Below, one piece after another: positions 1 to 38,147 of a DNA stretch of 38,147 bases (positions are counted from its first letter, which is position 1; each line of letters starts with the position of its first letter). The position numbers and the translations under genes are program-made. Origin of the DNA: Bacillota bacterium (GTDB lineage: Bacteria > Bacillota > Clostridia > Peptostreptococcales > Anaerovoracaceae); contig JAFRHG010000016.1 in assembly GCA_017433375.1 (NCBI GenBank), forward strand, positions 1 to 38,147. Reading direction: 5' to 3'. The notes beneath the pieces were generated by a model that was given only the letters and a program-made list of their open reading frames with translations, had not been told where the DNA came from and did no database searches.

Positions 1-32
1 AGTTTCGCGGTGAGGGTCTGTTCCATGGACTG

Positions 33-38
33 ATTATA
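33..38 (-). promoter_or_regulatory. Possible extended -10 promoter facing the left edge
   Basis: On the minus strand there is a perfect TATAAT preceded by TGG (extended -10). An ATG lies 6 nt after it, at 26-24, and is followed by an open frame (M-E-Q-T-L-T-A-K) to the window edge. No clear -35 and no ribosome site are visible. If this is a gene start the mRNA would be nearly leaderless. Only 26 nt of any such gene are present, so no CDS is called. Confidence 0.35.
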
Positions 39-80
39 CCACAGGTCTGGGCAAAAGAGAACAGGTGTTCGTAGATTTAG

Positions 81-130
81 AGAAAAATATTTTGCGAGAT
101 CGAGCCCGTTGAATCGTTGAATATTTTTCT
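81..130. repeat. Inverted repeat in leader of the lipoprotein operon
   Basis: AGAAAAATATT at 81-91 is the exact reverse complement of 120-130. A direct repeat CGAGATCGA accompanies each arm (about 95-103 and 133-141), and a further AAGAAAAAT lies near 152-160. It could be an operator or an RNA stem upstream of the operon; the function is not shown. Confidence 0.4.
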
Positions 131-177
131 TACGAGATCGAAGAGAACGTAAAGAAAAATCGTTAAAGCTGGAGTTG

Positions 178-238
178 AAAGGAGGAGAGGCGCGGGCCCG
201 TCAGGGACGCTCATCCCGCCACCTGGAGAGGTGGGGGG
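178..238 (+). promoter_or_regulatory. Leader with displaced Shine-Dalgarno and GC hairpin
   Basis: A strong AAAGGAGG stands at 178-185, but the sensible start codon of the lipoprotein is at 259, far too distant. Between them CCACCT/AGGTGG (219-224/229-234) forms a hairpin with a GGAG loop, extendable with flanking C and G runs. A TTG at 175 is in frame with the gene but lies before the Shine-Dalgarno. The leader may be structured or regulatory; it matches no riboswitch class I can recognise. Confidence 0.35.
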
Positions 239-258
239 TTCCGCGTCAGGTTTGTCTG

Positions 259-1506
259 ATGAAACGAAACCACTTTCGATCCATTATATATACCGGCGTA
301 CTGGTCGCCATGCTGGCCGTCCTGGCGTTGAGCCTGTCCGGATGCACCACCTATGACAACTTCCGCCAGGCCTTCATCGACGATCCCGAGGACGTGACCG
401 ATACCATCAACATCGGCGTCTACGAACCCCTGGCCGGCGCGGACAAGGACGCGGCCGAGCCGGAAGTCTGCGGCATCGAGCTGGCCCACAAGATGTTTCC
501 CGAGGCGGCGGACGGCCGCAAGGTCAACCTGATCTACGCCGACAACAACTCCAACATCAACGCGGCGGAGACCGCTATCTCCACCCTGCTGACCAAGAAC
601 CCCTCGGTGATCCTGGGCAGCTACGGCAACCTGTACTCCCTGCTGGCCGGAGAGTACATCAAGGAGGCGGAGGTGCCGGCCATCACCATGACCAACACCA
701 ACCCGCTGATCACCCGGAACAACAGCTATTACTTCCGGATCTGCTACATCGACGCGACACAGGGGAAGCTGCTGGCCAACTACCTCAACCACGAAAAGGT
801 CAAGAAGGCCGGCGTGCTCCTTCCGGAAAAGGATGACGCGGCCCTGGCTCTGGCCACGGCCTTCACCAACGCCCTGCGGGATCTGACCGACGAGGACGAC
901 CCCATCGGCTACTACGAGAAATACACCACGGGGGAGATGGACTTCACCGGGTACCTGAACACACTGAAGGAATCCGGCGTGAAATACGTCTTCCTTCCGG
1001 GAGAGGTCCCCGACGCGCTGAACATCATCACCCAGTCCGAAAAGATGGGCCTCGACGTCACCTTCCTGGGCGACATGACCTGGGGCAGCGAGGACTTCCG
1101 CAAAGGGCTTTCCGTGGGGATCAACCCGGAGAGACTTGCCTTTGTACAGTTCTTCGCCACCGACGGCAACGACAAGAAGCCCGTCGTCAACCAGGCCCGG
1201 GAAGACTTCCTGGAAGCCTACCGGAACGAGTACGGGGATGAGGAGCCGGAAGAGGCCGTGGCCCTGGGCTACGACGCCTACCGGATGGCCCTGGACGCCA
1301 TTGCAAAGGCAACCCAGGACTCGCCCCAGCTGGCCAGCGGACAGCAGATCCGCGACGTGCTCCTGGGCGATGACTACCAGTTCGAAGGCGCCTCCGGGAT
1401 CATCCGCTTCAACAAGAACGGCGACCCGAAAAAGACCGCGTACATCAGCACCTGGGAGGGCAACGCGGTCAAGGCCATTTATACGATCGAAACCAATCAA
1501 CAGTAA
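259..1506 (+). CDS. ABC transporter substrate-binding lipoprotein (LivK/Peripla_BP_6 type)
   Basis: A 415-residue secreted lipoprotein. It has basic residues, a hydrophobic stretch and the lipobox L-S-G-C with the lipidated cysteine at residue 29, so it should be anchored outside the membrane. The mature part follows the type-1 periplasmic-binding fold of branched-chain amino-acid/amide receptors, with phrases such as INIGVYEPLAG, PSVILGSYGN, VPAITMTNTNP and YYFRICYIDATQGKLLA. The start at 259 is chosen because it gives a complete signal peptide; an in-frame TTG at 175 would add 28 polar residues. No permease or ATPase gene is in the window, so it may serve a transporter encoded elsewhere or act as a sensor. 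It is first in a tight plus-strand cluster, 16 nt before the NifU-domain gene. The ligand cannot be deduced. Confidence 0.85.
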   Translation: MKRNHFRSIIYTGVLVAMLAVLALSLSGCTTYDNFRQAFIDDPEDVTDTINIGVYEPLAGADKDAAEPEVCGIELAHKMFPEAADGRKVNLIYADNNSNINAAETAISTLLTKNPSVILGSYGNLYSLLAGEYIKEAEVPAITMTNTNPLITRNNSYYFRICYIDATQGKLLANYLNHEKVKKAGVLLPEKDDAALALATAFTNALRDLTDEDDPIGYYEKYTTGEMDFTGYLNTLKESGVKYVFLPGEVPDALNIITQSEKMGLDVTFLGDMTWGSEDFRKGLSVGINPERLAFVQFFATDGNDKKPVVNQAREDFLEAYRNEYGDEEPEEAVALGYDAYRMALDAIAKATQDSPQLASGQQIRDVLLGDDYQFEGASGIIRFNKNGDPKKTAYISTWEGNAVKAIYTIETNQQ

Positions 1507-1522
1507 CACAGGAGGTATTCCA

Positions 1523-1747
1523 ATGGAAAAGAAAATCAATGAAGCGCTGAACCAGATCCGTCCCTTCCTTCAGAGAGACGGCGGTGACATCGAGTTCGTC
1601 GAGTACACCGACGACAACATCGTCAGGGTCAGACTGCAGGGACACTGCGCGGGCTGCCCGGGCGCCCAGATGACCATCAAAGGCGTCGTCGAAAAGATCC
1701 TGAAGGAAAGTTATCCGGAAATCGCCGGCGTGGAAGCGGTTCAGTAA
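1523..1747 (+). CDS. NifU C-terminal domain protein (Fe-S scaffold)
   Basis: A 74-residue protein consisting only of the NifU C-terminal domain. The N-terminal half carries the family signature IRPFLQRDGGDIEFVEY, and HCAGCPGAQMTIKGVVE contains the CxxC pair (Cys42, Cys45) that in this family binds a transient Fe-S cluster for delivery to apo-proteins. The start has AGGAGG at 1510-1515 with normal spacing. It lies between the lipoprotein gene and the dipeptidase gene, both within 20 nt, implying cotranscription. Free-standing short NifU proteins of this size are common in Firmicutes. The family call is firm; the client proteins are unknown. Confidence 0.9.
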   Translation: MEKKINEALNQIRPFLQRDGGDIEFVEYTDDNIVRVRLQGHCAGCPGAQMTIKGVVEKILKESYPEIAGVEAVQ

Positions 1748-1760
1748 CCGGGCAAAGGCA

Positions 1761-3275
1761 ATGCCGAAATTTGATCTGCAGCCGGTTTACCACCGGCTTG
1801 AAGGGTACCGGGCGGAGATGAGCGAATCTCTGTCCCGTCTTATTGCGTTTCCCAGTGTTGCCGTGCGCACGCAGGGAAACCACCCTTTCGGGGATGCCGT
1901 TCAGCAGGCTTATGAAGCCATGCTGGAGATGGCCGCCGAGGAGGGGTTTTTCGTGTGCAACCTGGACAACTTCGGCGGACACTTCGACCTCCCGGGAAAG
2001 GGCGATCAGCTCGTCGGCATCGTCGGCCATCTGGATGTGGTCCCCGAGGGAGACAACTGGGACTTCCCGCCCTACGGCGGCGAGATAACCGACGGTTACG
2101 TCTGCGGCCGGGGCTCCACCGATGACAAGGGGCCGGTGATCGCCTGCTTCTATGCCATGAAGGCGCTGAAGGAGGCCGGCTTCGTTCCCGACAAGACCAT
2201 CCGCATGATCCTCGGTCTGGACGAGGAGAGCGGCTGGGAGGGCATGAAGCATTACGTTGCCTTTGCAGACCGTCTCCCGGACTGCGGATTCACCCCCGAC
2301 GGAGACTTCCCCGTCCTTCACGGAGAAAAGGGATTCCTGGTCTTCAACCTGGCCCGCAAGTTCGGCCGGACCACCGGCAAAGGACTGGACCTGCGTTCCT
2401 TCACCGGCGGCACTGCGGCCAACGCCGTGCCCGATTTCGCCCGCGCCGTTCTTCTGGATACGGCCCAGGGAGGTTACGGCGACATCCGCAAGCTTCTCAC
2501 CGAGCTGAAGGAAAGCCGGGGCTGGCGGATCCAGTCCCGGGGCATCGGCAAGAGCCTGGAGATCACCGTTACCGGGACCTCCGCCCACGGCGCCAGACCC
2601 GAAGAAGGGGAAAACGCCATTTCCATCCTCATGGAAATTCTGGGGCATCTGAACTTCGTCAGCGACGAGGTCACCGAATTCATTCGTTTCTATAACCATC
2701 ACATCGGATTCGAGCTGAACGGGCAGAGCATCGGCTGCGCCCTGGAGGACGAACCCTCCGGGAAGCTGATCTGGAACGTGGGCAAAATCGAACTGGATCA
2801 GAAATCCGTCCAGCTGACCGTCAACGTCCGCTACCCGGTGACCGCCGAAATGGACCAGGTCTACGACGGCATCGCCGCCGTGGTGGATCCCTACGATATC
2901 GGCATCGTCAAGATCGATCACAAACCGCCCATCTACTTCCCGGCGGATGATCCGATGATCGAGACCCTGGTGGAGATCTACCGCCGCCACACCGGCGACG
3001 AGAAGAGCCAGCCGCTGGTCATCGGCGGAGGGACCTACGCCCGGGCGATGGACAATATCGTTGCCTTTGGAGCCCGGTTCCCGGGAGAGCCGGACCTGGC
3101 CCATCAGAAAAACGAAAAGATATCCGTGGACAACCTCGTCCTCCTGTCCAAGATCTACGCCGACGCCATCGCGGCGCTGGCCGGGGAGGCCGAAGAGGCT
3201 GCGGTCGCCGACGATGCGGCGCCGGCCGAAGAGTCCGCGGAGGACAAGGCAACCGGGGAGGCTGAGGAAGCATGA
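1761..3275 (+). CDS. M20 family dipeptidase, PepV/Sapep type
   Basis: A 504-residue cytoplasmic metallopeptidase expected to release the N-terminal residue of dipeptides using two zinc ions. M20 landmarks are in order: VGHLDVVPEGDNW (His90, Asp92), GRGSTDDKGP (Asp121), LGLDEESGWEG (catalytic Glu155, metal ligand Glu156), a middle lid domain, and GGGTYARAM near residue 425. Length fits PepV (about 470) plus an acidic alanine-rich tail of about 30 residues that is not part of the fold. ATG 1761 has no well-spaced Shine-Dalgarno: the only AAAGG, part of the dispersed AAAGGCAA motif at 1754-1761, is almost touching the start codon, so translation may depend on coupling to the NifU gene 13 nt upstream. 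The stop overlaps the next start as ATGA. Confidence 0.9.
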   Translation: MPKFDLQPVYHRLEGYRAEMSESLSRLIAFPSVAVRTQGNHPFGDAVQQAYEAMLEMAAEEGFFVCNLDNFGGHFDLPGKGDQLVGIVGHLDVVPEGDNWDFPPYGGEITDGYVCGRGSTDDKGPVIACFYAMKALKEAGFVPDKTIRMILGLDEESGWEGMKHYVAFADRLPDCGFTPDGDFPVLHGEKGFLVFNLARKFGRTTGKGLDLRSFTGGTAANAVPDFARAVLLDTAQGGYGDIRKLLTELKESRGWRIQSRGIGKSLEITVTGTSAHGARPEEGENAISILMEILGHLNFVSDEVTEFIRFYNHHIGFELNGQSIGCALEDEPSGKLIWNVGKIELDQKSVQLTVNVRYPVTAEMDQVYDGIAAVVDPYDIGIVKIDHKPPIYFPADDPMIETLVEIYRRHTGDEKSQPLVIGGGTYARAMDNIVAFGARFPGEPDLAHQKNEKISVDNLVLLSKIYADAIAALAGEAEEAAVADDAAPAEESAEDKATGEAEEA

Positions 3276-4102
3276 CGTACTGCCGGCCAGAGCTCTTTGC
3301 GGAGAGAACCGAGGAAGAAAAAAAGCGGGGACGCAGGATATTTGTGATCCTCCTGGTTTCCTCGATTCTGCTCACTCTGATTCTGTCCGGCCTTCTCGTC
3401 TACGTCTCCCGCGTCACCTATGACGTAACCATTCAGATCGATAACTGCGAAGCCCCCTACAAGACCCGGGAGAAAACCGTGGACGGCGCCCTGAAGGAAG
3501 CCGGCTTCTGGCCCGGGGACCTGGACATCATCAAGCCCGGCCCGAACACCCGCCTGCGTGACGGCATGCGGATCCAGGTGAAGCAGGTCTTCATCGTCAA
3601 AGAAGAGATCGAAGAGTCCACCGACTTCAAGACCGTCGAGGAAGAAGACCGGACCATGAAAAAGGGCGAGAAAAAGACGGTGCAGGAAGGCAAGCAGGGA
3701 AAGGATCTGCTGCTCTGCCGGGTGACCTATACCTCCGGCAAGGAGACCGACCGGGAGGAACTCTCCCGCAAAACCCTGGTTAAGCCCACCGATCAGATCA
3801 TCCATGTGGGCGTCATCGAAACCATCGACGGATTCGCCTACACCCGGAAGGAAACCTTCCAGGCCACCGCCTATACCGGCGGCGGCAGGACCGCTTCCGG
3901 AACGAGGGCCCGCGTCGGCGAGATCGCCGTTGACCCCCGGGTCATTCCCCTTGGCACCACCGTATACGTGGAGGGCTTCGGGGAGCGCCGGGCGGAGGAC
4001 ACCGGCGGTGCCATCAAGGGCCACATCATCGACATCTACATGTCATCCAAAGGTGAATGCCGCCGCTGGGGCCGGCGGAACGTCACCGTGTATCTGCCGT
4101 AG
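3272..4102 (+). CDS. DUF348/G5/3D domain cell-wall protein (YabE-like)
   Basis: A 276-residue membrane-anchored wall protein. Residues 22-44 form one membrane segment after a basic cytoplasmic tail. Residues about 49-88 resemble DUF348, about 108-182 a G5 domain, and about 197-274 a 3D domain with its conserved aspartates (AVDPRVIPLG Asp221, AEDTGGAIKG Asp243, HIIDIY Asp254). In characterised relatives (MltA-like double-psi barrel, resuscitation-factor-like YabE/YocH) the 3D domain cleaves peptidoglycan glycan strands; here that role is inferred. It overlaps the dipeptidase by 4 nt (ATGA), so translation is coupled, and it is the last gene before a strong terminator. Confidence 0.88.
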   Translation: MTYCRPELFAERTEEEKKRGRRIFVILLVSSILLTLILSGLLVYVSRVTYDVTIQIDNCEAPYKTREKTVDGALKEAGFWPGDLDIIKPGPNTRLRDGMRIQVKQVFIVKEEIEESTDFKTVEEEDRTMKKGEKKTVQEGKQGKDLLLCRVTYTSGKETDREELSRKTLVKPTDQIIHVGVIETIDGFAYTRKETFQATAYTGGGRTASGTRARVGEIAVDPRVIPLGTTVYVEGFGERRAEDTGGAIKGHIIDIYMSSKGECRRWGRRNVTVYLP

Positions 4103-4151
4103 GACGGGCAGGAAAACCGCGAGAGCCGCATGCCGGCAGAAATCAGACCGA

Positions 4152-4190
4152 AAAAAGACCGCCGCACCTTGTCGATGCGGCGGTCTTTTT
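4152..4190. terminator. Bidirectional rho-independent terminator
   Basis: A perfect 15-bp stem (4152-4166 with 4176-4190, loop of 9) is flanked by A5 on the left and T5 on the right, so it can end transcription in both directions. It lies between the convergent 3D-protein gene and the acidic zinc-ribbon gene. Confidence 0.93.
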
Positions 4191-4208
4191 CTGCTGTCTC
4201 TTTTCGGC

Positions 4209-7200
4209 CTACTGGGCATCCTCGTCGAGGATCTTCATGGCTCCGTCATAGGTCATGGACAGGTCGTCCATATCCACCGTTCTGCTCCAGATCTCCTTGT
4301 CGCCGCCGGCGCCCTGCTTGCTGAACATCACCTCATCGATGTCGTCCATCACGCGTTTGAATTCGCCGATGTAGGTATTGTACCCAACCTTCTTCTCGTT
4401 CTGGAGGTACTTGGCTTTACCGTTATCTTTGTCATCGTCGGACACCCTGTAGGTGGCCGTGACGCAGGCTTCGATCAGGCTGTCCATGTTGCAGTCCATT
4501 CCGTTCACCGTGTACTCGCCGGTCGTCTGCCAGGCATCCGATCCCTTCTTGAAGCTGGAGGAAATGCCGAAGCCGTTCCCGCTCTTCTTCTTGTAGATGA
4601 TGAAGCCGGCGTTATCGTTTTCGATATCGTAGAAGGCATCCTGATACTGAGTGCTCCGGTTCGGGAAGTCGTACTTGATCTCCTTGGCTCCGCCCGTGTT
4701 GTAATCGTAGGTGTAGATGTGGAGTATGCCGTAGCCGTAATACTCCTGGGTGAAGAAGAACATTTCCGGCCACTTGTCCCCGTTGACGTCGCAAAGGGCA
4801 ACGCAGCAGTCATTGATATCATCGTACCTTCTCACCGCCCATTCGTTATCCGCCAGGACACGGCGGAAGGGCTCTCTCCACTCGATGGAGGTCAGGGCTT
4901 TCAGATCCTCGGACAGCGCCGTAAAGGTCTTGCTTTTGCCCGTCTGTGCAACGCCTTCATTGACGGTATTGATCGCGTCGTCGTATTTTTTTTCGTCGAT
5001 ATAGACGTTGGCCAGTCCTTCATACAGTTCCGCCCGGTCGGGATATGCCTCGATGAGGGCCTTGTAGGAAGCCTCCGCATTCTCGAAGTCCTTCGTCTCG
5101 GCGTACTGCTGGGCCTGGGTCACCGCGTTCTGGTATTTCTCCGCCTCGCTGTGCTCCTTATGGGTCTTCGTGCCGACCAGGGCGCCGCCGGCCAGCACCG
5201 CGACGATCAGTACCACGAGGATGCCGATCTTCAGGCCGCGGCTGGAGTTGTCAGCCTTCCTCGAGGATGAGCTCTTTTTCTTTGCCCCAGTGGACTCGTC
5301 ATCTTCGATGGGCTTGAGGTCTTCTTCCTCATAATCCTGGCCCAGAACCTTGGTCTTGCTCAGTTTGTTATCGTCTCCGCGGAGTTCATCCCGATCGTCA
5401 GCGTCGCGTCCGGCATCCGGTTTCTTCCCGGCTCCGCCCGTTCCGTTTTCGTCCGCCGAACCTGCGGCTGCCCGGGCTGCCGCGGCGCTTTGCTCCGCTC
5501 TGGCGCGGGCTGCTCTGCGTTCGTTTTCCTCCGCTTCCTTCTCCAGACGTTCCTTTTCCAGTTCTTCTTCAGGACGGAGGGACCGGTACCAGAATCCGGT
5601 GTCCTGGGTCACTTCGCCCTCTTCTTCGGCGGTCCATGCTCCGCGCTCCGATGAGTGCTCCTCACGGATCTCGCTCACCCGGCCCTTCGCTTTGCTGACG
5701 GCCTTGTCCGTTCCCTTGCGCATGGACTGCCCCAGAGAACCGAACCAGGCGCCGGCTTTGGCAAGGGGTTTTTCTTCCGACTCGGAAGACTCGGATTCAC
5801 CAGCCTCTGCCTCTCCTGCTTCTCCGGATTTCTCCGCTTCACTGTCGACGAGGCCGAGCTCATCCTGCATATCATCGTGGAACTCCGCCGGTTCGGAATC
5901 GGGTTCTTCAGTCTGCTCCGATTCGGTGGCCGGTTCGGGTTCCGGTTCAATCGCATCTTCGTCCGAGGTCTTTTCCGGCTCGGGTTCTGTTTCGGGTTCC
6001 GGCTTTTCCTCCGCCTCGGCTTCTGTCTCCTCTTCCGCAGCGGCCTCGTCGATCGGTTCCGCTTCATCGGCGGATTCAGTCAAGTCTTCTTCCGCCGTCG
6101 CTTCCGGGGGCTCATCGCTCGTTTCCGGCTCGGCGTCAATCTCATGTTCAGCCGCAAAAGCATCGATCGCTTCCCGCTCATCCGCAGGTTCTTCGATCTG
6201 TTCCGTCAGCTCCGCGGACTCTTCAGCAGGTTCTTCTGCCGGTTCATCCGCCTCTTTGCTCGCCCGGTTTTCCTTGATTTCGCTGACCTTTTCCTTTGCC
6301 GTTCCGACGGCTTTCTCCGTTCCCTTCTGCACGGCCCCGGCGAGTGCACCTATCAGCGCACTGGCCCGATCCGACAGGGTCTGTATCGGTTCTTCCTCAA
6401 TCCATTCCGATTCTTCCGGATTCCATGCGGGCTCTTCAGAGGTCGTTCCCTCTCCTTCGGTATCGACCCTGGTTTCTTCTCCGAACACCGGTCTCGGTTC
6501 CGTGGGCTCCGCTTCAGTTACCTCGGAGGCCTCATCGATCAGGTCCGAAGTCTTTTCCGCCTCGGCGGCAGAATCGTCAGTCTGTTCCGGCTTCTCTTCC
6601 GGCTCTGCTTCCTGTCCGAAGGATGGTTCATCAATGTCATTCAGGGATTCCGTCGATTCCGTCCCGTCTTCCTTAATACCGTCTTCCGGTTCAGCCTCTG
6701 CCAGGGCCGCCCCTATCGGCTCCGTATAGTCCGCCGTATTTGCACGGTTAAAGTTTACGCTTTCCTTTGCCGTTTCCTCCGGGGTTTCCGGCGGCGCGAA
6801 AAAATCATCCGGCTCCTCGGGCTCCTGGAACTTTCTATTCTCTTTGAATTCGTTATATTTGTCTTTTGCCTTTTCCCTTGCCGCGCTGCCTGCCCAGCCA
6901 AGTCCCGTGTGAACCGACTTGCCCAGTGCACCGAGCCATCCGCCGATCTTGTCCAGCAGGACTTCTTCCTGTTCTTCCTCGGCGGGCTCAATGGACTCTT
7001 CGTCGGTAGGCTCGATGGACTCTTCGTCGGTAGGCTCGATGGGTTTCTCTTCCGCAACCTCTGCACCGGCGAGATCATCCGCTTTTTCACCGGCGAACTC
7101 CTCCGATGCTTCCTCTTCGGCTGCTGCTTCGATAACCGGTTCGGCCTCATCTGCAGCCGCCGGTTCATCCCTGTCTTCGTCGCTCTTCCGCGTCGCGTAC

Positions 7201-8393
7201 CAGTCAAAGCCCTCCAGGTCCTCGTCAGCCGGCTCGTCCTCAATGGGTTCTCTGATAACCGGCTCATCCTTGACTTCGGGTTCCTCGGTCTCCGGTTCTT
7301 CGGCATCCATCGCTTCTTCCGCCGCCGGTTCCGTTTCTTTTATCGGGGTCTCTTCCGCCGCCGGATTAAAGATCGGCGCCACATCTTCTGCTGGTGTCTC
7401 TTCCACCGCCGGTTCGCTTACGAAGACCGGTTCCGGCTCTACCGCTTTGACCGGCTCCGGTTCAGATGCCGGCTCAGCATCTTCAACCGCTGGCTCCTCT
7501 GCCCCTTTCTTTTCTGCAGCTTCCGCGAAAACGGTCTGCGTCGCGCCCCAATCAAGGGCCGCCGATTTCTTCGCAGACTCTTCCCGATCCTCCGCCTTCG
7601 GCTCCATCATTTCAAAGGCGGACCAGAAGTTCGAATCCGTCGCGTTGACCGCAATGGTCTCCGCCTCCGGAATGAAATACGTCGCCTGCTTAAGACCCGG
7701 CTGTTCATCCGGTTCCTCCGGCTTTGCAGGGTTCTCAACGTCGGGCTCCGGCGCGATCACCACTGTCGGCTCCTCAACCGCTTCATCTTTCTTCGGCTCT
7801 TCCGCTTCTTTCGGCGGAGGATTCCACAAGTATTCGCTCGTATCCTCAATGTCCTTCGGAGAGGCATTCCAGTCAAACTCGACAAAGGGCTCAGGCTCAT
7901 CCGCCGCTTCTTCCGGCTCCGGCTCCTCGACCGCTTCTTCGAACGTCTCAGATTCGGACTCTGAAGCCACCTCTTCGGATGTCTCTGGTTCCTCGACCGT
8001 CGGCTCCTCATCCGCATTTTCCGGCATGTCAAGTCCCTGTTCCTCAACGGCTTCTTCGTGCTCGTCAGGCTCCGGCTCTTCCTCTGCCTCTTCGGGCTCA
8101 TCGTCCTCCGGTTCTTCAACCTCTTCAACAGGCTCCTCTTCCGGCTCATCGGACTCCGGCTCTTCCTCCGCCTCCTCCGGCTCATCGGATTCCGGCTCGG
8201 CCTCCGGATTGGCCGCCTCTTCCGGCTCAGCCGGGATTGCCTTTTCCTCCGCTTCGCCAGCCTCGGTCACGTCTTCCGCCGCCTCCGGATTGGCCGCCTC
8301 TTCCGGCTCTTCATCCGTCACCAGCTTCTCGCCGCAATACCCGCAGAATAGGCTGTCATCTGAGATTTCTGCTCCGCAAAATCTGCATATCAT
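4209..8393 (-). CDS. Giant acidic zinc-ribbon membrane protein with internal repeats, TPR and C-terminal domain
   Basis: A 1394-residue protein. The N-terminus is a zinc ribbon (CRFCGAEISDDSLFCGYCG, two CxxC pairs). About 1000 residues of Glu/Pro/Ala-rich, probably disordered sequence follow, interrupted by three related helical modules of about 40 residues near 480-522, 669-714 and 877-912 (shared core K-G-T-x-K-A-V-x-x-A-K-x-K-V-S-E-I). One membrane segment lies near 1051-1074 (IGILVVLIVAVLAGGALVG). Then come TPR-like helices near 1088-1154 (FENAEASYKALIEAYP) and a C-terminal domain with DVNGDKWPEMFFF, reminiscent of FG-GAP calcium loops. Firmicutes have many zinc-ribbon/one-membrane-segment/outer-domain proteins, but this linker is unusually long. 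The start at 8393 is chosen for AGGAGGA at 8401-8407; an upstream in-frame ATG at 8432 lacks one. Long plus-strand frames over it are compositional shadows. Function unknown. Confidence 0.85.
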   Translation of the reverse strand: MICRFCGAEISDDSLFCGYCGEKLVTDEEPEEAANPEAAEDVTEAGEAEEKAIPAEPEEAANPEAEPESDEPEEAEEEPESDEPEEEPVEEVEEPEDDEPEEAEEEPEPDEHEEAVEEQGLDMPENADEEPTVEEPETSEEVASESESETFEEAVEEPEPEEAADEPEPFVEFDWNASPKDIEDTSEYLWNPPPKEAEEPKKDEAVEEPTVVIAPEPDVENPAKPEEPDEQPGLKQATYFIPEAETIAVNATDSNFWSAFEMMEPKAEDREESAKKSAALDWGATQTVFAEAAEKKGAEEPAVEDAEPASEPEPVKAVEPEPVFVSEPAVEETPAEDVAPIFNPAAEETPIKETEPAAEEAMDAEEPETEEPEVKDEPVIREPIEDEPADEDLEGFDWYATRKSDEDRDEPAAADEAEPVIEAAAEEEASEEFAGEKADDLAGAEVAEEKPIEPTDEESIEPTDEESIEPAEEEQEEVLLDKIGGWLGALGKSVHTGLGWAGSAAREKAKDKYNEFKENRKFQEPEEPDDFFAPPETPEETAKESVNFNRANTADYTEPIGAALAEAEPEDGIKEDGTESTESLNDIDEPSFGQEAEPEEKPEQTDDSAAEAEKTSDLIDEASEVTEAEPTEPRPVFGEETRVDTEGEGTTSEEPAWNPEESEWIEEEPIQTLSDRASALIGALAGAVQKGTEKAVGTAKEKVSEIKENRASKEADEPAEEPAEESAELTEQIEEPADEREAIDAFAAEHEIDAEPETSDEPPEATAEEDLTESADEAEPIDEAAAEEETEAEAEEKPEPETEPEPEKTSDEDAIEPEPEPATESEQTEEPDSEPAEFHDDMQDELGLVDSEAEKSGEAGEAEAGESESSESEEKPLAKAGAWFGSLGQSMRKGTDKAVSKAKGRVSEIREEHSSERGAWTAEEEGEVTQDTGFWYRSLRPEEELEKERLEKEAEENERRAARARAEQSAAAARAAAGSADENGTGGAGKKPDAGRDADDRDELRGDDNKLSKTKVLGQDYEEEDLKPIEDDESTGAKKKSSSSRKADNSSRGLKIGILVVLIVAVLAGGALVGTKTHKEHSEAEKYQNAVTQAQQYAETKDFENAEASYKALIEAYPDRAELYEGLANVYIDEKKYDDAINTVNEGVAQTGKSKTFTALSEDLKALTSIEWREPFRRVLADNEWAVRRYDDINDCCVALCDVNGDKWPEMFFFTQEYYGYGILHIYTYDYNTGGAKEIKYDFPNRSTQYQDAFYDIENDNAGFIIYKKKSGNGFGISSSFKKGSDAWQTTGEYTVNGMDCNMDSLIEACVTATYRVSDDDKDNGKAKYLQNEKKVGYNTYIGEFKRVMDDIDEVMFSKQGAGGDKEIWSRTVDMDDLSMTYDGAMKILDEDAQ

Positions 8394-8452
8394 AAAACTG
8401 TCCTCCTGAAGGCTTACCGCCCCGCAGCACATTGAAATCTTCTATGTGTAGT

Positions 8453-8458
8453 ATTATA
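8453..8458 (-). promoter_or_regulatory. Likely -10 box for the acidic zinc-ribbon gene
   Basis: A perfect TATAAT on the minus strand, 59 nt before the start codon. No convincing -35 is seen at 16-18 nt. The AT-rich stretch separates the divergent zinc-ribbon and homoserine dehydrogenase genes. Confidence 0.45.
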
Positions 8459-8673
8459 CACTATTCCAACAACAATATGTGCTGTTTTTCTCGGGATTCG
8501 TCGAAGAAATCTGTTGCCTTTGCACTCCGCTGGTGAAATGTTCCCACCCTCCGGCTACTCCGCCCGCCGGACACATCCCCGGGCGGCCGGGGCAGAAGAA
8601 ACACTTTCCTTTTCCCCGGGAATACTATAGAATAATGGCAGTCGCATTTTCCAAAAGAATTGGAGGTACTGTT

Positions 8674-9648
8674 TTGAAGGAGATTCGCATTGGACTGCTG
8701 GGTCTGGGCAACATCGGGACCGGTACGTACAAGGTTCTGGAGACCAACCGCAGTCAGATTGAAGAAGCGGCCGGATGTCCGGTCAACATCGTCAAAATCC
8801 TGGAGAAGGATATTGACCGGGAACGGGACATCACCGTGCCGAGAGAGAGTTTTGTTTCGGATGCGGAAGAGATCTTTTCCGATCCGGATATTGATATCGT
8901 TATCGAGCTGCTGGGCGGCGTAGAGCCCGCGGCCACCATGATCGAGCGTGCCCTTTGCAGCGGCAAGCATGTGGTCACCGCCAACAAGGCTGCCGTGGCC
9001 GCCAACTATCACCGTCTGATGGACGCGGCGAAAGCCCACGGCGTCACCCTCCGTTTCGAGGCCAGCGTCGGCGGCGGCATCCCCGTCCTGACTCCCCTGT
9101 CCAGCTGCCTGCGCGCCAACCGGCTCACCCGTGTTCTGGGCATCGTCAACGGCACGACCAACTACATTCTGGACAAGATGACCATGGAGGGCCTGCCCTA
9201 CGACGAGGTGCTGAAGGACGCCCAGGCCAAGGGCTTCGCGGAAGCCGATCCCACCGCGGATGTGGAGGGCATCGACGCCGCCAACAAGCTGAGCATCCTC
9301 ATGGCGCTGATGTTCGACCACTACGTCCACCCCAAAGACATCCCCACCAAGGGCATCACGGAGGTGACCGCGAAAGACATCGAGGCCGCACGCAAGGACG
9401 GCTGCCTGATCAAGCTCATCGCCTATGCGGAGGTCATGGATGACGGGCAGATCAAGTATGAGGTCCGGCCCATGCGGATCATCGACACCCACCCCCTGAG
9501 CGGCGTGCACCGGGAGTACAACGCCGTCTTCGTGGAAGGCAACGTGGTGGGCAATCTGATGTTCTACGGCCCGGGCGCCGGCCCCCTGCCCACAGGCAGC
9601 GCGGTCATGGGTGATGTTCTGGAAATTGCAAAGGCAATGGATCGGTAA
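8674..9648 (+). CDS. hom: Homoserine dehydrogenase, short form without ACT domain
   Basis: A 324-residue NAD(P)-dependent enzyme that reduces aspartate semialdehyde to homoserine in the threonine/methionine pathway. The Rossmann motif [12 protein letters not shown] opens the protein; [29 protein letters not shown] and [19 protein letters not shown] are the family signatures around the active site. The start is a TTG at 8674, placed 7 nt after GGAGGT (8662-8667); this gives the expected N-terminus [10 protein letters not shown]. The longer frame back to 8479 is rejected because its extra residues look non-coding. The regulatory ACT domain found in many bacterial forms of 400 or more residues is absent, as in other short forms. 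The SEC-C gene follows 11 nt later. Confidence 0.9.
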
Positions 9649-9659
9649 GGAGAGAATCA

Positions 9660-10163
<504 letters not shown>

Positions 10164-10181
10164 GAAAGCAATACATCAAAA

Positions 10182-10221
10182 GCACGAAAAAACTCCGGAT
10201 CGCTCCGGAGTTTTTTCGTGC
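10182..10221. terminator. Bidirectional rho-independent terminator
   Basis: A perfect 18-bp stem (10182-10199 with 10204-10221) with a 4-nt loop. It contains A6 in the left arm and T6 in the right arm. It lies between the convergent SEC-C and YihY-type genes. Confidence 0.92.
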
Positions 10222-10232
10222 ACGCAGCCGGC

Positions 10233-11483
10233 TCATTCCCCATCTTCGGAGCCGGGCGGGGCGTCCTCTGCGGAAGCCTTCGGGTCTTTGCCGCCGGCCG
10301 TCTGCCGCTTCGCATCCTCCGGCGGGGCGTCCTCCGACGCAGGTGGCGTTGCCTTTGCATCGGCCTGTTCCGCGGCTTCCGTTGCCTTTGCCTCTTCCCT
10401 TTCTCTCTGCATTTTTTCCTTGAGCTCCTGCTGTTTGACGTATTTGGGCTTGCCGATTTTCAGCCGGTCCTGGACCGGTTTGGGGATGACCGCGTCGGCG
10501 ATGGCCTCCGTCGTCGAAGGGGCGTCTTCCGGGGTTTCGCCGATGATGACGTCCTTGATGGTCCCCAGGCCGAACTCAGCGGGATCCATGTCGAACTTGC
10601 TGTGTTCCCGCATCTCCTGCTGCAGGTGCTCCGGCGGCGTCCGCTTGCTGAAGGGCACGCTGGTGTCCTCCCAGACCTTGTCGAACAGTACGGCCAGGCA
10701 AAGGACCCAGGCCAGGAAGAAGAACCACATCAGCAGCGCGACCACGGAAGACAGGGCGCCGTAGACGATGTCGTATTTGGCCAGCGAGCTGGCGTAGTAG
10801 GAGTAGGCCCCTGTCACGATCAACATGCCTGCCGCCGCGAAAAGGGATCCCGGGATGACGTGCCGGAAAGGTTTGCGTTCCGTGGGCAGGATGTACAGGT
10901 TGTAGCTGATCATGATGAAGAACAGAAGGAAGCCCAGCGGCCACCGCAGCCACATCCAGGTGCTGTCCGTGTACTTTTCCGGATCCTGGCCGAGGGCCGA
11001 AAAGATGCCGGAGAGAATGACCCTGCCGTAGCAGAGGATCACGATGGAAAAGACAATGGTGGTCAGGGTGACGAACAGGGTTTTGATCGCCCGGACCCGC
11101 TCGATGAAAAAGTTCCGGCCGGTGCTGTCCCCCTCGGTCAGGGTGTAGTTGGCGATCCGGGTCATGGCGAAGGATGCCCGGGAGCCCGCCCAAAGGGCGA
11201 TGATCAGATAGATGATGTTTCCGAAGCCCAGGGAGGAGAATCGGAACAGGCTCTCCACCGCCTCAGGCAGTTTGTTTCCGGTGTACTCCTGGATCAGGTT
11301 GACCGCCGTCTCGATGCTGATGTTGAACACGCCCAGAAGCTGGGCGATCAGGATGATGCTGGGCACGATGGAGAGAATCAAATAGAATGAGATCTGCGCC
11401 GCGAAACCCTGGTAGTAGGGGTCCTGCAGCTGACGGAATCCCATGACGAACATTCGGATGATTCGGTCTCGCAGTGTTTTCAT
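10233..11483 (-). CDS. YihY/BrkB-type membrane protein
   Basis: A 416-residue inner-membrane protein. The first 290 residues match the YihY/UPF0761 family: an N-terminal YYQGFAAQISFYLILSIVPSI segment, then about six membrane helices including IIYLIIALWAGSRA, FLLFFIMISYNLYILP and VVALLMWFFFLAWVLCLAVLF. The C-terminal 125 residues are a charged Ala/Glu/Pro-rich cytoplasmic tail with a predicted coiled coil (KQQELKEKMQREREEAK). Family members have been proposed as transporters, but the function is unsettled. The start overlaps the rdgB stop by 4 nt (ATGA), indicating translational coupling. Two dispersed AAAGGCAA motifs lie close together in the tail coding region (10349 and 10382). Confidence 0.85.
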   Translation of the reverse strand: MKTLRDRIIRMFVMGFRQLQDPYYQGFAAQISFYLILSIVPSIILIAQLLGVFNISIETAVNLIQEYTGNKLPEAVESLFRFSSLGFGNIIYLIIALWAGSRASFAMTRIANYTLTEGDSTGRNFFIERVRAIKTLFVTLTTIVFSIVILCYGRVILSGIFSALGQDPEKYTDSTWMWLRWPLGFLLFFIMISYNLYILPTERKPFRHVIPGSLFAAAGMLIVTGAYSYYASSLAKYDIVYGALSSVVALLMWFFFLAWVLCLAVLFDKVWEDTSVPFSKRTPPEHLQQEMREHSKFDMDPAEFGLGTIKDVIIGETPEDAPSTTEAIADAVIPKPVQDRLKIGKPKYVKQQELKEKMQREREEAKATEAAEQADAKATPPASEDAPPEDAKRQTAGGKDPKASAEDAPPGSEDGE

Positions 11484-12262
11484 CGTCTCCTCAGTTCTTC
11501 TTCCAGTTTCTTCAGCGCGTTGGCCCGATGGCTGATGCGGTTTTTCAGCTCCGCCGGCAGCTGGCCGAAGGTCTTGTCATAACCCTCCGGCACGAAAAGA
11601 GGATCGTAGCCGAAGCCGCCTTCGCCCCTCTCCTCGGGAAGGACGTGTCCTTCCACGGTTCCCCGGACGGTGATGGTTTCACCCTCCGGAAAGGCAATCG
11701 AAATGGCCGAAACAAACCGGGCCGTCCTCTCCTCGTAGGGGACATCCCGGATCAGCCGGATGAGTTTGCGGTTGTTGTCTTTGTCGTCGGAGTCGGCGAG
11801 GGGCGCCTCCTGCGGGGCGATCTCCGCGGAGTCCGGTGCGCCATCTGCAGAAACGGCGTTCAACAGGGTGCCCGCTGCGACACCCGGCGAGGGCGCGGGT
11901 GCCGGTTTGTCCGGCGAACAGACCGCGGCGGTCCCATCGCGCAGTTCCACGTCCGGCATGGCGGCGAAGCGGGCCGAATAGATTCCCGGCGCGCCGCCCA
12001 GGCAGTCCACCTCCAGGCCGGAGTCGTCGGCGATGGTCGGCCGGCCGCAGAGCTTCATGATCCCCTCCGCCTTCTTCCGGGAATTTTCTTCGAAAGTCTT
12101 CCCGTCCTCCACGATCTCCACATCGGGAACCTCCGCCTCGTCCCGGGCGATGATCTGCATGCCAAAGCGGGCCGTAATGGCCTCCATCTCCCGGATCTTA
12201 TGCCGGTTCTTCGTCGCAGCGACGATCACGTTTTCCGGCAGGGTCGTGGGTTGCCTTTCCAT
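11480..12262 (-). CDS. rdgB: RdgB/HAM1 non-canonical purine NTP pyrophosphatase with an insertion
   Basis: This enzyme hydrolyses dITP, ITP and XTP to monophosphates, keeping deaminated purines out of nucleic acids. The N-terminal substrate motif is ATKNRHKIREM (residues 16-26), the general acid/metal region is ADDSGLEVDCLGGAPGIYSARFA (78-100), and FGYDPLF (217-223) and SHRANAL (244-250) close the active site. The usual length is about 200 residues; this one has 260. The extra residues are an Ala/Pro/Asp-rich insertion at about 101-158, just after the YSARFA loop and before the helix DDKDNNRKLI, where relatives need only a few residues. The start codon context ATGGAAAGGCAACC contains the dispersed motif. 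Confidence 0.93.
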   Translation of the reverse strand: MERQPTTLPENVIVAATKNRHKIREMEAITARFGMQIIARDEAEVPDVEIVEDGKTFEENSRKKAEGIMKLCGRPTIADDSGLEVDCLGGAPGIYSARFAAMPDVELRDGTAAVCSPDKPAPAPSPGVAAGTLLNAVSADGAPDSAEIAPQEAPLADSDDKDNNRKLIRLIRDVPYEERTARFVSAISIAFPEGETITVRGTVEGHVLPEERGEGGFGYDPLFVPEGYDKTFGQLPAELKNRISHRANALKKLEEELRRR

Positions 12263-12677
12263 CCCGATATCCTCTCCCTATCGCACAAAAACTCACTGTA
12301 AGTATACCACACTTGTCTCTCTGCGCTTTGTATTTTTTGCCGATTCCTCTTGTAGGGGCCTGTTCAGCAAATACCTTTCGTCTGATTTCCATGGCTGGGC
12401 TTCACATTTCTGTACTTATGTTTCATATATTTTGATACTCACAACATTTGCTTCCTTTTATTTCCATTTCAGTGGGTTTCTATTCCTGATGACCCTCCCT
12501 GCCAGCGCCTCATCCCCTCTTTCGGGCAAATCTTTATGCCATTTCCCGCTTAATATCCTGATTCGGCAAAAAAAGTGCCGCCGTCAGGGAGATCGGCTCT
12601 TCCACATCAGGGAAATCGAGGCCTTCCACATCAGGGCGATCAGATTCTTCCATCCTCGTAACTACCCGCAGCCGCAT
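12263..12677. other. Intergenic region, no gene recognised
   Basis: A 415-nt gap between rdgB and the first PD-(D/E)XK-like gene. The left part holds the rdgB promoter. The middle is AT-richer than its surroundings, with no credible frame or ribosome site. Near 12598-12632 the phrase TTCCACATCAGGG occurs twice, 15-16 nt apart. No RNA gene or terminator stands out. Confidence 0.6.
12301..12306 (-). promoter_or_regulatory. Extended -10 promoter for rdgB-yihY
   Basis: Minus-strand TATACT preceded by TGG forms an extended -10, 38 nt before the rdgB start. No good -35 is seen. Confidence 0.4.
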
Positions 12678-13538
12678 TCACATGTACGGCGTGATTCTTC
12701 GTTCGATCAGCTGTTCCAGCGTACTCGGCGTATTCATGTCTTTTTCGAAGGACAGAACAATGTGGGCATCATCGAACTGTCCGCCTTCGCGGTATGCCGC
12801 GATCTTCTCCATATTGTGTTCCCTGTACCTTTTCAGATCCGTGCGGCCAAGATGCTCCCAGACAATGATTTCACCTGTCGCCGTCAAGATGACGAAATCC
12901 GGATAGTAGATCTTGCGCCCGAAATAGTCCATGCCACGCACGTCCTCCATCCATTCCACGTCGAGCTCCATCGCCTGTTCATACCGATAGGGAATTCCCC
13001 TGATCTCCAGGCCGTTTCCGATACTCCGCTCCGATTTAGTTCTCATTTTGATCCCGGAATATGTTTCGTGAGTCAGTTCCTCGGGATTCATCGGATTCTG
13101 CAGATAATCGGCCTTAGCCCAGAGGTATTGGTCCCGGCTGCAGGTAATGCGCAGGATTTCCAATCCACGCCGCCCGTAGTAGTCGAGCAGCTTCTCCAAC
13201 GGAGAGAGATGTACATTCCCGCGCGGCGTCTGTTTCCGCTTCGACCCCAGCGCGCTTGTTGCCCTGCGCGAGGCGATCCGCTGCTCACTGAGCCGGAGTG
13301 CGAGGTACTTTTTTCTGGCAAGGAGATAAACGAGGTCCATGTCGCGGGAAATGCTGTGTCTTTCTCCATTGATCGCGTGGTAAAAATATGTCTTTCCGGA
13401 GGTGTAAAGGCAATACAAGCTTCCTTTCGGAAGCGCTGCGAGTTCCTTTTCCCATGCACGCCGCTTTCTGTTTTCCATGGCAACGATCTGGTCCATCAGA
13501 GAGTTCATATTCGAATAGTATCTTCCATAATTTTCCAT
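12678..13538 (-). CDS. Orphan PD-(D/E)XK nuclease-like protein, copy 1
   Basis: A 286-residue protein, paralogous to the gene at 17926-18780. The N-terminal half is a charged helical region (MENRKRRAWEKELAALPKGS) followed by a linker. The C-terminal half looks like a PD-(D/E)XK nuclease fold: KSERSIGNGLEIRGIPYRYE (Glu170), IYYPDFVILTATGE (Asp214) and IIVWEHLG (Glu228), then a conserved REHNMEKIAAYREGG helix. The E/PDF/WEH spacing is typical of restriction-endonuclease-like folds, although the lysine of motif III is replaced by histidine. No methyltransferase or toxin-antitoxin partner is adjacent. The promoter -10 lies only 5 nt before the ATG, suggesting a leaderless mRNA, and no Shine-Dalgarno is present. 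The fold is inferred from motifs; the role is unknown. Confidence 0.7.
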   Translation of the reverse strand: MENYGRYYSNMNSLMDQIVAMENRKRRAWEKELAALPKGSLYCLYTSGKTYFYHAINGERHSISRDMDLVYLLARKKYLALRLSEQRIASRRATSALGSKRKQTPRGNVHLSPLEKLLDYYGRRGLEILRITCSRDQYLWAKADYLQNPMNPEELTHETYSGIKMRTKSERSIGNGLEIRGIPYRYEQAMELDVEWMEDVRGMDYFGRKIYYPDFVILTATGEIIVWEHLGRTDLKRYREHNMEKIAAYREGGQFDDAHIVLSFEKDMNTPSTLEQLIERRITPYM

Positions 13539-13543
13539 ACCTC

Positions 13544-13572
13544 ATGGTACCACGAGCTCGGCGGCGGGTCAA
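13544..13572 (-). promoter_or_regulatory. Promoter abutting the start codon of nuclease-like copy 1
   Basis: Minus-strand TTGACC (13567-13572), a 17-nt spacer ending in TGG, and TACCAT (13544-13549). The ATG at 13538 begins 5 nt beyond the -10, so transcription would start at or very near the start codon. Confidence 0.55.
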
Positions 13573-13680
13573 TCTGAAATTGTAATATTTTTCCAGCACG
13601 TGGACACCTCCGCCGGAATCTCCTATGTGCGGCAGCCGGAAACTCCGGCAATCACCCATCAAAAGAGCCCATCAAAAGAG

Positions 13681-13701
13681 GAGGCTCCGGATCGGAGCCT
13701 C
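13681..13701 (-). terminator. Hairpin terminator downstream of the 890-residue secreted protein
   Basis: A 9-bp stem GAGGCTCCG/CGGAGCCTC with a 3-nt loop, partly extended by AGAG/CTCT. On the minus strand it is followed by a short T run (CTCTTTTG). It is about 130 nt downstream of the secreted-protein stop. The T tract is weak. Confidence 0.5.
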
Positions 13702-13729
13702 CCTCTGACATTGTGTCTTACTGCGTGTC

Positions 13730-13797
13730 ACCAGCGTGCTGATCAAGGTGTCCACCAGCGTGCTGGCCAAGGTATCCACCAACGTGTCGGTCAACCT
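13730..13797. repeat. Tandem repeat, 24-bp unit, about 2.8 copies
   Basis: Units begin at 13730, 13754 and 13778, each starting with ACCAGCGTG or ACCAACGTG. Units 1 and 2 differ at three or so positions; unit 3 is more diverged. In one minus-strand frame they would read as repeats of T-L-V-D-T-L-x-S, but this lies after the stop codon of the secreted-protein gene and has no start of its own. Confidence 0.7.
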
Positions 13798-13828
13798 GAA
13801 CCCCTGACCGCCGGTCGACGCCGCGAAG

Positions 13829-16501
13829 CTATTTCTTCTTGGTCTTGACCGACTTCTGGTTCCACGGCCCGACGTACTTCTTGCCGTTCTCGTACTTGAT
13901 CGCCCGGACCTTGACAAAGTACCTGGTGTTCTTCTGCAGCCCGCCGACCTTGATCGACGCCTTGCCCTTGCCGACGATCCTCTCTATGGTGTCCCCCTTG
14001 GCGAAACCTGTATTGGGGCAGACCCAGATCTCATAGTTCGTCGCCTTGGACTTCTTCAGCTGCTTTTTCTTCAGCTTCGTCCACTTCGCCGTGATCTTTG
14101 CCTTCTTGGCTGCGGGCTTCTTGGCCTTCACCTTCGGAATGGTCGGGTCGTAGATTCCCTGGCGGGCGTCCTCGGCAGCCTTGGCCGCGGCCGCGATAGC
14201 AGCCTGTCTGTTCGCCTCGGCCTTGATCTGGACAACCCTCTTTTCGGCGGCGACCAGCTTGTTCAGGGTTGCCGCGGAGATGAACCCTTTTTCAGGAAGT
14301 GCATTATACGCCGCCCTTGCCTGCTTCACTGCATTTTCATTCGGGTTTGCCTGATTCAGACTGTTGATCTGATTTGTAACCGCGTCAGCCCGGGCTTTTC
14401 CTGTAGGATTGTTTTCTATTGTGAATCTGACTATAGAACTGGTAGAGTCATTCCCGCTGTATTTCCCTTTACCTATGACATAACACACATACGTCCCCGG
14501 GGTTGTTGGGAAGCCGTCAACCAAAGTTTTTGTAAGATAGTCCCATTCATCTCCCTCGAAGCCTACATCCTTGGAATCAATTGCCCAATACTGCACTGCA
14601 TAGTCTTTTCCTTCAGTCAGCACAGCTTTTCCCACCGTAACTGCCGGCTTCAAAATGATGCCCGCAGGAATGATATAGTAATCATAGAATTTATCAACAG
14701 AGTCATCATAGTACTTTTCATCAAACTCAACTTCTCCGCCGTAGGGTGCTACACTGTATTTATCAAAGATTTCAAAATCCGTGTCTGTAGAGCCTTCATA
14801 CACGTCCCCCTTCGCGGTTGCTGTCACAAGATAGTGTCCCTTGCCCAGTGGAGGTTCAACTTCTTCTCTGAAGTCCCACTGCTCATCCTCCGGCGCGGAC
14901 GAGTCGAAGGTTTCCTTCTTGAATGATAGCTCATAATCCACCCCTTCTCTCAGAACAATTCCGTCATCCTCAACCCGTACTTGCGGAACAATCGTGCCGG
15001 CACCCTCAACATAGTATTTCCAGCCATCCACTGCGTCAGGAAGAACGACCTGATAATCCCCAAGGTCATAGGAGATCTCATCAAAATAATAGTTGCGTTC
15101 ACATATCGACTCACTGTCTAGTAAGGCAGTAAACTTGACATCCAATTCCGATGTCGTCATTCGTGTGATCGTGAAAACTCCGTTTCTTTCGCTCCATTCA
15201 AAATCATCATCATCATTTCCCGACTCCACCTGAAAAGATACGCCATTGGTAATACGTGTTCCGTTCCGATTGCTCGTCGAATAACGCCAGAGTTCGGGTA
15301 TGATATTGAGGGAATCATTAAGTGCAAGCTGGCGCTCTATCTTCAAGGGATGTATTTCATAGTATTGATTCCATATGTTTATCCTGATTGTGTCCTCTGC
15401 AACAGGGTTTTCTCTGTCACGACTGCTGTATAGTTTTATATTTACAAGTACTGAACTGCCGTCTTCCCCAACAGTGTTCCCCGTTTTAAGGACGGCTCGA
15501 GAAGAATCATTTTCGTTGGGCGTCAGGGTCGACCCCGCGTTTCCTTCATCTATAAGATTCCACTTAAAGGTGAACTTCTCTCCTTCAAAGTCTCTTTCTC
15601 CGCCACCCCCTGCAGTCAGTGCTATCACGGCCCCGGGCAGAGCATCATGGGAGCCAGTTTCAGTATCAGCCCAGACCCAGTAAATATTATCTTTCACTTC
15701 GATCTGATACGTTTCCGTACGATCGGGATCCGTCTGTTCCATGTCTTCCGTTCTGTAAGACACCGTCAGTTTTGCCGTACCGGTATCATTCTCGCTGGCC
15801 GTACATACATATATCCCGTCTCTTTTCACTACCGTCATCGGATCGCTCACACGACAGGCAACGCCGGTGACGGCAATCTCTTCTACGTCTCCATCCGGAT
15901 ATTCATTATTGTATGTGGTAGCAAAACCTTCAGGGTAAATCTCGAAGTAATCTCCCTGAATAATCTCATCCGGTATTCCTTCAAGGGATTCCTCGTCCGG
16001 CCCAAACTCCAGCTCCGTTCCGGCCTCATCGACGCTAATGCAATAGATTGCTTCGGCAATCCATTCGTCGTCTTCATCCTCAATGTAGAACTGGGCTTCA
16101 AGATATGGTTCATCATATCCCTTAGCTTCTGCAAGGCTCCAGATCGCTTCTCCCTTTAACGTCAGGGAGTTCACGGTTCGTAGATACTGGCCGTCTTGAC
16201 CGGGCTGCAGTTCGCACTGCTTTTCCGAATCCACTCCATCACAAAGACTGATGTTGATTCCATCGGTATACGATCCGCCATCAGGATGCGTAAACACCAA
16301 TCCATATTCTCGTGAACTGTCAGAATACAGTGTTGGGTTATTGAGATTCTCATCACTTACCTCTAGTCCGTTCAGTGTAAATGTTATGTCCGCCTCATCC
16401 GCATACACCGCCTGCGTTATGGCAAGCATCCCAAAGAATGCCATTGCCATCATCAAGGCAAGGCTGAGGGCCCGGCTCAATGGCTTCTTTAATCCTTCCA
16501 T
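13829..16501 (-). CDS. Large secreted repeat protein with Fn3-like C-terminus
   Basis: An 890-residue exported protein. Residues 1-34 are a signal peptide (basic start, LALMMAMAFFGMLAI, A-Y-A cleavage region). A long acidic Ig-like region follows, with units of the pattern V..G..L.EG.DY....GTY...GKG.YSG...F.I near 520-690. An alanine-rich helical linker lies near 700-780. The C-terminal 100 residues are lysine-rich and Fn3-like (TAKWTKLKKKQLKK, GLQKNTRYFVKVRAIKYENGKKYVGPW). It has no LPXTG or SLH anchor; the basic C-terminus may bind the wall. AGGAGAAAGG precedes the start. The DNA for the N-terminal two thirds appears AT-richer than the C-terminal part, a possible mosaic. Partner and ligand unknown. 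Confidence 0.8.
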   Translation of the reverse strand: MEGLKKPLSRALSLALMMAMAFFGMLAITQAVYADEADITFTLNGLEVSDENLNNPTLYSDSSREYGLVFTHPDGGSYTDGINISLCDGVDSEKQCELQPGQDGQYLRTVNSLTLKGEAIWSLAEAKGYDEPYLEAQFYIEDEDDEWIAEAIYCISVDEAGTELEFGPDEESLEGIPDEIIQGDYFEIYPEGFATTYNNEYPDGDVEEIAVTGVACRVSDPMTVVKRDGIYVCTASENDTGTAKLTVSYRTEDMEQTDPDRTETYQIEVKDNIYWVWADTETGSHDALPGAVIALTAGGGGERDFEGEKFTFKWNLIDEGNAGSTLTPNENDSSRAVLKTGNTVGEDGSSVLVNIKLYSSRDRENPVAEDTIRINIWNQYYEIHPLKIERQLALNDSLNIIPELWRYSTSNRNGTRITNGVSFQVESGNDDDDFEWSERNGVFTITRMTTSELDVKFTALLDSESICERNYYFDEISYDLGDYQVVLPDAVDGWKYYVEGAGTIVPQVRVEDDGIVLREGVDYELSFKKETFDSSAPEDEQWDFREEVEPPLGKGHYLVTATAKGDVYEGSTDTDFEIFDKYSVAPYGGEVEFDEKYYDDSVDKFYDYYIIPAGIILKPAVTVGKAVLTEGKDYAVQYWAIDSKDVGFEGDEWDYLTKTLVDGFPTTPGTYVCYVIGKGKYSGNDSTSSIVRFTIENNPTGKARADAVTNQINSLNQANPNENAVKQARAAYNALPEKGFISAATLNKLVAAEKRVVQIKAEANRQAAIAAAAKAAEDARQGIYDPTIPKVKAKKPAAKKAKITAKWTKLKKKQLKKSKATNYEIWVCPNTGFAKGDTIERIVGKGKASIKVGGLQKNTRYFVKVRAIKYENGKKYVGPWNQKSVKTKKK

Positions 16502-16631
16502 AATTAATCCTTTCTCCTACTGTCAATCCTGTGCCAACTGCTCTGCGCTGGTGAAGCGGTAAAGCCCCCTTCCTGAAACGAGCCACCGGCGCAATCTATA
16601 CTGCGACGTTTTTCTACTGCGTGTTGTACAT

Positions 16632-16637
16632 ATTATA
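16632..16637 (-). promoter_or_regulatory. -10 box for the 890-residue secreted protein
   Basis: Minus-strand TATAAT in an AT-rich stretch, about 130 nt before the start codon. The -35 position is poor (TTTTAA). Confidence 0.4.
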
Positions 16638-16662
16638 CCTTGATTAGAAACTAATTAAAACA

Positions 16663-16705
16663 GTTTCCCGGCCGAATATGCAAAAGCAATTCAATGCCGG
16701 GAAAC
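16663..16705 (-). terminator. Hairpin after the Rpn-family gene
   Basis: A perfect 10-bp stem GTTTCCCGGC/GCCGGGAAAC with a 23-nt loop, followed on the minus strand by TGTTTTAATTAG. It is located 45 nt downstream of the Rpn-family stop. The large loop makes it a less typical terminator. Confidence 0.5.
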
Positions 16706-16749
16706 CCGTCTTTGTCAGTGTTGCCTTTATACCCTTTATCCCCGGCGGA

Positions 16750-17556
16750 TTACGCCGGGTCAACCGCCTTTAGTTCTTCCAGGGAATAGTCCGTGATCTG
16801 CATGATTTCCTCATCGGAAAAGCCCTTCTTCCGCATTTTCCGAATGACTTCTTCCCGCTCCTGTCCGCGGCCTTCCTCGCGGCCTTCCTCGCGGCCTTCC
16901 TCTAAAAGATCTCTGTACTTCTCTTCCAACAGCATATACTCTTTTCTCCAATTCTGCTCCGTCTTCGCGAACTGCACCGCGTTCTCCAGCCGACTGGCCA
17001 AAGATCCTTCCGGCTCCCCTCCGTTCACGTAATCCAGGAATCTGCTCAATTCCGAACTCATCCCATCATCCGGCTGGGGCAGGGAGGACAGGAACACTTT
17101 TCTTGTACCGTCATTATACTCAATATTCGTTTCCTCTTCAATGTGGGGTTTTACCGTATATCGGCGAAGTCCTCCTCCAAACGGATCAAAAGTGCAGATG
17201 AAAATGATCACACTGTCCTTCAGTTCATCGTATTTCATGCCGCGGTCCATCATGTCCAGATCTGTCAGGTCCTGATAGTATCGACTTCGGCGGGGCAGGT
17301 TTTTCCTGTTTGCATTCTGCATCTCCAGATTGAACACGGTATCATCTCCCACGAGACGGACATCAAGGCGCACGCCCCTACCATCGGGAGTGATTTCAAT
17401 CGGGTGTTGTTTTCCAATTTCACTGACCACTTCAATCCTCGTATCCAGGATCAGCTCAATCAGTTCCTTGCATAGTTCCGGGTTCCCCTCCAATACTTTG
17501 CAGAACATAAAGTCGTCGGTAAACGTCAATTCGTCGTAAGTTTTTACTTTGGTCAT
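16750..17556 (-). CDS. Rpn family PD-(D/E)XK nuclease/putative transposase
   Basis: A 268-residue protein of the Rpn/PDDEXK_2 family (RecA-independent recombination-promoting nucleases, often annotated as transposases). The N-terminus FTDDFMFCKVLEGNPELCKELIELIL is the family opening. GVRLDVRLVGDDTVFNLEMQ supplies the catalytic Asp65 and Glu78-x-Gln80, and RRSRYYQDLTD follows as usual. The tail carries the family's charged linker (EEGREEGREEGR) and a final helix-turn helix (KKGFSDEEIMQITDYSLEELK). GGGAGGAA precedes the start. No terminal inverted repeats frame it, so it does not look like a free-standing insertion sequence. All key residues appear intact. Confidence 0.88.
   Translation of the reverse strand: MTKVKTYDELTFTDDFMFCKVLEGNPELCKELIELILDTRIEVVSEIGKQHPIEITPDGRGVRLDVRLVGDDTVFNLEMQNANRKNLPRRSRYYQDLTDLDMMDRGMKYDELKDSVIIFICTFDPFGGGLRRYTVKPHIEEETNIEYNDGTRKVFLSSLPQPDDGMSSELSRFLDYVNGGEPEGSLASRLENAVQFAKTEQNWRKEYMLLEEKYRDLLEEGREEGREEGRGQEREEVIRKMRKKGFSDEEIMQITDYSLEELKAVDPA
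16866..16901. repeat. Three perfect 12-bp tandem repeats within the Rpn-family gene
   Basis: CGCGGCCTTCCT three times head to tail (16866, 16878, 16890). It encodes the E-E-G-R linker on the minus strand. Copy-number slips would stay in frame (4 residues each). Confidence 0.9.
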
Positions 17557-17603
17557 CTGATTTCCTCCCTTCTGGATATGGTCTTGATTCTAGTTCCAAC
17601 TCC

Positions 17604-17643
17604 AGTATGTCATTTTGCTCATTTGACACTGAATCCGCATACT
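17604..17643 (-). repeat. 40-nt hairpin element, copy 1 (reverse orientation)
   Basis: Begins AGTATGTCAT and ends ATCCGCATACT. Read on the minus strand it starts AGTATGCGGA and ends TGACATACT, matching copies 3 and 4. It lies 48 nt upstream of the Rpn-family start codon. Confidence 0.7.
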
Positions 17644-17667
17644 ATCCTGAGCCATCTTGTCTGAGCC

Positions 17668-17707
17668 AGTATGCGGAATGATCCGTTTTCGGCTATTTCC
17701 GCATACT
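17668..17707. repeat. 40-nt hairpin element, copy 2
   Basis: Perfect 11-bp inverted ends AGTATGCGGAA/TTCCGCATACT around 18 nt that contain an inner CCG-TTTT-CGG stem. The whole unit can fold as one hairpin. Confidence 0.8.
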
Positions 17708-17782
17708 CAGGTTGTAATCGAAGCTCTATGTGGCGAGGCCTCACATCCGTTGCCTTTGCAAATCCGAAGAACACCCGATAAA

Positions 17783-17822
17783 AGTATGCGGAAACGATGT
17801 CAAACAGCAGTTTTGACATACT
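17783..17822 (+). repeat. 40-nt hairpin element, copy 3
   Basis: Begins AGTATGCGGAA and ends TTTTGACATACT. Inside, ATGTCAAAC and GTTTTGACAT pair as a stem with one bulge. Confidence 0.8.
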
Positions 17823-17856
17823 CCGCGCCGGCGGGACGAGGCTGCGGCGCTCATGC

Positions 17857-17896
17857 AGTATGCGGAACCGGCGTCAAACGGCGGTTTTGACATACT
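17857..17896 (+). repeat. 40-nt hairpin element, copy 4
   Basis: Begins AGTATGCGGAA and ends TTTTGACATACT, with inner GTCAAAC/GTTTTGAC. Closest to copy 3. It ends 30 nt from the 3' end of the second PD-(D/E)XK-like gene. Confidence 0.8.
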
Positions 17897-17925
17897 CGGG
17901 TCCGGCGACAGAAATCATCGCGGCA

Positions 17926-18780
17926 TCACATGAACGACATGATCCTTTTGTCGATGATATGATCCAGTATTTTCGGGGATTCCATGTCTTTCTCATAGGT
18001 CAGGATCAAATGGTCGTCATCCAGCATGCCGGACTGACGGTAGGCAGCGATCTTTTCCATGTTGTGCTCCCGATAGCTCTTCAGGTCGACGCGCCCGAGA
18101 TGCTCCCAGACGATGATATCGCCGCTGGCGGTCAGGATGATGAAGTCGGGGAAGTAGACCTTGTCTCCGACCCCGTCCATTCCGGGCACATCTTCCATCC
18201 AGTCCACATTGAGCCTGATCCCCGGCTCGTAGCGGTAGGGAATCCCGCGCCGCTCCATCGAATTGCCGATGGACTGCTCGGACTTGGAGCGTACACGGAT
18301 ACCCGAGTAGGTTTCGTAGACCTTCTTGTGCGGGTCTCGCGGATTCTGATAATAGGTCTTCTTCATCCACATGTACTGTTCCCGGGTGCAGGTGATCCGG
18401 GCGACATCCAGTCCGAGGCGGCCGTAGTAGTCGAGCAGTTTTTCGAGGGGCGAAGCATTGGCGAGGGCTCTCGACCGGGAGCAGCGTTTGCCCGACAGCG
18501 CAATCCGGGCTTCCTCCAGCATCTTTTCCTGTCCGTTGATCAGCAGGTTCAGGTACTTTTTCCGCGCCAGGACATACACCCGGTCCAGATCCCGCGTAAT
18601 CCCTGTTCTCTTGTCACCGACGGCATGGTAGAAGAAAGTGTTTTTCCCCCTGCAAAGGCAACGCAGGCTTCCTTCGGGAAGTCCGTCCAGTTCCTTTTGC
18701 CAGGCGCTCAGTTTTTCTTTCTCCATGGCGACGAGGTGTTCCAGCGTCGCGCTTATTCTATGATTTCCATTATTTTCCAT
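17926..18780 (-). CDS. Orphan PD-(D/E)XK nuclease-like protein, copy 2
   Basis: A 284-residue paralogue of the protein at 12678-13538, similar along its whole length (for example LEKLLDYYGR.GL, KSE.SIGN..E.RGIPYRYE, YYPDF/YFPDF.ILTA.G.IIVWEHLGR.DLK.YREHNMEKIAAYR). The predicted catalytic residues are Glu168, Asp212 and Glu226. The most variable parts are the N-terminus and the linker near 85-108. It stands alone with its own promoter; the -10 ends 6 nt before the ATG. The AGGAG in that gap is too close to the ATG to be a normal ribosome site. A dispersed AAAGGCAA motif lies at 18654, near the motif at 13406 in the paralogue; both encode a C-L-C or C-L-Y segment. Confidence 0.7.
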   Translation of the reverse strand: MENNGNHRISATLEHLVAMEKEKLSAWQKELDGLPEGSLRCLCRGKNTFFYHAVGDKRTGITRDLDRVYVLARKKYLNLLINGQEKMLEEARIALSGKRCSRSRALANASPLEKLLDYYGRLGLDVARITCTREQYMWMKKTYYQNPRDPHKKVYETYSGIRVRSKSEQSIGNSMERRGIPYRYEPGIRLNVDWMEDVPGMDGVGDKVYFPDFIILTASGDIIVWEHLGRVDLKSYREHNMEKIAAYRQSGMLDDDHLILTYEKDMESPKILDHIIDKRIMSFM

Positions 18781-18786
18781 GCTCCT

Positions 18787-18815
18787 ATTCTACACGGTCG
18801 GCGGATGATTGTCAA
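18787..18815 (-). promoter_or_regulatory. Strong promoter abutting the start codon of nuclease-like copy 2
   Basis: Minus-strand TTGACA (18810-18815), 17-nt spacer, TAGAAT (18787-18792), then 6 nt, then ATG at 18780. The expected transcription start coincides with the start codon. Confidence 0.7.
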
Positions 18816-18830
18816 TATTTTCCAGCAATC

Positions 18831-18859
18831 TTTACGACAAAGGCAATCCATGCTATATT
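18831..18859 (+). promoter_or_regulatory. Promoter for the 2-hydroxyacid dehydrogenase gene
   Basis: TTTACG (18831-18836), 17-nt spacer, TATATT (18854-18859). The spacer contains a dispersed AAAGGCAA motif (18839-18846). A GC-rich leader of about 120 nt follows before the start codon. The promoter is back to back with that of the nuclease-like gene. Confidence 0.5.
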
Positions 18860-18984
18860 GAACGTACCCGCGACGGGACGCACGCAGTACACGGGCTGTC
18901 GGATGCGGCAGGCCGAACGGCGGCGTAAACCGGCGGAAGCAACGGCCCGGCGGGGCGGGATCGGGAACACAAAGGAGAAACTGC

Positions 18985-19914
18985 ATGAACATCGTATTGC
19001 TGGACGGACATACCATTAACCCGGGGGATCTGAGCTGGAGGCCGCTGGAGGATCTCTGCGGCCGGCTCACGGTTTATGAGCGGACGGCGCCGGAGGAGAT
19101 CGCCGGACGGATCGCGGACTGCGAGATCCTCATGACCAGCAAGTGCCACATCACGAGAGAACTGATGGCCGGGGCGCCGAAGCTGAAGTACATCGGCTCC
19201 ACGGCGACCGGGTACAATAATATTGACGTCGAGGCGGCCCGGGATCTGGGCATCGCCGTGACCAACATACCGGCCTACTCCACCGAGTCGGTGGCGCAGC
19301 ACGCCATCGCCCTGATGCTGGAGCTGACCAACCACGTGGGCCTGCACAGCGATAGCGTGCACAGCGGCGACTGGACGAACTGCGAGTACTTCTGCTACTG
19401 GAAGCAGCCGGTGACTCTGCTGGCGGGACGGTCCCTGGGCATCATCGGTTACGGCGCCATCGGACGGAAGGTGGGCGAGATCGCCTCGGCCCTAGGCATG
19501 GAGATCAACATCTACAGCCGGGACCGGCAGGCGGCCATGGCATCGGACTTTGTCACCCTGCACTGCCCCCTGACCGCGGACAACGCGGGCATGATCAACA
19601 AGGAATTCATCTCCGCCATGAAGCCGGGAGCCTACCTGATCAATACGGCCCGGGGCGGCCTGGTCAATGAGAAGGATCTGGCCCAGGCCCTGAACGAAGG
19701 CATCCTAGCCGGCGCCGCGGTGGATGTGCTGTCCACCGAACCGCCGGCGGCGGACAATCCGCTGCTGCGCGCGAAGAACTGCATCATCACGCCTCACATC
19801 GCCTGGGTTCCCCAGGAAATGCGGCAGCGGGTCATCGATGTGCTGGCGGAGAATCTGCGGGACTGGCAGGCCGGCGGCACCCAGAACCGGGTAGAGTCGA
19901 AGCCGGCGCGCTGA
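18985..19914 (+). CDS. D-2-hydroxyacid dehydrogenase (glycerate dehydrogenase-like)
   Basis: A 309-residue NAD-dependent oxidoreductase of the D-isomer-specific family. The nucleotide-binding motif is LGIIGYGAIGRKVG (GxGxxG 155-160). The catalytic triad is visible: Arg223 in LINTARGGLV, Glu252 in DVLSTEPP and His271 in ITPHIAW. The N-terminal substrate domain has GSTATGYNNIDVEAA. The overall phrasing resembles hydroxypyruvate/glycerate dehydrogenases, but the substrate cannot be fixed from sequence. AAAGGAGAAA precedes the ATG. The last ten codons form part of a 29-bp tandem duplication that carries the stop codon. Confidence 0.88.
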   Translation: MNIVLLDGHTINPGDLSWRPLEDLCGRLTVYERTAPEEIAGRIADCEILMTSKCHITRELMAGAPKLKYIGSTATGYNNIDVEAARDLGIAVTNIPAYSTESVAQHAIALMLELTNHVGLHSDSVHSGDWTNCEYFCYWKQPVTLLAGRSLGIIGYGAIGRKVGEIASALGMEINIYSRDRQAAMASDFVTLHCPLTADNAGMINKEFISAMKPGAYLINTARGGLVNEKDLAQALNEGILAGAAVDVLSTEPPAADNPLLRAKNCIITPHIAWVPQEMRQRVIDVLAENLRDWQAGGTQNRVESKPAR

Positions 19915-19943
19915 ACCGGGTAGAGCTGGAGCCGGCGCGCTGA
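19886..19943 (+). repeat. 29-bp tandem duplication across the stop codon
   Basis: Copy 1 (19886-19914) encodes the last residues plus TGA; copy 2 (19915-19943) follows directly and differs at three positions. Both begin ACCGGGTAGAG and end GCCGGCGCGCTGA. Confidence 0.92.
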
Positions 19944-19967
19944 AATGCGAGGGCGGAACGAAATAGA

Positions 19968-20492
19968 ATGAAAGAACAATCCTATCGGACAATGTCGGAG
20001 GCGGTGGCATCGTCTCCCTTCATGAAATCCTATATCGTCTGGTTCAACCGGATCGTGACCACCGTGATCTACATGGTTTATCCGGCGCTGCTCATTATGC
20101 TTTATCTGCAGCGGGAGACGATTCCTTTCAGCCGGGGACTGATTCCGGCGATCCTGATTCCGGGGATCTCTTTCGTGCTGCTGAGTATATTCCGGCACTT
20201 CGTCAATTCGCCCCGGCCTTACGAGGTCTTCGATCTGACGCCGATCATCGACAAAAAAACGGCCGGGCATTCCTTTCCCAGCCGTCACATCTTTTCGGTG
20301 TTTATTATCGCCACGACATGCTTTTATTATTACCCTCTGGTCGGTGTGCTCATCGGCCTGACCGGCGCCGCGCTGGCCCTGAACCGGGTGCTCGGCGGCG
20401 TCCACTTCATTAAAGACGTTGTCGCCGGCGCACTCATCGGCATAGGCTGCGGCGTCGTCGGGTTCTACATCATCCTGCCGCTGTTCCTCTAG
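19968..20492 (+). CDS. PAP2 family phosphatase
   Basis: A 174-residue membrane protein with about five hydrophobic segments. The three lipid-phosphatase motifs are present: RHFVNSPRP (Arg76 ... Arg83-Pro84, with Arg in place of the usual first Lys), GHSFPSRH (102-107) and NRVLGGVHFIKD (Arg140, His146, Asp150). Such enzymes dephosphorylate undecaprenyl pyrophosphate or phosphatidylglycerol phosphate on the outer face of the membrane; which one applies here is not clear. The ribosome site is weak (GAGGGCGGAACG). It lies 53 nt after the dehydrogenase stop. Confidence 0.85.
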   Translation: MKEQSYRTMSEAVASSPFMKSYIVWFNRIVTTVIYMVYPALLIMLYLQRETIPFSRGLIPAILIPGISFVLLSIFRHFVNSPRPYEVFDLTPIIDKKTAGHSFPSRHIFSVFIIATTCFYYYPLVGVLIGLTGAALALNRVLGGVHFIKDVVAGALIGIGCGVVGFYIILPLFL

Positions 20493-20538
20493 CGCACGCA
20501 ACCGCCACGCTCATGCGCTGCCGGCCCGCGCGCCGCGC

Positions 20539-21327
20539 TCACTCAACCCCGAAGCACTTGCCGCATACTTCCGGCGCGGGGGTGTGCCGGTCGATGGTCT
20601 CGCACCAGGCCTGGCACTTTTCCCGGTCGATGCCTTCCGGGGTAATCGCTTTGCCCGGGCAGGCGGCGATCATCTCTTCGCTGCAGGGCTCCCCGCCCCA
20701 GCCGGCGAACCGGCAGTCTTTCATGACCTGGGTGAAGATCCGCTCCAGTTCTTCCGCGTCCAGTTCCTCCACCTCATCCGCATAGAGAGCCGCCGTGGAG
20801 ATGGACCCTACCCGGCCGCCGCGGCTTCCGTCCACGACGAGGGATCCCGCCGGACCGAACTCGCCCAGGCCGGCCACGTATCCGGCGATCTTGTTGGACC
20901 AGCCGTAGCGATGCTTTTCCTTGTCCCAGTCCACCATGCTGCTGGTGTTGGAATGAATCCGGCCCACCTTGTCCAGGGTATCCCGGATCACCCGGTTGAT
21001 TGCCATGGCCAGCCACAGGGAATCCCGGTCCGCGTCCTTCCACTCCTGGGAGGGGGCGTCCCCGGCGGCGTTGCTTTTGCAGACCTCTTCCGCCCAGGGA
21101 ACGTAGTGGACGACCAGGGTGTTGCCCGGCCGGTAGACGTTCTTGGGGTGATCGTTTTCGCCGCGGGCAAAGAAGGTGTCGAAGAGGGGGTGGGTAGTGC
21201 TCAGAAAGGCAACCACCGGCTCGCCGAACTTCGTCTGGCAGCTGTCCTGCCGCTGGAATTCCTCCACCGTCCGGCGGACGTTCTCCACGATCTGGGCCTT
21301 GTTTCTCTTACCGATATCAACTTCCAT
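20539..21327 (-). CDS. QueG-like Fe-S protein (epoxyqueuosine reductase-related)
   Basis: A 262-residue protein. AGYVAGLGEFGPAGSLVVDGSRGGRVGSI is the region shared with the QueG/reductive-dehalogenase cofactor-binding domain. The C-terminus has seven cysteines (Cys205, 215, 223, 238, 242, 255, 258; ACPGKAI, CQAWC, CGKC), but not in two regular CxxCxxCxxxCP clusters, so it probably binds a reduced set of Fe-S clusters. True QueG is longer and has two complete 4Fe-4S motifs, so this is more likely a related oxidoreductase of unknown substrate. AGGAGGC precedes the start. It is convergent with the PAP2 gene, with only 46 nt between. Confidence 0.7.
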   Translation of the reverse strand: MEVDIGKRNKAQIVENVRRTVEEFQRQDSCQTKFGEPVVAFLSTTHPLFDTFFARGENDHPKNVYRPGNTLVVHYVPWAEEVCKSNAAGDAPSQEWKDADRDSLWLAMAINRVIRDTLDKVGRIHSNTSSMVDWDKEKHRYGWSNKIAGYVAGLGEFGPAGSLVVDGSRGGRVGSISTAALYADEVEELDAEELERIFTQVMKDCRFAGWGGEPCSEEMIAACPGKAITPEGIDREKCQAWCETIDRHTPAPEVCGKCFGVE

Positions 21328-21468
21328 AATGAGCCTCCTGAATTCATTCTGCTATCACTTTACATGATTTATGCGGAAGGCGCAATATCTAATCCGAATT
21401 CGGAGCATCGGCACATCCGCACGCCGAAACCGAAGGGAGCGAAAACAGAATAAAAACAATTTTGGGGG

Positions 21469-21502
21469 TTGCATAATATTCATTTTCGTGTATAATCATT
21501 CG
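21469..21502 (+). promoter_or_regulatory. argGH promoter overlapped by ArgR-like boxes
   Basis: TTGCAT (21469-21474), 16-nt spacer, TATAAT (21491-21496). TGCATAATATTCAT (21470-21483) and TGTATAATCATTCG (21489-21502) resemble ARG boxes, are 19 nt apart and cover both promoter elements. The placement suggests arginine-dependent repression by an ArgR/AhrC-type protein; this is inferred. Confidence 0.55.
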
Positions 21503-21550
21503 CGTAGACACATGGTGCTTCTTTTTTATGCAACTGAGGAGGAAATAACA

Positions 21551-22825
21551 ATGGAAAAAGAAAAAGTCGTACTCGCATACTCCGGCGGACTGGACACATC
21601 GGTCATCATGAAGTGGCTGAAGGAGAATTACAACTATGATGTGATCGCCGTCTGCTGCAACGCGGGCCAGAAGGAGGACTTCGACGCCATCGAGCAGAAG
21701 GCCCTGGCCACCGGAGCCATCAAGGCCCTGACCATCGACCTGCGGGAAGAGTTCATCACCGATTATATCTGGCCGACCCTGAAGGCGGACGCCATTTACG
21801 AGGGCCAGTACATGCTGGGCACCTCCATGGCCAGACCGCTCATGGCGAAGAAACTGGTGGAAGTCTGCGAGAAGGAGCAGGCCTTCATCATCGCCCACGG
21901 GTGCACGGGCAAAGGCAACGACCAGGTCCGGTTCGAAGCATCCATCAACGCGCTGAACCCGGCCATCAAGGTCATGGCCCCCTGGCGGTCCCCCGAGTGG
22001 CCTTTTGAATCCAGGGAGGACATGATCGAATACGCCCACAAGCATGACATCCCCATCAGCCAGTCCAACGCGAAGATCTACAGCCGGGACGAGAACGTCT
22101 GGCACATCAGCCACGAGGGCGGCGAGCTGGAGAATCCGTGGAACGAGCACTACTCGTCCATCCACGTGCTGAGCGTCCCGCCGGAAGAGGCGCCGGACGA
22201 GCCCACCTACGTGGACATTGATTTTGAAGAAGGCATCCCCGTGGCCGTCGACGGCGAGAAACTGGGGCCCATCGAGCTGCTGTCCAAGCTCAACGATCTG
22301 GGCAGCGCCAACGGCATCGGCACCGTGGACATCATCGAGAACCGTCTGGTCGGCATGAAGAGCCGGGGCGTCTATGAGACGCCGGGAGGCACGATCCTGT
22401 TCGCCGCCCACGCCGGGCTGGAGCAGCTGATCCTCGACCGGGATACGACCCAGTACAAGATGATCGTCGCCCAGAAGTTCGCCCAGCTGGTCTATGACGG
22501 CCTGTGGTTCACCCCTCTGCGGGAGGCCATCAGCGCCTTCGTGGACAAGACCCAGGAGAAGGTCACCGGCACGGTCAAGATGAAGCTGTACAAAGGCCAG
22601 GCCTACGTGGCCGCGCGGAAGGCTCCCTACTCCCTGTACAACGAAGAGTTCGCCACCTTCAGCAAGGACGACGTCTACAACCAGCATGACGCCGAAGGGT
22701 TCATCAACCTGTTCTCACTGCCGCTGAAGATCCGGGCGATCCAGAAGCTGACCGTCGAAGGCGGCGCTCCTGTGCACGAGTCTCTGGAGATGAAGGTCCT
22801 GAAGGGCAGCGACTTCATCGAGTAA
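21551..22825 (+). CDS. argG: Argininosuccinate synthase
   Basis: A 424-residue enzyme that joins citrulline and aspartate using ATP, the penultimate step of arginine synthesis. The ATP-pyrophosphatase loop AYSGGLDTS is at residues 9-17; [14 protein letters not shown] and the aspartate/citrulline-binding region follow in the expected order, and the length fits the family (about 400-445). ATG 21551 is preceded by GAGGAGG. A longer in-frame extension to 21371 is rejected because it runs through the promoter. It is in an operon with argH, 11 nt downstream. A dispersed motif lies in G-K-G-N (21911). Confidence 0.96.
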
Positions 22826-22836
22826 GGAGGACGGCC

Positions 22837-24204
22837 ATGAAAATGTGGAAGGGCAGGTTCGCCAAGGCATCCACCGCGTCTGCCGATGAGTTTAACGCGT
22901 CCATCGGCTTTGACCAGCGGCTGTACCGGGAGGACATCACCGGCAGCATCGCCCACGCGAAGATGCTCGGCAAACAGGGAATTCTGACCGGGGAAGAATC
23001 TGCGCTCATCGTGAAAACACTGGAGGAGATCCTCGCCGACATCGAAGCCGGGAAGGTGGAGTTCACCATCGAAAACGAGGATATCCATATGAATATCGAG
23101 TCTGTCCTGACCCAGCGGATCGGACAGACGGGCAAAAAACTCCATACGGCGAGAAGCCGAAACGACCAGGTCGCCCTGGACTTCCGGCTCTATCTGAAAA
23201 AGGAAACCGACGCCATCGACGGCAAGCTGGCGGATCTGCTGGAGGCTCTGGTCACCCTGGCCGAAAAGCACCAGGACACGGTCATACCGGGCTACACCCA
23301 TCTGCAGCGGGCACAGCCCGTGACCCTTGCCTACCATCTGCTGGCCTACTACCAGATGTTCGCCCGGGACCGGGAACGGTTCGCCGATTGCCTTTGCCGG
23401 ATCGACCGGCTGCCCCTGGGCAGCGGCGCTCTGGCCGGCACCACCTACAACACGGACCGGGAATATCTGGCGGAGGAACTGGGTTTTGCCGCCGTCCTGC
23501 CCAACGGCATGGACGCGGTGGCTGACCGGGATTTCGCCCTGGAGTTCCTGAGCTGCTGCTCCATCACCATGATGCATCTGTCCCGCTTCTGCGAGGAACT
23601 GATCCTCTGGAGCTCCGTGGAATTCGGATTCATCGAGATCGACGACTCCTTCTCCACCGGCAGCAGCATCATGCCCCAGAAAAAGAATCCGGACATGGCG
23701 GAGCTGATCCGCGGCAAGTCCGGCCGGGTCTACGGTGATCTCATGAGTCTGTTGACCATATGCAAAGGATTGCCTTTGGCCTACAACAAAGACCTTCAGG
23801 AGGACAAGGAGCCGGTCTTCGACGCGGCGGACACCCTGAACGCCTCCCTGGGGATCTTCACCGAGATGATCCAGACCATGAAGGTGAACGACGGACAGAT
23901 GGCGATGGCAGCCAAGTACGGCTACATGAACGCCACCGACGCCGCCGACTACCTGGTCGCCAGGGGCATCCCCTTCCGGGACTGCCACGAGATCATCGGC
24001 AAGATGGTTCTCTACGCCATCCAGAACGGCAAGGCGCTGGACGAGCTGACCATGGAGGAATTCCATTCCTTCTCCCCGGCTTTCGATGAGGATATCTACG
24101 ACAAGATCGCTATCCGAAGCTGCATCGAGGCCAAGAAGTCAGCGGGTTCCACCTCCTTCGACAGCGTGGCGAAACAGATCGCCGACATCCGCGCCGGGAA
24201 ATAG
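22837..24204 (+). CDS. argH: Argininosuccinate lyase
   Basis: A 455-residue enzyme that splits argininosuccinate into arginine and fumarate. The fumarase/lyase signature GSSIMPQKKNPD is present near residue 285, with HTARSRNDQV and GYTHLQRAQP upstream, as in the delta-crystallin/ASL family. The length equals that of typical bacterial ArgH. Its ribosome site AAGGAGG overlaps the argG stop codon. Two dispersed AAAGGCAA motifs lie inside, in different reading frames (23388 as D-C-L-C, 23770 as L-P-L). Confidence 0.96.
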   Translation: MKMWKGRFAKASTASADEFNASIGFDQRLYREDITGSIAHAKMLGKQGILTGEESALIVKTLEEILADIEAGKVEFTIENEDIHMNIESVLTQRIGQTGKKLHTARSRNDQVALDFRLYLKKETDAIDGKLADLLEALVTLAEKHQDTVIPGYTHLQRAQPVTLAYHLLAYYQMFARDRERFADCLCRIDRLPLGSGALAGTTYNTDREYLAEELGFAAVLPNGMDAVADRDFALEFLSCCSITMMHLSRFCEELILWSSVEFGFIEIDDSFSTGSSIMPQKKNPDMAELIRGKSGRVYGDLMSLLTICKGLPLAYNKDLQEDKEPVFDAADTLNASLGIFTEMIQTMKVNDGQMAMAAKYGYMNATDAADYLVARGIPFRDCHEIIGKMVLYAIQNGKALDELTMEEFHSFSPAFDEDIYDKIAIRSCIEAKKSAGSTSFDSVAKQIADIRAGK

Positions 24205-24340
24205 GCCGGCCCGCGGGCACGCGCAGGTCCTCAAGCCTCCGCGGCTTGGTGATCATCCGGAAACCATCGGACACTTCGGCACGCCGGCCCGCTCAACATC
24301 CGCTCCTCACTGCGGTTATCCGCAGATGAAGCACCATAGT

Positions 24341-24375
24341 GAAACTCCCCGCGTCTTTCCGGCGCGGGGAGTTTC
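24341..24375. terminator. Hairpin terminator between argH and the secreted-protein array
   Basis: A perfect 13-bp stem GAAACTCCCCGCG/CGCGGGGAGTTTC with a 9-nt loop. It is placed between the convergent argH and secreted protein genes. T runs are short on both sides. Confidence 0.6.
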
Positions 24376-24435
24376 TCGTGGGTATATCATTACTCGAGAG
24401 AGCGGTGTCTCGGCTTCCGCGCCCATTCCGGGCGC

Positions 24436-27258
24436 TCATTTCACGGTGATCTTGAAGGTGGTGTACACACCGTTCTGGGCGTAGGCGTAGATGGTGCAGG
24501 TGCCTTTGCCTTTGGCAGTGACCTTGCCCTTCTTGCTCACGGTCGCCACGTTCGGGTTCGAATATTCCCAGGCCGTCGCTCTGTGCTTGGCGACCTTTTT
24601 CTTTGCCTTGACTGCCTTGACCTTCAGCTTCTTTGTCTTGCCGGCCTTGATGGCATACTTGGATTTCTTCGTCGGCTTCACCCGCTTGACGGACTTGTAG
24701 TTGCCTTTCTTGCCGCCGTTGGTGGTGACGTGGACCGTCTTGGATACGGCGATCACTCTGCCGTTCTTATCCACTGCCGCCACGAGGAACTTGTAGTATG
24801 TCCCCTTCTTCAGTTTCTGGCCGTGGATGTCCGTCGGGATGTACTTATAGGTGCCCGCGCTGAATTCCTTCAATTTGACATAGGCGTGTTTCTTGCCTTT
24901 ACTGTTGCACTTGTTCCCGTAAACGATGTACTTGGCCGCGCCCAGCTGCGGATCCGTCCACTTGATCTGTACGTTCTTCTTGCCCTTGGCAACGCCCCTC
25001 GCTTTCAGCAGCCCAAAAGTGGATCCGGCAAGGTCACCATCCGTATTCGTTGCAGTGACCTTCTTGTCAAACTCCCCTTCCGTGGGCTTGTCACCCGTGG
25101 GATCATCGTCTCCTCTGGGCGTAACGGCGGGAGTGTGTTCAAAGGCAATCACATTTTCCTTCAGATTCTTGCCCGATACGCTGCCCTTGCCCTTTGCATC
25201 GATGGTCACGGTGTAAGTCACGCCGTCCGCTTCCGTCGTCGCGCTCTTGCCTTTGACCGGAATCTTCATCATGTTTCCGTTGACCGTTACCGCGGCGATC
25301 TCATAGCCGGCGTTGGGGGCGTCCTTCACCTCGAAGGTGAGGGCGTCCGTTTTATTCCCTCCCGTGTAGGGAAGGCTGTAGCCATCGGCCTCATTGACTA
25401 CACGGCGGATCAGCTTCCAGTCATTGGGGTTCAGGTGGCCATTTGCGTCGGCATCACCATTTCGCAGCTGCTGGTCCGTCGTCAGATGATAGTCCGGATA
25501 ATTTACATCATTCAGATCGTCCTTGACGTATTCCCAGTCCACCGCGGTGATCTCCCGGTCGGCGTCAGCATCGCCCCGGAATGTCCAGTCCTCGATGGTT
25601 CCGTTTTTATCCGAGGAGAAACTGATGCTCGCGGCGACGTCTTCATTACAGGCATCATGCTGGAAATCGATCTTGTTCTCCGCCAGATATTTGCCCGACA
25701 CGCTGCCATTGCCGTCCGCATCGATGGTGACGGTGTAAGTCACGCCGTTGGCCGTCGTCTCCGCGTTTTTGCCCCAGGCCGGGACCGCCAGCTCTGCGCT
25801 GTTGACCGTAACGGCAGAGATCTTGTGTCCGTCATCAGGCACATCCTTCACCTCGAAGGTGAGGGCATCGCTGCCTGACTTGTCCGGCAGTTCATTTTCT
25901 CCGTTCCTTACCTTCCCTACAAGTGCGGCATCCTTCTCATCTATTATGTTGTCAGCGTTAGCGTCTGCGTTACACGTCTGCCGGGGGCCTGCCGAATTCG
26001 GAGAATTCAGGTAGTAATCCTCGATCCTCTGCACATCCTTCTCGGTGATCTTCCGGTTGTCGTCCGCATCGCCCCGGAAGGTCCAGTCGACGATATCGCC
26101 GTGGTCGTCAGAGGAAAACTCCAGCGTCGGCTCGATCGGCTCTGTCGGCTCAGTTGAAGAGCGGAGCCATTGGAGAACAAGCGCGTTATTCACGACCTTG
26201 ATTTCGTATTCCCAACTATTCGAAACGGTTTTGGGCGCGCATGCGACTTTACTGATGAGCGTGATCCTATCCCCCTTTTTGTGTGCGGGAAAGCGGTTGG
26301 CGACCGAGATGTTCACACGGGCCAGATCAACCGGGTTTTGGACCGCGAGAAGAGTATCGCCGGGAGCGGTGTCTTCCGGCAGGGTGAAGCTCATACGTTC
26401 AAAATTGAAAATGGACTGCGCCTGCAGGCTAATGCCTTTCACCCTGAGCAGATTATCCGTGATACTGTCCTTGCCGGAGTCTTCCGTATGTCCGCCATAT
26501 ACATCTCCACCGATAACGCCTCCGGCCAGAACGACCGTATTCCCTGTGGCATTGCCATTTTTCGCCTGGCCGCCATATACGTTTCCACTCAAAGTGCCTC
26601 CGGACAGAGTGACCGTATTCCCTGTAGCGTTGCTTTCGTTGGTCATGGCGCCATATACGCTTCCACCGAAAGTGCCTCCGGCCAGGGTAACCGTATTCTG
26701 TGTGACTTCACTGTTGATGCCCTTACAACCAATTACATTATCTTCTACTGTGCCGCCGGTAATATCGACTGAATTGGCATAACCAAATCCGTCATGGCAA
26801 TAGCTGCCAACTACATCATGCGTTACTGTGCCACCGGACATTTCCACTGAATTCCACGCGACCTTTTGGAGGTTCACACCGTGGTCAACACTCTCGGCAC
26901 CATATACACGTTTCCCTATGGTGCCTGCGGCAATGGTGACTGAATTGTTCAAGGCATCACCACTGACAGTAGTCCCGCCGTAGACCTCTTTCAATACATC
27001 AGCAGCTATATATACAGAATTGTTATTCGTCGAAGCATTGCCAGGGCCTTGACCGCCAATAACAAGTTCAAATCCATCAGAGGCGTCATCGTAGTAGACG
27101 GCATTGCCAGAGGGCCCATTACTGCCAACATAGGCTTTCCAATCATGATATAAGTACCCTTGCCCTCCCGTGTTGGCGGCAAAGGCAATCGCCGGCAGTC
27201 CCAGGATCATCATAAGCGCCACCAGGACGCCAAAGAAACGGCTGATCTTTCTATTCAT
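24436..27258 (-). CDS. Secreted beta-helix/dockerin-like/Ig-like protein, paralogue A
   Basis: A 940-residue exported protein, the longest of the array. Residues 1-28 are a signal peptide (MNRKISRFFGVLV, PAIAFAAN). About 30-280 holds GN-x-V-x-x-x-GG-x-x-x-x-x-V-Y-G-G repeats suggestive of a parallel beta-helix. Two modules follow, each opening with FSSD..G.I.DWTFRGDAD and carrying two dockerin-like calcium loops (DADDNRKITEKD, DANADNIIDEKD; DADADREITAVD, DADANGHLNPND), then an LTFEVKD..VTYTVTIDA.G.GSVSGK domain. The tail is Fn3-like (about 740-830), a lysine-rich stretch and a BIG2-like domain (NPNVATVSKKGKVTAKGKG). The start at 27258 is chosen for its signal peptide and GGAGGA; an upstream ATG at 27288 is less likely. 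No sortase or SLH anchor is seen. Probably surface-associated; ligand unknown. Confidence 0.82.
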   Translation of the reverse strand: MNRKISRFFGVLVALMMILGLPAIAFAANTGGQGYLYHDWKAYVGSNGPSGNAVYYDDASDGFELVIGGQGPGNASTNNNSVYIAADVLKEVYGGTTVSGDALNNSVTIAAGTIGKRVYGAESVDHGVNLQKVAWNSVEMSGGTVTHDVVGSYCHDGFGYANSVDITGGTVEDNVIGCKGINSEVTQNTVTLAGGTFGGSVYGAMTNESNATGNTVTLSGGTLSGNVYGGQAKNGNATGNTVVLAGGVIGGDVYGGHTEDSGKDSITDNLLRVKGISLQAQSIFNFERMSFTLPEDTAPGDTLLAVQNPVDLARVNISVANRFPAHKKGDRITLISKVACAPKTVSNSWEYEIKVVNNALVLQWLRSSTEPTEPIEPTLEFSSDDHGDIVDWTFRGDADDNRKITEKDVQRIEDYYLNSPNSAGPRQTCNADANADNIIDEKDAALVGKVRNGENELPDKSGSDALTFEVKDVPDDGHKISAVTVNSAELAVPAWGKNAETTANGVTYTVTIDADGNGSVSGKYLAENKIDFQHDACNEDVAASISFSSDKNGTIEDWTFRGDADADREITAVDWEYVKDDLNDVNYPDYHLTTDQQLRNGDADANGHLNPNDWKLIRRVVNEADGYSLPYTGGNKTDALTFEVKDAPNAGYEIAAVTVNGNMMKIPVKGKSATTEADGVTYTVTIDAKGKGSVSGKNLKENVIAFEHTPAVTPRGDDDPTGDKPTEGEFDKKVTATNTDGDLAGSTFGLLKARGVAKGKKNVQIKWTDPQLGAAKYIVYGNKCNSKGKKHAYVKLKEFSAGTYKYIPTDIHGQKLKKGTYYKFLVAAVDKNGRVIAVSKTVHVTTNGGKKGNYKSVKRVKPTKKSKYAIKAGKTKKLKVKAVKAKKKVAKHRATAWEYSNPNVATVSKKGKVTAKGKGTCTIYAYAQNGVYTTFKITVK

Positions 27259-27317
27259 GTTCCTATCCTCCATGGCTTCGCGCATCACCGCGGTAAAGCT
27301 ACCATTCTGGTTACTTT

Positions 27318-27346
27318 ATTATAAGGATTCTGCCTGCTCCCGTCAA
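27318..27346 (-). promoter_or_regulatory. Promoter of paralogue A
   Basis: Minus-strand TTGACG (27341-27346), 17-nt spacer, TATAAT (27318-27323), 60 nt before the start codon. Confidence 0.85.
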
Positions 27347-27497
27347 TCTTCATTTTCTGCACGTTTCAGATACATTTTAGAGCGCCGGAGAATCACAGAA
27401 CCAACATGCAACGTTGACGCAGTTTCCATATTTTACCAGTATGCTGTCGGCCACAGAAACCCGTTGAAATTCAAATACCGTATCAGGAGGATTCCCC

Positions 27498-28307
27498 ATG
27501 AAACACAAGTATCCATTCACGAATGCTATCGTTTTCTCTCTGGTCATGAGAGACCCCTGCCGTTGCCGGGGGTTGCTGAAGACGATCTTTTCTGACCGCA
27601 AGATCCGGGACGTCCGGCTGCATAAAGATTATGCGGACGCAGAGCACACGATCATCGCCGGCATCGAATCCCGCAAAGTCCGGCTGGTTGTGCTTTTCGC
27701 TGACGACGAGAGCTGGTATGATATCGAACTGCAGGTGAGGGATGAGCATGATCTTCCGAAGCGGACCCGCTATGCCCACGCCTGCCTGGATGTGCGCGAG
27801 CTGAAGGCGGGCGATGGTTTCAACGAACTCAAACCCAGCTACGTCATATTCCTTTGCTGCTTCGACTACTTCAATCTGGACAAACCGCTCTACCGCTTCG
27901 AATTGTTCGATTCGAAAAACGGCTTGCCCCTGCAGGATGAAACCTATACAATAATCTTGAACAGCAGGAGCAGCGAGGCAGACATGCCCCCTGCCCTGAA
28001 GGAACTGTTCGGATACATGAACGAAGAAACGGTACCTGAGAACAACGCATTTCTTCAGGACCTGGACCACTCCGTCGAGGAGTGGAATACGGGAGAGAAG
28101 GTGAACATCATCATGACTCTTGAACAGGAGATCCTTATCAAAGAAGCCCGCGCCCGGGAAGATGGGATCAAAGAAGAGCGCCAGCGGAATGAACAGGAAA
28201 ACGCCGCGCGTATCCGGCGCATGCACGATGACAGCCTTCCCGTCGACACCATCGCGGAATACATGGGCTGCACGCCCGAACAGGTGAAGGCCGTCCTTGG
28301 CCTTTAG
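27498..28307 (+). CDS. Rpn/PDDEXK_2 family protein, catalytic Asp apparently lost
   Basis: A 269-residue relative of the Rpn-family nuclease. The family layout is recognisable: FTNAIVFSLVMRDPCRCRGLLKTIF at the start, VRLVVLFADDESWYDIELQV as the core, then RTRYAHACLD and a charged tail ending in a small helical domain (DTIAEYMGCTPEQVKAVLGL). The core normally reads V-R-L-D-V; here the Asp position is Val64, while Glu77-x-Gln79 is intact, so nuclease activity may be lost or altered. Asp69 or Asp70 could substitute, but this is unproven. AGGAGG precedes the ATG. It sits between secreted paralogues A and B on the opposite strand and ends at a strong terminator. Confidence 0.82.
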   Translation: MKHKYPFTNAIVFSLVMRDPCRCRGLLKTIFSDRKIRDVRLHKDYADAEHTIIAGIESRKVRLVVLFADDESWYDIELQVRDEHDLPKRTRYAHACLDVRELKAGDGFNELKPSYVIFLCCFDYFNLDKPLYRFELFDSKNGLPLQDETYTIILNSRSSEADMPPALKELFGYMNEETVPENNAFLQDLDHSVEEWNTGEKVNIIMTLEQEILIKEARAREDGIKEERQRNEQENAARIRRMHDDSLPVDTIAEYMGCTPEQVKAVLGL

Positions 28308-28375
28308 CGACATGTCACCAGGCGACTCCCGTGTGGAAAAACCGGACGACGGCTATTCTACAGATGATCTTATGG

Positions 28376-28407
28376 AGAGGCTGCTGCAACAGCCTCTATT
28401 TTTTTTT
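28376..28407 (+). terminator. Rho-independent terminator of the Rpn-family gene
   Basis: An 8-bp stem AGAGGCTG/CAGCCTCT with a 6-nt loop, followed by A and a run of nine or more T. Confidence 0.9.
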
Positions 28408-28463
28408 CAAAAGGTATGATTTAGGATGCCGGAGAACCTGAAGAGGCCAAATGGCCCACCAAC

Positions 28464-28557
28464 GAGGACAGCACGCCCCGCGTAATACGGAGCATGCTGT
28501 CTTCTTAAAGAATAGTTTAGGATGGTTGGCTATTTACTGGTTAGCCGCCTTGCGGCT
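28464..28557 (-). terminator. Shared 3' UTR with two hairpins, paralogue B
   Basis: Directly after the stop, AGCCGC/GCGGCT (28543-28557) forms a small hairpin. A conserved stretch and a second stem built on GACAGCA/TGCTGTC (28464-28503) follow. The same arrangement follows paralogues C and D. Confidence 0.65.
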
Positions 28558-28558
28558 G

Positions 28559-30730
28559 TTACTTGACGGTGATCGTGAAGGTGGTGTACACGCCGTTCTG
28601 GGCGTAGGCGTAGATGGTGCAGACGCCCTTGCCCTTAGCGTTGACTTTGCCCTTCTTGCTCACGACCGCCACGTTCGGGTCAGAGGATTCCCAGGCCACC
28701 GCTCTGTGCCGGGAGACTTTCTTCTTTCCCTTGACTTCCTTCACCTTCAGCTTCTTGCTCTTGCCCGCGCTGATGGTGTACTTGGACTTCTTCGTCGGCT
28801 TCACCCTCTTGACGGACTTGTAGTTTCCTTTCTTGCCCTTGGTGGTGACGTGGACCGTCTTGGCCGTGGCGACCACTCTGCCCTTCTTGTCCACAGCCGT
28901 CACCAGGAACTTGTAGTAGGTCCCCTTCTTCAGGCTCTTGCCGAGGATGCTCTTCGGCATGTACTTGAAGGTGTTGGCGTTGAACTCTCCCAGCTTGACG
29001 TAGTAGTACTTCTTGCCCTTGGCATTGCACTGGTTGCCGTAGACGACGTACTTGGCTACATCCAGCTTCGGATCCGTCCACTTCAGCAGGATCTTCTTGT
29101 TGCCTTTGGATACGCCTCTGGCCTTCAGCAGTCCGAAGGTGGATCCGGCGAGGTCACCGTCGTTGTTCAGGTTGGTGACCATCTTGTTGAAGTCCTCTTC
29201 CTTAGGATTCTTGGGATCATCCTTTGCCGGGTCTTCATCTCCTTTGGGGGTGATGATGGGCGTGTGTTCAAAGGCTACCTTGTTCTCCGCCAGATACTTG
29301 CCGAAGACGCTGCCCTTGCCGTCCGCATCGATGGTCACTTTGTAGGTCACGTCGCCCACTTTCGTTGTGACACTCTGCCCCTTGGCGGGGATGTTCAGAA
29401 GATTGCCGTTGACCGTTACCGCGGAGATCTCATAGCCGGACTTGGGGATGTCCTTGACTTCGAAGGTTGCGACTTCATTATCCTGATTATCCGGCAGCGT
29501 TATCGCTCCAGATAAGATGGCTGATACTACTGCGGCATCTCCCGAGTCGATTTGTCCGTCTATATTCGCATCAGCATTCCTTGCTTTTCTCTTGGACTCT
29601 TTGTCTGTGCCCTGAGATGGATCCGGTTCTTGCCCGAGGTCGATCTTGGTAATCAGGTTTACATCCGCAATCGTGATCTTCTGGTCACAGTCCGCATCAC
29701 CACGGAAGGTCCAGTCGTCGATGTCTCCATGGTTGTCAGAGGTGAACGCCAGCGTCGGCTCAACGGAAGATTTCAGCCAGGTGAGTATAAGTTTGTTGTC
29801 GCTGACATTGATGTCGTATTCCTGGTCCTCCGATACGCTTTTGGGCGTATTTTGGACGTTGTTGATGAGTGTGATCTTATCACCCTCTTTGTGTCGGGGA
29901 ACAGTACCGGCAAAGGCAACAGATACACTCATATCCTCCAGATCCACTGGCTCCCCAACCGTGAGGACAGTATCTCCGCCAGCGATGTCTTCCGGCAGGG
30001 CGAACCGCACATGCTCAAAATTGCTAAGAGCCTTAAGAGTCAAGCCTTTGGTATACACGTCGAGCGTATTGCCTGTGATGGCGTCCTTACCGGAGCTGCG
30101 AACCATGCCGCCGTATATGCTGACATTAGCCATCGCGTCTGCGCCAAGTTTTGCGCCCAGGACGACAGTGTTATCGGTGACGCTGCCGTCATAGGCATAG
30201 CCGCCATATATGCTGCCTATGGGGCTTGTGATCACGCCTCCGTCCAGGGCAACAGTGTTCCGTGTGGCGTCGCCGGAATAGGCATAACCGCCATATATGC
30301 AATCTGCTAAAGCGCCTCCAGTCATTCTGACTGTATTGCCGACAGCATCACCTTCTAGGGTATAGCCACCGTATACATGTTCTGCAGTGCCCCCAGCAAT
30401 GTCTACTGAATTGCCACCAGCATTCCCGCTCTCACTGTATCCGCCGTATACCCGCTCTACACTGGAGCCGGCATAGAATACAGAATTGCCCTGCGCGTCA
30501 CCGTCGGACATACCACCGATAACATTATAAATCTTATCATAACCCTGGACGTCGGAATCGTAGACGACGCTCCTGTCAGAGCCCCCACCATATCCAATAT
30601 AGCATGGACCTCCAAAAACATTGTCGACAACTATTCCTCCAGAGTTGGCGGCAAAGGCAATCGCCGGCAACCCCAGGATCATGGCGAGCCCCATCAGGAT
30701 ACCAAAGAAACGGCTGCTCTTCCTGTTCAT
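28559..30730 (-). CDS. Secreted beta-helix/dockerin-like/Ig-like protein, paralogue B
   Basis: A 723-residue exported protein. Signal peptide 1-28 (MNRKSSRFFGILMGL, PAIAFAAN). About 40-235 holds repeats of the form V-Y-G-G-Y-x-x-x-G-x-A-x-x-N-x-V-x-x-x-G-G. A single dockerin-like module follows (DNHGDIDDWTFRGDADCDQKITIAD ... NADANIDGQIDSGD), then the TFEVKD..VTYKVTIDADGKGSVFGK domain and the common tail STFGLLKARGVSKG..., Fn3-like, lysine-rich linker and BIG2-like end (SDPNVAVVSKKGK). Compared with paralogue A it lacks the second dockerin-like module. AGGAGGT precedes the ATG. It has its own strong promoter. Probably wall-associated through the basic tail (inferred). Confidence 0.83.
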   Translation of the reverse strand: MNRKSSRFFGILMGLAMILGLPAIAFAANSGGIVVDNVFGGPCYIGYGGGSDRSVVYDSDVQGYDKIYNVIGGMSDGDAQGNSVFYAGSSVERVYGGYSESGNAGGNSVDIAGGTAEHVYGGYTLEGDAVGNTVRMTGGALADCIYGGYAYSGDATRNTVALDGGVITSPIGSIYGGYAYDGSVTDNTVVLGAKLGADAMANVSIYGGMVRSSGKDAITGNTLDVYTKGLTLKALSNFEHVRFALPEDIAGGDTVLTVGEPVDLEDMSVSVAFAGTVPRHKEGDKITLINNVQNTPKSVSEDQEYDINVSDNKLILTWLKSSVEPTLAFTSDNHGDIDDWTFRGDADCDQKITIADVNLITKIDLGQEPDPSQGTDKESKRKARNADANIDGQIDSGDAAVVSAILSGAITLPDNQDNEVATFEVKDIPKSGYEISAVTVNGNLLNIPAKGQSVTTKVGDVTYKVTIDADGKGSVFGKYLAENKVAFEHTPIITPKGDEDPAKDDPKNPKEEDFNKMVTNLNNDGDLAGSTFGLLKARGVSKGNKKILLKWTDPKLDVAKYVVYGNQCNAKGKKYYYVKLGEFNANTFKYMPKSILGKSLKKGTYYKFLVTAVDKKGRVVATAKTVHVTTKGKKGNYKSVKRVKPTKKSKYTISAGKSKKLKVKEVKGKKKVSRHRAVAWESSDPNVAVVSKKGKVNAKGKGVCTIYAYAQNGVYTTFTITVK

Positions 30731-30831
30731 GTTTATAACCTCCTGCTACAATCTTCAATGAATTGACCACATTTCTTCATTCTGTCACTACGATTTCAGT
30801 TCCGTTTCTCGTGTTGTGTTCAATAAATCTA

Positions 30832-31191
30832 CTAATTTGGTATGATTATTATAGGCAGATAGTTTCCCTGCGTCAATCCACCATTTCTGGACTTTTTGAG
30901 TATACCCAGAGCGGGGTCATCGGAAGGATCCGACTTGACCTGGGTATTGTCGGAAGGATCCGACGAATCACCGGAGGGCGATCCGGACTTCTCTCCCGTT
31001 GTTTCCTCTTTCGCCTCCTCCTTGGGAGGGTCCTCCTTCGGCGTTTCCGTTGCCTTTGCACTTCCCCCCTGCTCCGATGCCGCGTGCTGCTTGTCTCCCT
31101 CATCCGCGTAAGCTAGCGTGGCGTAGCTGGGCATCAGAAGGGTCACGCACATCAGCGCGACCAGGAGTCTTGAAAGCATCTTGCTTCGCAT
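30832..31191 (-). pseudogene. Truncated secreted protein running into paralogue B promoter
   Basis: A 119-residue frame: signal peptide (MRSKMLSRLLVALMCVTLLMP, A-Y-A), then a short acidic Ser/Pro/Asp/Lys linker, then ILKKSRNGGLTQGNYLPIIIIPN. That last part is not real protein sequence: its DNA is the conserved upstream and promoter region of paralogue B, found also at 36559-36593 upstream of paralogue D. The frame therefore looks like the 5' end of an older secreted-protein gene cut by insertion or recombination of the B promoter cassette near 30905. The start is uncertain: the AAGGGAG site suits an ATA-TGG region, while in-frame ATGs exist at 31233, 31191 and 31179. It might still make a small secreted peptide. 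Confidence 0.5.
30848..30876 (-). promoter_or_regulatory. Promoter of paralogue B
   Basis: Minus-strand TTGACG (30871-30876), 17-nt spacer, TATAAT (30848-30853). The sequence from about 30731 to 30905 is homologous to the leader and promoter of paralogue D (36420-36593). The -35 lies inside the 3' end of the small gene upstream. Confidence 0.88.
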
Positions 31192-31810
31192 TGTTTTCCA
31201 TATCGATCGTTTCTCCCTTTCATGGTATCTCAACTACTGCTTGACTGCAGCCGGCCGTTTCGCCGGCAATCATCTGACCGCGTCTTTCACGGTCCTGGAT
31301 AGTTTCACACATATATAGGATATTCTACTTTTTAGCTCCACATGGGAATAGTGACCCTGGGGCTATCTTTTCATTTTTTCGGCCCCTGAAGACTCTATCT
31401 GCCTGAAGATCCCGAGCCGCAGGCACCAGATCCTGCCACCCCGAAGGGGCTTGCCCTTGACCTCGTGCACTCACGATGCTACACTGCCCGTCGCGACGGA
31501 GAGAAACCTCCATCTGCCTGTGAGTCCCTCGCCGTCGGTGACCTTCATCAGCATCGTGAGGGTGCGCTGTCAAGGGTGGCAGCACCGCTTTGGATCATCA
31601 TGATTTACTTTTCAAGGTTCGTTTGGAGCCTTTTCCTTCAGTTCCGAGTTTTCATACGTCACTTGACGCTACCGTTCCGACGTGGGGAAAAGGCAATCCC
31701 GGCTTGGGCTGCACGCGAAAACAGCATACCCGCATTATACGGAACATGCTGTCTTCGTAAGAATAGTTTAGGATGGTTGGCTTGGTTGTTGGTCAGCCGC
31801 CTTGCGGCTG
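31192..31810. other. Intergenic region with a long imperfect inverted repeat
   Basis: No convincing gene. 31433-31583 contains an imperfect inverted repeat: TGCCACCC near 31434 with GGGTGGCA near 31575, TTGAC with GTCAA, and CTCACGATGCT near 31469 with AGCATCGTGAG near 31550. Between the arms is an inner CCGTCGCGACGG palindrome. An 86-residue minus-strand frame over it (31325-31585) has a basic, low-complexity sequence and no good ribosome site. The right end holds the terminator of paralogue C and a dispersed motif (31689). Confidence 0.5.
31718..31809 (-). terminator. Shared 3' UTR with two hairpins, paralogue C
   Basis: AGCCGC/GCGGCT (31795-31809) directly after the stop, then the conserved stretch, then a stem built on AACAGCAT/ATGCTGT (about 31718-31754). 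Confidence 0.65.
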
Positions 31811-33631
31811 CTACTTGACGGTGATCTTGAAGGTGGTGTACACGCCGTTCTGGGCGTAGGCGAAGATGGTGCAGGTCCCCGCTCCTTTCGCGGTGACTTT
31901 GCCCTTCTTGCTCACAACCACGACGTTCGGGTTGGAGGATTCCCAGGACACGACTCTGTGCCGGGCGACTCTCTTCTTACCCTTGACCTCCTTCACCTTC
32001 AGCTTCTTGGTCTTGCCGGCGTTCAGGGTGTACTTCGCCTTCTTTGTCGGCTTCACCCTCTTGACGGCCTTGTCGTTTCCTCTCTTGCCCTTGGTGGTGA
32101 CGTGGACCGTCTTTGACACGGCCAGCACTTTGCCGTCCTTATCCACCGCTTTCACGACGAACTTGTAGTAGGTTCCCTTCTTCAGCTTCTCCCCGTGAAT
32201 GTCCCTGGGAACATAGCGGAAAGTGTTGGCGTCGAAGGTCTTGAGCTTCTTATACTTGTACTTCTTTCCTTTGGAGTTGCACCGGTTCCCGTAGACCACA
32301 TACTTGGCTGCGCCCAGTTTGGGGTCAGTCCACTTCAGAAGAATCTTCTTCTTCCCTTTGGAAACGCCTCTGGCCCTCAGCAATCCGAAGGTGGAGCCGG
32401 CGAAGTCACCGTCCGTATCCGTTGCGGTGATCTTCTTGTCCGCCGCCTCTTCTGTCGGAGGCAGGTTCGGATCGACCGGCGGATCTTCCGTTCCTTCAAT
32501 CTTAGCGATAGGAGCATGGGTAAAGGCAACTACGTTCTCCTCCAGATATTTGCCTGATACGCTGCCCTTGCCGTTCGCGTCGATGGTCACGGTGTAGGTC
32601 ACACCGTTGGCCTCCGTCGTCGCGCTCTGGCCTTTGGCCGGGATATTCATCTGCTCTCCATTGACGGTGATCGTTGCGATCTCATAACCATCGTTGGGCG
32701 CGTCATTCACTTCGAATGCGAATGCCTTCTCAATGGACTCGAACTCGCCCATGACCGGCAACGCAGTAAATACAGCCCGTCCCTTGATCATGTCGTTCAG
32801 GTTATGCAAGTCCTCACGATTGACCAATTCGTCTGCGTCGACATCTCCGTTGCGCAGATGCCTCTCCGTCGTCATGTCGGAGCCTTCCGTTGCGTCATTG
32901 AAATAATCCATGAGCAGCTTCAAGTCATCCGCCGTGACCTTCAAGTCATCGTTGGGATCGCCCCGGAAAGTCCAGTCTTCGATGGTTCCATTCTTGTCGG
33001 AACTGAAGCTGAGGGTCGCGTATGTGATCGCCTCGTGAGCAAAGGCAACCTCATTCTCCTCCAGATACTTTCCGAAGACACTGCCCCTGCCGTCCGCATC
33101 GATGGTCACGGTATAGGTCACGCCGTTGGCTTCCGTGGTCGCGCTCCCGCCCTTGGCGGGAAGATTCATTGCCGTTCCGTTGACCGTAACAGCCGAGATC
33201 TTATATCCCAGCTTGGGCGTGTCATTCACTTCGAAGGTGAAAGCCTTCTCCTTGAACTGGTTGCCCATGACCGGCAGAGTAAAGCCTTCCGTTCCCTCGA
33301 TCAAGTCCTTCACATCTGCATGGTCCATAAGGGTGACCAATCCGTCTGCGTCGATATCTCCGTTGCGCAGATGCCTCTCCGTCGTCATGCCGGATTCCTT
33401 GATTGATCCAGCGAGATAAGCACCGAGCGACTTATAGTCCTCCGCCGTGATCTTCTTGTCGCAGTTAGCATCGCCCCGGAAGGTCCAGTCTTCGATGGTT
33501 CCATTTTTGTCGGAACTGAAGCTGAGGGTCGGGCAGATGATCTGTTCGTGAGCAAAGGCAACAGCGGGTAGTCCCAGGATCATCGAAATCACCATCAGGA
33601 TGCCAAAGAAACGACTGATTTTCTTGCTCAT
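31811..33631 (-). CDS. Secreted dockerin-like/Ig-like protein, paralogue C (no beta-helix)
   Basis: A 606-residue exported protein. The signal peptide (MSKKISRFFGILMVI, PAVAFAHE) is followed directly by two dockerin-like modules (about 33-120 and 205-300). Each opens with LSFSSDKNGTIEDWTFRGD and includes MTTERHLRNGD.DAD, and each is followed by an FEVND..VTYTVTIDA.G.GSV.GKYLEEN domain. The Fn3-like, lysine-rich and BIG2-like tail (about 400-606) is nearly identical to that of paralogue D at the DNA level over the last 300 nt. The beta-helix region of A, B and D is absent, so this may be a deletion form or the basic scaffold. AGGAGGGG precedes the start. Confidence 0.83.
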   Translation of the reverse strand: MSKKISRFFGILMVISMILGLPAVAFAHEQIICPTLSFSSDKNGTIEDWTFRGDANCDKKITAEDYKSLGAYLAGSIKESGMTTERHLRNGDIDADGLVTLMDHADVKDLIEGTEGFTLPVMGNQFKEKAFTFEVNDTPKLGYKISAVTVNGTAMNLPAKGGSATTEANGVTYTVTIDADGRGSVFGKYLEENEVAFAHEAITYATLSFSSDKNGTIEDWTFRGDPNDDLKVTADDLKLLMDYFNDATEGSDMTTERHLRNGDVDADELVNREDLHNLNDMIKGRAVFTALPVMGEFESIEKAFAFEVNDAPNDGYEIATITVNGEQMNIPAKGQSATTEANGVTYTVTIDANGKGSVSGKYLEENVVAFTHAPIAKIEGTEDPPVDPNLPPTEEAADKKITATDTDGDFAGSTFGLLRARGVSKGKKKILLKWTDPKLGAAKYVVYGNRCNSKGKKYKYKKLKTFDANTFRYVPRDIHGEKLKKGTYYKFVVKAVDKDGKVLAVSKTVHVTTKGKRGNDKAVKRVKPTKKAKYTLNAGKTKKLKVKEVKGKKRVARHRVVSWESSNPNVVVVSKKGKVTAKGAGTCTIFAYAQNGVYTTFKITVK

Positions 33632-33694
33632 GTTTGTCCCCTCCTACTATTCTTCATGATTGGATCGCAATAACGATACCAATTCAGTATGGTT

Positions 33695-33723
33695 ATTATA
33701 AATAGGTAGTTTTTCTGCGTCAA
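33695..33723 (-). promoter_or_regulatory. Promoter of paralogue C
   Basis: Minus-strand TTGACG (33718-33723), 17-nt spacer, TATAAT (33695-33700), 64 nt before the start codon. Confidence 0.85.
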
Positions 33724-33741
33724 TATACCTTTCGAGGATCT

Positions 33742-33784
33742 TTTGGATACTCTTAAAACCCCCCACGTCTTTCGGGTATCCAAA
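33742..33784. repeat. 43-nt element with perfect 9-bp inverted ends
   Basis: TTTGGATAC (33742-33750) and GTATCCAAA (33776-33784). TTTGGATACCC also occurs near 34090 and 34154. Possibly a second family of short hairpin elements. Confidence 0.5.
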
Positions 33785-33838
33785 GTTTCTTGGGGTCTGC
33801 CCGATATGCGGACGCAGGATGCATTCCAGACGTGGGGC

Positions 33839-33878
33839 AGTTTGCCGAATTGGCCATCAGACAGCGATTCGGCATAGT
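33839..33878. repeat. 40-nt hairpin element, copy 5
   Basis: Ends AGTTTGCCGAA/TTCGGCATAGT around 18 nt; an 8-bp perfect core TGCCGAAT/ATTCGGCA. Same length and layout as copy 2. Confidence 0.65.
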
Positions 33879-33892
33879 GGACATCACTTGCC

Positions 33893-33932
33893 AGTATGCC
33901 GAATCGGTAGAAAACGGGGTTTTTGACATACT
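33893..33932 (+). repeat. 40-nt hairpin element, copy 6
   Basis: Begins AGTATGCCGAA and ends TTTTGACATACT, like copies 3 and 4, although the inner stem is weaker. Fourteen nt from copy 5. Confidence 0.75.
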
Positions 33933-34027
33933 GAGACAGTCGAATACCTCAGAATTTCTGTGTTTTTCTGTAAATATACACTGCACCTCTGCATACTCAC
34001 AAATTCATTCATCCCGCATACATCGGT

Positions 34028-34067
34028 ATTATGCCGAAACACGCGTTTTATCGTGATACGGCAAAAT
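34028..34067. repeat. 40-nt hairpin element, copy 7 (degenerate)
   Basis: Ends ATTATGCCGAA and TACGGCAAAAT around 18 nt; inner CACG/CGTG can pair. Confidence 0.5.
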
Positions 34068-34167
34068 CCCCCAACTCCAACCCAGAATACTTTGGATACC
34101 CATTTTTCACGATACCGGCTCGAGCGGTCCATCCGAAAGACCGGCAATGATGTTTTGGATACCCATG

Positions 34168-34258
34168 AAAACAGCATGCCCGCATTTCGCGGAGCATGCT
34201 GTTTTCTAAAGAATAGTTAGGATGGTTGGCTTGGTTGTTGGTCAGCCGCTTTGCGGCT
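34168..34258 (-). terminator. Shared 3' UTR with terminator, paralogue D
   Basis: AGCCGC/GCGGCT (34244-34258) directly after the stop. The terminator is a perfect 12-bp stem AAAACAGCATGC/GCATGCTGTTTT (34168-34179/34194-34205) with an inner CCGC/GCGG. Confidence 0.8.
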
Positions 34259-34259
34259 G

Positions 34260-36419
34260 CTACTTGACTGTGATCTTGAAGGTGGTGTACACGCCGTTCT
34301 GGGCGTAAGCGTAGATGGTGCAGGTCCCCGCTCCTTTCGCGGTGACTTTGCCCTTCTTGCTCACAACCACGACGTTCGGGTTGGAGGATTCCCAAGACAC
34401 GACTCTGTGCCGGGCGACTCTCTTCTTACCCTTGACCTCCTTCACCTTCAGCTTCTTGGTCTTGCCGGCGTTCAGGGTGTACTTCGCCTTCTTCGTCGGC
34501 TTCACCCTTTTGACGGCCTTGTCGTTTCCTCTCTTGCCCTTGGTGGTGACGTGGACCGTCTTGGAGATGGCGACCACTCTGCCGTTCTTGTCGACGGCCG
34601 TCACGAGGAACTTGTAGTAGGTTCCCTTCTTCAGCTTCTTGCCGAGGATGTCCGACGGAACGTACTTGAAGGTGTTCGCGTTGAACTCCTTGAGCTTGAC
34701 GTATTTGTATTTCTTGCCCTTGGTGTTGCACTGGTTGCCGTAGACCACATACTTGGCTGCACCCAGCTTCGGATCCGTCCACTTCAGAAGAATCTTCTTC
34801 TTGCCTTTGGAAACGCCTCTGGCCTTCAGCAGTCCGAAGGTGGATCCGGCAAGGTCACCGTCGTTGTCCAGGTTGTTGACCATCTTATTGAACTCTTCTT
34901 CCTTAGGTGTCTTGGGATCATCCTTCTTCTCCGGGTCTTCATCTCCCTTGGGGGTGATGACAGGCGTGTGTTCAAAGGCGACCTTGTTCTCCACCAGGTA
35001 CTTTCCGGAAACACTGCCCTTGCCATCCTTATCGATGGTCACGGTGTAGGTCACGCCATTCGCCTCCGTCGTCGCGATCTTTCCCTTGGCGGGGATGTCC
35101 AGGATCTGTCCATTGACAGTGATCAGCGCGATATCATAGCCGGCATTGGGGATGTCCTTCACTTCGAAGGTGAGGGCTTCACCGTCGGTCTGATCCGGGA
35201 GTGGAACTGTGCCGCCGAGCAGATTCCTCACAGTCATTACGTCACTTGCATTGATTTCACCGTCGGCATTCGCATCGGCGTTCCGCGCCTTTCTCTGGGA
35301 CTCTTTGTCCTCGCCCGGTGTTTCACGCATGATTTCATAAATGGCATCTACATCCGCAGCTGTGATCATCTTGTCACAATCCGCATCTCCCCGGAAAGTC
35401 CAGTCGTCGATCTTGCCGTTGCTGTCTGCTTTGGCCTCGAGGGTCGGAGTGATGAGCCTGGTGAGTACAAGTTTGCCTTCAACAACCTGGATTTCGTATC
35501 CCTCGAATTTCGATACAGCTTTGGGCGTGCCTGTGACGTTATTGATAAGTATGATTTTATCACCGGCTTTATATTCGGGAAGGGGACCGGCAACTGAGAT
35601 AGTCATGTCGGTCAGATCAACTGGGCTTGTAGCCGTGAGGACAGTATCTCCGCCAGCGATGTCTTCCGGCAGATCGAAATCCAGAGCCTCAAAATTCTGG
35701 ACACCATTCACAGAACCTTTGCCTTTCACTTTGAGAGTATTGCCCGTGATACAGTCCTTGGTCTCGGTCTCGGTCCCGAAGAGTACTCCTCCGCAAACAT
35801 CACCTCCGATATAATAGTTTTTATTCAGCACGACTGTGTTGTTTATAGCGTTACCGGAAATGCTAGTGCCTCCCCGTACATCGCTGCCAACAGTGCCCCC
35901 GGAAACGGTGACTGTGTTGTTTGCAGCGTTACCGGAAACGGATTGTCCGCCCGCTATGTACTCATTAACAATGCCTCCCGAAAGGGTGACTGTGTTGTCC
36001 GAGGAGCTGTCCCCGTCGCCGCCACATACCCAGGCGTCTATTGTACCGCCTGAAATGATGACTTCATTGGCATTGGCAGCACCGCCCCCACTGCCACCTA
36101 TTAAGGGTCCCGTAGTGCCTCCCGTAACTTCGACTTTATTATTATTGCTGTTAGCATTGATGCTAGAGCCGCCTATGGCTTGCCTCACACTGCCGGCATT
36201 TATGGACACCCTGGCATTGCTTACATCATTGTCATAATCTAGTTTGCCGTAAACGCCACTACAGTCTTGGTCGATGGTGACTTGATAGGGTTCCATTCCA
36301 ATGTAGTTCTCACCTTCCCAAATTCCTCCACTGTTGGCGGCAAAGGCAGCCGCCGGCAGCCCCAGAATCATCGTGAGCCCAACCAGAATGCCAAAGAAAC
36401 GGTTGATTTTTTTGTTCAT
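34260..36419 (-). CDS. Secreted beta-helix/dockerin-like/Ig-like protein, paralogue D
   Basis: A 719-residue exported protein. Signal peptide 1-28 (MNKKINRFFGILVGL, PAAAFAAN). About 60-230 holds beta-helix-type repeats of the form N-x-V-x-V-S-G-G-x-V-x-x-x-V-x-G-G. One dockerin-like module follows near 330-415 (DWTFRGDADCDKMITAAD, NADANADGEINASD), then the LTFEVKD..VTYTVTIDKDGKGSVSGK domain and the common Fn3-like, lysine-rich and BIG2-like tail. The tail matches paralogue C almost base for base, while the middle is closer to paralogue B (RKARNADAN, HTPxITPKGDEDP), so the gene is a mosaic. AGGAGGATA precedes the start. Probably surface-associated, ligand unknown. Confidence 0.83.
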   Translation of the reverse strand: MNKKINRFFGILVGLTMILGLPAAAFAANSGGIWEGENYIGMEPYQVTIDQDCSGVYGKLDYDNDVSNARVSINAGSVRQAIGGSSINANSNNNKVEVTGGTTGPLIGGSGGGAANANEVIISGGTIDAWVCGGDGDSSSDNTVTLSGGIVNEYIAGGQSVSGNAANNTVTVSGGTVGSDVRGGTSISGNAINNTVVLNKNYYIGGDVCGGVLFGTETETKDCITGNTLKVKGKGSVNGVQNFEALDFDLPEDIAGGDTVLTATSPVDLTDMTISVAGPLPEYKAGDKIILINNVTGTPKAVSKFEGYEIQVVEGKLVLTRLITPTLEAKADSNGKIDDWTFRGDADCDKMITAADVDAIYEIMRETPGEDKESQRKARNADANADGEINASDVMTVRNLLGGTVPLPDQTDGEALTFEVKDIPNAGYDIALITVNGQILDIPAKGKIATTEANGVTYTVTIDKDGKGSVSGKYLVENKVAFEHTPVITPKGDEDPEKKDDPKTPKEEEFNKMVNNLDNDGDLAGSTFGLLKARGVSKGKKKILLKWTDPKLGAAKYVVYGNQCNTKGKKYKYVKLKEFNANTFKYVPSDILGKKLKKGTYYKFLVTAVDKNGRVVAISKTVHVTTKGKRGNDKAVKRVKPTKKAKYTLNAGKTKKLKVKEVKGKKRVARHRVVSWESSNPNVVVVSKKGKVTAKGAGTCTIYAYAQNGVYTTFKITVK

Positions 36420-36535
36420 GTTTATATCCTCCTGTCAATCTGCGATGAATTGACCACATTTCTTTCATTCTGCTTCTGCGATTTCAGCTTCGTTTCTTGC
36501 GCTGTGCTCAATTAATCTACCGAATTAGTATGGCT

Positions 36536-36564
36536 ATTATAAGCAGACGGTTTCCCAGCGTCAA
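36536..36564 (-). promoter_or_regulatory. Promoter of paralogue D
   Basis: Minus-strand TTGACG (36559-36564), 17-nt spacer, TATAAT (36536-36541). The leader of about 115 nt is homologous to that of paralogue B. Confidence 0.88.
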
Positions 36565-36601
36565 TCCACCATTTCTGGACTTTTTGAGTATACTTTGACG
36601 A

Positions 36602-36630
36602 TTTACAAGGTTATATGAAAATGCTATAAT
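36602..36630 (+). promoter_or_regulatory. Promoter of the HAD phosphatase gene
   Basis: TTTACA (36602-36607), 17-nt spacer, perfect TATAAT (36625-36630), 41 nt before the start codon. It is divergent from the paralogue D promoter. Confidence 0.75.
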
Positions 36631-36671
36631 ACTGCCATCGGTTATCCCACAGCAACGAAAGGACCAGCTCC

Positions 36672-37343
36672 ATGCCCGTCTCATCCAAAACCCGGCCCGA
36701 AGACTTCCCCTTCCTGATCTTTGACTTTGACGGAACCATCGCCGACTCCAACGATGTCTACGACGATTTCTACCGGAATATGTTTTCCCGCTACGGCATC
36801 CCCGAGGATCCCGATTACAGCGAGGAGCAGAAAACCATGACCCACGGCGTCTTCTGCCGGAGTATTTCCGATCGCATTCACGGGGCGCTCACCGAAGAGC
36901 AGGTGGCCCGGCAGCTGGAGGATTACCTGATCGACTACTACAGCAACCGGGTTCCTTTCATGCCCGGCGCCCGGGAGTACCTGACCCGCATCGACAGCCT
37001 GGGCACCCCTAAGTCCATCGTTACCGCCACGCCGCGCCATCTGATTCTGATGGCCCTGGAGCATCTGGGTCTGACGGACTGCTTCATCGACGTGGTTTCC
37101 CCGGAGATGGTGGGCGGCCGGGATAAGTCCTTCCCCGACATCTATGAAAAGGCAATGGCGCTCATGGGTCACTCCGTCCCGACGGATTTCTGCGTCTACG
37201 ACGATGCGGTTGCAGCCATCCACACGGCGAAGGCCCTGGGGATGTTCACCGTAGGCCTTGCCGACCCCATCGCCAAAGGACAAAAAGAAGCCATGGAGAA
37301 GAGCTGTGATCTCTTCATCCATGACTTCCGCGAATTGCTTTAG
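36672..37343 (+). CDS. HAD-superfamily phosphatase (phosphoglycolate phosphatase-like)
   Basis: A 223-residue cytoplasmic hydrolase. Motif I is FLIFDFDGTIADS (nucleophile Asp18, acid/base Asp20). The helical cap follows (residues about 27-100), then motif II SIVTATPR, the motif III lysine in GGRDKSFPD, and motif IV FCVYDDAVAAIHTAKALGM. The cap type matches the phosphoglycolate phosphatase/beta-phosphoglucomutase subgroup; the substrate is not predictable. AAAGGA precedes the ATG. Its 3' end is only 10 nt from the end of the convergent secreted-protein gene, and no terminator lies between. Confidence 0.87.
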   Translation: MPVSSKTRPEDFPFLIFDFDGTIADSNDVYDDFYRNMFSRYGIPEDPDYSEEQKTMTHGVFCRSISDRIHGALTEEQVARQLEDYLIDYYSNRVPFMPGAREYLTRIDSLGTPKSIVTATPRHLILMALEHLGLTDCFIDVVSPEMVGGRDKSFPDIYEKAMALMGHSVPTDFCVYDDAVAAIHTAKALGMFTVGLADPIAKGQKEAMEKSCDLFIHDFRELL

Positions 37344-37353
37344 CGGGTGCAGC

Positions 37354-38147
37354 CTATTTCACCTTAACCTTCTTTATGGTGGACCACCTGGAGACGTGTT
37401 TGACGCCGCCGATGTCCTTATAGGCGCGCACCTGCACGTAGTAGGTGGTGCCGGACTGCAGGCCCTTGACCTTCAGCGAAGTCTTCGTCTTCTTGACCGT
37501 CTTGGTTACCGGTGCGGAGAAGTCTCTGGTCAGGCTGTACTGAACCTGTATTTTCGCGATTTTCTTCAGGTTCTTTTTTTTGGGCTTCTTCCACTTAACG
37601 GTAAAGCTCTTTTTGGCCTTCTTGACGCTGCCGATCTTCACTGTCGGCAGGTCAACGATTTCCTGGTTAGCGGGGGTCGGGTTCACGGTCGGAGTCGTGG
37701 ATCCGCCGCCGGGAGTGCCGCCACCGGATGATTTCTCTTTGATGACAAAGGACAGTTTCACCTCGCCGGTGTATTCGTTGCCTTTACCCGTCACGATGAC
37801 ATCATAGGTGCCGGCATTCGTTCCACCCTCATTGGTCAGGGTATAGTCGGTCCCTTCGATCAGCAGCTTCTCTCCGTCCGTCACCTTTACCTCCGGCTTC
37901 TGCAGGCTGCCCGTATAGGTTGTCTCTGCCGGATTCAGGGTAACATTATCCTTCCTCAGCGTCCTCTTCACTATTTCGAAGTCGACTGAAGGGCTCCCCA
38001 TGTAGTTGCCTTTGCCTCTCACGGTGACGGGATAGGTGCCGGCATTCGTTCCACCCTCATTGGTCAGGGTATAGTCGGTCCCTTCGACCAGAATCGCCTC
38101 TCCGTCCTTCACCTTTACCTCCGGCTTCTGCAGGCTGCCCGTATAGG
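37354..38147 (-). CDS. Secreted repeat protein with Fn3-like C-terminus (5' end outside window)
   Basis: The frame is open to the right edge, so only the C-terminal 263 residues or so are seen; the ATG-like start at 38112 is a GTG inside a repeat and is not the true start. The visible part has a 76-residue unit (YTGSLQKPEVKV.DGE..L.EGTDYTLTNEGGTNAGTY) of the MBG/Ig-like type, present once in full and partly again at the edge. A Gly/Ser/Thr/Pro linker (SSGGGTPGGGSTTPTVNPTP) and a lysine-rich Fn3-like domain (SFTVKWKKPKKKNLKK, GLQSGTTYYVQVRAYKDIGGVKHVSRW) follow. The tail resembles that of the 890-residue secreted protein, not the BIG2-type tail of paralogues A-D. Exported location is inferred from the domains. 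Confidence 0.8.
   Translation of the reverse strand, partial: YTGSLQKPEVKVKDGEAILVEGTDYTLTNEGGTNAGTYPVTVRGKGNYMGSPSVDFEIVKRTLRKDNVTLNPAETTYTGSLQKPEVKVTDGEKLLIEGTDYTLTNEGGTNAGTYDVIVTGKGNEYTGEVKLSFVIKEKSSGGGTPGGGSTTPTVNPTPANQEIVDLPTVKIGSVKKAKKSFTVKWKKPKKKNLKKIAKIQVQYSLTRDFSAPVTKTVKKTKTSLKVKGLQSGTTYYVQVRAYKDIGGVKHVSRWSTIKKVKVK
37809..38147 (-). repeat. 228-bp in-frame tandem repeat (partial)
   Basis: 37809-37861 recurs almost exactly at 38037-38089, and 37872-37920 at 38100-38147, giving a period of 228 bp (76 codons). At least the start of a further unit is at the window edge. Intervening codons have diverged. Confidence 0.88.

Follow-up and report, generated by a model that had tools for sequence, protein, structure and literature searches.

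A dispersed, lineage-variable DNA word as a probable DNA uptake sequence in gut Clostridia

Results and Discussion

The motif in the 38-kb window

The window, a stretch of 38,147 nucleotides from a bacterium of the family Anaerovoracaceae (Bacillota; Clostridia), carries a set of related secreted proteins among other predicted genes and, on an exact count of both strands, 41 copies of the octamer AAAGGCAA, 18 on the plus and 23 on the minus strand (Table 1), while 100 dinucleotide shuffles of the window gave a mean of 1.21 copies and a maximum of 5. The over-representation is real and stronger than noted in the first-pass annotation, which had described 40 copies (18 plus, 22 minus); the strand balance stands, but the total was short of the minus-strand copy at 1136. 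A pyrimidine follows the octamer on its 3′ side in 34 copies (C in 21, T in 13), the number that had been counted, although out of 41 rather than 40. Six copies lie outside predicted genes, and of the intergenic sites named earlier 1754, 17750, 18839 and 31689 are among them, as is one that had been placed at 16731 and really begins at 16721; the sixth is at 31050, and the copy at 8514, likewise claimed as intergenic, falls inside the doubtful start of one predicted gene. The reading-frame examples given for copies within genes, with AKA, KGN and ERQ in sense and VAF, CLC and LPL in antisense, were all verified. The secreted paralogues hold 16 copies rather than "about a dozen", and the other 25 are found elsewhere.

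Table 1 Copies of the octamer in the window and pilus loci of the source genome (G000)
Feature	Position or locus	Strand	Remarks
AAAGGCAA	1136..1143	-	exact match; absent from first-pass annotation
AAAGGCAA	1305..1312	+	sense AKA
AAAGGCAA	1754..1761	+	intergenic
AAAGGCAA	2257..2264	-	antisense VAF
AAAGGCAA	3061..3068	-	antisense VAF
AAAGGCAA	6866..6873	-	exact match
AAAGGCAA	8237..8244	-	exact match
AAAGGCAA	8514..8521	-	intergenic or doubtful gene start
AAAGGCAA	9630..9637	+	sense AKA
AAAGGCAA	10349..10356	-	exact match
AAAGGCAA	10382..10389	-	exact match
AAAGGCAA	11690..11697	+	exact match
AAAGGCAA	12251..12258	-	sense ERQ
AAAGGCAA	13406..13413	+	exact match
AAAGGCAA	16721..16728	-	intergenic; 16731 in first-pass annotation
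AAAGGCAA	17750..17757	-	intergenic
AAAGGCAA	18654..18661	+	antisense CLC
AAAGGCAA	18839..18846	+	intergenic
AAAGGCAA	21205..21212	+	exact match
AAAGGCAA	21911..21918	+	sense KGN
AAAGGCAA	23388..23395	-	antisense CLC
AAAGGCAA	23770..23777	-	antisense LPL
AAAGGCAA	24506..24513	-	secreted paralogue
AAAGGCAA	24701..24708	-	secreted paralogue
AAAGGCAA	24893..24900	-	secreted paralogue
AAAGGCAA	25141..25148	+	secreted paralogue
AAAGGCAA	25247..25254	-	secreted paralogue
AAAGGCAA	27181..27188	+	secreted paralogue
AAAGGCAA	29100..29107	-	secreted paralogue
AAAGGCAA	29912..29919	+	secreted paralogue
AAAGGCAA	30653..30660	+	secreted paralogue
AAAGGCAA	31050..31057	-	intergenic
AAAGGCAA	31689..31696	+	intergenic
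AAAGGCAA	32522..32529	+	secreted paralogue
AAAGGCAA	33041..33048	+	secreted paralogue
AAAGGCAA	33554..33561	+	secreted paralogue
AAAGGCAA	34801..34808	-	secreted paralogue
AAAGGCAA	35719..35726	-	secreted paralogue
AAAGGCAA	37148..37155	+	exact match
AAAGGCAA	37778..37785	-	secreted paralogue
AAAGGCAA	38006..38013	-	secreted paralogue
type IVa pilus (T4aP) locus	G000:C3 10.8-36.6 kb, L003-L004		in G000 and G031
DUF4860-PilT operon	G000:C7 4.15-7.9 kb, L052
Tad/Flp-type locus	L053

Abundance, reading frames and strand in the source genome

The source genome (G000), a gut member of the Clostridia with 1.95 Mb of sequence, contains 1,132 copies of AAAGGCAA (568 + 564) against 134 (73 + 61) of the reversed word that served as control. 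The extended 10-mer GCAAAGGCAA occurs 517 times (265 per Mb) against 9 for its control, and the genome counts are thus 8-fold (8-mer) to 57-fold (10-mer) above the reversed words, far from background. In a 388-kb sample of the genome AAAGGCAA heads all 8-mers, with 232 copies against 11.5 expected under a Markov model (z 64), the best unrelated 8-mer being TGGCCATG with 67 against 15.9 (z 12.7). The consensus reads kGCAAAGGCAAy with the core AAARGCAA, a short asymmetric word present in hundreds to thousands of copies.

There is next to no chance that base composition, codon pairs or a single repeat family produced this pattern as an artefact. The share of window copies held by the related secreted proteins could be taken in favour of such an origin, but genes of the sample hold 201 copies where synonymous-codon shuffles give 18.1 (11-fold), in all six frames, and 39 further copies are intergenic or at gene edges; density is 0.56 per kb in genes and 0.75 outside or at gene edges. 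Because the six-frame excess over synonymous shuffles is accompanied by intergenic copies, an origin from codon pairs or one repeat family is rejected, and the Markov control, the genome-wide spread and the comparison of 49 genomes below also speak against an artefact. The word is not codon-driven and occurs in both orientations, in coding and intergenic DNA alike.

Chi and KOPS are short, over-represented, strand-biased words, and Chi sites are strongly oriented relative to replication. A signal that acts like Chi in recombination by AddAB/RecBCD-type enzymes and drifts among lineages would likewise be short, asymmetric, dense and genome-wide, and the G-rich strand does carry a slight excess of copies (136/239). 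An even split nevertheless fits the strand counts, taken contig by contig (chi2 8.7, 14 df), sense and antisense copies within genes number 108 and 93, and adjacent copies tend toward opposite strands (135 alternations, 115 expected). The strands are nearly balanced, unlike those of Chi and KOPS; the strong replication-linked bias of such words is not seen at contig level, as the first-pass annotation had maintained, and a Chi-like role is very improbable. Copies are spaced almost at random (CV 0.96). The sample, in which 15 kb shared by loci L014 and L052 were counted twice, contains just three close inverted pairs, and terminator use of the Neisseria kind was not seen. The same double counting affects the flank logos and the one-mismatch counts given below; the 8-mer ranking of the 388 kb, the synonymous shuffles and the counts of GCCGTCTGAA and AAGTGCGGT are free of it.

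Genes of IS66, of integrative elements and of integrases, 9.06 kb in all, contain no copy of AAAGGCAA against 5.3 expected (P 0.005), a weak signal since the pieces were picked after the counts were seen; of the five integrase matches two were included, together with the single IS66 match. The remaining three integrase loci contain 4, 2 and 2 copies, each within about 3.5 kb. Around a third integrase (C10), which did not enter the mobile count, there are 15 copies in 18 kb, as dense as elsewhere. Genes of atypical codon use show no depletion of AAAGGCAA.

Dialects of a common core

Of the 49 genomes of the genus, 34 are rich in the core GCAAARGC (305–862 per Mb) and 14 have 70–186 per Mb; in G044 the core stands at 321 per Mb beside a control count of 568. 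The flanks of the core vary by lineage in the flank logos. Whole-genome counts cover two dialects: five genomes hold 332–864 copies of GCAAAGGCTG each, none of the remaining 44 exceeds 89, and the five genomes rich in it hold 8–15 copies of GCAAAGGCAA, a background level, where G000 holds its 517.

These related variants follow the phylogeny, represented by a single gene tree of ComEC from 40 genomes with dialect labels assigned by the analyst from motif counts. First, a single branch (support 95/95) separates all 29 motif-bearing entries from the 11 that lack the motif. Next, the dialect label changes 11 times on the tree against 26.2 in shuffles, none of 200 shuffles being as low. Finally, the AA and TGG groups are recovered with supports of 85/82 and 60/73, respectively. 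The tree labels of G034, G039, G040, G042 and G046 come from samples of 3–7 kb; for G034, G042 and G046, subsequent counts over the whole genome agreed with the label.

Individual sites turn over. In 28 kb of the sister genome G031 that align to G000 at 81% identity, 4 of 13 sites are intact, near the 25% found for any 8-mer, and both genomes keep many copies despite this turnover. These observations bear on an alternative view, in which the word would be recognised by a protein that modifies DNA or otherwise binds it across the genome, such as an orphan or BREX-type methylase or a chromosome-organising protein, with copies kept since genome-wide binding is useful and dialects tracking changes in that protein. 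Such a view would account for a DNA-level signal of evolving specificity, and the core is partly symmetric (GC....GC), as in some protein sites. However, the 10-mer is no palindrome, restriction-type sites are usually avoided in genomes and not accumulated, and the turnover of positions at maintained density, albeit in small numbers, suggests no position-specific role; a binding site of this kind appears rather unlikely.

Across 238 genomes from 91 other genera, GCAAAGGCAA never exceeds 62 copies (31 per Mb), and the core does not exceed 402 per Mb in 192 such genomes. The motif genomes of lowest density overlap with the background, because seven of these 192 genomes (G066, G077, G090, G128, G193, G207 and G221, with densities estimated by eye) reach 305–402 per Mb; control counts are 283–814 in six of the seven, the exception being G090 with 392 against 41. 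Among 80 named loci with a PilT-type ATPase, strong core enrichment is seen in four (L130–L133, z 6.3–9.7; next z 4.0), and none in L129, L134, L135, L136 and L141, whose ATPases share 70–78% identity and three of which amount to only 4–5 kb. The over-represented words in L164 proved to be a local tandem repeat, and those in L160 are mostly gathered at one end.

Competence and pilus genes

The competence machinery expected of a genome with uptake sequences is present in G000, which encodes ComEC (806 aa), DprA and three pilus systems, a T4aP locus, a DUF4860-PilT operon and a Tad-type locus (Table 1). ComEC is found in 40 of the 49 genus genomes, among them every one of the 12 motif genomes with a completeness of at least 90%; as 11 of the 15 motif-free genomes have it too, competence genes fail to discriminate motif presence. 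ComEA does not exceed the cut-off in G000, G002, G021, G031, G040 and G046 and was rejected as the motif reader. A link to one particular machine was rejected likewise: the DUF4860-PilT operon occurs in at least six motif-free genomes (G002, G004, G017, G024, G026 and G044), four genomes of that set of 12 (G015, G020, G031 and G039) have, among the matches listed, no PilT-type match except that of the T4aP locus, neither system is one to one with motif presence, and none fits all genomes.

The pilus-type ATPase family gives no more than weak matches in G039, a motif genome of 91% completeness, and the core is sparsest within the motif group in G031, G041 and G022 (305–335 per Mb), as would be expected if the copies were relics of a past uptake sequence in lineages that have lost this mode of DNA uptake. 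In the G000 sample, on the other hand, the exact 10-mer (101 copies, 15 kb counted twice) lies well above its one-mismatch neighbours (0–33 each), which argues against long decay there, and a relic is improbable overall.

A probable uptake sequence in Bacillota

In the parts of the literature available, uptake sequences are named for two Gram-negative families only (PMC5031613, PMC13020248), the Neisseriaceae, with the DUS GCCGTCTGAA and its dialects (PMC3630211, PMC2397512), and the Pasteurellaceae, with the USS AAGTGCGGT (PMC5031613, PMC13020248; also PMC1626085). Among the matches listed for uptake sequences in Clostridia, Firmicutes, Bacillota or Lachnospiraceae, titles and abstract openings contain no Bacillota report; none of those listed for AAAGGCAA as a string concerns uptake sequences, and whole-word matches of four 9-mers show, in the text displayed, unrelated content only. 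The word resembles the Neisseriaceae DUS as an asymmetric word of about 10 bp that recurs hundreds to thousands of times per genome, in and between genes, with lineage-specific dialects following the tree; the scarcity of DUS in acquired DNA has a weakly supported parallel here. In contrast to DUS, AAAGGCAA is unrelated in sequence, belongs to another phylum, forms few inverted pairs and is known from sequence alone. Like the Pasteurellaceae USS, it is short and dispersed and varies between species. USS have conserved flanking tracts, which are not seen in the sequence context of the 41 window copies. Neither GCCGTCTGAA (2.0 expected) nor AAGTGCGGT (1.1 expected) occurs in the 388 kb of G000. 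The palindromic octamer HIP1 of cyanobacteria, whose role is debated, is also extremely frequent, but AAAGGCAA is not palindromic.

The likeness to Haemophilus USS and Neisseria DUS that the first-pass annotation had proposed is supported by density, the use of both orientations, frame independence, lineage-specific variants of one core and the presence of ComEC, DprA and pilus genes; its reading of the word as a possible uptake sequence is thereby supported, the genome-wide protein-binding site that it also named being the less likely alternative. We consider the word probably an independently evolved DNA uptake sequence in Bacillota. A pilus-type DNA-uptake machine would prefer the short tag; DNA of kin, carrying it about once per 1.7 kb, would be taken up more often and recombine into the genome, and copies would spread and persist via biased uptake, a molecular drive perhaps joined by selection for the uptake of kin DNA. 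In relatives the GCAAARGC core would be recognised together with other flanks. We infer a preference for motif-bearing DNA in binding or uptake, and a pilin-type protein as the reader of the word. Candidate readers are proteins of the Tad/Flp-type locus or the DUF4860-PilT operon, the latter with a pilin-like protein at L052:6020-6454, and, in G000 and G031, of the T4aP locus, whose minor pilins lie in L004. We also lean, if slightly, towards a scenario in which DNA uptake sequences arose independently for a third time, and for the first time in Bacillota: one gut-Clostridia ancestor would have gained a pilus-borne reader of GCAAARGC, and its descendants would have split into at least three or four dialects, possible barriers to gene exchange between species.

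If true, a convergent uptake sequence with its own dialects in gut Bacillota would be an independent replicate of the known cases and would bear on how uptake sequences arise and on molecular drive versus a kin-recognition barrier. These gut bacteria, represented here chiefly by metagenome assemblies, would then also be expected to be naturally competent and to display a surface protein that reads the sequence.

Over-representation of the word in the source genome

The window is the entire contig C5 of the source genome G000 (1.95 Mb, 89% complete), and it carries 41 exact copies of the 8-mer AAAGGCAA (18 plus, 23 minus) compared with 1.21 in dinucleotide shuffles. The over-representation claimed in the first-pass annotation thus stands, with its count of 40 raised by one for an overlooked copy at position 1136 and one misprinted site corrected to 16721. 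Genome-wide, there are 568 forward and 564 reverse copies, or approximately one per 1.7 kb, against 73 and 61 for the control, the word read backwards, and copies are present in 14 of 15 sampled genome pieces, the exception being a piece of 5.6 kb. In a 388 kb sample of G000 (the window and fetched loci L003-L021) the word is the most over-represented 8-mer, with 232 copies where an order-3 Markov model predicts 11.5; most of the other leading 8-mers overlap it or its A-for-G variant, and the best unrelated one, TGGCCATG, reaches 67 versus 15.9.

The consensus in G000 is kGCAAAGGCAAy. Among one-mismatch neighbours of the extended 10-mer form GCAAAGGCAA, counted with 15 kb of the sample included twice, the common ones are a G to A change at position 6 (n=33) and changes at bases 1 and 2 (15-22), and the remaining ones number at most 8, so the conserved core is AAARGCAA. 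A gene-by-gene count in 311 predicted genes gives 201 copies compared with 18.1 after within-gene shuffling of synonymous codons, the genic copies fall in every one of the six frames (41/11/56 for sense, 9/74/10 for antisense), and genes carry 0.56 copies per kb, compared with 0.75 outside or at gene edges. The constraint therefore acts on DNA, as had been proposed earlier from reading-frame examples that proved correct on checking.

A motif of the Chi or KOPS type is disfavoured by the near-even strand split, also seen at first reading: both strands carry the word within contigs (chi2 8.7 on 14 df), the G-rich strand holds 136 of 239 copies, and genic copies divide into 108 sense and 93 antisense. 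Spacing is near random (CV 0.96), with only three close inverted pairs seen in the G000 sample. Strand alternation between adjacent copies in the window, L003-L021 and L053 is above chance (135 versus 115, sd 7.3, permutation p 0.003).

The case for the word being depleted in foreign DNA is at best suggestive. It is missing from 9.06 kb made up of the IS66 genes, the integrative element of contig C36 and the integrase of C19, against an expectation of 5.3 copies, and C36 has eight copies in its first 9 kb and none in its last 9 kb; however, these pieces were picked after the counts had been seen, integrase regions on C10, C15 and C14 carry 15 copies in 18 kb and 4 and 2 copies in 3.5 kb, respectively, and genes of atypical codon use in G000 show no depletion.

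Features of the window and of fetched loci (L numbers; L003-L021, L052 and L053 are stretches of G000)
Feature	Location	Remarks
Similar-looking secreted proteins, a family	window 13829-16501 and 24436-38112	
Secreted protein (sole one scanned)	window 24436-27288	bacterial Ig-like and dockerin matches
DprA	L012:6299-7177	
Type IVa pilus locus	L003:10763-20000 and L004	pilA, B, T, C, D, M, N, O plus minor pilins; gene order and look alone identify C, M, N and O and the majority of the minor pilins; encloses a 4,530-codon secreted protein with 3 copies of the word in its 13.6 kb
Tad-type locus	L053	Flp1-like and TadE-like matches under cut-off
Operon conserved in the genus	L052:3154-7913	transglutaminase-like protein, ComGB/PilC relative (T2SSF), small membrane proteins including DUF4860, PilT-family ATPase
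Small integrative element	L238:9748-15199	integrase, regulator-like and primase-like genes (the latter by look); word-free part of its contig

Dialects among relatives

Across 49 genomes of the genus, dialects were read from sampled stretches and from whole-genome counts, and the two agree. A common core with differing flanks is over-represented in many genomes: the sampled stretches show GCAAAGGCAA in G000, G031 and G041, GCAAARGCAG in G003, G007, G037, G019 and G030, GCAAARGCA in G033 and G036, TGCAAAGGCTGG in G013, and the looser GCAAARGC in G038, G029 and G015, while in those of G008, G024, G004 and G044 the core is about at expectation (ratios 1.03-1.22). Whole-genome density of GCAAARGC is 305-862 per Mb in 34 of the 49 genomes and 70-186 in 14; G044 has 321 per Mb, with 568 copies of the control. 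GCAAAGGCTG is concentrated in G013 (864), G046 (556), G009 (355), G034 (332) and G042 (332), each with just 8-15 copies of GCAAAGGCAA, and numbers at most 89 in each of the other 44. GCAAAGGCAA is densest in G000 (517), followed by G041 (278) and G031 (183 in 1.2 Mb); since it also well exceeds the control in GCAAARGCA-type genomes (e.g. 254 in G033, 213 in G007), these forms grade into each other. G008, without the main word, has a weak excess of GCAAAGGGC (9 versus 0.6) and TCGAATTC (23 versus 4) in L037-L041 and L054-L057, and G090, from another genus of the family, has 392 GCAAARGC in 1.1 Mb versus 41 of the reversed control.

In a tree of ComEC from the 40 genomes having it, one branch (95/95) parts 29 motif-bearing rows from 11 others, and the AA (85/82) and TGG (60/73) groups need one change each. 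The tree is unrooted; the rarity of the word outside the genus favours gain over loss.

Competence and pilus machinery

ComEC of G000 (806 aa) has a DUF4131 and a lactamase domain. ComEC is found in 29 of the 34 motif-bearing genomes and in 11 of the 15 others, T4aP-type PilB in four of the 49 (G000 and G031 with the motif, G004 and G026 without), TadA-like matches in about 42 (by size and score, that of G000 alone being examined closely), and ComEA over cut-off in 43, the exceptions being the incomplete assemblies G000, G002, G021, G031, G040 and G046. Motif presence is not matched one-to-one by any single machine in the 49 genomes.

Type IV pilins have an invariant glutamate in the membrane segment, and a small protein of the L052-type operon likewise has a membrane-segment glutamate invariant in 13 of 13 aligned homologues. 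The operon's ATPase, matched alone rather than as part of the whole operon, has relatives in many gut Clostridia, and the best 80 named loci matching the PilT-type ATPase are mostly from gut or rumen Clostridia, many of them metagenome assemblies. In some genomes a BTAD-type regulator follows the operon.

Turnover of sites and comparison with known uptake sequences

In 28 kb aligned at 81% identity, 4 of 13 G000 sites are intact in G031, close to the 25% seen for 8-mers in general, and 4 of 7 G031 sites are intact in G000; alignment of G000 with G041 gives 2/3 and 2/4. On these small numbers the word seems to be maintained more as a density than at fixed positions. Five of the 13 G000 sites differ at three or more positions in G031, resembling Neisseria, where, according to excerpts of one study, many young DUS differ too much from their homologues for point mutation (PMC2397512).

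Excerpts of the published accounts describe uptake sequences from Neisseriaceae and Pasteurellaceae (PMC5031613, PMC13020248), neisserial DUS dialects that track the core-genome tree (PMC3630211), and natural competence served by Flp pili in Micrococcus luteus (PMC6370729). Unlike DUS and USS proper, the 388 kb of G000 contain neither the neisserial nor the pasteurellacean word, and a search of the open-licence literature found no report of an uptake sequence in Bacillota; the word is therefore filed as DUS/USS-like, outside both DUS and USS proper. On balance, it probably has a role in DNA uptake, working like DUS and USS.
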